From: a virus | Strand: one strand, 5' to 3' | Virus record (IMG/VR): IMGVR_UViG_3300048554_000221 | Span: 1-42,200 of that record | Length of the DNA stretch: 42,200 nucleotides | Part shown: positions 1 to 42,200 of the stretch, one piece after another | How positions within the stretch are numbered: the stretch's first letter is position 1 | How the letters are laid out: the number at the start of each line of letters is the position of its first letter | Notes under the pieces: model-generated | What the model was told of the DNA's origin: nothing | What the model saw: only the letters and a program-made list of their open reading frames with translations | Databases searched by the model: none | Made by a program: the position numbers and the translations under genes

Positions 1-710
1 GCCGCCGCTACGCCTGGGCTACTGTTGTATGTAACTACTGCCCAGCATTTTCTAAAATCGTCTAATATAGACGGTGCTGTGCTTATCTTAACACCCGGAT
101 AGTTCAAAGTCAAGTATTGTTTTGCTTTCTTATCTCCAGGGTGCGCTCTAACTATAATATCTCTATCAGTGTGTTGTTGTATTTCTTTAATAGTTTTATT
201 ACACCAATCCATTACGTCATATCCGCCCATGCTCCAACCGCCGTTGCGTTGTAAACATAATAGTATGTGCTTGCCTTTGTTAGTCCACGGTTGCAAATCA
301 AAACCTAAGTTGCGTTTTAATTGTTGCCAGCGTGTAGGGTCTACATTATCTGTAAAGTAATTACCTGTGGTTGGAAATACATCATCTAAACTAAAACGTA
401 GATACTGTTTAGTATTACCTGGATCTCTATATAAGAATAAATTACTATCAATAGCAAGTGTATGTTTGCCAATAAGTTTTTGTTGTTGTATTACTTGTCT
501 GCGAAACATTAAGTGTGGAGTACTACCGCTATTTGCATGTACCCATCCTTGTATAACACCTAAGTCACTTGGTTCCCAGTTAGGTGTTTGAATTTCTAAA
601 CTTTCTCCATCAGTGCCTACGCCATTATGGAAACTTGTTAGAACTTGTCTTTTTTCTAAATTTTTATTATGTGCGGGAATACCTGCGTAGTAAATTCTTA
701 CAGATTTCAT
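1..710 (-). CDS. Capsule-synthesis-like glycosyltransferase, C-terminus cut by window edge
   Basis: A minus-strand reading frame with no stop runs from ATG at 710 to the window edge (236 residues visible). The ATG overlaps the TGA of the preceding gene as ATGA, which fixes the start. The protein has no signal peptide. Around residues 179-191 it carries HTDRDIIVRAHPG, and around 226-233 VVTYNSSP, both aligning with blocks in the genes at 1396-2172 and 3597-4583 (HTDR/NTDR..IIR, then V-S-x-x-AVES). A third shared block is DPTRW near residue 124. The layout resembles KpsC/Capsule_synth-type glycosyltransferases, which add sugars such as Kdo in capsule synthesis. The family call is by pattern only; the acceptor is unknown. 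It is the last visible gene of the glycan cluster. Confidence 0.65.
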   Translation of the reverse strand, partial: MKSVRIYYAGIPAHNKNLEKRQVLTSFHNGVGTDGESLEIQTPNWEPSDLGVIQGWVHANSGSTPHLMFRRQVIQQQKLIGKHTLAIDSNLFLYRDPGNTKQYLRFSLDDVFPTTGNYFTDNVDPTRWQQLKRNLGFDLQPWTNKGKHILLCLQRNGGWSMGGYDVMDWCNKTIKEIQQHTDRDIIVRAHPGDKKAKQYLTLNYPGVKISTAPSILDDFRKCWAVVTYNSSPGVAA

Positions 711-1399
711 GTTGATGCCAATGTATGTTTAAGTTTGTCTTTATTAGTTTTATTAATATGATGTTTGAAATATAAACTAAAGCGTGTATTTTCTAATGCA
801 TTTACATTTTCACATACATCGTCACATAAATTTAAGAAGCCTGCTTTTTCACCTTTAGCAAAGTTACCAAGTACAATAGCATCATAAGGTTTGTGTAAAC
901 TTTCTAGTTTGTTTTGATCATTCCAAAATGCCCAATACTTGTTTGACCATAATGTTAATTTTTCATATTCTTCATTAAACAATACAAGTCCTGATTCGTA
1001 ACAGTCAGGGTGTGAATTATTACTTTGCATCATAGCAACTGGATTTATAAATGGAAAACTAAATGCTTCTTCAGGCACTTTACGCATTTGTTCTATGTCT
1101 GCGTCTAACCAAATTATTCTTTCGTCCTCTTGTCTATTTTTTATAGCATGTATTTGTGCTACACTTTTACCCCAGAACTTTCTTATTTTAGTATTAACAT
1201 CAAACTCGCTGTCAACATCTAATGCAGGTACATGTAACAATCTTTTGTTAAAAGGCAATTCATTAAACCATTCAACATCACCTTCGTGTTGGTCAATATA
1301 TATTTCTACTTTGCCGGGCAAGTCCCATGTGCTAATACAATGCTTGCCAACGCCTTTCCAATAGTTTTTTGATATACTTGTAACAAATTTTAATTTCAT
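707..1399 (-). CDS. DxD-type glycosyltransferase-like protein
   Basis: Predicted soluble 230-aa protein. IIWLDADIEQM at residues 95-105 gives a DAD metal/nucleotide-sugar motif at 99-101 in the usual place for a GT-A fold (hydrophobic strand then DxD). The N-terminus MKLKFVTSISKNYW looks like the first strand of such enzymes. The gene starts at ATG 1399, overlapping the TGA of the upstream gene by 4 nt, and its own TGA overlaps the next ATG, so it is translationally coupled on both sides. It is related in general style to the glycosyltransferase at 2156-2827 but is not a close paralogue. Donor and acceptor sugars cannot be told. The likely role is one transfer step in a phage-encoded glycan pathway. 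Confidence 0.65.
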   Translation of the reverse strand: MKLKFVTSISKNYWKGVGKHCISTWDLPGKVEIYIDQHEGDVEWFNELPFNKRLLHVPALDVDSEFDVNTKIRKFWGKSVAQIHAIKNRQEDERIIWLDADIEQMRKVPEEAFSFPFINPVAMMQSNNSHPDCYESGLVLFNEEYEKLTLWSNKYWAFWNDQNKLESLHKPYDAIVLGNFAKGEKAGFLNLCDDVCENVNALENTRFSLYFKHHINKTNKDKLKHTLAST

Positions 1400-2172
1400 A
1401 CTAGGCCCTTTATTATTCTATGTGCTGTACCGTTTTGTAATTCTTCATTATGGAATTGTCCGTATGCTAAGTGACATGCCCATTTATATACTTTATGCGA
1501 GTCTTGTTGTGTTGGACTTTCAATACGACTAATATCCTTATCGCACACTGGATCAGCCGCTGTAGGCGCTGTAGTAAACGCTGAGACGCCATATAACACA
1601 CTTTCTACTGCCGCTATGCTTTGATATGTAACCATTGCATGACAGTTGTCTAAGTCATCATATATAGTTTTGTCTATACGACTTTGGCGTGGTGCTTTGT
1701 CTCTAATTATAATAGTTCTATCTGTATGCTTTTCTATTTCGTTAACAGTATCTTTGACCCATTGATCTCTATCAATACCATAAAACTTACAAGGCTTTTC
1801 ACTAGGTGTAACAAGTAATATATGTGCGCCACCTTTCTTAGGTTTGTGTATTGCTTGTTGTAGTCGGTTCCATCTGTCGTTTGGTCTGTCTATTATTTCG
1901 TTGTGTTGTACATCATTCTTTACTATACGATGCCATTGTTTCCAACCGTTTGGATTTATTGATGACTTGTAGTTTCCTACATAACCACTATCCATATAGT
2001 AAAAGTCTCTTTTGTTTTTCCAACATTCGTGTATAAGTTTTCGTTTGCCCATGCTACGTATTACAATAGGGACATCGTCTGGAAAGTCGCTATAGTCGTA
2101 TATAGGCAAGTTTGCACTTTTAGCAAACATGTTTATATATTGATCTGTTTTATTTTTACTTAAACATATCAT
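1396..2172 (-). CDS. Capsule-synthesis-like glycosyltransferase, short paralogue
   Basis: Related to the proteins at 1-710 and 3597-4583: it shares RPNDRW, EKHTDRTIIIR and MVTYQSIAAVESVLYG (the last corresponding to the nucleotide-sugar-binding S-x-x-AVES segment of capsule glycosyltransferases). In place of the RxHP found in the two paralogues it has RDKAPRQS, so the basic/His patch differs and activity may differ. The frame is open to 2223, but that start would overlap the upstream gene by 68 nt. The ATG at 2172 (MICLSKNKTDQY) leaves a 17-nt overlap and has a weak GGA upstream, so I prefer it; ATG 2196 is an alternative. The TGA overlaps the next ATG. Confidence 0.6.
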   Translation of the reverse strand: MICLSKNKTDQYINMFAKSANLPIYDYSDFPDDVPIVIRSMGKRKLIHECWKNKRDFYYMDSGYVGNYKSSINPNGWKQWHRIVKNDVQHNEIIDRPNDRWNRLQQAIHKPKKGGAHILLVTPSEKPCKFYGIDRDQWVKDTVNEIEKHTDRTIIIRDKAPRQSRIDKTIYDDLDNCHAMVTYQSIAAVESVLYGVSAFTTAPTAADPVCDKDISRIESPTQQDSHKVYKWACHLAYGQFHNEELQNGTAHRIIKGLV

Positions 2173-2827
2173 ACAGTTCTTGTTTCCATAATTCATTAAA
2201 CTCACAGTCTCTATAGTTTTCAAACCAAGGACCTCCTTCAGTGAAATGAATTAATTTAGGTTTTTCAATATCGTCGTACACACCTACTAAGTAGTTCCAT
2301 GTATGATCTAGTTCGCCAATTTCTTCATCTTGTAGCCAACTAAACCTATGAAAGTATGCACCATTTAATTCTAAACTGTTAACTTGATCTTGGTCAACAA
2401 CTTTATTACTAGGATGACCACAGTTCCATAACACAACACTTGACCAGTTCTTGCGTGGATAGATAGTTTGTTTTTGTCCGTCCATCTTAATACCTTCTTT
2501 AGGTGTGTAATCATGTTGCACACACATAACAGCATACTTGTCATCTGCTTGATCAAATAATTCTTTAATGTCTGTTGTAAGCAACATATCACAATCCATA
2601 AACAAAGCCCAGCCTTTATAGTTAGCAAGCTCTGGTACTAAGAAACGTGTAAATGTAAATTCTGTTGATGCAAGTTTATCTTCAGGACGCTTGTACCATC
2701 CTGCTTGTCTTAATTCTTTTTGTACTAGTGGACGTACATCTGCATCGGGTTGATGCTTTAGTATACTATGCTTACACACTTGGTAAGCCATATCTTCTCT
2801 TGGTTCGTAGCCTATGAATACTTTCAT
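2156..2827 (-). CDS. Glycosyltransferase, GT8-like with DxD
   Basis: A 223-aa soluble protein beginning MKVFIGYEPRED, with WALFMDCDMLLTTDI at residues 73-87 giving DCD at 78-80, the metal and sugar-nucleotide site of GT-A retaining transferases. A C-terminal KLIHFTEGGPWFENY block resembles the HxxGxxKPW metal-binding end of GT8-like enzymes, here as HFTEGGPW. Length is close to a minimal GT-A domain. The start ATG shares its A with the TAA of the upstream fusion gene (TAATG), indicating coupling. It probably adds one sugar in the same pathway as its neighbours. The family assignment is fairly firm; the substrate is not. Confidence 0.7.
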   Translation of the reverse strand: MKVFIGYEPREDMAYQVCKHSILKHQPDADVRPLVQKELRQAGWYKRPEDKLASTEFTFTRFLVPELANYKGWALFMDCDMLLTTDIKELFDQADDKYAVMCVQHDYTPKEGIKMDGQKQTIYPRKNWSSVVLWNCGHPSNKVVDQDQVNSLELNGAYFHRFSWLQDEEIGELDHTWNYLVGVYDDIEKPKLIHFTEGGPWFENYRDCEFNELWKQELYDMFK

Positions 2828-3588
2828 TAATCTCTTCTTTCTATATCTTCTTCATAACAGTCGCCCCATTGTACTTCTAGTATATGAGTGTTCTCTGTTC
2901 CAGGATTGCTTGCCTTATGCCAAACTTGTTTACCAATTTCAAATGTTCTACTTCTTGGTTCTAGTAATATACTACTTTGTATACTATTCCATTCAGTGTC
3001 CATTTTAACTGTACCTTCTAGTACATTCCATTCTTCTGAACGTTTAAAGTGTTTTTGGTCACTTAGTGATTTGCCGGGATATATTACAAGCTCTTTTACT
3101 TTGTAACCTTTTTCTGGTTTGTCATCTAGTACACGCCAGTAGCCCCAATCACGTTCTGTCTTTTGTGTTTTCCACTCGTCAAGTATCCAACTACTGCTGT
3201 TGGCTTTATTCTCTCCACCCACACCAAATTTAAAAGAAATGTTTTCTACATCTGCATCCATCTCTGGAATATTCTCAGATGTTCTATCTCCGCCATTTGC
3301 AAATATGATGTGTGCATCAGGATATAACAGTCTAACATTGTTTATTGCTTCAATAGCACTATCGTCATCGTCGCCAAATAACAAACAATGATCAACCATT
3401 GATAAGTGTTTTATAATTGCAATGCGTTCACCGCCTGGCATGAACGGACGACCTTTCTTACGTTTTAACCAAGCGTCTGTGTTAACACCGACAACAAGTT
3501 TGTCGCCGAGTTCTTTTGCTTCTTTAAAATATTCTATGTGTCCTGAGTGTAGCGGATCAAAGCCGCCGGTTACTAATACTACGTTCAT
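2827..3588 (-). CDS. Cytidylyltransferase-cupin fusion (nucleotide-sugar enzyme)
   Basis: Residues 1-140 form a nucleotidyltransferase of the TagD/RfaE-C type: TGGFDPLHSGHIEYF contains HSGH (residues 14-17), the HxGH nucleotide-binding motif, and a Lys plus SSS segment near 128-133 replaces the usual ISSTxL. Residues about 145-253 form a cupin of the type II mannose-6-phosphate-isomerase kind (WGYWRVLDD, VKELVIYPGKSLSDQKHFKRSEEWNVLEG, HKASNPG, ILEVQWGD). Such a protein would activate a sugar-1-phosphate or polyol phosphate with CTP, while the cupin isomerises or binds a sugar. The ATG is preceded at exactly 5 nt by AATAAATA and has no Shine-Dalgarno sequence, unlike most neighbours. The fusion is visible in one uninterrupted frame; the exact reaction is not. 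Confidence 0.75.
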   Translation of the reverse strand: MNVVLVTGGFDPLHSGHIEYFKEAKELGDKLVVGVNTDAWLKRKKGRPFMPGGERIAIIKHLSMVDHCLLFGDDDDSAIEAINNVRLLYPDAHIIFANGGDRTSENIPEMDADVENISFKFGVGGENKANSSSWILDEWKTQKTERDWGYWRVLDDKPEKGYKVKELVIYPGKSLSDQKHFKRSEEWNVLEGTVKMDTEWNSIQSSILLEPRSRTFEIGKQVWHKASNPGTENTHILEVQWGDCYEEDIERRD

Positions 3589-3593
3589 GTAGA

Positions 3594-3601
3594 TATTTAT
3601 T
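3594..3601 (-). promoter_or_regulatory. Late-type octamer AATAAATA, 5 nt from ATG
   Basis: On the minus strand AATAAATA lies 5 nt before the ATG at 3588 and contains the TAA stop of the gene at 3597-4583. By the T4 late-promoter geometry (octamer at -13 to -6) transcription would start on the A of the ATG. One mismatch from GATAAATA. It could give the distal half of the glycan cluster its own late expression. AT-rich chance occurrence is possible. Confidence 0.4.
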
Positions 3602-4583
3602 GCATGATTTGTGTATGCTTTTGTGTCTTGGCTTGTTCAAACAAAGACTGTAATGTAGGCCAAGGATCACCTCTTTGTATTTCTTCACCTGTCCACTGTG
3701 CATAACTCATATCATTTAACCATTGTTGTCTATCAACAGGTTGCCAGGCAGTCTCAATGTGATGTAAATTGCTTCTAGCAATAGGCGATGCTACTGAACT
3801 TGGGTCTAATGTATACGTTGGTTTGCCATTAAAAATGCTCTCAACTGCCGTTAAACTACTAAAAACTATAACGCATTTTGAGTCTAAAATGTCCTTTTTA
3901 AGCCCGCCGCTGGGTGCCATAGTAACACTTCCGTTGTATTCAAAGTTACTACTCATTACCACATTTGTATATTTGCTTGCTAATTCTGAAAAGTATCTTA
4001 CTTGTGGTCGCATGTTATTTGGGTGCGGACGTATTACAATTTTTCTATCTGTATTTCTACGTATTTCGTCTAGTGTATCTTTTAACCATAGGGTATATGC
4101 TTGCCAGGCTGTGTCAGTATTGTATTTTTTATACAAATGATTTAAACTACTATCACCAATTTTCTGTAAGCATAGTAATACGTAATCACCGTTATCGTCC
4201 CAAGGTTTTATTTGTAAATCAAAATCCTTTTGCATCATTTCCCAACGGTCACTAGGGCAGTTTTTTGGATACGTGCCAGTATTATAAAAGTAACTATTCC
4301 ACGCTAGTCTGTGCCATTTAGTTAATTTACTGTTGCCTTGTAAATCTCTAAAGATAGGACTTTCATTTACAATAGAAGGTTTATCACTACGTGCAATAAA
4401 TTCAAATGCATCTCTAGTTACTTTGTTTCCTTCGTAATGTTTTAAGATATTTGTTTGGAAATAAAAATCAGCATAGTTAGAATCTAAACAACTTTTTAAA
4501 TCAAATGTATGTCCATGTGCGTATAGCATACGCTTTAGTATTCCAGATGACTTACTTGCGCCTATTACTGCTACGCCTTTCAT
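3597..4583 (-). CDS. Capsule-synthesis-like glycosyltransferase, full length
   Basis: A 328-aa soluble protein and the longest complete member of the cluster's capsule-type family. The N-terminus MKGVAVIGASKSSG reads like a nucleotide-binding strand-turn. SDRW at 111-114 matches the same block in both paralogues; RRNTDRKIVIRPHPNN (about 175-190) holds the conserved RPHP; VIVFSSLTAVESIFNGKPTYT (about 238-258) is the C-terminal sugar-nucleotide segment. These fit the two-Rossmann layout of KpsC/LipB-like transferases. The start overlaps the TGA of the upstream HAD gene as ATGA. It differs from the short paralogue in keeping the His-Pro motif, so it is the best candidate for an active enzyme. 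Substrate unknown. Confidence 0.65.
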   Translation of the reverse strand: MKGVAVIGASKSSGILKRMLYAHGHTFDLKSCLDSNYADFYFQTNILKHYEGNKVTRDAFEFIARSDKPSIVNESPIFRDLQGNSKLTKWHRLAWNSYFYNTGTYPKNCPSDRWEMMQKDFDLQIKPWDDNGDYVLLCLQKIGDSSLNHLYKKYNTDTAWQAYTLWLKDTLDEIRRNTDRKIVIRPHPNNMRPQVRYFSELASKYTNVVMSSNFEYNGSVTMAPSGGLKKDILDSKCVIVFSSLTAVESIFNGKPTYTLDPSSVASPIARSNLHHIETAWQPVDRQQWLNDMSYAQWTGEEIQRGDPWPTLQSLFEQAKTQKHTQIMQ

Positions 4584-5803
4584 TTCTTTTGCTCATTAAA
4601 CTTTGCCCATTTAATATTTGTTGTTGCATATTCTTTACTGTGCATACGTTCAACAAACTTTAACAATAGTTCTTTGTTAGGCTTAGGTTTAAATAAATCA
4701 CAAATACTAATTGCACTAGCCATTGCATTATATTGTATCTTTGCAATCTGTTGAGGATGATCGTTTGGTCCTCTAATAGGTCCATCTTCGTCCCAATCAA
4801 TTACTGGTCCAAACTGATAGCAGTTATGTTTTTCTAAACTCTTTGTAGCAAACGGTACAAGACGATCAACGTAAGGAAGTGTCTTTCCTCCTATGTATAT
4901 TGTATGCGGTGGCGCTTGGTTATAAAATTTATAAATGCTATTGCCTTCACCTTGCAAATCTACTATAGTTGTGTTAGCATCAATCGTTCTATCTATATAT
5001 TCTTTAAAGTGTTCGTTAGGTTCTAAATACATTTTCCTACTAGTAATAAGCATCTTACTTTTCTTACCAGTCATTGCTTCGTATAACGGTTGCCAATTAC
5101 AACAGTCTCTATATGTAAAAGCAATATCTCTATCTGGTAGTTCTAGTGTAGCAAGTGCTAGTACAGGCAAGTTTAAGTTTGCTTGCTCAATCCAATACTT
5201 CTTTGCATCGCCTGTATGTGGACATAATAACCTAGTTTTACGCATCCAACATGCTAGTTGTGGATCTACTTCATATGCCATTTGTTCAAGCTCTGTGAAG
5301 TGTGTAAGCGTGTCTAAGACGCCATTAACTCCGTTTGCTTGTGCAGTTTTAACATCGCTATGTTCGTTATCTCCATAGTGTGTATCTATGTTATACTTCT
5401 GTTTTACACTATCCCAAATGTATCCGTGACGCTTACCATACCTAGTAACAATAATATCTACATTTTTTGTTAGTCCGCAGTTGCGTAATATTTTCATAAT
5501 TTCATCTGCACTAAGATACATGTCACTTAGTATTAAGTCACCGTCTTTGACTTTGTTTATATTTTCTACTATTGGAAATAAGTGTTCAAGTTCTACTTGT
5601 AATTCAACTTGTGGATCGTACTCGGGTAACAGTTTATAGATGTCTTCGAAGTTGCCTTCGTCTTTCTTAGTTGCTTTTTCAGCACGTATACGTTTTTTAA
5701 CGTAGTTAGAATCGTTAATACGTCTAGCAGTTTCTTCATGTACTGTTTTAGGATAAAAGAACCTACGTGCAATTAGTGTATCAAATACGTCCCAACTATT
5801 CAT
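4580..5803 (-). CDS. HAD-superfamily protein of glycan clusters (COG5610-like)
   Basis: Residues 1-10, MNSWDVFDTL, are HAD motif I with nucleophile D5; the +2 position is Phe, as in haloacid-dehalogenase-like members, rather than the Asp of standard phosphatases. LILSDMYLSADEI (about 90-102) is motif II, and HYGDNEHSDVKTAQANGV (about 140-157) is motif IV. A further 200-residue C-terminal region has no motif I recognise. HAD proteins of this type commonly accompany glycosyltransferases and FkbM enzymes in surface-glycan loci; the role may be dephosphorylation of a sugar intermediate. The open frame could begin at TTG 5809, but ATG 5803 is the natural start and overlaps the FkbM stop by 8 nt. 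Length about 407 aa. Confidence 0.65.
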   Translation of the reverse strand: MNSWDVFDTLIARRFFYPKTVHEETARRINDSNYVKKRIRAEKATKKDEGNFEDIYKLLPEYDPQVELQVELEHLFPIVENINKVKDGDLILSDMYLSADEIMKILRNCGLTKNVDIIVTRYGKRHGYIWDSVKQKYNIDTHYGDNEHSDVKTAQANGVNGVLDTLTHFTELEQMAYEVDPQLACWMRKTRLLCPHTGDAKKYWIEQANLNLPVLALATLELPDRDIAFTYRDCCNWQPLYEAMTGKKSKMLITSRKMYLEPNEHFKEYIDRTIDANTTIVDLQGEGNSIYKFYNQAPPHTIYIGGKTLPYVDRLVPFATKSLEKHNCYQFGPVIDWDEDGPIRGPNDHPQQIAKIQYNAMASAISICDLFKPKPNKELLLKFVERMHSKEYATTNIKWAKFNEQKK

Positions 5804-6449
5804 GCTCAAATTCTATATCCCACTTATTGATTCTATGTACTTTGTATCCATGTGGTGATAGGTAATCCGTTAACTTTTCAATCATGCCTTTTCTATTACC
5901 ATGTTCAATAGTCATAAACTTTATTGTAATTTTACTAAAGTCTATACCTTGTAATGCTTCTAGTTCAGCACCTTCTGTATCCAAACTCATGTAGTCAACT
6001 GTACACGGCAATTTATGATTCTCTTGTAATATTGTGGTAACGGTTTTGCTTGTTACTGTTGTAGTTTCTGTTTTATCTTTAAAATGTTTTTTAAAGTATT
6101 TTTTATTTCTAGCATCTAAATCTACGTTTGTAATTCTAGATAATAAGTCTCCTCGAATATCCTTATGTTCACTTAAAGGAATTTCAAAAGTAACTTTACC
6201 GTTAGTATTAAAAACAGCACAATGTACTACTGTACTATGCTGTCTGTTGTTTTGTAGTTGCGGTATTAAATGCGGATTTGCTTCTATACAAATACCTTTC
6301 CAGCCAAAGGAGTAGTCTAATGTAGCAGTATTACTTGTAAATACTCCATCATTAGCACCAATATCTAAATAGAATCCTTCACGTTTACCACGTGATATAT
6401 TTTCAATATAATATTTGTCTTGTTCTATTTGACTGTAGTATTGTGTCAT
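5796..6449 (-). CDS. FkbM-family methyltransferase
   Basis: A class I SAM-dependent methyltransferase: GFYLDIGANDGVFTSNT (about 26-42) is motif I, followed by GWKGICIEANP (acidic residue binding SAM ribose), and VDYMSLDTEGAELEALQGIDF (about 150-170) is the signature D-x-E-G-x-E-x-x-x-L of the FkbM family. FkbM members O-methylate sugars and polyketides and are common in polysaccharide loci, so methylation of a sugar in the product of this cluster is likely. At 217 aa it is a single complete domain. Its ATG overlaps the TGA of uvsY by 4 nt, which physically joins the recombination operon to the glycan cluster. Confidence 0.85.
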   Translation of the reverse strand: MTQYYSQIEQDKYYIENISRGKREGFYLDIGANDGVFTSNTATLDYSFGWKGICIEANPHLIPQLQNNRQHSTVVHCAVFNTNGKVTFEIPLSEHKDIRGDLLSRITNVDLDARNKKYFKKHFKDKTETTTVTSKTVTTILQENHKLPCTVDYMSLDTEGAELEALQGIDFSKITIKFMTIEHGNRKGMIEKLTDYLSPHGYKVHRINKWDIEFEHE

Positions 6450-6901
6450 AGCGTAGCATCTTCCATACCTGCTACACGTAGTTTAACTACGTTTGTTATT
6501 TGCCATTGCTTTTGATCAAGTCCTTTTAAGACACCTAACCACTTATTACGCATTAGTGCAAACTCGTTAATAATTTTTTCATAATCAACAACGTCTGCCT
6601 CGCCGTCAACGTATTTTTCTACGTCGCGACTAGACAGAGCTCGTTGATAATTTTCTAAGTATTTTTTAAAGTATGAACTACGCAACCTGCGTAGCTCAAT
6701 GTTTAGATAGTTTAGGATTGCTTCAATCTCTTGTAATTGATTGAACCTGTGTTCCACTATGCCTGGCATAGCCGCAGATGCTTTTTCTACACTGCCAACT
6801 AATTTAACTTCTTTCTTTGCGTCAATTAGTTCGCTTTCATAGAATGTAACTGCATTAGGTATCTTGTTAATGTCTCTAGATACTTCGCTATACCAACCCA
6901 T
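6446..6901 (-). CDS. uvsY: UvsY recombination mediator
   Basis: A 151-aa, mostly helical, charged protein matching marine T4-like UvsY over its length: KEVKLVGSVEKASAAMPGI, then FNQLQEIEAILNYLNIELR, then RALSSRDVEKYVDGEADVVDYE and LGVLKGLDQKQWQI. UvsY loads UvsX on gp32-covered single-stranded DNA during recombination-dependent replication and repair. T4 UvsY is 137 aa, so the length is normal. It is encoded downstream of uvsX and a small acidic gene, 3 nt after the latter's stop, as expected for co-expression with its partners. Confidence 0.85.
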   Translation of the reverse strand: MGWYSEVSRDINKIPNAVTFYESELIDAKKEVKLVGSVEKASAAMPGIVEHRFNQLQEIEAILNYLNIELRRLRSSYFKKYLENYQRALSSRDVEKYVDGEADVVDYEKIINEFALMRNKWLGVLKGLDQKQWQITNVVKLRVAGMEDATL

Positions 6902-6904
6902 AAT

Positions 6905-7135
6905 TTAATCCCAATCTGTCTCTTCGTCAAGAACATCTTCATCGTCAATGTCTAGATAATAGTTTATTGCATTATCCAATGCACTATCACTTCCTAGTGC
7001 ATTAGTAAACACATCGTCACCTGTGCCCATATCGGCCATCAAGTCTACAAAGCGTTCTGCCGCAATCTCAATATGTTTTTTATCAAGATACTCCTTAAAC
7101 ATATTCCATGTATCTACGATTTGCTCTTCTTCCAT
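6905..7135 (-). CDS. Small acidic protein between uvsX and uvsY
   Basis: A 76-aa, strongly acidic protein (C-terminus DIDDEDVLDEETDWD) with one predicted helix (IVDTWNMFKEYLDKKHIEIAAERFVDLM). An AGGAG ribosome binding site lies 5-6 nt before its ATG, which starts just after the uvsX stop. A small acidic gene at this place is conserved in marine T4-like phages, from memory of their gene order. Its position suggests a role with UvsX/UvsY, but no function is assigned. Acidic DNA mimicry or a protein adaptor are possibilities only. Confidence 0.7.
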   Translation of the reverse strand: MEEEQIVDTWNMFKEYLDKKHIEIAAERFVDLMADMGTGDDVFTNALGSDSALDNAINYYLDIDDEDVLDEETDWD

Positions 7136-7138
7136 ACT

Positions 7139-8233
7139 CTACTCCTCGATTGTTTGTATGTCGTCTAATTCTACTTCATCTATAATAGATTCGTCGTCCG
7201 AGGTATTTACCAGAGTCGCTTCTTTTATTAGATAATCTGACATAACAGTATCGAGGTTTTCGCCGATCCATTTCTTACGATATTCTAAGATTTCTTCGCC
7301 ATTGCTGGAAACATACTTTAGTCTGTTACCTTGTTTTTCAATGACACCTTTTGCTTCAAATAACTCCAATAGTCCGCTATATGGATTCATGCCTGTTTCA
7401 TAAGGAATTTTAACTTGCACTGCCTCGAAAGGTTTTGCATATCTAGTTTTCATTACCTTACAGCCTGCACGAATACCCATAACTTGACTGATCTTGTTAC
7501 CATCTTCATCTTCTTTTAGTTTTAGTTTTTTCATTGCTACAACAATTGAAGATGCATAGATAAAGCCTTGACCACCTGATATCTTGTCATCTGGATCAAA
7601 CATATCTTGTGATGCATATGTATGGTTAGTACACACTAAGCCTACGTTATGTGAACCAATCATGTTAACAGTATTACGTACAAGTGATGTTAGTGCTTTA
7701 GGCTTACGACCCATATCACCTTTCATATCACCCTTGTTAAACTGATCAACATCTGTTGGTGTTAATAGCATACCTAGTGAGTCAATAACAAATAATACTT
7801 TAGGACGTTCTTCTTCGTCCATTGCTTTATAGTCAATCATAAATGTTGATACTGTTTTAGCAACATCATCAATCATTGACATATTAAGTTTTAGTAGTTT
7901 GTCATCTGCTGTGTCTACATCTAATGCTTGTAGCCACGCTTCGTCAAGTGCATTCTCTGAATCAATTAAGACTACAAAGATGCCTTGGTCTTGTGCCGCT
8001 TTTACAATGTTACCTGCACAGATATATGATTTACCTGCACCTGATTCTCCTGCAAAAACAGATACCTTACCTAGCGGAACACCTTTATGAAAGTCTCCTG
8101 AGATAAGATAGTTGAGTGCATAATTTCCTGTACTAATCCAATCAGTCGGGTCATTGAACCCTGCACTCATTCCTGAAATGGATTTAGTTAGTTGTGTCCT
8201 AAACTTAGTAGGATCAAACGCTTTATTCGCCAT
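7139..8233 (-). CDS. uvsX: UvsX RecA-like recombinase
   Basis: A RecA-family strand-exchange ATPase of 364 aa (T4 UvsX about 390). The Walker A motif GESGAGKS lies at residues 62-69 and Walker B KVLFVIDSLGML at about 145-156 (Asp151). GLVCTNHTYASQDMFDPDDKISGGQGFIYASS around 200-230 covers the RecA-like motif and DNA-binding loop region. It forms filaments on single-stranded DNA to drive recombination and recombination-dependent replication, with gp32 upstream and UvsY downstream in the same operon. The ATG has AGGAG at good spacing (CAGGAGATACCATG). Confidence 0.95.
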   Translation of the reverse strand: MANKAFDPTKFRTQLTKSISGMSAGFNDPTDWISTGNYALNYLISGDFHKGVPLGKVSVFAGESGAGKSYICAGNIVKAAQDQGIFVVLIDSENALDEAWLQALDVDTADDKLLKLNMSMIDDVAKTVSTFMIDYKAMDEEERPKVLFVIDSLGMLLTPTDVDQFNKGDMKGDMGRKPKALTSLVRNTVNMIGSHNVGLVCTNHTYASQDMFDPDDKISGGQGFIYASSIVVAMKKLKLKEDEDGNKISQVMGIRAGCKVMKTRYAKPFEAVQVKIPYETGMNPYSGLLELFEAKGVIEKQGNRLKYVSSNGEEILEYRKKWIGENLDTVMSDYLIKEATLVNTSDDESIIDEVELDDIQTIEE

Positions 8234-8268
8234 GGTATCTCCTGTTTTTAAAAGCCGTTAATTTATGA

Positions 8269-8291
8269 GTTACAAGCATTACACTTGTAAC
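8269..8291 (-). other. Stem-loop between gp32 and uvsX
   Basis: GTTACAAG at 8269-8276 and CTTGTAAC at 8284-8291 form a perfect 8-bp stem with a 7-nt loop in the 74-nt gap. On the transcript it is followed by an AT-rich run without a U tract, so it is not a standard terminator. It could stabilise the 3' end of abundant gp32 mRNA or attenuate read-through into uvsX. Sequence visible; role inferred. Confidence 0.6.
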
Positions 8292-8307
8292 CCATATTAA
8301 ATTATTA

Positions 8308-9294
8308 TTAACTTTGACGTGCTCTGATCATTGCTAGAATGTCATTTGCATTGCCGCCACCTTCTGCAGGAGCTTCAGCAGTTGGTGCTGGAGTTGCCGC
8401 AGGAGCCGCTTCTGCTACTGGAGCAGGTGCCGCTGGTGCTGGTGTCGGAGCAGGTGTTGTTGCCGCTGGTGCAGATGCCTTTAATGGATCACCTGTACGC
8501 TGTTGCATACCTGCTGGTCGGAAGTATTGTCCCCAACGATCTGCATCAAATGCTTCACCGTCTACTGACGCTTCAAACATTTCTTGCATTACTTTAAGTT
8601 CAATCTCTCCTGGCTTTTTAGGCAGGAAGTCTGACAAATTAAACAGACCGTTTGTATTAACTGCATTCATTTGTGCATCGTCTAATGGACGCTCTCTACG
8701 TGCCCAATTACTTGTGCTGTAGTCTGCGTATCCACCTTTGGATGTTTTGTTTAGACGAAAGTCTACGCCTGCAGTATAGTCTGTTGGCAATTCTTCCATG
8801 TCTGGATCCATAAGCGCCTGCTTAATGATCTGGAAGATTTGTGGACCAATAATAAACCTACGAATTGGATTCTCAGGTGTGTTATCGTCCGTTAGTGGGT
8901 TATCCGTTACAAAGCCTTGGAAAATGTACGAACGCTTTTTCCAATACTTACGACCCATGTCTTCTAAACTTGGATCTTTAAACCAACCACGCACTTCGTT
9001 AAGAATGTTACATGTCTCACCATACATTTCCATACATGGAATTTGTACTTGTGTAGGGCGTGAATCTGTTTCACCTTTAATGCCTGCGAATGGAAGTTTA
9101 ATAACGAGTCTTTCTTTCCAAAAGAAAGTGTTATCTGCATCGCCATCTGGCAAGAATCTCATCGTTGCCGACTCGCCTTCTTTAATATTCCAAAATGGGT
9201 AAATGCTGTTGTCACCGCCGCCTGAGCTACGGTTACCTGAAGCGTTTGCTTCTTGCTCTTTGAGCTTTGCTCGGATTTCTGCTAATGATGCCAT
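8308..9294 (-). CDS. gp32: gp32 single-stranded DNA-binding protein
   Basis: A 328-aa homologue of T4 gp32 (301 aa). The basic N-terminal part (SLAEIRAKLKEQEAN) corresponds to the cooperativity domain. The core runs to about 260, with NSIYPFWNIKEGESATMRFLPD, QIPCMEMYGETC (Cys87 and Cys95) and GRKYWKKRSYIFQGFV. The second CxxC pair of the T4 zinc site is not present, so metal binding may be altered. From about 270 the protein turns into an Ala/Pro-rich linker ending in ANDILAMIRARQS, in place of the long acidic T4 tail. It coats single-stranded DNA in replication and recombination and organises UvsX/UvsY. AGGAGG lies ahead of ATG, and a sigma70-type promoter is upstream at 9363-9391. Confidence 0.93.
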   Translation of the reverse strand: MASLAEIRAKLKEQEANASGNRSSGGGDNSIYPFWNIKEGESATMRFLPDGDADNTFFWKERLVIKLPFAGIKGETDSRPTQVQIPCMEMYGETCNILNEVRGWFKDPSLEDMGRKYWKKRSYIFQGFVTDNPLTDDNTPENPIRRFIIGPQIFQIIKQALMDPDMEELPTDYTAGVDFRLNKTSKGGYADYSTSNWARRERPLDDAQMNAVNTNGLFNLSDFLPKKPGEIELKVMQEMFEASVDGEAFDADRWGQYFRPAGMQQRTGDPLKASAPAATTPAPTPAPAAPAPVAEAAPAATPAPTAEAPAEGGGNANDILAMIRARQS

Positions 9295-9362
9295 AGTTGT
9301 GCCTCCTATATGATTGTTATGCCTATGTGCTTTTGTGCCTATTTGTTTGTAGCACAGTATAT

Positions 9363-9391
9363 ATAATACACTCTACTACTTACCTTGTCAA
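9363..9391 (-). promoter_or_regulatory. Sigma70-type promoter for the gp32-uvsX operon
   Basis: On the minus strand a perfect -35 TTGACA (9386-9391) and TATTAT -10 (9363-9368) are separated by exactly 17 bp, 69 nt from the gp32 ATG. It is the best consensus promoter in the window and would be read by unmodified host polymerase early in infection. Because no terminator interrupts the genes below, it may drive gp32, uvsX, uvsY and the glycan genes. The 136-nt gap 9295-9430 otherwise holds only an AT-rich weak hairpin after the upstream stop. Confidence 0.8.
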
Positions 9392-9430
9392 GTCTTTTTT
9401 AAAGAAAAACCTGAAAAACTTATAACCAAT

Positions 9431-11416
9431 CTATCTTAGACCGGCTAATTCTTTCATTCTATCCATTTCTGGATTCGTATCTTCTGCCTGTTTGTATCTT
9501 TCCGTCATTTCATATACACTTTCAATAAATGCTTTTGCTGGATTGATATACTGTTCACCGTAATCTTTTTCTACCATTGTTAGTACTGCTGTTTCGCCTT
9601 TTGGAAATGCACCTTCTTCTTTATCGTAGTAAGATAGTATGAACTCGCCTAATGGTGTCTTTTGTTCTTCTTTTTCTAACTTAATCTTTTCGCCGTCTGG
9701 GCCATCAATTTCATCGCCCTTTTTCTTGCCATTCATTTTGGCTTTTGCTACAGCGCCTGAGTATGCATTGCCTTCGTCCATATTATCGATCATTTGTTCA
9801 ATAACACCTTGGATAATATCATCTCTATCGTCGTCAGCGTGTAAGCCGTGTTCCATGCCGTACTCGGTAATTTCTTGATCAAGTTCTTGATCGCTCATGC
9901 CCATTGCTTTTGCTAGTGCTGGTTCGCCACCTTTTTCATATGCATCCATAAATTCGTCTGCCATTGCATCTTGCTTGCTTGGCTCTGACTGTGGGTCAAA
10001 ACTTTCATCTGCAACATGTACTGATACCATATCGTCGCCGTTGTTAAGTCCGCCTTTTTTAACTTTTACATTGTCTTTGCCGTACTTTGCTACAGCTTCT
10101 TCTGGTGACATACTAGTTTGCTTCCACTTCATATCACCTTCAGCAAACTGACCCATCATTTCTTCAAAGCCTTGCTCTAGTTCAATTTCTTCTTTTGTTT
10201 TTACTTCTTCGTCATCTTTGTCCCATGGTGCTTTTTTAAGACTAACTTTTTTCTTCTTCTCACCACGTGGAGTTTCATCTGCATCATAACGAGCGCGATC
10301 TTCTGCGCCTTCTGGTACACAGTTATTAACTCTTTTGCCACCCTTCATTTTAGTTTTAGGGTTACCAATCTTTTTACCATCCCAACATGCTGGACCGCCT
10401 GCTGGTGAACTTTTCTTTTCACCTAATAAATCTTCAGCAGTTATTTCTTCTGCTTTGTTTGCTTCGCTTACTAATTTGTAAATGTAGGGGAATACATCTG
10501 CAAGCTCTTCATTGAACTGTTTAATAGTAAGTTGATCAATCCAATTTTCAGCAACATCAGTAGGAACATCTTCAAGTACGGGGGTTTCAAATGCTTCAAA
10601 TGTTTCTTTATAGTATGATGGCTTTTGTAATGATTCTAATGTTTTCTTAATTGTACCTACACGTTGTTTAACAACATCTACATACTCTGCTAGGCTTTCT
10701 GCCATTACTGCTGAACGGCCCATATAAGATTTAAACTTACGTAGTTTGTTCATTTCTTCTGACATACTTACAATATGCTTACCAAAATCATCATGCGGTA
10801 CTCCGCCTTCTGATACGTGTCTTGCCATTGCTCTTGCACCAGTAAGGTGTTTGAAAGGATATTTAAATCTTTCACCTTCTGAGCTTTCAACATATATTGC
10901 ACCAATTTTTCTTGTGCGTCCTGCGCTTGCTTCTTGATCAACACCTTCTGTATGTTTGATCATTAAACGTGCTCCATCAAAGTCTTGATAAGACTGTCTT
11001 GATGTGCCATATAATTTTGATTCGTTCATTCCGTTATCCCCGTCACGATTCTTTGCCAAAAATTTGTAATCTCTTTGATCTAAATTAGATTTTGTTATGT
11101 CTCTTGTGTCAAATTCTAGTGTTCGTTTTCTTGCAAACATGCGTAGTTCTTTTAAGAAATCGTACCAGCCTTTTTTTGCTATATCTGATTCAGTAGCAAC
11201 TAAATCGCCACCGTATACTACTGCCACATTCTTTTCATCTAGACTTACACTAACTTTACCAATTGGACGACCTTCATTTACAAAGTCAAAATCAAAGTAT
11301 CTACCTAGTTTAGGTTCGTTAGTTACGTTACCTTCAGCATCACCTATAGTAATACTTGGAAAGCGTCCACGTATCTTATTAAATAGTTCTTCTGCTGTTG
11401 TGTCTAAATTCTGCAT
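9431..11416 (-). CDS. Large conserved phage protein of unknown function
   Basis: About 661 aa, highly charged, no membrane segment. An ordered-looking N-terminal part (about 25-210) contains GRYFDFDFVNEGRPIGKVSV, a Lys/Arg-rich stretch and an IGAIYVESSEGERFKYPFKHL strand-rich block. A helical middle is followed at about 335-368 by a Pro/Gly/Lys-rich motif with two cysteines (GPACWDGKKIG ... KGGKRVNNCVPEG), a short motif I recall from other marine T4-like phage proteins. The last 250 residues are acidic and probably partly disordered. It lies between gp17 and gp32, so a head, packaging or virion-internal role is plausible but unproven. The frame extends to TTG 11431; ATG 11416 is chosen because GATAAATA ends 5 nt before it. 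No Shine-Dalgarno sequence is visible. Confidence 0.75.
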   Translation of the reverse strand: MQNLDTTAEELFNKIRGRFPSITIGDAEGNVTNEPKLGRYFDFDFVNEGRPIGKVSVSLDEKNVAVVYGGDLVATESDIAKKGWYDFLKELRMFARKRTLEFDTRDITKSNLDQRDYKFLAKNRDGDNGMNESKLYGTSRQSYQDFDGARLMIKHTEGVDQEASAGRTRKIGAIYVESSEGERFKYPFKHLTGARAMARHVSEGGVPHDDFGKHIVSMSEEMNKLRKFKSYMGRSAVMAESLAEYVDVVKQRVGTIKKTLESLQKPSYYKETFEAFETPVLEDVPTDVAENWIDQLTIKQFNEELADVFPYIYKLVSEANKAEEITAEDLLGEKKSSPAGGPACWDGKKIGNPKTKMKGGKRVNNCVPEGAEDRARYDADETPRGEKKKKVSLKKAPWDKDDEEVKTKEEIELEQGFEEMMGQFAEGDMKWKQTSMSPEEAVAKYGKDNVKVKKGGLNNGDDMVSVHVADESFDPQSEPSKQDAMADEFMDAYEKGGEPALAKAMGMSDQELDQEITEYGMEHGLHADDDRDDIIQGVIEQMIDNMDEGNAYSGAVAKAKMNGKKKGDEIDGPDGEKIKLEKEEQKTPLGEFILSYYDKEEGAFPKGETAVLTMVEKDYGEQYINPAKAFIESVYEMTERYKQAEDTNPEMDRMKELAGLR

Positions 11417-11421
11417 AAATG

Positions 11422-11429
11422 TATTTATC
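11422..11429 (-). promoter_or_regulatory. Late-type octamer GATAAATA, 5 nt from ATG
   Basis: A full GATAAATA lies between the gp17 stop and the ATG at 11416, leaving CATTT before the start codon. Its first bases overlap the gp17 TGA and supply an in-frame TAA behind it. Late-promoter geometry places the transcription start on the ATG, giving a predicted leaderless mRNA. Confidence 0.55.
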
Positions 11430-13008
11430 AATAGTTACTGCTAATGAAGATAGGCATTGGTGCCTCATAATCTTCATCTTGTTCGGCTTGATTGAATGTA
11501 TTATACACTCTTGGATCCCAGTCTTTTAGTACTGCCATCATTCTAATAGCAAGTAATGTAGCACTTACTAAATCATCTGTCATTCCTGACTTTGCTTGGA
11601 AACTTGAACCTGTTGCAACAAAGCCTTTTAGTTCTGATAATAAAGGTTTACTTATTATAGACATTTTATCGTTTTCTATCATAGTTTTAAGTCTACTACA
11701 TGCAGTAATTTTTGTACCGTGTGTAGTATTAAATCCTTTACGGAACTTACGTACATGTCCTTTGCGTATAGGTTCACTTACAAATAGTCCGGGTATATTT
11801 TCTTCACCAAAGTCATTTATAACAATTAGTGCGGCTTCGCCTATACCATTGTTTTCTACACTCCAATATACATTAGTATCGGATTTAGTTTCAGTAGCAA
11901 TGTAATTACATATATCACTTAATACTCTAACTTGTCCTGGAATGCCTGTTTGGTTATGTTGCCACTCTGCTACTTGCTCATAACTAGGTAATTCAAATAC
12001 TTCAATTGCGGCATTATCGCCACCTGTTCCCATTGACGGATCTAATGCAACTGCATATGTAAACTCACTGCTTGGCTTTTTATACCAACGAGTTTGACCC
12101 ATATTTAATATAGGATTTTTACCATCCATTGCGGCTAACTTAATACTGTTAATAAGTGTTTCATCAAAGACTAAGAATTCACAGCCGTATTCACGTCTAA
12201 ACTTTTCTTCGCCTATACGTCCAATTTCTGCTTCTTTCCATTCTTCATCTCTATCTGGATGCTCCTGCCACTCTGCAACAAAACTATGAAATCCGTTTGA
12301 TCCTAGTTCTTGTTCATTACCGTGTGCATCAAACTTTTCTTCAGCTTGTTTCCAAATAGTAGCAAACGTATCTTCATCACTGTTAGGTGTGCTAGTAATA
12401 ATAGCACGACCACCTGTTGCTAGTGTAGGTGATATTGATGTCCAAAACTCTTCTGCGATGTTAGGTTGCACAAATGCAAACTCGTCACAGTATAGTAATG
12501 ATATGGACATACCACGTCCAGTGTTTCCAGTAGTTGTTTGTGATACAATTCTACTGCCGTTTTCAAATTCAATTGAGCCTTTGTTATATGATGTAACACC
12601 TGCACGTATGTGATCTTCACACGTTTCATATATGTAACGTATACGTGCCATAATCTCTTGAGCACCTGTGTATTTGTGTGCCGCAATTAGTATAGTTTGA
12701 TCAGGTACAAACATTGCATACCATGCAAGGTATATTGCCGCACAAGTAGTTTTACCTGTTTGTCTAGGCATCATGTTTATATTAAAACGATAACTGTGAT
12801 ATGAATGCATCAAACGTGTTTGATACTCATAAGGATCAAACAACAACTTACCTTGTACAGGATGTTGTATAAAAGCAAACTTCTTGGCAAAGTACATATA
12901 CCCTGTGTCAGGATCTGTACATGCTAACAAGTCAGCAATTTGTGCTTCGCTAAATGATTCTTTTTGATTGGCCTTTTTAGTAAGGACACCGTCTAAACTC
13001 TTGCTCAT
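11428..13008 (-). CDS. gp17: gp17 large terminase, ATPase and nuclease
   Basis: The DNA-packaging motor and headful nuclease. In the 526-aa protein from ATG 13008, Walker A PRQTGKTT is at about 81-88, Walker B LLYCDE at 171-176, and the coupling motif ITSTPN at about 204-209. The C-terminal RNase-H-like nuclease carries Asp in AVALDPSMGTGGD (about 323), Glu in WSVENNGIG (about 385) and Asp in MTDDLVSA (about 478). T4 gp17 is 610 aa, so this one is somewhat short. The frame could start at TTG 13023, but the ATG 4 nt after AGTAAATA and directly downstream of a terminator is a better start. It works with gp16, encoded three genes upstream. Confidence 0.95.
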   Translation of the reverse strand: MSKSLDGVLTKKANQKESFSEAQIADLLACTDPDTGYMYFAKKFAFIQHPVQGKLLFDPYEYQTRLMHSYHSYRFNINMMPRQTGKTTCAAIYLAWYAMFVPDQTILIAAHKYTGAQEIMARIRYIYETCEDHIRAGVTSYNKGSIEFENGSRIVSQTTTGNTGRGMSISLLYCDEFAFVQPNIAEEFWTSISPTLATGGRAIITSTPNSDEDTFATIWKQAEEKFDAHGNEQELGSNGFHSFVAEWQEHPDRDEEWKEAEIGRIGEEKFRREYGCEFLVFDETLINSIKLAAMDGKNPILNMGQTRWYKKPSSEFTYAVALDPSMGTGGDNAAIEVFELPSYEQVAEWQHNQTGIPGQVRVLSDICNYIATETKSDTNVYWSVENNGIGEAALIVINDFGEENIPGLFVSEPIRKGHVRKFRKGFNTTHGTKITACSRLKTMIENDKMSIISKPLLSELKGFVATGSSFQAKSGMTDDLVSATLLAIRMMAVLKDWDPRVYNTFNQAEQDEDYEAPMPIFISSNY

Positions 13009-13012
13009 ACTG

Positions 13013-13020
13013 TATTTACT
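13013..13020 (-). promoter_or_regulatory. Late-type octamer AGTAAATA ahead of gp17
   Basis: AGTAAATA ends 4 nt (CAGT) before the gp17 ATG and follows at once after an intrinsic terminator, so gp17 needs its own promoter here. The same string TAAATACAGTATGAG occurs before the plus-strand gene at 21210. Transcription is predicted to begin at or next to the start codon. Confidence 0.55.
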
Positions 13021-13021
13021 C

Positions 13022-13048
13022 AAAAAAATAGGGCCCGGAAGCCCTATT
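13022..13048 (-). terminator. Intrinsic terminator before gp17
   Basis: On the minus strand an 8-bp perfect stem (AATAGGGC with GCCCTATT, 13041-13048 and 13027-13034) with loop TTCCGG is followed by a T run. It sits between the stop at 13063 and the gp17 start, so it ends the gp16-side transcript and isolates gp17. Confidence 0.85.
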
Positions 13049-13062
13049 GAATTTTGTGTATT

Positions 13063-13755
13063 TTAACTACAGCCGCAAGAGCTACAAGCCATTAACTTTG
13101 TTTTGCCTGGAGCGCCGCATTCTGGACAATCATGTTCTTCGCCTTCTTCATGATCGTGGTCGCCTGCTTCTTCTACATCGCCAGCCATTAACTCTTTAAG
13201 TCTAGCCGCTAATTTTTCTTTAATTTCGTCTTGTAACGCCATTGGATTGTCGCCACCCTGTGTTGCAGGATATGCCGCTTTAGACTTATGTAAATCATCG
13301 CCTGAATTAATTACATCGTCTATTGCACTGTATTTTTCATCTGGCTCGTTAGCATATGCTTCGTCTGCAACTGCTTCGTCATCCATTTCAATGTCATCAT
13401 TACAACTACTTGCACCAACATGTTGCTTACCGCAATTATCACATGGCTCATCTTGCATGCCTGGTTTAAGATCATCCATGTCTTTTTCCATGTCTGGACC
13501 TTTAACTATATCACGTAGTCTTTCCATATCTCTACGCATTGGCATAATGTCAGCGTCAACTTCTTTTGCGCCTTCCATGCCTGCGTTTTTCATCATATCA
13601 ATTAAATCTGCAACATGTTCTTTGCCGCTTGCATTCATTGATACATTCATTGTTACTGGGTTACCTTTGTCCATCTCAGGTGCTGTACTAGGCATAGGCA
13701 TTGGTAAGCCTTCCTGTGCAACATCAATCGACTCTATTAACTTTTTCATATTCAT
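13063..13755 (-). CDS. Acidic phage protein with Cys-rich C-terminal ribbon
   Basis: A 230-aa, very acidic protein. Two cysteine clusters suggest metal binding: CDNCGKQHVGASSC (about 109-122) and, at the extreme C-terminus, CPECGAPGKTKLMACSSCGC, a classic zinc-ribbon arrangement of two CxxC pairs. Between them is DEAYANEPDEKY, a stretch I associate with marine T4-like phage proteins near the terminase. The start ATG shares a base with the upstream TAA and has GGAG 8-9 nt ahead; ATG 13749 is an alternative. Its place between gp16 and gp17, ended by a terminator, suggests a head or packaging accessory. I do not recognise a specific function. Confidence 0.7.
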   Translation of the reverse strand: MNMKKLIESIDVAQEGLPMPMPSTAPEMDKGNPVTMNVSMNASGKEHVADLIDMMKNAGMEGAKEVDADIMPMRRDMERLRDIVKGPDMEKDMDDLKPGMQDEPCDNCGKQHVGASSCNDDIEMDDEAVADEAYANEPDEKYSAIDDVINSGDDLHKSKAAYPATQGGDNPMALQDEIKEKLAARLKELMAGDVEEAGDHDHEEGEEHDCPECGAPGKTKLMACSSCGCS

Positions 13756-14267
13756 TAGTTTGTCTCCGATACCGCCGCACTTGGATCGTGCTCACGTTCT
13801 GTTTTTACTTTTTCAAGTTCTTTCAATAATTCCATTACTCTGTTTTCACCAACTGAGTCTTGTGCGCTTTCGCCACCCATGTCTTCTGTTGTTAACTTTG
13901 CTTGATATACATTGTCCTCAGGCATTTCCTGATATTTCTCTTGCATCTCTAATGGATTTCTTACAATAATATGTGCTTGGTCTATGCTACAGCACTGTCC
14001 AATATACTCTTGTAAAACTTGTTGTGTGGAAGGATAGTTAAGTTCGACTTCAAAGTAAGTAACTTCCATGTTTTCCAACTGTGGAAAATCTAATGGACGC
14101 TCTGTAATAGGTGTCTTTTTACCTTTGCTCATACTAGCAACATCATACTTTTGTAAGCATGTTTTGATGCTTTCTTCGCAACCTTCAGGCAAAACACCTG
14201 CAATACCTATTTTAAATGCATAAGTCTTTTTAGACTCGTTTAGCAATTCTTGAAATCGTGTTTCCAT
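13755..14267 (-). CDS. Conserved phage protein between gp16 and gp17
   Basis: A roughly 170-aa protein. Two probable folded blocks are visible: KTYAFKIGIAGVLPEGCEESIKTCLQKYDV near the N-terminus, and LDFPQLENMEVTYFEVELNYPSTQQVLQEYIGQCC in the middle, both alternating strands and helices in ferredoxin-like fashion. The C-terminal third is charged and probably disordered. Similar proteins occur beside the terminase in marine T4-like phages, from memory; the role is unknown. The frame extends to ATG 14276, but ATG 14267 has AGGA 8 nt upstream and fits the predicted late mRNA start near 14282, so it is preferred. The stop overlaps the next start. Confidence 0.7.
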   Translation of the reverse strand: METRFQELLNESKKTYAFKIGIAGVLPEGCEESIKTCLQKYDVASMSKGKKTPITERPLDFPQLENMEVTYFEVELNYPSTQQVLQEYIGQCCSIDQAHIIVRNPLEMQEKYQEMPEDNVYQAKLTTEDMGGESAQDSVGENRVMELLKELEKVKTEREHDPSAAVSETN

Positions 14268-14286
14268 ATTATCCATCCTATATAAG

Positions 14287-14787
14287 TTATTTATCCTTAT
14301 CGAGTCCTTTGAGCTTTTCTAAGAGGCTATTGCGATCTGTTACAACATAGCCTTCTCCAGTAATCATACCGTCTTCACTAATGCCACCGTCTTTATCTTG
14401 CTTTTCTTTTCTAAGTTGTAGTTCAACCATTTTTAACTTATTATTAAGTTTTGCTACTTTTGCATCTAGTCCTGTTTTAAGCAGTCCGCCTGCAACTTCA
14501 AATACTCTACCACTGTAACGGCTTTCTACATTCATACCAAGATTCATTAAATCGTCATATGCTTCAAGTGCTTTATCTGCTATTTCATTTAACTCACTAT
14601 CTGCTTTATCACCTAAGCCTTTAACAGCTGGTAATGCGCTTGTAATTTTATCAAACTCTGCTATATCACGAAAGCTATCTTCATGAGCTACTTCGTGTTT
14701 TGTTTGTGCTTTTTCTTGTTTCTCTGCCTGTTGTATAATTTCTTTTGAATCAGGCATGTTGAGTAAATCTTCTAGTTTTTTGGTCAT
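14287..14787 (-). CDS. gp16: gp16 small terminase
   Basis: A 166-aa protein of the same length and pattern as T4 gp16 (164 aa): an N-terminal charged helix, then LNEIADKALEAYDDLMNLGMNVESRYSGRVFEVAGGLLKTGLDAKVAKLNNKLKMVELQL, which aligns with the central coiled-coil oligomerisation region of the family. The small terminase forms rings that recognise viral DNA and regulate gp17 ATPase and nuclease. No DNA-contact residues can be assigned by eye. A late-type octamer at 14815-14822 and an AGGA site precede the ATG. The stop codon lies inside the next octamer. Confidence 0.88.
   Translation of the reverse strand: MTKKLEDLLNMPDSKEIIQQAEKQEKAQTKHEVAHEDSFRDIAEFDKITSALPAVKGLGDKADSELNEIADKALEAYDDLMNLGMNVESRYSGRVFEVAGGLLKTGLDAKVAKLNNKLKMVELQLRKEKQDKDGGISEDGMITGEGYVVTDRNSLLEKLKGLDKDK
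14288..14295 (-). promoter_or_regulatory. Late-type octamer GATAAATA overlapping gp16 stop
   Basis: A full GATAAATA overlaps the TAA of gp16. The predicted start is near 14282, giving a roughly 15-nt leader with AGGA before ATG 14267. This supports the shorter start of that gene. Confidence 0.5.
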
Positions 14788-14814
14788 GTGTCCTATACCA
14801 TTATATGCTACTAT

Positions 14815-14822
14815 TATTTATC
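14815..14822 (-). promoter_or_regulatory. Late-type octamer GATAAATA ahead of gp16
   Basis: A full GATAAATA contains the TAA stop of gp4. The predicted start near 14809 leaves a leader of about 22 nt with an AGGA site before the gp16 ATG. Confidence 0.55.
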
Positions 14823-15255
14823 GTCTTTTACCGGTGTGGAATATATCTTTTTCTGTTATGACTCTAAAGAATATACCTTTTTGTTTACAGTATGCCCTTG
14901 CGGCTTCCCATTTTGCTTGGTTAACTACCCAAGAAGCCTGGTTATGTTTACTACGGCCTAGTTTTTCTTTTACTGCTTGATTCTCTGGCTTTACTTCTAT
15001 TAGTTCTACACGTTGCTTTCCTTTACGGTCTGCGTATGCAATAAAGAAGTCCGGAACATATATTGTATGCTTTCCGGTTAATGGATTCTTATATGGAATT
15101 TTAATTGCTTCACTTGCCCATTTAGCAACACTTGGGTGTTCGTCGCAAAATCGCATAAACGTAAACTCCCAACTACTTCTATAAGTTGGTGTCTTTGTAC
15201 CTATATACTTCTCAGGATTTTTGAGACTATATTTTCCCTGTGCAAATCTTCCCAT
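14818..15255 (-). CDS. gp4: gp4 head-completion nuclease-like protein
   Basis: A 145-aa homologue of T4 head completion protein gp4 (also called gp50/gp4, 150 aa), which belongs with the TnsA N-terminal endonuclease fold. Expected nuclease residues are visible: Glu30 in SSWEFTFMRF, Asp69 in IYVPDFFI and the E-x-K at 87-89 in VELIEVKPEN, a PD-(D/E)xK arrangement. It acts on filled heads before tail joining, probably trimming or sealing packaged DNA. No good Shine-Dalgarno sequence precedes the ATG, which lies 6 nt after the previous stop, so translation is probably coupled. Confidence 0.85.
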   Translation of the reverse strand: MGRFAQGKYSLKNPEKYIGTKTPTYRSSWEFTFMRFCDEHPSVAKWASEAIKIPYKNPLTGKHTIYVPDFFIAYADRKGKQRVELIEVKPENQAVKEKLGRSKHNQASWVVNQAKWEAARAYCKQKGIFFRVITEKDIFHTGKRR

Positions 15256-15261
15256 GGCATT

Positions 15262-15630
15262 TTAGTATATGATGTTTCGCTTTTCAATTTTTTCGTAATT
15301 TGAAGTTACTTTAAATCCAAGTGTGCTTGTTTTTTCTCTACTGTAGTTTAGTACGTTAGCAATGATATCACTCATCTGTGTTGAGTTAATACCTTTTAGT
15401 GTATCAATAAGTTCAAACACATTTATGTCATCTACTTTTGCTTGATTTAAGATTGCTGTACCTACTGCAATAGCACTTGATTTTTCGAAACCTCTATTTT
15501 CAAAAAAGCCTATTACTGCGTCAACATCATTTGCCGGATAAGAAGTTTTTTCTGTTAAGTATTGATTGAAAAATTCTTTAACTTCTGCACCGCTATCTTG
15601 TGCTGGAACTGCTGGTAAATTGTTTGCCAT
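15262..15630 (-). CDS. Small conserved helical phage protein
   Basis: A 122-aa protein with helices VKEFFNQYLTEKTSYPANDVDAVIGFFENRGF and FELIDTLKGINSTQMSDIIANVLNYSREKTSTLGFK. Proteins of this pattern sit beside tail tube and baseplate genes in marine T4-like phages, as I recall, usually as virion or hypothetical proteins. It is flanked by a tube-like protein one nucleotide upstream and gp4 downstream, so a structural or assembly role at the tail or neck is likely. No catalytic motif is seen. Confidence 0.7.
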   Translation of the reverse strand: MANNLPAVPAQDSGAEVKEFFNQYLTEKTSYPANDVDAVIGFFENRGFEKSSAIAVGTAILNQAKVDDINVFELIDTLKGINSTQMSDIIANVLNYSREKTSTLGFKVTSNYEKIEKRNIIY

Positions 15631-15631
15631 A

Positions 15632-17047
15632 TTATACGTTTCCTAATGGATTCTTTTGTGCGGCAATAGTACTACTGCCTGCTTGTGACTCTCTGTATTT
15701 AGTGACTATGGAGTTGGTAATGGATAACATCTTGGGATCTTCATTAGATAGTAATTGATCAACTTCTGTTTTAACTATTGTTTTTTCGTTTACAGTAAGG
15801 TTATCGTACGCTCCAAGTCCTGCGGCATTACCTATATTATACCCTGCTAGTGTACTTACTGCACCAATTGCAACAGCTCTTTCTGCAACTAAGTCTTTTA
15901 GTTCTGCATTATTGTCTAGTGCTGTTTGTAATTCTGCTGTATCTATTTGTTTGTTTTGCTTAACAGTTGTAATTGCTTTTGCTTCAGTTGTTTGTGTACC
16001 ATTGCCACCGGATTTTGGAAAACTAGTATTAGCAAGTCCACTTACGTTAGTTCCTGTTGCTGTTCTAATAGTTTGTCCTGCAACTTGATATGCTTCGTTA
16101 CGCAAACCTTCTTTAGTAAGTTTCTTAGCGTTTTTAACTGTACGTGCCGCTGTAAGTAATGTACCTAAGTCTGCTTTACCGCCTGCTAAATCTCCTAGCA
16201 CACTAACACCGCCTGCTAGTACACCCGAGCTACCAAATAGGCTTCCGCCACTACCTGCGGCAATTGGACTAGGTGTTGAATCATAATGTTCTGTTGCAAA
16301 CCCTTTAGGTGTTGATCCTTCTACAACAGCACCGTCTGCATAAAATACACTTTCGTATGCTACTGTCATTGTATTCTGCACAGGCTCAGCACTTGCTGAA
16401 TTATCAAGTGTATCGTGTGACCATTTTTCAATAATTGGGTTTACTAATGTTAGCGTAAGATATTGATGTCTTGCTAACTGTGATATTTGTATACTTGTAA
16501 AAAACGGTTCGTATTGATTGTTATCTAAACCAAAGCGGTCACCGTTCTGTGTACTACCTTTGTACGTATTAAATCTATCATATGGTCTTGCACTTTGATT
16601 TGGTGCTCCTGCGCCATCTCTGCTACCATATGTACCGTCTCTAAACATATAGTTATAGTATGCTGTCCATAACTGTGTTGTTATGCTATTGTTATCATCG
16701 TGGAATACAATATTTACAGGTGAATAATCTATACGTGTTTGTACATTCTTTTTACGATTGTATTTGTTCTTAGTTTCAGTTGTTATATCATAACTAGGCA
16801 TAGTTACACTTTTAACAAGCATATTAACTTCATTAGTATGTCTGCCAACCCAACCTGGTAATACTTTGTTTACTACGTTGTCATTTAAATTAAGTGTTAC
16901 ATGATATAGAAACTTTTGTTTGGGAGCTAAACGAAAGTTGTCGTCTGTGAATAAACGTGCCGCATGTGAATAGTCGGCCATGTCGCCCTTTGGACTAAGT
17001 GCGCCGTTTACTAAGTTATCTAAGAATCCATTGAATATGTTCGCCAT
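15632..17047 (-). CDS. Tail-tube-like structural protein (possible gp54-type initiator)
   Basis: A 471-aa protein. Residues about 25-260 (MADYSHAARLFTDDNFRLAPKQKFLYHVTLNLN, HTNEVNMLVKSVTMPSYDITTETKNKYNRKKNVQTRIDYSPVNIVFHDD) have the strand pattern of the tail-tube fold shared by T4 gp19, gp48 and gp54. The remaining 200 residues are Gly/Ala-rich and helical, probably flexible. It lies just downstream of gp19, and a baseplate tube-initiator (gp54-like) is the best guess; a terminator or adaptor role is possible. The gene starts 5 nt after GATAAATA, behind a terminator, with no Shine-Dalgarno sequence. Confidence 0.65.
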   Translation of the reverse strand: MANIFNGFLDNLVNGALSPKGDMADYSHAARLFTDDNFRLAPKQKFLYHVTLNLNDNVVNKVLPGWVGRHTNEVNMLVKSVTMPSYDITTETKNKYNRKKNVQTRIDYSPVNIVFHDDNNSITTQLWTAYYNYMFRDGTYGSRDGAGAPNQSARPYDRFNTYKGSTQNGDRFGLDNNQYEPFFTSIQISQLARHQYLTLTLVNPIIEKWSHDTLDNSASAEPVQNTMTVAYESVFYADGAVVEGSTPKGFATEHYDSTPSPIAAGSGGSLFGSSGVLAGGVSVLGDLAGGKADLGTLLTAARTVKNAKKLTKEGLRNEAYQVAGQTIRTATGTNVSGLANTSFPKSGGNGTQTTEAKAITTVKQNKQIDTAELQTALDNNAELKDLVAERAVAIGAVSTLAGYNIGNAAGLGAYDNLTVNEKTIVKTEVDQLLSNEDPKMLSITNSIVTKYRESQAGSSTIAAQKNPLGNV

Positions 17048-17052
17048 ACTAA

Positions 17053-17060
17053 TATTTATC
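17053..17060 (-). promoter_or_regulatory. Late-type octamer GATAAATA, 5 nt from ATG
   Basis: GGATAAATATTAGT directly precedes the ATG at 17047. The identical GGATAAATATTAGTA recurs at the octamer 40164-40171, there with a long leader. With a terminator 27 nt upstream it must act as a fresh promoter. A leaderless start is predicted. Confidence 0.6.
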
Positions 17061-17086
17061 CAATGTTATTAACTGCGTATAAAATG

Positions 17087-17108
17087 AAAAAGGGGCAATG
17101 AAGCCCCT
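17087..17108 (-). terminator. Intrinsic terminator after gp19
   Basis: Stem AGGGGC (17103-17108) pairs with GCCCCT (17091-17096) around loop TTCATT, followed by a short T run. It lies 30 nt downstream of the gp19 stop and would end the abundant sheath-tube transcript. Confidence 0.85.
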
Positions 17109-17137
17109 AATCCTAATTTGTTGTACTATTAAGTAAC

Positions 17138-17776
17138 TTAGCTTGCGCCAGTTGTACTTGCTATAGCCGCTACTGATCTTCCAATAGCAGTACCTACTCC
17201 ACCACCGCTTGCGCCTGATGTTTGGATAGCATTGTCGTACTTAACTGTTAATGCAACTGTTACTGGTTCGTTAGCACTGTATGCTAATGAATTGTAATTT
17301 GCACTTTCTAAGTAACAACCGTATAGTTCAAAAGTTTCTAATGTTTCTGGTGCGTAGTTACCGTTACCACCGTCTAGAATTTCAATTCTAGTTACAAACT
17401 TATAATCAATTCCGCTTGCCGCACTTGACTGTTCCATAAAATCGAACTGTCTTTGTAGTTGTTCACCAACTAGTTTTTGTACAGCACCAGTAGCATCGTC
17501 TCTTAAAGTAAGTGTAATAGCTTCCCAGGTATGTTTACCTGCAAGATAAACTCTTGAGTTGTATACGTCAACAGTCATTGTCTCGAAGCTTACGTTTGGT
17601 CTAGTAACATCCTGAACCTGTTTTGTTAGTTCAGTAACTTCGCCTGCACTTACACCAAAGTTTTCCAGTGACACTCTAAAGCGATACTGGAGTTTTGGCA
17701 TAAGTAACCCTTGGGTAGAGTTACTTGCATCCGAAGCTAATGGAACTGTGATTTTTGATAATGATGAAATAGCCAT
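17138..17776 (-). CDS. gp19: gp19 major tail tube protein
   Basis: A 212-aa protein (T4 gp19 is 163 aa) with the family pattern: MPKLQYRFRVSLENFGVSAGEVTELTKQVQDVTRPNVSFETMTVDVYNSRVYLAGKHTWEAITLTLRDD, then VTRIEILDGGNGNYAPETLETFELYGCYLESANYNSLAYSANEPVTVALTVKYDNA. It polymerises into hexameric rings forming the DNA conduit inside the sheath. The extra length is at the Gly/Ala/Ser-rich C-terminus. AGGAG at good spacing, a full late octamer upstream and a terminator downstream mark it as an independently expressed late gene. Confidence 0.92.
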   Translation of the reverse strand: MAISSLSKITVPLASDASNSTQGLLMPKLQYRFRVSLENFGVSAGEVTELTKQVQDVTRPNVSFETMTVDVYNSRVYLAGKHTWEAITLTLRDDATGAVQKLVGEQLQRQFDFMEQSSAASGIDYKFVTRIEILDGGNGNYAPETLETFELYGCYLESANYNSLAYSANEPVTVALTVKYDNAIQTSGASGGGVGTAIGRSVAAIASTTGAS

Positions 17777-17802
17777 TTACTTTGCTCCTAATTTGTTATA
17801 TA

Positions 17803-17810
17803 TATTTATC
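17803..17810 (-). promoter_or_regulatory. Late-type octamer GATAAATA ahead of gp19
   Basis: GATAAATA with a predicted start near 17797 gives a leader of about 21 nt containing AGGAG before the gp19 ATG. This is the ordinary T4-late arrangement and a useful control for the leaderless cases. Confidence 0.65.
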
Positions 17811-17814
17811 ATCT

Positions 17815-20800
17815 TTACAAGCCTGCTATCTCACCAGTATTTTTCAAACGTAGTGGAATGTAAACAAACTCTACTGCTTTGACTGGTTCTATCGCTATAT
17901 CTAAGTAAAGCTCGTTACGATCAATTCTAGCTGGAGTGTTGTTGCTTTCGTCACATACAACTAAGAAGTCATATAATGCTCTTGCACCAACTAACTCTAA
18001 ACATAAGCTCTCTGCGGCCTGTTTGATCTGATCACGTGTGATCTTATCATTTGGTTCAAAGATATATGGTTTAGCTAATTTGTTTAACTGTCCACGTAAG
18101 TAAATTACCAAACGTGCTACGTTAATTCTATCTAATGAGCTTGCACCTCTTGCACGAGTCTTTTGACCATATGCAACTAAGCCTGCGCCGTTAATGAATG
18201 TAATTGGGTTAACGCTTACTGCATAAAGTGTATCACGTTGTCCTTCGTTTAATGCTATTGAATTAAATTCGCCTTCGTTATCAATAAACCCTGTTGCTGT
18301 AGCATTTGTAATGCCGCCACGTCTTGTACCTGCTGGTGCAAACCATGGATAGCTAACTTGGTCACTTAGCGCAATAGTTCTTAGCATCATGTGACTTGGT
18401 GGAACAACTACATTGTTACCTGCGTTGTCGCTTGTAAAGCCCCATGGATAAAATACACCTAAGTATTCATCTCTGCTTACAAGTCCGTCATCGTTATCTT
18501 CAACTGCTAATGCAACGTTCTGACCCCATTCATTTAATGAAGTAGCGTCTGATGTTAATCTTGCTGGTGAATCACCTACGATGAATGCACTTAATCCTCT
18601 ATCAAAGTTTAGTGAAACCATTTCACCAATTAGCTCTGGATAACCTGGAGTTGCCATCAAGTTAAAGATTCTTGATTCGTCATCTCTAATGTCATCGTTA
18701 CTATTCATTGTAGCCTGTAACTGTTGTACAACAACTTTACGCTGTGCTTTACGTCCAAAGCTACCTGAACCATCTTCTTGGTTAGCTGACTCTGTTTGCC
18801 ATCTGTGTGGATAGTAACTTGCCATTGATGCATCACCTGCTCTTGCGTTATCAGCAGTAACATCAATTGCGTTACGTACAAATTTCTTAACGTTAAAGCC
18901 GCTTCTGCGTGTGTTCCAAAGTAGCATACCACGTGGGTAAAGTGCTGGATCTGGAGCATCTGGGTCTAAGTAGTCACTTGTTAATAAGTCTGTAATAGTA
19001 CCTGTTGGAGCAACTGTTGTTGTTCCGCCTGTTGTACCATAACGTGCATCTGCAAACAATACACCATCTTCAGTAGTTTGATCTGATTTGTCAACTAACT
19101 GCCATTCTTGAGCACCATTGTTCCAACGGTAAATTGTTGGATAGTTTTCTAAGTCTGATGTGTCAACCCAAAGATCCTGATCTGCTGGAGTACTTGGTTG
19201 TGTTGCTGATACTGTTGTACCGTTACTTGAACCGTATAATGTTTTATAACCAACCCATGTTGTACCATTGTGTACCATCATGTCAACTTCGTCAATAACA
19301 CTGCTGTACCATAATGTACCATCTGCTGTTGTGCTTGTTGGTGCGTTAGCTGATGCTACGTACACTTGTGAAGCACTTGATGTTACTGGCATCCAGTTTG
19401 AAGCAACTAGTTCATTAGTTGAATCACCTGTTGGAGCGTCATATACGTTAGTTGCCGCGTTAGTTAAACCTACTAATGTAAGTGGGCTTGTACCTGAACC
19501 ATTGTCAAGTCTAAAGTCGCCACCTAATTTGTGTTCAATTACAACTTTGTTAGTTGAATCTACTGAAGCAACAATATTAGTAAAGCCTGCGCTGTTAATA
19601 CCGTCTGCCATTTCGTCGGCGTCAGTACTTGCACCTGTTGCAGTAAATGCTACTTCTCTTGCTGTTGCTAATGCCGCACTACCTACAACACTTTCTGCTA
19701 TTTTAAATGTATATGCAACTGCTGAAAGTTGAGTTGCTATTTCTGCAGTTTTAATTGTAGTTGCACCTGCCGCCGCTCTTTTAAATAATACAAAATCACC
19801 TAATTTGCTTGATGCTTCTGTAAAGTTAGATTGTACGTACAATGCGTCTTTTGCTAAGTTAGCGCCGCCGCCTGCTTTATCTAATGCATATAATGCACTT
19901 TGATTTGAAGCGTATATTGGTGCGTCTACTAAGTCCCAAAGTGCTGTGTCTGCATTGTAAGATTTTACTCTCCATCTTGCACCACTGTTTGGTTCTGTAG
20001 TTTTTAGCCATACACTTCCACTTGGACGAGCAACTTGACCTGAGCCTGTTGACTTCCATTGTGGAACACTTGTATGTGGATCAATTGCTAATGCTGGAAT
20101 ATCAAAGTTTCCAACTGTAAAGCCTAATTTCTCTGCAAGTCCTGGAGAACCAGCACCTTCTGCAAGAGTAATTTGTGTGTCTACTGAACCATCATTGTAA
20201 ATTACTAATTGACTGTTAAGGTTTGCTACACTAACACCTGTACCTGAAAGTACTGTGTTACTGTTTGAAACTATATCATCTAATGAAGTAGCTGATCCAC
20301 CGCTGGTCGCCGCTGTTAGTGTATAGTTAGAACCACCTATATCAAGTACTAAAGTATCGGAATCTAATAATGTTGTACCGCCTGTTACAACAACTGATCC
20401 AGTTGCACTTGGTGTAGTTCCTGTCCATGTAGATGAACCAACTTGTACCCAGTTACCTGAAGTGTTTTTGTACCATACTCTGTAAATTGTTGATAAGCCA
20501 GCAGTTATAGCATAGTCGCCTATTGCGCCTACTGAACCTTTTGGTGTATATGGAGTTGAGCCGCTTGTTTTTGTTGCGTCTGTTATTACAATAGGAGTTT
20601 TAACTGCAAAGCTCTGTCCGCCTGTTGTCGATGCTGCCGCACCATTCCATTCAAAAATACCAAATGCTGTTGATGCAGTATCTGTCCAAAGTGCGCCATC
20701 TGCTGGTGCACCGCTTGGGGCATCTGCTGTTGCTTGTAAAGCGCCTAAGTCAACATCTGCTCTTACAATAAATGCTCTGTTGCTTACACCTAATAATGAG

Positions 20801-21093
20801 TAAGCCGCTTGCAAACCATATTCGTTAAGTTCGCCTGCATGTATTGGATTGTTATTTGTATCAGTATAAAATACTGGGTCTCCAAATGTCTCTGTAAGGT
20901 CACGCTGTGATGTTAGTAAGTAAGGCTTACCTGCGTTTGCTTTCAGTGATCCTGGAGCAATACCCGTACCAGCGCCATTTGTTTTATTTGCGGCGGTGGC
21001 AACGAATATCATTGGTACTGTACCTGGTTCAGCGGGTGTGTAAAAACTTTCGTCTACTACGCTAACCTGTACTCCTGGTGATGTTAGTGCCAT
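17815..21093 (-). CDS. gp18: gp18 tail sheath, with long fibre-like insertion
   Basis: A contractile sheath subunit. Residues 1-120 (SPGVQVSVVDESFY ... TFGDPVFYTDTNN ... AYSLLGVSNRAFIVRADVDLG) and about 735-1092 (VVVQQLQATMNSNDDIRDDESRIFNLMATPGYPELIGEM ... RIDRNELYLDIAIEPVKAVEFVYIPLRLK) match T4 gp18 ends, including the C-terminal domain that links subunits. T4 gp18 is about 659 aa; here 1092 aa. The extra 400-500 residues (about 120-720) hold several copies of a DG-x-LW ... W-x-G-x-x-W module (126-156, 355-390, 584-616, 632-668) otherwise seen in tail fibres, likely exposed on the sheath surface. AGGAG precedes the ATG; an octamer lies at 21135-21142. Confidence 0.95.
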   Translation of the reverse strand: MALTSPGVQVSVVDESFYTPAEPGTVPMIFVATAANKTNGAGTGIAPGSLKANAGKPYLLTSQRDLTETFGDPVFYTDTNNNPIHAGELNEYGLQAAYSLLGVSNRAFIVRADVDLGALQATADAPSGAPADGALWTDTASTAFGIFEWNGAAASTTGGQSFAVKTPIVITDATKTSGSTPYTPKGSVGAIGDYAITAGLSTIYRVWYKNTSGNWVQVGSSTWTGTTPSATGSVVVTGGTTLLDSDTLVLDIGGSNYTLTAATSGGSATSLDDIVSNSNTVLSGTGVSVANLNSQLVIYNDGSVDTQITLAEGAGSPGLAEKLGFTVGNFDIPALAIDPHTSVPQWKSTGSGQVARPSGSVWLKTTEPNSGARWRVKSYNADTALWDLVDAPIYASNQSALYALDKAGGGANLAKDALYVQSNFTEASSKLGDFVLFKRAAAGATTIKTAEIATQLSAVAYTFKIAESVVGSAALATAREVAFTATGASTDADEMADGINSAGFTNIVASVDSTNKVVIEHKLGGDFRLDNGSGTSPLTLVGLTNAATNVYDAPTGDSTNELVASNWMPVTSSASQVYVASANAPTSTTADGTLWYSSVIDEVDMMVHNGTTWVGYKTLYGSSNGTTVSATQPSTPADQDLWVDTSDLENYPTIYRWNNGAQEWQLVDKSDQTTEDGVLFADARYGTTGGTTTVAPTGTITDLLTSDYLDPDAPDPALYPRGMLLWNTRRSGFNVKKFVRNAIDVTADNARAGDASMASYYPHRWQTESANQEDGSGSFGRKAQRKVVVQQLQATMNSNDDIRDDESRIFNLMATPGYPELIGEMVSLNFDRGLSAFIVGDSPARLTSDATSLNEWGQNVALAVEDNDDGLVSRDEYLGVFYPWGFTSDNAGNNVVVPPSHMMLRTIALSDQVSYPWFAPAGTRRGGITNATATGFIDNEGEFNSIALNEGQRDTLYAVSVNPITFINGAGLVAYGQKTRARGASSLDRINVARLVIYLRGQLNKLAKPYIFEPNDKITRDQIKQAAESLCLELVGARALYDFLVVCDESNNTPARIDRNELYLDIAIEPVKAVEFVYIPLRLKNTGEIAGL

Positions 21094-21134
21094 TATATTT
21101 CTCCTATTAATAATGAATGAGTCTTTGTTATAGT

Positions 21135-21142
21135 TATTTAGC
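21135..21142 (-). promoter_or_regulatory. Late-type octamer GCTAAATA ahead of gp18
   Basis: GCTAAATA lies 41 nt before the gp18 ATG, with a predicted leader of about 36 nt and AGGAG near the start codon. One base differs from GATAAATA. Confidence 0.45.
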
Positions 21143-21197
21143 AGTTTAAGAATAATTCACCTGTAATATACCCTAAAAAAAGGTACCGAAAAGGTGA

Positions 21198-21205
21198 GGT
21201 AAATA
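21198..21205 (+). promoter_or_regulatory. Late-type octamer GGTAAATA, 4 nt from ATG
   Basis: GGTAAATA-CAGT-ATG precedes the plus-strand HNH-like gene and repeats the gp17 arrangement. A GGTGAGG stretch overlaps it and could instead act as a ribosome binding site 9 nt from ATG, so its role here is ambiguous. Confidence 0.35.
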
Positions 21206-21209
21206 CAGT

Positions 21210-21545
21210 ATGAGACCTTTATGCAAATGCGGACAGCGTCCTGCGGCTATAAACTATAAAAAAGATGATAGAACTTACTATAGATCATTGTGTGAGCGTT
21301 GCTTACGTAATGGAGCAGGCCACGGAATACCTAAGTGGAAACAAAGAGGTTATGAAAAAAAGAGTAGTTGTGAGAAGTGTAATTATAAATCTAAACACTC
21401 AGAACAATTTAATGTGTTTCATATAGACGGAAATTTAGAAAACTGCCGTCCACAAAACTTAAAAACAATATGTGCTAACTGTCAGAGAATTCTGCAAAAA
21501 GAGGGAGTTGTGTGGAAGCAGGGTGACTTAGTCCCCGATTTTTAA
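21210..21545 (+). CDS. HNH-like zinc protein on the opposite strand
   Basis: A 111-aa basic, cysteine-rich protein. Cys5/Cys7 with Cys28/Cys31 form one probable zinc site; Cys54/Cys57 with Cys88/Cys91 form a second that frames FHIDGNLENCRPQNLKTICANCQ (70-92). That segment matches the HNH-endonuclease pattern H-x-DGN-x-x-N-x4-NL-x3-C-x2-C, but the residue after the last Cys is Gln where HNH enzymes usually have His. It may be an HNH nuclease with altered activity or a DNA-binding relic. It faces the opposite way from gp18 and runs 71 nt into the 3' end of the dNMP-kinase gene. HNH proteins near terminase and tail genes can be packaging cofactors or homing enzymes. Confidence 0.75.
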   Translation: MRPLCKCGQRPAAINYKKDDRTYYRSLCERCLRNGAGHGIPKWKQRGYEKKSSCEKCNYKSKHSEQFNVFHIDGNLENCRPQNLKTICANCQRILQKEGVVWKQGDLVPDF

Positions 21546-22035
21546 ATATTGTTTTAATAAGCACATCAACATTTTTTTGTAGCCTATCTAGTGTGCCATT
21601 ATTATCAATAGTGTAGTCACACATCCATTGTTCAATACTCATAGACTTATAATTTTCTAAAGGCAAATGATCTGTTCTATCTACCCAAATAGCGTGGTCA
21701 AATATTTGTTCATTTTGCATTGCAAAGAATTCACGCTTGTTACGTAGTCCACAGTAGATATCATGTTGATCAAATAAGTTACGCCCTAAACGAGCCAAGT
21801 CTTTGCTACAATAGTTGTGTATCATATCATACCATTCAGTACGATGGTTATGCCTATCTGCATAGCACTCTTCTTCGTCAGCGTATCCGTACTGATCTTT
21901 CAAATCATTATAGATAAAAAGTTCTGAACAAAATTTACTTGATGATTGAAATGTATATCCGTATGCTTCTAACATTTCACATACAGTATCTTTGCCGTGA
22001 CGACCATGCCCAACAACTAGTAATTTAGGTAACAC
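21475..22035 (-). CDS. Deoxynucleoside monophosphate kinase-like protein
   Basis: A 186-aa P-loop protein: LLVVGHGRHGKDTVCEMLEAYGY has GxxxxGKDT at residues 9-17, the form used by phage dNMP kinases (T4 gp1 type). Later blocks (LARLGRNLFDQHDIYCGLRNKREFFAM, DHAIWVDRTDHLP) resemble the lid and base-binding parts. It would phosphorylate dNMPs from degraded host DNA for phage synthesis. The start codon is GTG 22035 with AAAGGAG nearby; a sigma70-type promoter lies at 22064-22092. The last 23 codons are antisense to the HNH-like gene, and the C-terminus SHPASTQLPLFAEFSDS looks unstructured, as if constrained by the overlap. Confidence 0.75.
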   Translation of the reverse strand: MLPKLLVVGHGRHGKDTVCEMLEAYGYTFQSSSKFCSELFIYNDLKDQYGYADEEECYADRHNHRTEWYDMIHNYCSKDLARLGRNLFDQHDIYCGLRNKREFFAMQNEQIFDHAIWVDRTDHLPLENYKSMSIEQWMCDYTIDNNGTLDRLQKNVDVLIKTIFKNRGLSHPASTQLPLFAEFSDS

Positions 22036-22063
22036 TAATATAAACTCCTTTAAGTATCTTTAA

Positions 22064-22092
22064 AGTATATACTCTATATTAGTGCTTGTCAA
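22064..22092 (-). promoter_or_regulatory. Sigma70-type promoter for the dNMP-kinase gene
   Basis: TTGACA (22087-22092) and TATACT (22064-22069) on the minus strand are separated by exactly 17 bp, right after the stop of the gene at 22095. It fits early expression of a nucleotide-metabolism gene inside a late region, as for the gp32 promoter. Confidence 0.75.
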
Positions 22093-22094
22093 CC

Positions 22095-22340
22095 TTAATC
22101 GTAACCTAAATTGGCAACTGACTTCATTTCTTCTGATAATATTTCAGCTTCACGAGCTTTATATGCGGCTTCAAAACCTGTAGCGCCGTATTGTGCTCTT
22201 TCGTTATTGCCCCAAAGTCTTTTAAAATATGAATCGTAGGTTCTTTCAACTTCTTGATCGCTCCAGGATCTATCAATAAGTTTTCCTTTAATTAACCAGT
22301 TAAGACGGTTAGCCTCTTTACGTACAAATGGTGAACACAT
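22095..22340 (-). CDS. Small unknown phage protein
   Basis: An 81-aa protein, mostly helical and charged (VRKEANRLNWLIKGKLIDRSWSDQEVERTYDSYFKRLWG ... FEAAYKAREAEILSEEMKSVANLGYD). AAGGAG precedes the ATG at good distance and a late-type octamer TGTAAATA lies 23 nt upstream. Nothing in the sequence points to a function. It lies between gp13 and the dNMP kinase, so co-expression with neck genes is likely. Confidence 0.65.
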   Translation of the reverse strand: MCSPFVRKEANRLNWLIKGKLIDRSWSDQEVERTYDSYFKRLWGNNERAQYGATGFEAAYKAREAEILSEEMKSVANLGYD

Positions 22341-22362
22341 GACTTCTCCTTGTTACATATTG

Positions 22363-22370
22363 TATTTACA
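22363..22370 (-). promoter_or_regulatory. Late-type octamer TGTAAATA
   Basis: TGTAAATA with a predicted leader of about 16 nt and AAGGAG before the ATG at 22340. Two bases differ from GATAAATA, so this is a weak member of the set. Confidence 0.35.
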
Positions 22371-22406
22371 AGGAACCAAAATCGTTAGCGTTAACTTGGG
22401 GGGTTT

Positions 22407-23393
22407 TTAGCCTATTGTGAATCCGTAACCTACGCCACCAGCAACTTGGTTAATTACATCCATTTCAAGTTTTTCCATTTCAGCCGCGGCCTCTGCTTTT
22501 AATGCATCACCGTTAAGTGCTGAACCGCCTTGTGGTCCTGCGATTGTAGCAAATTTACTACGTGCTTCGCCTAGCATGTATTTGCAACTTGCTAGTGTAT
22601 AATCTTTGATCCATTGATTGGCAAGATAGTCACTAAGTAGTTCACTATCTGGTCTATGGTTGTATGCGTAAATTAATATTTCTTCTTCGGCTCTTGGACG
22701 TTGTAGTAATGTTAATTTTTTACTTGTAGTATTCCATTTAAATTCTATAAACGAACCAAACATTCTGCCTACTAATTCTTGGTACTGACTAAACATATCG
22801 TATGTTGCTAGTCCGCCCATGTTTGAACTTGATAATAGGTATGCATTTGTGTATGCTAAGTTAAACGGTTCAAACAATGATCCGCCGCCTGCTTCTCCTG
22901 ATTCATATAATTCTATTCCAACAACAGCACCAACTGCTAGTGCAGAGTTAAAAGTTATTGTTCTAGTTACGTAATCAATTGCATAATCAGTAGTTGCTTC
23001 ACCATTTACTTTTACAACAACAGTTGCAATAGAATTTAAATTATAGTTTGTAGCAAATGTTTGATTTTTTGAAACTGTAGCAACATGTGATGTAGTAAAG
23101 ATAGGACCACCTGATGCAGATGTAGCAGGTCTTGAACCAATGCTTCTGCGAAACAGTTTACGTACTTCAACTACTTCATTTGGTAGTACATATTCGTTTT
23201 GATCAACTACAGTGGGCATAAACAAGTAAGATTCTTCAACTGAATTATCAGACCTTTGTCTAAATTTACTAAGTGCTTTAGATAAAGCAGTTTCGTAGTG
23301 GATTGGATCCAGTTCTACATCAACCATACCGCCGCCCAGAAAGGCGTTTACATAGTCAAATATTGCTTGTTTTTGTGTTTGGTTAACTGCCAT
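22407..23393 (-). CDS. gp13: gp13-like neck protein
   Basis: A 328-aa protein (T4 gp13 is 309 aa). The C-terminal block NQWIKDYTLASCKYMLGEARSKFATIAGPQGGSALNGDALKAEAAAEMEKLEM ... GYGFTIG matches T4 gp13 in its W-KDY, GP-GG, NG-x-L-x-EA and final G-x-x-x-G pattern. The N-terminus (YETALSKALSKFRQRSDNSVEESYLFMPTV) fits the helical start. Gp13 and gp14 build the neck that closes the filled head and joins the tail. Residues about 111-164 (VVVKVNGEATTDYAIDYVTRTITFNSALAVGAVVGIELYE) look like an inserted beta module of the tail-fibre kind. GGAG precedes the ATG; the gene diverges from gp14. Confidence 0.72.
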   Translation of the reverse strand: MAVNQTQKQAIFDYVNAFLGGGMVDVELDPIHYETALSKALSKFRQRSDNSVEESYLFMPTVVDQNEYVLPNEVVEVRKLFRRSIGSRPATSASGGPIFTTSHVATVSKNQTFATNYNLNSIATVVVKVNGEATTDYAIDYVTRTITFNSALAVGAVVGIELYESGEAGGGSLFEPFNLAYTNAYLLSSSNMGGLATYDMFSQYQELVGRMFGSFIEFKWNTTSKKLTLLQRPRAEEEILIYAYNHRPDSELLSDYLANQWIKDYTLASCKYMLGEARSKFATIAGPQGGSALNGDALKAEAAAEMEKLEMDVINQVAGGVGYGFTIG

Positions 23394-23412
23394 TATAGTT
23401 TCTCCGTCATAG

Positions 23413-23420
23413 TATTTATC
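23413..23420 (-). promoter_or_regulatory. Late-type octamer GATAAATA ahead of gp13
   Basis: The left half of a palindromic promoter pair. The predicted start near 23407 gives a leader of about 14 nt with GGAG before the gp13 ATG. Confidence 0.6.
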
Positions 23421-23437
23421 GTAGTTACTATCGTTAC

Positions 23438-23445
23438 GATAAATA
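23438..23445 (+). promoter_or_regulatory. Late-type octamer GATAAATA, 5 nt from gp14 ATG
   Basis: The right half of the palindromic pair. GATAAATA is followed by TGTAT and then ATG at 23451; no Shine-Dalgarno sequence exists. A leaderless gp14 mRNA is predicted. Confidence 0.6.
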
Positions 23446-23450
23446 TGTAT

Positions 23451-24851
23451 ATGCCAAAGTTAAGTTTATATAAACCAGAACGCGGAAAAGACTTTCAATT
23501 CTTAGACCGCCAGATAAATGAAATGTTCGATATTGGAGGGACAGACCTGTTTGTCCATAAGTATATCGGTACGAATGACGGAACAACAGAAAAGGATCAT
23601 ACACAGATCCAAGATATGTTGTTTTTAGAAAATAGAGATAGAAAGTATGATAAAGACATCTACACTATCAGAGGTATTTACAATGTACAGGACATTGACT
23701 TTGATCTAAGCCAATTTGGTTTGTTCTTAAGTAATGATACATTGTTTATGACTGTACATATTAATACGTCAGTACAAACAGTTGGGCGTAAACTTATGCC
23801 CGGCGATGTTATAGAACTTCCTCATTTAAAAGATGAATATGCAATGAATGATTTTAGTGTAGCACTAAAGCGTTTTTATGTTATTGAAGATATTAATAGA
23901 GCCGCAGAAGGCTTTTCACCAACTTGGTATCCACACTTATATAGACTTAAATTAAAACAAATAGTAGACAGTCAAGAGTACAAAGATATACTTGACTTAC
24001 CAGCAAGTGAAGACTATCCAGAAGATGGTACATTACGTGATGTATTATCAACATTCGAAGCAGAAATGAATGTTAACAATGCTGTAGTTGCAGAAGCAAA
24101 TACTAATACTCCTAAAAGCGGGTATGATACAGATACAGCATTATATACACTTGCAGTAGATGAAGATACAGGTAGAGCCGCAGTAGAACAGGTTGCTGAT
24201 GATGGCAGTACAATAACTGACAAAGCAACACCTAGAGGACACGGATATGATGGACTATTAATAGGTGACGAATTTGCACCTAACGGAAGTCAATTTGGTA
24301 GTGGTATAAGTTTTCCAGTTAACTCTGTAGACGGTGACTATTTTATGCGAACAGACTTTTTACCTCAAAGGTTATTTAGATACGAAAAAAATCGTTGGAT
24401 AAAAGTACACGATGTTAAGAGAGCTCCAATGAATAACGGAACTAAAGATACACTAAGAGGATCGTTTATTAATGATGTAGACACTTATCTATACGATACT
24501 CCAATAGCAACAGACTTTATGCAATTAACAGTTGGACAAACTGAGTTGCTAACAGACATTGCTGATATGTCAGCAAAATATATAAAAATAGAATATACTA
24601 GCGACAATAGAGATGGCAACGAAATGGTTAGTTATGCAGTTGTAGACTATCCAATGAATAGTGCTACTAACTATCCTGGAATACTAAAGCCATATACAAG
24701 TCAAGACGGCAGTACACAACTTGTAAAATTAACTTTACCAAGTGCTACTGCTATTAAAAATGCAGGACTGCACACAATAACACTTTACAATGAAAGAACA
24801 CAACAACGTCAAGCTCTTTCACAAGTATTAAAACCTAAGGCAGATAACTAA
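23451..24851 (+). CDS. gp14: gp14-like neck protein
   Basis: A 466-aa protein from ATG 23451 (T4 gp14 is 256 aa). The N-terminal half matches the neck family: FLDRQINEMFDIGGTDLFVHKYIG, YNVQDIDFDLSQFGLFLSNDTLFMTVHIN, RKLMPGDVIELPHL, then KRFYVIEDINRAAEGFSPTWYPHLYRLKLKQIVDSQEY. It binds gp13 to complete the head-tail neck. Residues about 280-321 (GISFPVNSVDGDYFMRTDFLP, RLFRYEKNRWIKVHDV) are a fibre-type W-x-x-W module. The frame is open upstream to 23298, but that would overlap gp13; ATG 23445 is in frame but lies inside the octamer. The TAA shares a base with the gp15 ATG. Confidence 0.72.
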   Translation: MPKLSLYKPERGKDFQFLDRQINEMFDIGGTDLFVHKYIGTNDGTTEKDHTQIQDMLFLENRDRKYDKDIYTIRGIYNVQDIDFDLSQFGLFLSNDTLFMTVHINTSVQTVGRKLMPGDVIELPHLKDEYAMNDFSVALKRFYVIEDINRAAEGFSPTWYPHLYRLKLKQIVDSQEYKDILDLPASEDYPEDGTLRDVLSTFEAEMNVNNAVVAEANTNTPKSGYDTDTALYTLAVDEDTGRAAVEQVADDGSTITDKATPRGHGYDGLLIGDEFAPNGSQFGSGISFPVNSVDGDYFMRTDFLPQRLFRYEKNRWIKVHDVKRAPMNNGTKDTLRGSFINDVDTYLYDTPIATDFMQLTVGQTELLTDIADMSAKYIKIEYTSDNRDGNEMVSYAVVDYPMNSATNYPGILKPYTSQDGSTQLVKLTLPSATAIKNAGLHTITLYNERTQQRQALSQVLKPKADN

Positions 24852-26368
24852 TGGCTGAACATTTTTATGACGGACAAATAAGAAAGTATCTTGTACAGAT
24901 GATGCGTCTGTTCAGTAACTTTAGCTACCAAACAGGTGATGGTACTGAAAAGCAAGTACCTGTATTGTACGGAGATCTTACTAGACAAGTAGGCTCAATA
25001 TTAAGAGACAATTCAGAAAATAAAATACCTAGTGCGCCACGTATGGCTGTTTATATTACAGGACTAGAACTAGATAGAGATCGTACTAGTGATTCTAGTT
25101 ATGTAAACAAAAGACATATTAGAGAACGTGCAAAAGATGGTGCAGGCGACTATACTGATCAAGCAGGTAAACAATATACTGTAGAACGTTTAATGCCAAC
25201 ACCATATAGGCTAACTGTAAATGTTGATCTATGGTCAACAAACACAGATATGAAATTACAAATTATGGAGCAAATATTAATGCTCTTTAATCCAAGTTTA
25301 GATATACAAACAACTGACAACTATTTAGACTGGACTAGTTTAACAACTATTATGCTTGATAGTGTTAACTTTAGTAGTCGTTCAATACCAACAGGTGTTG
25401 ACAGCGAAATAGATGTTGGATCAATGACATTTAGTACTCCAATTTATATTAGTCCTCCAGCAAAAGTAAAACGTTTAGGCGTTATTACAAATATTGTTAC
25501 TAGTATCTTTGACGGTGACGGATATGTTGATTTTGAACAGATGTTACAAGGTACTAATTTGTTTAGTATGGGCGGAATGACTGAAACTGTTGTACAAGAT
25601 ACATTAGATAACACTACTAATGTTGTTGATACAGGTGCGGCACCTAGTGACGGTGACGGTATAATGAATCCAAGAAAACAAAAAACTAGACATGCTAAAG
25701 AAGTAGTAAAAAGTTATACACAACATAGAATATTAATTTTAAATGGACAAGCACAAATTCTTAAAAACGGATTGCCTAGTAATATAAAATGGGGAGACCA
25801 TTTTGATGCATTATTAGGATCTTATAGAGCAGGGTTAAGTATTGCATACTTTAGAAAGCCCGATATAAACGGAATGCTTGCAGGACGTATTACTGTTAAT
25901 CCATTAGACGAAACTAAACTTACAATTGACTTTGATAAAGATACATTGCCTAGTAACAGCACTGTACAAGGCCCTGCACGTAATGCAAATCAACATTCAA
26001 GTATAGACTTTATTATTGATCCGTTACGTTATGACCCAACTACTGCTAAAGTAGCAGGACTAAGACTATTAATATTAGGTAGCATCGGTAGCACAACAAA
26101 TACAGATGGTGCTGATGCTTGGAAAAATGCAAACGGAACAGACTTTGTTGCAAACTCCAATGATATTATTGAATGGGATGGCACTGCATGGCAAATAGTA
26201 TTTGATGCAAGTGCTGATAAACTTATATACAACGATGAAGTAATTACTACTTTATATACTACAAATCTTAATACAGGTGTACAATACTACTGGGACGGCG
26301 ATCAATGGCTACTAAGTGTAGACGGTGAATATGCCAAAGGTGACTGGTCAATTAAACTAGACGGCTAA
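24851..26368 (+). CDS. gp15: gp15 tail-completion / sheath-terminator protein
   Basis: A 505-aa protein whose first 270 residues match T4 gp15 (272 aa): FYDGQIRKYLVQMMRLFSNFSYQTGDGTEKQVPVLYGD at the start, and LMPTPYRLTVNVDLWSTNTDMKLQIMEQILMLFNPSLDIQT, then SRSIPTGVDSEIDVGSMTFSTPIYISPPAKVKRLGVI. Gp15 caps the tube and sheath and contacts the neck. The C-terminal extension (about 280-505) ends in two modules with EWDGTAWQIVF and YYWDGDQWLLSVDG, resembling fibre modules. Translation is coupled to gp14 by a TAATG overlap. Confidence 0.85.
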   Translation: MAEHFYDGQIRKYLVQMMRLFSNFSYQTGDGTEKQVPVLYGDLTRQVGSILRDNSENKIPSAPRMAVYITGLELDRDRTSDSSYVNKRHIRERAKDGAGDYTDQAGKQYTVERLMPTPYRLTVNVDLWSTNTDMKLQIMEQILMLFNPSLDIQTTDNYLDWTSLTTIMLDSVNFSSRSIPTGVDSEIDVGSMTFSTPIYISPPAKVKRLGVITNIVTSIFDGDGYVDFEQMLQGTNLFSMGGMTETVVQDTLDNTTNVVDTGAAPSDGDGIMNPRKQKTRHAKEVVKSYTQHRILILNGQAQILKNGLPSNIKWGDHFDALLGSYRAGLSIAYFRKPDINGMLAGRITVNPLDETKLTIDFDKDTLPSNSTVQGPARNANQHSSIDFIIDPLRYDPTTAKVAGLRLLILGSIGSTTNTDGADAWKNANGTDFVANSNDIIEWDGTAWQIVFDASADKLIYNDEVITTLYTTNLNTGVQYYWDGDQWLLSVDGEYAKGDWSIKLDG

Positions 26369-26376
26369 TTACTAGT

Positions 26377-26814
26377 ATGAACAAGATAATTTGTAGTGGA
26401 GCACTATTCTATGCTCTTGACACTAAACGTTTTTTATTTTTACATAGAGCTGGTGGTAAGACTGCCGGTACTTGGGGACTTGTTGGCGGTGGTAGCGAAA
26501 ACGGTGAAACACCATTTGAAGCCCTCAAAAGAGAGATTGCCGAAGAAGTAACTGAAACAACTCCTATTGTAAAAACTATTCCTTTAGAAACTTTTGTATC
26601 TAATGATGCAAAGTTTAATTTTCATACATACCTTGTATGCTGTACAGGAGAGTTTATTCCTATTCTTAATCAAGAACACAGTGGGTATGCATGGGTTGAT
26701 TTTGGGTGTTGGCCAAAGACGTTACATCAAGGGCTACGTAATACACTACAAAATAAAACTAACCTTTCTAAATTAGAAACAGTATTTCAAGTTATAGATT
26801 TACTAGAGGAATAA
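26377..26814 (+). CDS. Nudix hydrolase
   Basis: A 145-aa single-domain protein. The Nudix box is at residues 38-60 (G-x5-E-x7-REIAEE): Gly38, Glu44, Arg52, Glu53, Glu56 and Glu57 are present, while the Gly usually two after the EE pair is Thr. WGLVGGGSENGE leads in as usual. Nudix enzymes cleave nucleoside diphosphates linked to another group; here candidates are nucleotide sugars, oxidised dNTPs or capped RNA. It follows gp15 by 8 nt in the plus-strand run and is joined to the cupin gene behind it. It may relate functionally to the glycan genes or to nucleotide control. Confidence 0.88.
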   Translation: MNKIICSGALFYALDTKRFLFLHRAGGKTAGTWGLVGGGSENGETPFEALKREIAEEVTETTPIVKTIPLETFVSNDAKFNFHTYLVCCTGEFIPILNQEHSGYAWVDFGCWPKTLHQGLRNTLQNKTNLSKLETVFQVIDLLEE

Positions 26815-27189
26815 ATGACAGAAAATGTAAAACAAACATCCTATGGTTACGAAGCAACATGGGCTAAAACAGATTCATACTATAGTAAAATTGTAGGCTT
26901 TAACAAACCTAATAAAACTAGTATGCACTTTCATAAAGTTAAAAATAAAAGTTGGTTTATTAATGATGGTAATTTTAAACTTAATTACATTGATACTGCA
27001 ACAGGCGCATTATTTGAATCAAATTTAAAAGAAGGACAAGTATTTAATATACCGGCACTTATGCCTGCAAGTATTGAATGTCTAAGTCCTAGTGGTAGTT
27101 TTACTGAAGTTGGCGACATTGACGATGATGCTGACATATATAACTTAACTCCAACAGGAGAAGAACTTGCGCACACTAGCACAGCATAA
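26815..27189 (+). CDS. Cupin-domain protein
   Basis: A 124-aa protein with a single cupin fold: KTSMHFHKVKNKSWFINDGNFKLNYID (His38 and His40 of the first cupin motif) and LKEGQVFNIPALMPASIECLSPSGSFTEVGD (second motif, without the usual terminal His). It resembles the sugar-isomerase-like cupins, and so the cupin half of the fusion at 2827-3588. It may bind or isomerise a phosphorylated sugar. The ATG follows the Nudix TAA immediately, with GAGGA inside the Nudix end. Its 3' end overlaps the next gene by 23 nt. Confidence 0.75.
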   Translation: MTENVKQTSYGYEATWAKTDSYYSKIVGFNKPNKTSMHFHKVKNKSWFINDGNFKLNYIDTATGALFESNLKEGQVFNIPALMPASIECLSPSGSFTEVGDIDDDADIYNLTPTGEELAHTSTA

Positions 27190-27421
27190 CGACTATGTAG
27201 AAGATATTCTGCGTTGGGAACAAGCAATTACACAAGTAACTAATTCAAAAGGAAAACTACATTGCGAACAGTTACTTGCAACTCTTAAAGATAAAATAAA
27301 AAATATAGATACAGTACATTCGTCTAGTAGAGGACATGCTAAACTAGCTAATATTAATTCTCTTATTAAAGAAACTGTTGATCTAAGACGTGAGTTAAAT
27401 AGTCTACTTAAATTTGACTAA
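27167..27421 (+). CDS. Small helical protein with TTG start
   Basis: An 84-aa, two-helix protein (HNDYVEDILRWEQAITQVTNSKGKLHCEQLLATLKDKI ... AKLANINSLIKETVDLRRELNSLLKFD), probably a coiled coil. The only fitting start is TTG 27167; a good AGGAG lies 6 nt before it, inside the cupin gene, so I accept the TTG. The 3' end runs 14 nt into the end of the oppositely oriented fibre gene. Function unknown; its place after tail-completion genes gives no clear clue. Confidence 0.65.
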   Translation: MRTLAQHNDYVEDILRWEQAITQVTNSKGKLHCEQLLATLKDKIKNIDTVHSSSRGHAKLANINSLIKETVDLRRELNSLLKFD

Positions 27422-29054
27422 ATCTTTTTATTTGAATTGATCCAACCATAGCAGGGTGAGCAGTACACTGATATCTATAACCACCTGAATAAGTTTCAGG
27501 TATTCTCCAATACAATACACCTTCTGATCTACCTTGTGCTAATGAGCCAGTAGTTTTATTACCATTAGTTTGTACATGGAAAATTTGTGTAGCATCTGTA
27601 ATTGTAGTTCCTGTAGGATCTTGTATAGCAAATGGATGTCCTTGGGCTCCGTCTAATTTAAACGAAACTGTTGTACCTGACATTACATATATCGTTGGAT
27701 TTTGTCCTGAATAGTGTGGAAAGAAATTATAAGACTGTGTACCTACATTACCAACTTGAAATTCTACTAATGTGTTTTCTGTAATCTTATCAATAGTAGT
27801 ACCTGTGTAGTTAATAAATGTACTACCAGTCCAACTTAATAACTGTCCTTTATTATCTAATGGTAAGTTACCAACCCAAGCAATAGTAACATCACTTAAA
27901 TCGTTAATCTCAGTTGCGCCTGCCGCAGGTGGTGTATAAGTAAATGCTCCAGTAGTATTATCATACACAAGTGCGCCTGTACCGCTTGCCGCATTTGCTG
28001 TTACACTTAAATCTGTTAATGCAATACCGCCTGATCCTGCAGGAGATGTTGGTTCAAATCTACTGTTAGTATTGTTCCATGCTAACACTTCTCCGTTACC
28101 AACTCCAGTAAGATCAACATCACTAAGTGCGCCTACGCTAATAGCATTTAAGTCACTAGCAACTACAGTGTAGTCTGTAATATAACTGCCCAAGTCAGTA
28201 ATTTGTGATTCTGTTACACTTAGTGCGGCTTGGTGTTGTGTAACACTTGATTGTGTAATATTTGCATCTGGTACATCGTCCCAAACAACTGCCGCTGATA
28301 AATCATTTACTTCTGCACTTAATGCTCCAATGCCGCCGGGCGTTGGTGGTGTATATCTAAACACACCTGTTGTATTATCATATTCAATAGCACCGTTACC
28401 GTCTGGTGTTCTTTCATTGCCTACACTAAAGTCTGATAGTGTAGCAACAGTTGGTGTATTGGTTAAGTTATTATAGTTTAAAAAGTAAGTACTGTCAAAT
28501 CCGTCAAAAGTATCTGCATCAGTACCGCCACCGCCTGTTGTAGAGTCAAAGCCTGGTGCCCATTGTGTGCCATCCCACTTTAATACTTGTCCAACTGCTG
28601 GTGCAGAAGTTGTTGTATCAACATCACTTAAAAAGTCAATACTGTGTGCATCTAAATCAATATGTAATTCGTTTGTATTAGTAGTAAGCTCTGTAGAAAT
28701 ATTTGTTCTACCTAAAATTTGTAAAGTAGCTTCTCCACTTGCTGTAAATGATCCGTCATCAGTAGTAACTGTTTTAATAACATCTGACGAGCCGCCTACT
28801 GCACTAGAATTAATAGTAAGTGTCTTTCCAACAATAGCAGTAGTTACGTTTGTTCCGCCAGCAACCGTTAATGCATCAGTTGTATTAGATGCTGTTACTG
28901 TTCCTGTATCTGCATTAACTGTTGCAAATAAGTTTTGATCTGATGATGCCGCGCCTGCTTGTATGTTCCATACAGTGCCGTCATATACCCAGGTTACACT
29001 ACCTTCAGTATAAGTATCGTCTGCATTAGGTGCGTCTGGAAAATTTAAAGCCAT
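27408..29054 (-). CDS. Tail-fibre-like protein with cupredoxin-like C-terminus
   Basis: A 548-aa repetitive, Ser/Thr/Asp-rich protein. The N-terminus (FPDAPNADDTYTEGSVTWVYDGTVWNIQAG) is a fibre module. The middle has repeats around LSDV ... GQVLKWDGTQW and two copies of YDNTTG-x-F-x-YTPP. The last 80 residues look like a cupredoxin: His473 (QGHPFAI) and YRYQCTAHPAMVG with Cys530, His533 and Met536, the His-Cys-His-Met set of type 1 copper sites. In marine phages such ends cap virion fibre proteins; metal binding is inference. It is likely a receptor-binding or whisker-like component. A CATAAATA octamer and an AAGGA site precede the ATG. Confidence 0.75.
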   Translation of the reverse strand: MALNFPDAPNADDTYTEGSVTWVYDGTVWNIQAGAASSDQNLFATVNADTGTVTASNTTDALTVAGGTNVTTAIVGKTLTINSSAVGGSSDVIKTVTTDDGSFTASGEATLQILGRTNISTELTTNTNELHIDLDAHSIDFLSDVDTTTSAPAVGQVLKWDGTQWAPGFDSTTGGGGTDADTFDGFDSTYFLNYNNLTNTPTVATLSDFSVGNERTPDGNGAIEYDNTTGVFRYTPPTPGGIGALSAEVNDLSAAVVWDDVPDANITQSSVTQHQAALSVTESQITDLGSYITDYTVVASDLNAISVGALSDVDLTGVGNGEVLAWNNTNSRFEPTSPAGSGGIALTDLSVTANAASGTGALVYDNTTGAFTYTPPAAGATEINDLSDVTIAWVGNLPLDNKGQLLSWTGSTFINYTGTTIDKITENTLVEFQVGNVGTQSYNFFPHYSGQNPTIYVMSGTTVSFKLDGAQGHPFAIQDPTGTTITDATQIFHVQTNGNKTTGSLAQGRSEGVLYWRIPETYSGGYRYQCTAHPAMVGSIQIKRFSQI

Positions 29055-29076
29055 ATATTAATCCTTGCTGTTACAA

Positions 29077-29084
29077 TATTTATG
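29077..29084 (-). promoter_or_regulatory. Late-type octamer CATAAATA over subtilase stop
   Basis: CATAAATA contains the TAA stop of the subtilase gene. The predicted leader is about 17 nt, with AAGGA before the fibre ATG at 29054. Confidence 0.45.
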
Positions 29085-30909
29085 CAATAATGTTCAGCCC
29101 TTCTCCTACTTGAAATCCGAATGAGTTGTTAACGTCTAGTTCTAATACAGTTCCTGTGTTAGCACTTACAGCAGATACAGTTGTTGTAGCGCCGCTTAGA
29201 CGTCCTTGTATATTAAATGGTGTTGCTGGGTTGCTTGCAAGTACAGCGTTAACTTGAATAGCAATTCCTGATACAATACTAGATACTGCTACATTTGTAC
29301 CATTGTCATCTAGCCAAGCATTAGTTTCTAATTGAGGTCCGTCTTCATTTAACACTGCTAGTGAATTGGTAAAAGTCATAGATCCATTTGTTCTGTACGG
29401 ACGTTCTACGCCGTATCTACTAAACATCATTCTATTAGGTGAACCTAAAATACTTCTAGTATTATCATAATCTGAATCATTATTTGCTGTTTCATAAACT
29501 ACACTTTTACTAACACTAGTCATTAATGTAACTAATTGTTCTGGTGTTTGTAATGAATTTGCTTGTAAGTGTAATGCCGCTAGTCCTGCTATCTGAGGTG
29601 CCGCCATTGACGTACCGCTTATTTTCATAATTTTGTAACTACTGTTATCTGGATAATCATAAGTTGTATATCCAGAATCAGCTTCGTTGCTTGATGCACT
29701 CATTATTTCAGTACCAGGTGCCCATATGTTTACACCAGGTCCTTTTTTACTAGAATTTGCTGATTGATCAGTACCGCCATTAGTAACATAACTAATATTA
29801 CCAACATTAAATGCTCTGTCAGAATACGGTGAACTGGGTCTATGATATAGTCTTGATATTCCGCTTACAGAAACAAAGTTATTCCAATCAGTGCCTGTTG
29901 AAACATCTGCTTTGTAACTATCATTGCCTGCGGCAATAACAACATGAATTCCAGCATCGATCATATCTTCAACTTCTGCATCAGCAAAAGCATTTTGTGC
30001 AGGGAATGTTCTGTTACCATCTCCGTTAGGTGTAACTATACCGTAGTCTGTAAATAACTCTGCATCAGTTTGTGTTGTAAATGTCCACGGAGTTCCTCTG
30101 TATGTTCCGCTTGAAGGATCAACAGTTGAAGTATTTCTATATCCCCAACTCATGTTTACTACAGTTGGTTTGCCGCTTACTTTATTATTGTGCCATAATC
30201 TAATACTATCAAATGCATCTGCAACAGGAATACCAGTACCATCAGTAGCACCTATTAACTCTAATCCTGCTAATTTTTGTGAATATATAGTTGCATGTTT
30301 TGCCCAACCATATGTTTTACCTGCGGCAATACCTGCACAGTGTGTACCGTGTCCATCTCTATCTCTATAGTGGTTTGCATTTTGTGTTCCTGCTATTCCA
30401 CTTACTCCATACCAATCATGTTGTACTAGTCTAGTAACACCGTTTTCATCTTCCCATTCAGGGTGTCCTGGCTGTATACCGCTATCTTGTATTACAATAT
30501 CAACGCCAGCACCTGTTAATGTATAAAGGTAGTCTCCGGATATTGTTGTACTTGTACCATATTGATTTGTTGCATCTATACAACGCCTAAGTCCCCAATT
30601 AAGATCATTAGCACTGTTAAATGTTCCTCTCCAATAATTACCTGCTTGTCTAGAATTAAGACCTATTTCAATATCGTCTCTTTGATCAGGTGGTATCTCT
30701 ACTGCTAGTATTCTTGGATCTGTTGATAATTCGTTTGCTTCTTCATCAGTAAGCATAAAATGTGTTATACGAGTTGAACCAATTCTAGGGTTAGCAACTT
30801 CTACGCTTCTGTTAGGTATTGGACCACTTCCTGTAGAAGCAATAATATCAGCTTCTACTTCGCTAATATTTTGATCACGTCTAACTATGACTGCGTATTC
30901 TTTTTCCAT
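29080..30909 (-). CDS. Subtilisin-like (S8) serine protease in fibre locus
   Basis: A 609-aa protein with an intact S8 triad: Asp142 (DIVIQDSGI), His187 (RDGHGTH), Ser434 (SGTSMAAP), and the oxyanion Asn329 (IAAGND). There is no signal peptide. Residues 1-110 look like a pro-region or virion-attachment part (EKEYAVIVRRDQNISEVEADI, HFMLTDEEANELSTDPRILAVEI resembles an I9 inhibitor-type propeptide). The last 110 residues are strand-rich and fibre-like. It lies between two fibre genes with start-stop overlap, so it is probably virion-borne, acting in fibre maturation or in digesting host surface protein. The family is certain; the target is unknown. Confidence 0.92.
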   Translation of the reverse strand: MEKEYAVIVRRDQNISEVEADIIASTGSGPIPNRSVEVANPRIGSTRITHFMLTDEEANELSTDPRILAVEIPPDQRDDIEIGLNSRQAGNYWRGTFNSANDLNWGLRRCIDATNQYGTSTTISGDYLYTLTGAGVDIVIQDSGIQPGHPEWEDENGVTRLVQHDWYGVSGIAGTQNANHYRDRDGHGTHCAGIAAGKTYGWAKHATIYSQKLAGLELIGATDGTGIPVADAFDSIRLWHNNKVSGKPTVVNMSWGYRNTSTVDPSSGTYRGTPWTFTTQTDAELFTDYGIVTPNGDGNRTFPAQNAFADAEVEDMIDAGIHVVIAAGNDSYKADVSTGTDWNNFVSVSGISRLYHRPSSPYSDRAFNVGNISYVTNGGTDQSANSSKKGPGVNIWAPGTEIMSASSNEADSGYTTYDYPDNSSYKIMKISGTSMAAPQIAGLAALHLQANSLQTPEQLVTLMTSVSKSVVYETANNDSDYDNTRSILGSPNRMMFSRYGVERPYRTNGSMTFTNSLAVLNEDGPQLETNAWLDDNGTNVAVSSIVSGIAIQVNAVLASNPATPFNIQGRLSGATTTVSAVSANTGTVLELDVNNSFGFQVGEGLNIIA

Positions 30910-32048
30910 TATGCTAAGTTAGCCCACGCACCGTTTTCATACACTTGAGCTTTGTTAAGTGTACTATCGTATACCATATCACCGTTAACTGATGATTGAG
31001 CATTCTTTTGTGCTGTAGTAAAACTTGGCAATCTAAATGGACCGCTCTGCACTATAGTTCCGTCTGGAGCGTCTAGTGTAATAGTACTTGTACTTACTAT
31101 CTCTGGTGTACCTGAACCGTTTGTAACTACGTTTCCTACTGTTAATGTATTGTTAATAGTTACTGCTTGTGCTGTAGTTGATCCTCTAGAAACAACATCA
31201 TTTAAGCCTGATGTTTCTGAATAACTTGTTAGATAAGAAGTTAAGTCTGGTGGTGTATATGTAAACACACCTGTTGTATTATCATATGATAGTGCGGCTG
31301 TTCCTACTGCATTTGCAGTAATACTAAAGTCTGAAAGTTGTACGCCGCCTGCGCCACCTACAAGATCACTTGCTAATTCCCATGCACTATTTGATGTACT
31401 CCATTTTAATATTTGTCCATCTGACGGGCCTGTTGCTGTTACATCACTTAAACTATTAATATTAGTTGGAATAGTTGGTGTGTTAGTAACGTTGTTATAG
31501 TCTAAATAATAACTTGCTGATTGTCCTGCAAGTGTAATAGCATTACTACTGCCACCGCCCCCGGTTGTTGCTGGTTCAATCCACTGTGTACTTGTACCAT
31601 CATCAATGTAAATGTATAATTTACCTGTAGCAGTGTTTAACCATAAGTTACCTGATGCTGGTGTTGTTGGTGCAGTTTCTGATACATCAATAGATGAATT
31701 ACCACCTGACAAGTCAGCATCTGTTGGTATAAATGCTTGATAAGTATCGTCCCAAGATAGTATTTGTCCTACTGTAGGTGTAGATACGTAATTTACATCA
31801 CTTAGTGCTGATACACTTGTAGTTGCTAAAGTAGATGTTTGTAAAAATGAAGTTAAGTCTACATTGTTTAAATCAGCTCTTGCTATTTCAAAGCCTGATA
31901 CGTCTTTACCACTGTAAACTCTTAATGTGTTTGTGTCTCTTGAAAAGAATACTTCTCCACTAGAGCCAACGTTTCTATCAAGAAAGTCGTCTGCTCTTGG
32001 TATGATTCTTAATCTATCAACAATTGGTGCTGAACTTGATCCTGCCAC
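30909..32048 (-). CDS. Tail-fibre-like structural protein
   Basis: A 379-aa protein beginning at GTG 32048 with AGGAG 6 nt ahead. It shows fibre-type modules: GEVFFSRDTNTLRVYSGKDV near residue 35, TAPTTPASGNLWLNTATGKLYIYIDDG, LSDV ... GQILKWSTSNSAWEL, and YDNTTGVFTYTPP, the last shared twice with the fibre at 27408-29054. The C-terminus (GDMVYDSTLNKAQVYENGAWANLA) is a terminal W module common at fibre ends. No enzymatic motif is seen. It probably forms a trimeric fibre segment next to the subtilase. Confidence 0.75.
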   Translation of the reverse strand: MAGSSSAPIVDRLRIIPRADDFLDRNVGSSGEVFFSRDTNTLRVYSGKDVSGFEIARADLNNVDLTSFLQTSTLATTSVSALSDVNYVSTPTVGQILSWDDTYQAFIPTDADLSGGNSSIDVSETAPTTPASGNLWLNTATGKLYIYIDDGTSTQWIEPATTGGGGSSNAITLAGQSASYYLDYNNVTNTPTIPTNINSLSDVTATGPSDGQILKWSTSNSAWELASDLVGGAGGVQLSDFSITANAVGTAALSYDNTTGVFTYTPPDLTSYLTSYSETSGLNDVVSRGSTTAQAVTINNTLTVGNVVTNGSGTPEIVSTSTITLDAPDGTIVQSGPFRLPSFTTAQKNAQSSVNGDMVYDSTLNKAQVYENGAWANLA

Positions 32049-32071
32049 TGTAATCTCCTAAACTTATATTG

Positions 32072-32079
32072 TATTTATT
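32072..32079 (-). promoter_or_regulatory. Late-type octamer AATAAATA over methyltransferase stop
   Basis: AATAAATA contains the TAA stop of the gene at 32075-32665. The predicted leader is about 18 nt with AGGAG before the GTG start at 32048. Confidence 0.45.
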
Positions 32080-32665
32080 TAGAAAGTGAAGTACGAGAGA
32101 CACCTAATATCAAAACTCCGTTCCACCAGCCCTCAGCATTTTCAGGCTCTTCTTCAAGTATAAGGCGTTCAAATGATATGTTAAAACCCTGCTCTTTAAT
32201 TGCAGATTTAGCTCCTTGAACGCTACCTTCAAAATTAGCATCATCTACTACTATTATAGCTTGATCAGCTAGTACTGTTGCATAGTACTTTATAGCATTA
32301 AACGTCATTTCCGGGCCATGAGGACCATCATAAAAGAAAATATCAATAGGATCAATTTGGTCAAGATCTACATCAAACAAGTCTGAATCAAATACTTTAA
32401 TTTTGTTTTCACCTCTATAGTATTTGATATTTTTAACAAAGTCTTCTTTACTATTCTCTGGCAAAGGCGGTAAATCATCTCTTAAGGGTTGTACTTGTTC
32501 TTCCCAATGATCTACAAAGTATGCTTTTAATTTATTACCGTCTAGTGCGGCAGCCGCTGTTGCACCTAAATAGCATCCTACTTCTAAATAAGATTGGCCG
32601 CAACGACATAACTGATTTAGTAGCATTTGTACTTTATGACTTGTTAGTCCGTGTATGCGCCACAT
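32075..32665 (-). CDS. Class I SAM-dependent methyltransferase
   Basis: A 196-aa single-domain protein. SYLEVGCYLGATAAAAL (about 25-41) is motif I, DIFFYDGPHGPEMTFNAIKYY follows as the motif IV strand with DG, and AIIVVDDANFEGSVQGA is the post-IV strand. The pattern suits the Methyltransf_24 group, often found near glycosyltransferases. Cys20 and Cys22 (LCRCG) stand before motif I. The substrate is unknown: a sugar, protein or small molecule. GGAG precedes the ATG, which overlaps the end of the U32-like gene by 22 nt, so the two are co-translated. Confidence 0.8.
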   Translation of the reverse strand: MWRIHGLTSHKVQMLLNQLCRCGQSYLEVGCYLGATAAAALDGNKLKAYFVDHWEEQVQPLRDDLPPLPENSKEDFVKNIKYYRGENKIKVFDSDLFDVDLDQIDPIDIFFYDGPHGPEMTFNAIKYYATVLADQAIIVVDDANFEGSVQGAKSAIKEQGFNISFERLILEEEPENAEGWWNGVLILGVSRTSLSK

Positions 32666-33702
32666 ATCGACTCCACTATTATATTTTTAATTGTTATTTG
32701 AGGCTTGCCATTTTTTGCTTCATATAAGTTATCGCATTTATTGCAATCCCAACAATCAAACTTACAATTCTTAATAAATTCTCTCCATGCTTGGATGGGC
32801 TTACCTTCTAAATTTTTATCGTAAATGTATTCATCAAAATCAGAAAATAATATTTCTTCTTCTTTTGCAAACTTCTTAACAATATCCATTGTAGAAAATA
32901 ATTGTGCTACACTTTCTCTGCCATGCATTTTAATAACATCAACATAGTATAACATCTCTTTCCAGTCTTGTCTCCAAGGCGGAATGTTTGCTGTTTTTAA
33001 TGCTGTTACTGGTTCTGTAATATCCCACTTAGGACAACTTATACGACTAATAGCATCATTAAAATATTGTGGACCTGTTGACGTTCTTGAATTATTAAAT
33101 TCAAAATGTTCTGGCATTACAGGACAACTACCTACACAACCTTCGTTGCCTAGTATTGCTATCTTAACATTATACTTTTCTTTAACTTGTTTTATTTTTC
33201 TTAAAGTATCTCTATCACGTACTAGATCTCTATCAATATTAATGTAATTAAACCCTGCTTCTGCTTGTTTTGCAACATCGGCGGCAGTGTTTACTTCACG
33301 TAATATAGTATTCTTAATCATTAATTGCGGGAACTCTTTTTGTATTTGCCCTGTCATAACCCAATGTGTATGTGGGATAGTAGCAGATCTAATACCTTTA
33401 TGGTGATATAAACTTTTAAAGTTTTCAATCCATAAATCTAAGTTCTTTTGATCAGGACGCACAAGAGTATTGTTAAATGTAGCAGACACTGGAATGCCTA
33501 ACTTGTCTTGAATAATGAGTGAGTTTTCAATCAAGTCATTCGGGTCATTTACAAAAATATCTCCCATCGCATCCTGATCAAAAGGAGGTATACGAGTAGT
33601 TATGTATACATCGTATATTAAACTTTTATGATCAATCAGAAACTGATAGAATTCTTCAAACTGTTTCCGGTCCAGTTTTGGATTCAGGGGTATGCTGAAC
33701 AT
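32644..33702 (-). CDS. U32-peptidase-like protein with Fe-S-type cysteines
   Basis: A 352-aa protein with a TIM-barrel-like strand pattern: FNYINIDRDLVRD, VKIAILGNEGCVGSCPVMPEHFEF. The NEGC-x3-C segment (Cys189, Cys193) plus Cys223 resembles the cysteine motif of U32 family proteins such as UbiU/UbiV and YhbU, which hold a 4Fe-4S cluster. A further C-x3-C-x2-C-x2-C group (Cys313, 317, 320, 323) near the C-terminus could hold another. U32 proteins act in RNA or quinone hydroxylation; a phage role is not known to me. AAGGA precedes the ATG. The gene overlaps its upstream neighbour by 47 nt. Confidence 0.6.
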   Translation of the reverse strand: MFSIPLNPKLDRKQFEEFYQFLIDHKSLIYDVYITTRIPPFDQDAMGDIFVNDPNDLIENSLIIQDKLGIPVSATFNNTLVRPDQKNLDLWIENFKSLYHHKGIRSATIPHTHWVMTGQIQKEFPQLMIKNTILREVNTAADVAKQAEAGFNYINIDRDLVRDRDTLRKIKQVKEKYNVKIAILGNEGCVGSCPVMPEHFEFNNSRTSTGPQYFNDAISRISCPKWDITEPVTALKTANIPPWRQDWKEMLYYVDVIKMHGRESVAQLFSTMDIVKKFAKEEEILFSDFDEYIYDKNLEGKPIQAWREFIKNCKFDCWDCNKCDNLYEAKNGKPQITIKNIIVESICGAYTD

Positions 33703-34528
33703 TTGATTCCTTGTCTTTGCCTTTGCCGCTTAAAATTTCTTTTGCCATTAACTTATCTGTTACACTTGGTACATCATAGTTTGGAATAGCATTTTTATTT
33801 TCTAAAAGGCCTTCATTAACTGCACCTGCAATTTGTGCAAGTCCATTCTGTAATCTTTCATTATACTGTATAGTAGTTGCTAATGCTTCGATTTGATCTT
33901 CCTCTGGCATCATAGCAATTGAATCCATGTTACCTGAGCCAATGCGTCCGTAGGATACCATGTCCATAGCCGCTTGTTTAGCCATACGTGTTACCCAATA
34001 TTTTCTTTCTTCTTCATGGTCGTATGTCATTGCTTTGTCTAACAACTCGTCATCATCACCTGCAATTTTCTTTGTCAAGTTTAAGTATGTGTTTACTTCT
34101 TCTGCCGCTTGTTTAATTTTACGGTTCCATACTTTAACGTCATGCTCCATGTCTTCAATATCAACTGCAATTAGTTCTTTTTGTAGATCATCTGGACATG
34201 CTTCGTAATCTCTTTTTGCAATCTTAACTTCAACTAGTTTACGTTTTAAACTGTTGTTGATATTATGCCAAGAGTGGTGTCTTGTTTCTAATTCTAACAA
34301 ACACTGTTTTAATTTTCTATATGGGGTAAGTTGCGAGTCAGCAACAAAATGCTCTGACTGATATGCTGACTGTCCACTGTTTAAGTTTAACGCACCGTCC
34401 AGTATTTTACTGTCTTGGGCTGATAACTCAAAGAATTCTTCAAATCCATCGTATGGATTTACTCTTGTTTCTAATGCCATATGCGCATTGGCATTATTCT
34501 TCTCAGCATTATTTGCTTGTTCACTCAT
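33656..34528 (-). CDS. Helical phage protein of unknown function
   Basis: A 290-aa, mostly alpha-helical protein. Residues about 80-170 form a long coiled coil (LKQCLLELETRHHSWHNINNSLKRKLVEVKIAKRDY ... VKVWNRKIKQAAEEVNTYLNL). A block ERKYWVTRMAKQAAMDMVSYGRIGSGNMDSIAMMPEEDQ follows. The termini are polar and disordered-looking. AGGAG precedes the ATG; an AGTAAATA octamer is upstream. Its neighbours are fibre-associated, so an assembly or scaffold role is possible. I recognise no family. Confidence 0.7.
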   Translation of the reverse strand: MSEQANNAEKNNANAHMALETRVNPYDGFEEFFELSAQDSKILDGALNLNSGQSAYQSEHFVADSQLTPYRKLKQCLLELETRHHSWHNINNSLKRKLVEVKIAKRDYEACPDDLQKELIAVDIEDMEHDVKVWNRKIKQAAEEVNTYLNLTKKIAGDDDELLDKAMTYDHEEERKYWVTRMAKQAAMDMVSYGRIGSGNMDSIAMMPEEDQIEALATTIQYNERLQNGLAQIAGAVNEGLLENKNAIPNYDVPSVTDKLMAKEILSGKGKDKESNVQHTPESKTGPETV

Positions 34529-34549
34529 TTTTTTCTCCTAAGAAATAGT

Positions 34550-34563
34550 TAGTCTTTTGACTA
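34550..34563 (-). other. Hairpin at the predicted mRNA 5' end
   Basis: TAGTC/GACTA forms a 5-bp stem with an AAAA loop on the transcript. The octamer at 34568-34575 predicts a start near 34562, so the mRNA would begin in this hairpin, which could protect its 5' end. Short and AT-rich, hence tentative. Confidence 0.4.
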
Positions 34564-34567
34564 TACT

Positions 34568-34575
34568 TATTTACT
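34568..34575 (-). promoter_or_regulatory. Late-type octamer AGTAAATA
   Basis: AGTAAATA with a predicted leader of about 33 nt, containing a small hairpin and AGGAG, before the ATG at 34528. The 66-nt gap holds nothing else of note. Confidence 0.4.
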
Positions 34576-34594
34576 AAGAACTTACTTCTAAGAG

Positions 34595-35422
34595 TTAGAA
34601 ATTGAGCTTGTTACCAAATTTCGGATTGTTCTGATCTACCATTGTTGCGCCAGTATCTGGGTCTTCAAATATACGCACACCGCCTACATCCATAAGTCCC
34701 ATTGACATAGCCTGTGCCGCTGGCATCATAATACCAAGGTATTTTTCGTATAATATGTTTATATTCCAAATACTACCTGAGTTTTTAAACTGCTTAATAA
34801 GTGTTTGGTATTCAACTAGCATAGTAGATAATTTATCGTTGTACGATTCAGATTTTTCTAAAATTTTATTTGCAAGAGTAGTTTTATCCATTGATCTTTG
34901 TACAGCAAGATAGTCAAGGAATGGTGTTATGTGTGCAGGATCATCAGCATAAGTTAACCACTCACGAGCTTCGTGTTTCTGTATTTCCCAACTTGCTTGT
35001 TCTAGTTCAGTAGTATTGTGCAAGTGGCGGAATCTATAGTTGTATTCTGTTTCAATAATTTCTTTTGCAAAGCGATACATAAATGTACGTATCATTTCCT
35101 TAATCTCGGGAGTAAGTGTAAAAGGAACTTTTTGATCTTCTGGAATATCAGCAGTTTCTGCCCAACCATATTCGTTATTCCAAATCTTAACAGTGTCTCT
35201 TACTTCTGAGAAAAACAAAGTCCCGTACTTGGCTTCAGTTGCTGTTACTTCTTCATATCCTACTGGTATAGTTGGATATATTGTATCAAATAATGGTTCT
35301 GCAATTTCTACACAACTTAAATCAAATAAGGTGTATAAGTCTTTGCAATACATGTTTGGATCGTTTTCAGACATACCAAAATATGGTCTCATCGCTTCTG
35401 TCTTTGTAATTATATATTTCAT
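34595..35422 (-). CDS. Tail-fibre accessory protein (assembly-type helical motif)
   Basis: A 275-aa protein. Residues about 150-215 (LEQASWEIQKHEAREWLTYAD, ITPFLDYLAVQRSMDKTTLANKILEKSESYNDKLSTMLVEYQ) carry the E-x-x-S-x5-Q-x-x-EA-x-x-W ... TP-x-LD-x-L ... K-x-x-L-x-x-KI-x-x-K-x-x-x-Y pattern of helical hairpins in many phage tail-fibre assembly or accessory proteins. The first 110 residues are mixed and unrecognised. It lies directly upstream of nothing but fibre-type genes: its ATG is 1 nt after the stop of the first of three tandem paralogues. Fibre assembly or attachment is the best inference. Confidence 0.65.
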   Translation of the reverse strand: MKYIITKTEAMRPYFGMSENDPNMYCKDLYTLFDLSCVEIAEPLFDTIYPTIPVGYEEVTATEAKYGTLFFSEVRDTVKIWNNEYGWAETADIPEDQKVPFTLTPEIKEMIRTFMYRFAKEIIETEYNYRFRHLHNTTELEQASWEIQKHEAREWLTYADDPAHITPFLDYLAVQRSMDKTTLANKILEKSESYNDKLSTMLVEYQTLIKQFKNSGSIWNINILYEKYLGIMMPAAQAMSMGLMDVGGVRIFEDPDTGATMVDQNNPKFGNKLNF

Positions 35423-35423
35423 T

Positions 35424-36569
35424 TTAGAATCCTGCTCCCGCTATAACTGTGGCAGCTCCAGTGCTACATGCTCCTGAACTTTGACCGTAATGCCCTTTAG
35501 GCATTGCCGCCGCTCCAAGCGTAGTCTGACTATCACTGCTATATGATTGTTTTACTGTATGATTGTTTTGTTGGCCATCATAATGACCCATTACGTATCC
35601 CCAGTCCTGACCTTCCATGGAGTTTTCTTCTCCATAAGATCTAACCTTACTGAAGTTTGCTAATGTGGCGCCGTTTGCGTCACTAAATCTTGCAATACCT
35701 GATGTTACATTGTTACCTGTAAATGCGTAATGATGTCCCCATTTAGAACCTAAGTTCTTAGTTTGATAACTTGACTTACCGTAGTTACCACCTTGGTCCC
35801 ATCCGTTTACCCATGTTGTAGTTGACCAAGTTACATATTTGTATTGGTTACCGTTACCGTTAAAGTAACCGCGGTTTTCACCACTAACTGCATCACCACG
35901 TCCTGACATGCCTGAATCCCAACCAGTATACATAACTTCTGTTGGAAAGTGCATACGGTTAGTACTTGTATCGCCACCGCCTGATATCCATCCGCTTTGG
36001 CCTTTCTGGTCTTCACATGCTAGTGCATCAACTCTGTTTACATTCATTTTCATACCACCTACGTGGTTACCAAAACCTGCTGTACCATAACCTAGTCCTT
36101 GGTTTTTAGGATCGTTACCTACGTATCCATAACCAATACCAGATGATGAAAAACCATCCGATGTAAACATTCTAATTGATCCATTTGCTAGACTGTATGA
36201 ACAAATTTGATCATGTGCATTATTGTAGCCGTTAGTTGAACAAATATATGCATGATAATCGCTCCAAAAGCCATTTGTATATGCACAATAGTTAGAAAGT
36301 TGTTCTCCACAATATACAGTAGTATCTGTATTATGCCATGTTTTGTTTACTGAACGCCACGGAGTTGAACCTTTATAACCACCTGCTAAGTATCCATGTG
36401 TAAATATAGATCTATATCTCCACTGAGCATTATCTAACCCTGTAAAGCCACTGCCCATATATCCCCAGCCAGCTCCTGTTGAACCGTCTGAAATAAGTTT
36501 AGCACCTGTATTTTCTGTAGTAGTTGCTGGTACTGGATTTACTTGATTTGCTCCTAAGAAAAACGCCAT
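35424..36569 (-). CDS. Tandem tail protein paralogue C
   Basis: A 381-aa Gly/Ser/Tyr/Trp-rich protein starting MAFFLGANQVNPVP. It is the third in transcription order of three paralogues (38865, 37723, 36569). Shared blocks are WRYRSIFTHGYLAGGYKGS, VNKTWH-x-TDTT-x-YCGEQL, IRMFT-x-DGFSSSG, HFPTEVMYTGWDSG, KVRSYGEEN, GQDWGYVMGHYDGQQNNHTVKQ and AMPKGHYGQSSGACSTGAA. It is more divergent than the other two in the middle (about 90-140). Likely an adhesin or fibre-tip subunit. The frame is open to 36611, but ATG 36569 overlaps the previous TAA (ATGTAATG) with GGAGGA ahead. Confidence 0.75.
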   Translation of the reverse strand: MAFFLGANQVNPVPATTTENTGAKLISDGSTGAGWGYMGSGFTGLDNAQWRYRSIFTHGYLAGGYKGSTPWRSVNKTWHNTDTTVYCGEQLSNYCAYTNGFWSDYHAYICSTNGYNNAHDQICSYSLANGSIRMFTSDGFSSSGIGYGYVGNDPKNQGLGYGTAGFGNHVGGMKMNVNRVDALACEDQKGQSGWISGGGDTSTNRMHFPTEVMYTGWDSGMSGRGDAVSGENRGYFNGNGNQYKYVTWSTTTWVNGWDQGGNYGKSSYQTKNLGSKWGHHYAFTGNNVTSGIARFSDANGATLANFSKVRSYGEENSMEGQDWGYVMGHYDGQQNNHTVKQSYSSDSQTTLGAAAMPKGHYGQSSGACSTGAATVIAGAGF

Positions 36570-37723
36570 TACATTCCTCCTCCAATAACCGTTGCCGACG
36601 CTGTTGAACACGCTCCGGAACTTTGTCCATAGTGTCCTTTAGGCATAGCGTTAGCGCCAAGTGTTACTTCTGAATCACTTGAGTGTGTTTGTTTAATAGT
36701 ATGATTGTTTTGCTGTCCATCATAATGTCCCATGATGTAACCCCAATCTTGTCCGTCCATTGGATTGTCTTCGCCATAGGATCTAACTTTACTAAAGTTT
36801 GCTAACGTAGCACCAGTTGCATCGCTAAAACGTGCTTTACCTGATGTAACATTATTTCCTGTACCAATGTAATGATGACCCCATTTTGTTGATTGTATTT
36901 TACAGTGGTTATCTTTACCCCAACCGCCGCCTTGTGGCCAGTTAGTTGTCCAAGTGCTGTTACTCCAAGTTACATATTTGTAGTTAGTACCACTCCATTG
37001 GAAATAACCGCGATTTTCGCCTGCGGCCGCTGTACCTCTTCCTGAGTTACCACTATCCCAACCAGTATACATAACCTCTGTTGGAAAATGCATACGGTGT
37101 GTTGTACTAGTACCGCCACCATTCATCCAACCACCTTGACCTTTAATGTCTTGTGTTCCTGCCGCATCAACTATTGATGTACTTAATCTCATACCACCTA
37201 CGTGATTTGTAAAACCACCACTACCGTATGTTAAGCCTTCATTCTTTGGATCGTTACCCTGGTAACCGTAACTTAGACCAGCTGATGAAAAACCATCTGC
37301 TGTAAACATACGTATAGTACCATTTGCTAATCCGTAACTTGCCATCCAATCGCCACCAGCGTTAAATGCTCTACCTGTAGGACCTGCTTGAATGTAACCA
37401 TTATAGTCTGAATAAAAACCGTCACAGTATGATTGAGGTCCTGAAATTTGTTCTCCGCAATATAAAGTACTATCTGTTGCATGCCATGTTTTGTTTACTG
37501 AACGCCATGGGTTAGAACCTTTGTATCCTGCGGCCAAATAACCATGTGTGTATATGGATCTATATCTCCATGCTCCACCACCTTGTACAGAACCAGTTCC
37601 TGTGTAGCCCATATATCCCCAAAACGATCCATCTGAACCATTTGAAATAAGTTTTGCACCACGTGAACTATCAGTACCTTGAGGTACAAATTCTAATTCT
37701 GTTGTCCCTGCAAAAAATGCCAT
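36569..37723 (-). CDS. Tandem tail protein paralogue B
   Basis: A 384-aa middle member of the triplet, starting MAFFAGTTELEFVPQG at ATG 37723, which overlaps the TAA of paralogue A by one base. It shares with A the blocks KIQSTKWGHHYIGTGNNVTSGKARFSDATGAT, KVRSYGEDN, NNHTIKQTHSSDSE and AMPKGHYGQSSGACSTA, and is closer to A than to C there. Differences cluster at about 85-130 and 150-200. There is no signal peptide, membrane segment or known enzyme motif. The conserved single Cys in YCGEQ and one in SSGAC may form a bond. Probable host-range determinant with copies free to diverge. Confidence 0.75.
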   Translation of the reverse strand: MAFFAGTTELEFVPQGTDSSRGAKLISNGSDGSFWGYMGYTGTGSVQGGGAWRYRSIYTHGYLAAGYKGSNPWRSVNKTWHATDSTLYCGEQISGPQSYCDGFYSDYNGYIQAGPTGRAFNAGGDWMASYGLANGTIRMFTADGFSSAGLSYGYQGNDPKNEGLTYGSGGFTNHVGGMRLSTSIVDAAGTQDIKGQGGWMNGGGTSTTHRMHFPTEVMYTGWDSGNSGRGTAAAGENRGYFQWSGTNYKYVTWSNSTWTTNWPQGGGWGKDNHCKIQSTKWGHHYIGTGNNVTSGKARFSDATGATLANFSKVRSYGEDNPMDGQDWGYIMGHYDGQQNNHTIKQTHSSDSEVTLGANAMPKGHYGQSSGACSTASATVIGGGM

Positions 37724-38865
37724 TATCCTATACCCCCTAAAACACCTGCCGCGCCTGTTGCACATGCACCCGAACTCTGTCCATAATGCCCTTTAGGCAT
37801 TGCGTTAGCACCAAGTGTTATTTCTGAATCACTGGAGTGTGTTTGTTTAATAGTGTGATTGTTTTGTTGACCGTCAAAGTGTCCCATAATATATCCGTGA
37901 TCTTGACCGTCTTCTGAATTATCTTCTCCGTAACTTCTTACTTTGTTAAAGTTTGCTACAGTTGAACCTGTTGCATCACTAAATCTTGCCTTACCAGCTG
38001 TTACGTTGTTACCTGTACCAATATAATGGTGTCCCCATTTTGTTGATTGTATTTTACAATGTCTATCTTTTGAATATCCGCCCCATGATCCTGTTCCTGA
38101 CCATGTTGAGTTTGCCCATGTTACATATCTATATGTAGATGTCCAAGCAAAGTATCCTCTATTTTCTCCGTGTCCGCCACAGCCGTATCCATCTGTACCT
38201 GAATTCCATCCACTGTACATAACTTCTGTTGGAAAGTGCATACGTGATGTATCTGAACTACCGCCGCCGTTAATCCAACCACTTTGTCCTTTAATATCAT
38301 TTGCCGCAGGAAAGTCATAACGGTTAACGTGCATTCTCATACCACCTACGTGGTTACCATATCCTGTTGTACCATAACCTAGTCCTTCGTTCTTTGGATC
38401 ATTTCCTACATAGCCGTAACTAACACCACTAGATGAAAAACCATCTGCTGTAAACATTCTAATTGAACCGTTTGCTAAACTATAACTTGATATTGCTGAA
38501 CTAGTACCACTAAAGCCGCCACCAGTCATTACGTATGCATGATGATCACTCCATACACCGTTTGTATATGCTTGTGTACTTGCTAACTGCTCACCGCAGT
38601 ATAATGTTGTATCTGTTTGGTGCCAAGTCTTATTAACACTTCTCCAAGGGTTAGATCCTTTGTAGCCTGCCGCTAAGTATCCGTGTGTGAATATAGATCT
38701 ATATCTCCATCCACCGGTATCAACTGCCGCCGGGTCGCCACTTGCCGCACCCATGTATCCCCAGAACGCCGCTCCTTGACCGTCGGACATCAATTCTGCT
38801 CCGCGAGTAGCATCGTTTCCGGGCGGTACTGGAACTACTTCAGTTGCTCCTACAAAGAAAGCCAT
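37723..38865 (-). CDS. Tandem tail protein paralogue A
   Basis: A 380-aa first member of the triplet, starting MAFFVGATEVVPVPPG at ATG 38865, immediately after the stop of the S74 fibre gene. It carries all shared blocks (SIFTHGYLAAGYKGSNPWRSVNKTWH, IRMFTADGFSSSGVSYGYVGNDPKNEGLGYG, MHFPTEVMYSGW, KVRSYGEDN, GYIMGHFDGQQNNHTIKQTHSSDSE, PKGHYGQSSGACATGAAG). The Trp/Tyr/Gly-rich strand pattern suggests a lectin-like beta domain. It is co-transcribed with the fibre genes and translationally linked to paralogue B. Function inferred from place and composition only. Confidence 0.75.
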   Translation of the reverse strand: MAFFVGATEVVPVPPGNDATRGAELMSDGQGAAFWGYMGAASGDPAAVDTGGWRYRSIFTHGYLAAGYKGSNPWRSVNKTWHQTDTTLYCGEQLASTQAYTNGVWSDHHAYVMTGGGFSGTSSAISSYSLANGSIRMFTADGFSSSGVSYGYVGNDPKNEGLGYGTTGYGNHVGGMRMHVNRYDFPAANDIKGQSGWINGGGSSDTSRMHFPTEVMYSGWNSGTDGYGCGGHGENRGYFAWTSTYRYVTWANSTWSGTGSWGGYSKDRHCKIQSTKWGHHYIGTGNNVTAGKARFSDATGSTVANFNKVRSYGEDNSEDGQDHGYIMGHFDGQQNNHTIKQTHSSDSEITLGANAMPKGHYGQSSGACATGAAGVLGGIG

Positions 38866-39774
38866 TTACGCTGTCCCCTTTAAACCTTTTATTTCCTGCT
38901 GTAATTCTTTTACAGCTTCAACTAATAGTGCTACCATGTTTTGGTAGTTAATTGCTTTAGTACCCATATCATCGTTTGCTGTATGAACCATTTGTGGTAA
39001 TACTTCTTCAACTTCTTGTGCAAGCAAACCAATTTGATTGTCCTTGCCGTTCATTGTGTATTCTTTACCATTTAATTTTAATACTTTTGCTAAAGCATCT
39101 TTAATACCAATAATATTGGATTTCAATCTAACATCTGAGTTAGAAGTAATATCGCCAGCCGCTGTAATGTTACCTGTTGATGCAACTGTACCTGCTGTTA
39201 ATGTTCCTGTAATTGTTAAGTCACTGCCAAAACTTGCACCACCTGTAGTTGCAAATCCGCCTGCTGTAACTGTTCCACTAAAATTACCAGTTGCCGCGCC
39301 TACTTCACCAGTAATTGTTAAATTACCTGAGTTGGGTGCAAACTGTAATCTTGATGAACGTTTTGCGTTTGAAAAACTTGATCCTGCATCAGCTGTAAGT
39401 ACAACATTAATGTTACCACTTGCTGTATCGTCTGCTAGTGCTAATGAAGGTGAAGCCCAAGCTAGTGTTCCTGATCCGTCTGTTGCTAATAGATAGTTTG
39501 CTGTTCCATCTGCGCCTGGTAACGTCCATGTAACATTACTACTTACCGCCGCTGGAGATTTAAAAGCAACGTAATTAGTATTATCACTATCCGCTAAACG
39601 TAAAGCATTTGCACCGTCTACTTGAAAATCTGTAGTTGAACGTGCTACGCCTGTACCATTAGGTTCTAAAACAACATCTGCATTGGCTATCACTGAACCA
39701 AAAGTGCTATCTTCAACACTAATGTTTCCTAGTATTGGTCTTCCTAGTTTTCCTGTTGAAATTCTTCTAGCCAT
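38866..39774 (-). CDS. Tail fibre with S74 intramolecular chaperone
   Basis: A 302-aa protein. The N-terminal 210 residues are a short repetitive fibre (GRPILGNISVEDSTFGSVIANADVVLEPNGTG, NYLLATDGSGTLAWASPSLALADDTASGNINVVLTADAGSS, beta repeats with GNF/GTV/GGF). From Ser213, SDVRLKSNIIGIKDAL ... QIGLLAQEVEEVLPQMV ... YQNMVALLVEAVKELQQEIKGL is a complete Peptidase_S74 endosialidase chaperone domain, which trimerises the fibre and then cuts itself off before the Ser of SDxRLK. The final helix is a coiled coil. It lies upstream of the tandem paralogues, with which it may form one fibre. Confidence 0.88.
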   Translation of the reverse strand: MARRISTGKLGRPILGNISVEDSTFGSVIANADVVLEPNGTGVARSTTDFQVDGANALRLADSDNTNYVAFKSPAAVSSNVTWTLPGADGTANYLLATDGSGTLAWASPSLALADDTASGNINVVLTADAGSSFSNAKRSSRLQFAPNSGNLTITGEVGAATGNFSGTVTAGGFATTGGASFGSDLTITGTLTAGTVASTGNITAAGDITSNSDVRLKSNIIGIKDALAKVLKLNGKEYTMNGKDNQIGLLAQEVEEVLPQMVHTANDDMGTKAINYQNMVALLVEAVKELQQEIKGLKGTA

Positions 39775-39785
39775 AATCTATTTCC

Positions 39786-40112
39786 TTATACTGTTGCTGT
39801 TTCTATACCGTAAACTACTACAGTTGTTTGTGTTGCTGACGAACGAGCAAAAACTTTACGGTCTGCTTCAAGAACAACGCCTGTTCTTTCAAGTACACCA
39901 TTTGGTAATATCTCTGTTTCGTATTCTATATAGTCATCTGCCTGTGGTAGTGACTGCCCTGGTTTTGCCAATGCAAGCCTTACTGTTACCGATGTTGCAT
40001 TTTTATTACAAATGCTCACCGATACTACAGAAAAGTTTCCATCGGGTACATCGTATATGTTAGTATACGTTGTCGCGGCTAAATCCGCTGATCCTAGTAC
40101 TCCGTTTGCCAT
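39786..40112 (-). CDS. Small beta-rich virion protein
   Basis: A 108-aa, strand-rich protein (YTNIYDVPDGNFSVVSVSICNKNATSVTVRLALAKPG ... DYIEYETEILPNGVLERTGVVLEADRKVFARSSATQTTVVVYGIE), pattern of a small jelly-roll or Ig-like domain seen repeatedly in marine myovirus tail loci. It may decorate or link fibres. AGGAG and a full octamer are upstream. It lies between the large Asp-box protein and the S74 fibre. Confidence 0.7.
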   Translation of the reverse strand: MANGVLGSADLAATTYTNIYDVPDGNFSVVSVSICNKNATSVTVRLALAKPGQSLPQADDYIEYETEILPNGVLERTGVVLEADRKVFARSSATQTTVVVYGIETATV

Positions 40113-40163
40113 TATCTTAATCTCCTGTTATATGCTAGATATTTCAACATTTTATCTTACTAA

Positions 40164-40171
40164 TATTTATC
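40164..40171 (-). promoter_or_regulatory. Late-type octamer GATAAATA
   Basis: GGATAAATATTAGTA, the same 15-mer as at 17053-17060, here followed by a leader of about 46 nt with AGGAG before ATG 40112. It would start the fibre transcript that includes the S74 fibre and tandem paralogues. Confidence 0.6.
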
Positions 40172-40179
40172 CGTTACTG

Positions 40180-42200
40180 TTATCTCTGGTAATAATTCCA
40201 TGCTAGAGGATATCCTAGCACCGTACCACTAAACACAATGTTCGCTTTAATTGTTATTGGGCTACCTGACACTGTTGTAATTTGTGTTCCGCCTATGAAT
40301 ATATCACCTGCTGTAACACTGTTAACAACTAGTGTAGCACCACCGCCACCAATTTGTGATTCAATGTATGCTTTAATTGCTCTCTGTGTTGGAACAATCG
40401 TATCACTGTTTGCAGTAAAGAATGGATCTGTACTAAATTCAGTAATACTTGCTGAGTTACCACCTAGTGTAACTTCACCTAACGACAGTTCTTGTAGACC
40501 TGCAATGTTAAACGCTTCAGCGTTCAATGTTGCAACACCAGTTGCCTGTTCAACACTAAACAAGTCGCCAACTCTAAAGTTACCATCTTGGTCAGTTGCT
40601 GTGTAGAACACTCTACCACCGTTAGCATCTTGTGTTTCTTTATTCTGGTCAGGTACGTTAACTGGTACACCTGGATAGTTTGTATCTTTAAAGTTACCTG
40701 TACCAATATCTAGGAAGTCATGTCCTGTTAGACGTACTTGACTAAATCTGATACGCATGTTTACAGCATCGCCATCTGTTGGAATATTTGCTGTAGTTAT
40801 TGCTGGTGAAACTTGTAAGAACGTTGTATACGATCCATCGTTGCTACCAATAAACGATACTGTACTAACCAATTTAAAGAACTGTCCTGGAAGTCCTGCA
40901 AACTCAACATTGGATCCGTTAACTGGTCTTGAAGTAAGTCTTCTTACAGCAATATACGATCCACTTTGTAAGAAGTCTGCGTTACCGTTACTGTTTAGTG
41001 CATCAATTGATGCAGTTGCAGTTGTAAAGCCACTACCTCTGTTTACAAATGTTGGTTGTCCAAGTGCGCCTGTTCCTAATCTTACTACTGGTGTAACATC
41101 TTCAATATTATTTGGATCTGTTACAGTAATAGTTGGTGCGCTTGTGTAGCCTGAACCTGGTTCATAAATTCTAAACTCAAATATTTGTTCATTTGCTAAA
41201 CCTGCTCTTGCTTTTGTTGTAGCACCAATCTTAGCGTATTTTGCACCTGTACCTGTAGCATTAGGAAGTATACTAAACACTCCCATCTTCTCAGGGTTAC
41301 CAAATGCAACTGCATTAAATCCGCCTGTTACAGCAGAACCTAATGACTGTAGTGTCCAAACTATTGCATCTTCTGAATAAAGAACTCCGTCAGTATCATC
41401 TGATGTTAAAACAAACATGCCGTGTCCGTATGCTAAGTTGCGCTCTGTTCCAGCTAGTGTACTTACGTTTGCACCACCTGGATATGCTGGATTTGCCCAT
41501 GTAATACCATCTAAACTGTACATTACACCAACTGTTCCGCCTGCTACAACAAAACGTCCGTTACCAAAAACTACTGGTCCTGTTATTGTTCCTGGTGCAG
41601 TAACATCAGTCCAAACAACACCATTTGTTGAGTAACTTATGCTTGTTGTTCCTGAACGTACAGCAACATATAATCCTGCTCCGTATGTAATATCATCAAA
41701 GCCTACTGCTGATAATGCACTTGATGTCAATGTCCAGTTTTGACCTGCGTCTTCTGTATAAGCAACATCTCTGTCATCATCTGAAATAACAACGTATCTA
41801 TTAACTGCAACACTAACGTTACCAAATGCAATACTCTTTTCACCTGCACTACTCATCGCACCTGGTAAAGTACCAGCTGTCCAAGTATCGCCGTCTTCGG
41901 AACGTACTATGTCGTTAGTTCCGTCACCAACAATAATTATTGAGCTTGGGTGGAATGTAGTTGATCCATCATCAAGTAAACCTTGAGCAATGTCTGACCA
42001 ATTACCTGCACCTGGTGCTGTAATATTTTGTGACTGCCATGTAATACCGTCATAACTGATTGCACCGTTACTGCCGCTACCTGCGCCAAGGAAGAATCCT
42101 TTGCGTCCTTGACCAATAAAGTCAAAGTCTACAACTGAGCCATTAGCATTAAGTGATGTTAATGTTATTGTTATATCGTGTGTTACATCTACGCCACCTA
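40180..42200 (-). CDS. Large Asp-box virion protein, N-terminus cut by window edge
   Basis: The frame is open from the stop at 40180 to the right edge, with no stop (at least 672 residues visible); ATG 41856 is internal, not the true start. The first 270 visible residues contain at least six Asp-box-like motifs: SYDGITWQ, SEDGDTWT, TEDAGQNWT, STNGVVWT, SLDGITWA and SEDAIVWT, spaced by about 35-60 residues as in beta-propellers of sialidases and glycan-binding proteins. The C-terminal part (GGRVFYTATDQDGNFRVGDLFSVEQATG, STDPFFTANSDTIVPTQRAIKAYIESQ) matches an end common in marine T4-like fibre proteins. Probably a long tail fibre that binds surface glycan; enzymatic activity is not shown. Confidence 0.8.
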   Translation of the reverse strand, partial: GGVDVTHDITITLTSLNANGSVVDFDFIGQGRKGFFLGAGSGSNGAISYDGITWQSQNITAPGAGNWSDIAQGLLDDGSTTFHPSSIIIVGDGTNDIVRSEDGDTWTAGTLPGAMSSAGEKSIAFGNVSVAVNRYVVISDDDRDVAYTEDAGQNWTLTSSALSAVGFDDITYGAGLYVAVRSGTTSISYSTNGVVWTDVTAPGTITGPVVFGNGRFVVAGGTVGVMYSLDGITWANPAYPGGANVSTLAGTERNLAYGHGMFVLTSDDTDGVLYSEDAIVWTLQSLGSAVTGGFNAVAFGNPEKMGVFSILPNATGTGAKYAKIGATTKARAGLANEQIFEFRIYEPGSGYTSAPTITVTDPNNIEDVTPVVRLGTGALGQPTFVNRGSGFTTATASIDALNSNGNADFLQSGSYIAVRRLTSRPVNGSNVEFAGLPGQFFKLVSTVSFIGSNDGSYTTFLQVSPAITTANIPTDGDAVNMRIRFSQVRLTGHDFLDIGTGNFKDTNYPGVPVNVPDQNKETQDANGGRVFYTATDQDGNFRVGDLFSVEQATGVATLNAEAFNIAGLQELSLGEVTLGGNSASITEFSTDPFFTANSDTIVPTQRAIKAYIESQIGGGGATLVVNSVTAGDIFIGGTQITTVSGSPITIKANIVFSGTVLGYPLAWNYYQR

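Follow-up and report, generated by a model that had tools for sequence, protein, structure and literature searches.

Late-promoter octamers close to start codons and a predicted leaderless subset of late genes in a T4-like phage family

T4 late expression is the textbook system in which leaders and Shine-Dalgarno (SD) sequences are assumed. Do some late genes of T4-like phages nonetheless dispense with both? The question is raised by a window of 42,200 nt (IMGVR_UViG_3300048554_000221, positions 1 to 42,200; GC 37.6%), which denotes here the whole stretch of DNA that was analysed. As with the late promoters of T4 (gp55/gp33/gp45), a TAAATA octamer precedes late structural genes in the window family. 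The T4 box spans -13 to -6, with the start 6 nt after the octamer end, as deduced from A(-13) plus 8 bp (PMC2988020). Promoters of this type are further characterised by the lack of a conserved -35 element and by a requirement for the sliding clamp and for replication. We call genes near-class when TAAATA ends 4-5 nt before the ATG and far-class when the octamer is distant.

Near and distant octamers in the window

A preliminary description, made from the sequence of the window, had proposed five genes with an octamer 4-5 nt before the ATG and a possible sixth at 21210, and all of these sites are where it placed them (Table 1). Its claim that the first five lack a convincing SD also held, with AGGA, GGAG and GAGG absent from the 20 nt before the ATG at 3588, 11416, 13008, 17047 and 23451. 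At 21210, GAGG lies 10 nt before the ATG, so its SD status is ambiguous. The neighbours that it had contrasted with these genes, gp19, gp18 and gp13, do combine a distant octamer with an SD. The last of these and the 23451 gene diverge across 57 bp.

Near-class sites precede 6 of the 42 window gene starts, compared with a mean of 0.16 when each 40-nt upstream stretch was permuted, and six or more arose in 0 of 20,000 shuffles; the starts were picked from the ORF list, and two of them (2148 and 5758) were loosely set. Thirteen window genes have TAAATA within 40 nt, six of them at 4-5 nt (binomial P 4e-5), and the hexamer is under-represented in the window overall (39 on both strands versus 69 in shuffles). 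All six octamers qualify as TATAAATA-like: they keep the TAAATA core and are relaxed at the two bases before it (GA, AG, GG, AA). Because the search itself used the core, information can come from the flanks alone.

Table 1. Octamers, predicted leaderless genes and leadered contrast genes in the window
Feature	Position	Strand	Remarks
Late-promoter octamer AATAAATA	3594..3601	-	5 nt before ATG of 2827-3588; sequence read as AATAAATA-TCTAC-ATG
hldE-like nucleotidyltransferase gene, predicted leaderless	2827..3588	-	phrog_7878 E 2e-29
Octamer GATAAATA	11422..11429	-	5 nt before ATG, GATAAATA-CATTT-ATG; overlaps terL stop codon
Virion structural protein gene, predicted leaderless	9431..11416	-	phrog_13484 E 1.5e-18
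Intrinsic terminator	13022..13048	-	8-bp stem AATAGGGC/GCCCTATT, T7; ends one base before terL octamer
Octamer AGTAAATA	13013..13020	-	4 nt before terL ATG, AGTAAATA-CAGT-ATG
terL (gp17), predicted leaderless	11428..13008	-	phrog_36964 E 7.5e-118
Octamer GATAAATA	17053..17060	-	5 nt before ATG, GATAAATA-TTAGT-ATG
Second tail-tube-like gene, predicted leaderless	15632..17047	-	phrog_13438 E 2e-16
Octamer GATAAATA	23438..23445	+	5 nt before ATG of 23451, GATAAATA-TGTAT-ATG; back to back with gp13 octamer
Gene at gp14 position, predicted leaderless	23451..24851	+	phrog_11591 virion protein
Octamer GGTAAATA	21198..21205	+	4 nt before ATG, GGTAAATA-CAGT-ATG; GAGG overlaps octamer 5' edge
HNH endonuclease-like gene, predicted leaderless (sixth, less certain)	21210..21545	+	phrog_10822 E 3e-4
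gp19 tail tube, leadered contrast	17138..17776	-	octamer 17803-17810, 26 nt from ATG; SD
gp18 tail sheath, leadered contrast	17815..21093	-	octamer 21135-21142, 41 nt from ATG; SD
gp13 neck protein, leadered contrast	22407..23393	-	octamer 23413-23420, 19 nt from ATG; SD

Spacing, conservation and initiation context in relatives

Over 980 ORFs with 492 octamers at distances of up to 40 nt, octamer-ATG spacing is bimodal: 231 octamers lie at 4-5 nt, 23 at 6-16 and 184 at 17-30. TAAATA occurs 68 times at spacing 4 and 163 times at spacing 5, where 12 non-overlapping permuted hexamers reach at most 12 and 19. Of the 14 permuted hexamers counted in all, the remaining pair, AAATAT and ATAAAT, gives peaks (90 at spacing 4; 34 and 97 at 5 and 6). 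Both overlap the octamer itself, which accounts for the peaks, and they were dropped from the control of per-contig site counts. When the gene caller is set aside, TAAATA open frames number 22 at spacing 4 and 47 at spacing 5, against a maximum of 15 at any spacing from 0 to 20 for five other AT hexamers. Eight contigs together hold 72 near-class sites, with about 5 expected by chance; in two contigs, pattern counts made without regard to genes are not clearly above a reversed-pattern control (14 versus 12 in contig G003, 5 versus 7 in G004).

The orthologue alignment proposed with the preliminary description shows the octamer kept at 4-5 nt in most orthologues. Among IMG/VR relatives, the near layout is found at 73 of 80 terL loci (the other seven orthologues lack it) and in 22 of 23 hldE-like orthologues; it recurs for the second tail-tube gene (47/51), the HNH gene (26/26) and the virion protein (63/78, with 14 at spacing 6-8 and one unscored). 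The gp14-position gene is near-class in 6 of 8 contigs and in one of two matches among the terL loci. An SD is nearly always absent from near-class orthologues of terL, the virion protein and the hldE-like gene. A far octamer with an SD accompanies gp19 in 47 of 50 cases and gp18 in 31 of 46 (the remaining 3 and 15 are unscored), gp13 is far-class in 8 of 8 contigs, and gp23 bears an SD. The near class also takes in gp25 and a homing endonuclease in some relatives, and a 357-kb relative has 22 such sites. The structured division into leaderless and leadered late genes that had been suggested is thus supported as gene-specific, with transcript 5' ends unmapped.

The two classes also differ in context. 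An SD core occurs in 1 of 73 near-class genes, 92 of 141 far-class genes and 387 of 756 others, and a pyrimidine occupies -1 in 97%, 49% and 40%, respectively (206/206 in unique near-class upstreams from six families). Near-class start codons are ATG in 73 cases, GTG in 2 and TTG in 0, and ATG makes up 162 of 187 starts behind strong SDs. The pyrimidine rule is lost in the virion-protein orthologues at spacing 6-8 (A at -1 in 9/14), which is what a transcript start away from the A of the ATG would predict. Exceptions with an SD core are found in unique upstreams of the second tail-tube gene (15/42) and the HNH gene (7/24), and some of these cores could conceivably serve a read-through transcript.

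Y(-1)A(+1) at the ATG is consistent with a start 6 nt after the octamer at spacing 5, although no RNA data bear on this. The genes at 13008 and 21210, with spacing 4, fall a base short of the T4 rule: to begin on the A, transcription would have to start 5 nt after the octamer instead of 6. The earlier argument from T4 spacing therefore fits at spacing 5 and is off by one at these two genes.

Of 62 unique near-class terL upstreams, 43 have a terminator adjoining the octamer. The other near-class families show a preceding terminator in at most one unique case, which leaves room for coexisting leadered read-through RNA. The intergenic distance is 20-57 bp in 19 of the 20 listed divergent pairs that include a near-class gene; both genes are near-class in five pairs, which in the phage HTVC008M are separated by 26 bp. 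Together, the -1 pyrimidine, the scarcity of octamers at 6-16 nt and the very small gaps between divergent genes fit initiation on the AUG, an inference from sequence alone.

Cultured phages, candidate factors and known leaderless systems

T4 has a single 4-5 nt site, before a gene at 37.9-38.7 kb with A at -1 and outside the 75-125 kb late region viewed; an SD core accompanies 19 of the 28 far-class genes in T4. Syn9 has no near-class sites, and PA5oct has few, at about control levels. CBB and XbC2 have two ATAAATA-N5-ATG sites in common, and the CBB site in the gene-scanned part is not before a called gene. The closest layout is in HTVC008M, a cultured Pelagibacter phage (NC_020484) that shares with the window family TAAATA 4-5 nt before the ATG, at 13 sites; Mosig has 6 and Melnitz 2, at about control levels. 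The pelagiphage peak is less clean: sites at 0-3 or 6-9 nt number 9 in HTVC008M, beside the 13 near ones, and 7 in Mosig, beside 6. The 21 near-class genes of these three phages include 2 with an SD core, and 95% have a -1 pyrimidine. A gp2 homologue is near-class in all three, whereas terL is not, unlike in the window family, and TerL places them with T4, apart from that family. Candidates for leaderless transcripts in HTVC008M include the homologues of gp2 (18916, minus strand), gp4 (18943, plus strand) and gp25 (31132, plus strand), and in PA5oct the gene EST35_0222 (144985, plus strand).

Relatives of the window, like T4, encode the gp55 family: phrog_234 was matched in G001-G004 (E 8.6e-23 to 7.5e-25; the G003 match has one TAA inside) and was not found in G005-G007. 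The search covered relatives only; the window is a fragment. The ribosomal protein bS21 is present in G001, HTVC008M, Mosig and Melnitz, and was not found in T4 or the partial contigs G002-G004. Among 13 further records, PA5oct, Phosso, Atu_ph07 and Vibrio 2.275.O exceeded the cut-off for it and CBB fell below; the remaining 8, including Syn9 and P-SSM2, gave no match. Although Phosso and Atu_ph07 have bS21, the 50 kb scanned by gene yielded no near-class gene for either (whole-record TAAATA-N4,5-ATG counts against reversed controls were 4 versus 2 and 17 versus 26), and bS21 is therefore merely a lead. Phage-encoded IF3 was rejected as a cause, with IF3_C in 0 of 8 records. A TerL scan of cellular genomes returned four loci, in MAGs labelled Neomarinimicrobiota (2), Euryarchaeota and Spirochaetaceae; these are likely phage contigs in bins and are no evidence of host.

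Leaderless late genes in a T4-like phage were not reported in the open-access literature that we searched at the level of titles and abstract starts. The nearest known case there is the Thermus phage phiYS40, most of whose middle and late transcripts reportedly lack a leader (PMC3594737). Leaderlessness in phiYS40 covers most of a temporal class, whereas the window family shows a gene-by-gene split among genes with one octamer; its octamers fall into two classes, at 4-5 nt and mainly 17-30 nt, so the phiYS40 pattern is not met. In Deinococcus-Thermus, a -10 box abutting the start codon yields leaderless mRNA under a spacing requirement (PMC12340547), but these are cellular promoters of one phylum and not a phage late system. 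The AR9 study describes phage transcripts as often leaderless, yet AR9 leaders measure 26-491 nt (PMC5312081). Leaderless translation is reported to escape inhibition by kasugamycin (PMC5230787). The suggestion that the split would be new for T4-like phages thus needs qualifying, given the 13 sites in HTVC008M and the known leaderless middle and late mRNAs of phiYS40.

The leaderless reading and its rivals

We consider it very likely that a fixed subset of late genes yields leaderless mRNAs from gp55-type promoters firing on the A of the AUG, with 5' ends still unmapped. Recognition of the octamer would fall to a gp55-family sigma of the phage, acting with host RNA polymerase; gp55 homologues are shown in four relatives, and the use of gp55 is inferred. 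The octamer would be placed so that the transcript begins on the A of the ATG, an inferred start for which the geometry, its conservation, the -1/+1 initiator and the terL terminators are shown. The ribosome would then start on the 5'-terminal AUG without an SD; SD absence is shown, and translation of leaderless RNA is inferred. The predicted subset comprises terL, the virion protein, the second tail-tube gene, the gp14-position gene, the hldE-like gene and the HNH gene, whereas gp18, gp19 and gp13 would use the same kind of octamer farther upstream plus an SD, and gp23 an SD. That the split tunes low-demand products is likewise inferred.

The rival that survives best is partly compatible with this reading: a leaderless late transcript and a longer read-through RNA would coexist, the near promoter only raising dose. 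Operon-like neighbours favour it, as do the overlap of the terL stop with the next octamer and the SD cores that precede some second tail-tube and HNH genes. Against it stand the terminators before terL and the rarity of SD cores in near-class genes, which means that the longer RNA would mostly be SD-less too. We lean against it.

An unlikely alternative is that the octamer is a translation signal (A/U-rich, Kozak-like or S1-binding) on a longer RNA from an upstream promoter. Bacteroidota are known for A-rich, SD-less initiation, and near-class genes without terminators could receive upstream read-through. However, the same octamer lies 17-41 nt before SD genes of the same phages, upstream RNA for terL would usually cross a terminator ending near the octamer, the -1 position has a pyrimidine and no A, unlike an A-rich initiation context, and several divergent pairs leave hardly any room for a leader.

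We regard misassigned start codons, with true starts downstream behind an SD and the octamer giving a normal leader, as very unlikely. Internal in-frame ATG or GTG codons with an SD core at codons 6-40 do exist in near-class genes (5/79), but at a rate similar to that in far-class genes (9/203), with no clear excess. Moreover, the annotated Phosso TerL start aligns with residue 1 of the window TerL, and terL shows codon-wise conservation, with third positions weaker, starting at around codon 5. Chance in an AT-rich genome with A/T-rich upstream regions, to which the GC content of the window lends some support, is all but excluded by the shuffles, the permuted hexamers and conservation across diverged loci.

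A bolder extension of the leaderless reading, which as a whole we hold only tentatively and consider less likely than not, is that fusion of late promoter and start codon in a fixed set of late genes arose independently in two separate T4-like lineages, the window's jumbo-related family and the HTVC008M pelagiphage group. The late class would then be translationally two-tiered: abundant parts (gp18, gp19, gp23) would come from SD leaders, and leaderless mRNAs would supply low-copy parts, such as terL and gp14 in the first lineage and gp2 and gp25 in the second. It is further possible that phage bS21 biases late-infection ribosomes toward the leaderless set.

The leaderless subset is testable in cultured phages, such as HTVC008M. 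If the reading is true, start codons and promoters in T4-like phages would have to be called differently, and translation mode would be a heritable, gene-specific layer of late regulation in these phages.

Conservation and spacing of the octamer–ATG junction

The preliminary description had proposed that five late genes of the window, with a possible sixth, carry the late-promoter octamer just before the ATG, and all six junctions were confirmed by reading the sequence: those of the hldE-like gene, a virion-protein gene, terL (gp17), the second tail-tube gene, the gp14-position gene and, less certainly, an HNH-like gene. Among 42 gene starts that we picked, TAAATA lies within 40 nt of 13 and exactly 4–5 nt away in 6 of these, a layout that we call near-class, octamers farther upstream being far-class. 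Shuffling each upstream stretch gave a mean of 0.16 near-class starts, and six were reached in 0 of 20,000 trials. Over the whole window TAAATA is rarer than expected (39 copies versus 69 in shuffles), as if selection might have acted against stray late promoters.

The near layout is real and conserved. We scored it as TAAATA or TAAGTA, then 4–5 nt, then ATG, in the 80 top-ranking loci, out of at least 599, from a TerL scan (80–98% identity), and it was present at terL in 73 of 80 loci and in 22/23 orthologues of the hldE-like gene, 47/51 of the second tail-tube gene, 26/26 of the HNH gene and 63/78 of the virion-protein gene (14 more have spacings of 6–8 nt and one was unscored). These loci are mutually related, so the orthologue counts cannot be treated as independent; terL has 62 unique near-class upstream sequences, hldE-like 22, the second tail-tube gene 42, HNH 24 and the virion-protein gene 55. 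The gp14-position gene had just two matches among the 80 loci, one of them near-class, and is near-class in six of eight long contigs (the window and seven long IMG/VR relatives, G001–G007). The further claim of a gene-specific split, with leaders at gp19, gp18 and gp13, also held, as orthologues of the same genes keep their layout across the 80 loci and the eight contigs: an octamer farther upstream accompanies a Shine-Dalgarno (SD) sequence at gp19 in 47/50 and at gp18 in 31/46 (the others were left unscored because of contig edges or the N-terminus), and all eight contigs have a far-class gp13. An SD is present at uvsX (51/51) and gp32 (59/59) with no octamer within 70 nt, one uvsX excepted, and these are therefore not octamer genes.

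Of the 492 octamers scored across 980 open reading frames from the 80 loci and the window, 231 are 4–5 nt from the start codon, 184 are 17–30 nt away and only 23 fall at 6–16 nt, including 12 at 7; leaders with too little room for an SD are therefore rare. The eight contigs hold 72 octamers at 4–5 nt, against about 5 expected from permuted hexamers; the 357-kb G001 alone accounts for 22 of the 72. The displaced virion-protein octamers (loci L011, L023, L028 and 11 others) sit mostly at 7 nt, which, inferred from sequence alone, would imply leaders of a few nucleotides.

Sequence features that fit an inferred start on the AUG

An SD core precedes 1/73 near-class genes versus 92/141 far-class genes. 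Position -1 is a pyrimidine in 97% of near-class, 49% of far-class and 40% of other genes, never A in the near class, and a pyrimidine in 206/206 unique near-class upstreams from six families; the rule is lost in the 14 virion-protein orthologues spaced at 6–8 nt, 9 of which have A. Near-class start codons are ATG (73) or GTG (2).

At terL, a terminator hairpin with T-run ends at most 12 nt before the octamer in 43/62 unique upstreams, and one base before it in the window; other families show this in at most one unique case. Across the eight contigs, terminators precede 10/73 near-class, 1/141 far-class and 2/756 other genes. Among 20 divergent pairs listed (a near-class member, <150 bp between starts), the starts are 20–57 bp apart in 19 and 76 bp in one; both genes are near-class in five, including the gp2 and gp4 homologues of the cultured Pelagibacter phage HTVC008M, within 26 bp. 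The gp13/gp14 junction pairs a leadered with a near-class gene in the window, G001, G003, G005, G006 and G007.

In T4, about one helical turn of DNA separates the late box from the transcription start downstream of it (PMC2988020). Leaderless late mRNAs are very probably the best explanation of the near layout, as the preliminary description had suggested; conservation, spacing, SD absence and the -1 pyrimidine support this inference, and transcript 5' ends remain to be mapped. Likenesses are known from Thermus phage phiYS40, in which most middle and late mRNAs lack leaders (PMC3594737), and from Deinococcus-Thermus bacteria, in which a cellular -10 box abuts the reading frame (PMC12340547). 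In the open-access literature searched, we found no account of a T4-like phage with leaderless late genes; the Melnitz paper predicts 15 late promoters, and "leaderless" appears once, in a reference title (PMC9004378).

Relatives, late machinery and origins

The virus record that makes up the window is 42.2 kb long and has a T4-like late region, in which we identified terL, the head-closure gene gp4, a gene resembling terS, genes for two tail-tube proteins and a long tail sheath, gp13, genes at the gp14 and gp15 positions, UvsX, UvsY and gp32. Its TerL is 53–54% identical to those of PA5oct-type phages, 49% to that of Phosso, whose late gene order resembles the window's, and 53.5% to that of Atu_ph07 over 81% of its length. 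Two Neomarinimicrobiota MAG contigs (L219, PBPT01000016, 335 kb; L220, PBPT01000082, 153 kb), with TerL 82% identical to the window's, are likely large phage contigs binned into the MAG.

Coordinates of individual features
Source	Position	Feature	Remarks
Window	15632-17047	Tail-tube family match	Near-class; adjoins next gene
Window	17138-17776	Tail-tube family match	Leadered
Window	17815-21093	Tail sheath	1092 aa versus 659 aa in T4; best match to T4 gp18 only C-terminal (T4 residues 468-657)
Window	26377-27189 and 2827-3588	Nudix hydrolase, cysteine dioxygenase-like and hldE-like genes	Possible auxiliary metabolic genes
G001	332212-332364	bS21	

A gp55-family protein is encoded in G001–G004 (E 8.6e-23 to 7.5e-25), T4, HTVC008M, Mosig and Melnitz, and was not found in G005–G007, which are shorter fragments. 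The G001–G004 matches span only part of 280–306-aa open frames; T4 gp55 has 185 aa. A gene for ribosomal protein bS21 occurs in G001, HTVC008M, Mosig, Melnitz, PA5oct, Phosso, Atu_ph07 and Vibrio 2.275.O; it was looked for and not found in T4, Syn9 and P-SSM2.

TAAATA sites at 4–5 nt number 13 in HTVC008M, 6 in Mosig, 2 in Melnitz and 2 in PA5oct, set against largest permuted-hexamer counts of 2, 4, 2 and 4, and by numbers, therefore, only HTVC008M stands clear. P-SSM2 (50 kb scanned) and T4 have one site each, both with A at -1, and none was found in Syn9, CBB (198 kb), Phosso (50 kb) or Atu_ph07 (50 kb). HTVC008M, Mosig and Melnitz all have a near-class gp2 homologue, which chance is unlikely to explain. 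In PA5oct, TAAGTA also stands 5 nt ahead of the gp21 homologue, and a mass-spectrometry note accompanies the near-class gene EST35_0222 in the phage's record.

HTVC008M, Mosig, Melnitz and Syn9 are filed under Kyanoviridae. In a TerL tree (21 rows, midpoint root, Syn9 and P-SSM2 left out), the first three cluster with T4 (100/100), and the family of the window is placed with PA5oct, CBB, Phosso and Atu_ph07. The near layout occurs at terL in that family and not in HTVC008M; at gp4 it occurs in HTVC008M and in only 1/56 loci of the window's family. We therefore lean towards two origins of the layout over one, without proof.

Which genes carry the near layout

Among scored family loci, gp18 (31/31) and gp19 (47/47) have an SD, as does gp23 in all 11 records with a match. 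Near-class genes in the window's family include terL, the gp14-position gene, HNH and homing endonuclease genes, and gp25 (G001, G003); in HTVC008M they include gp2, gp4 and gp25. The second tail-tube gene has no obvious fit to a low-demand role. Products of the near-class kinds, such as terL, gp14, gp2, gp4 and gp25, are few per virion in T4, and for this reason a low-demand role for near-class genes, although untested, is plausible.
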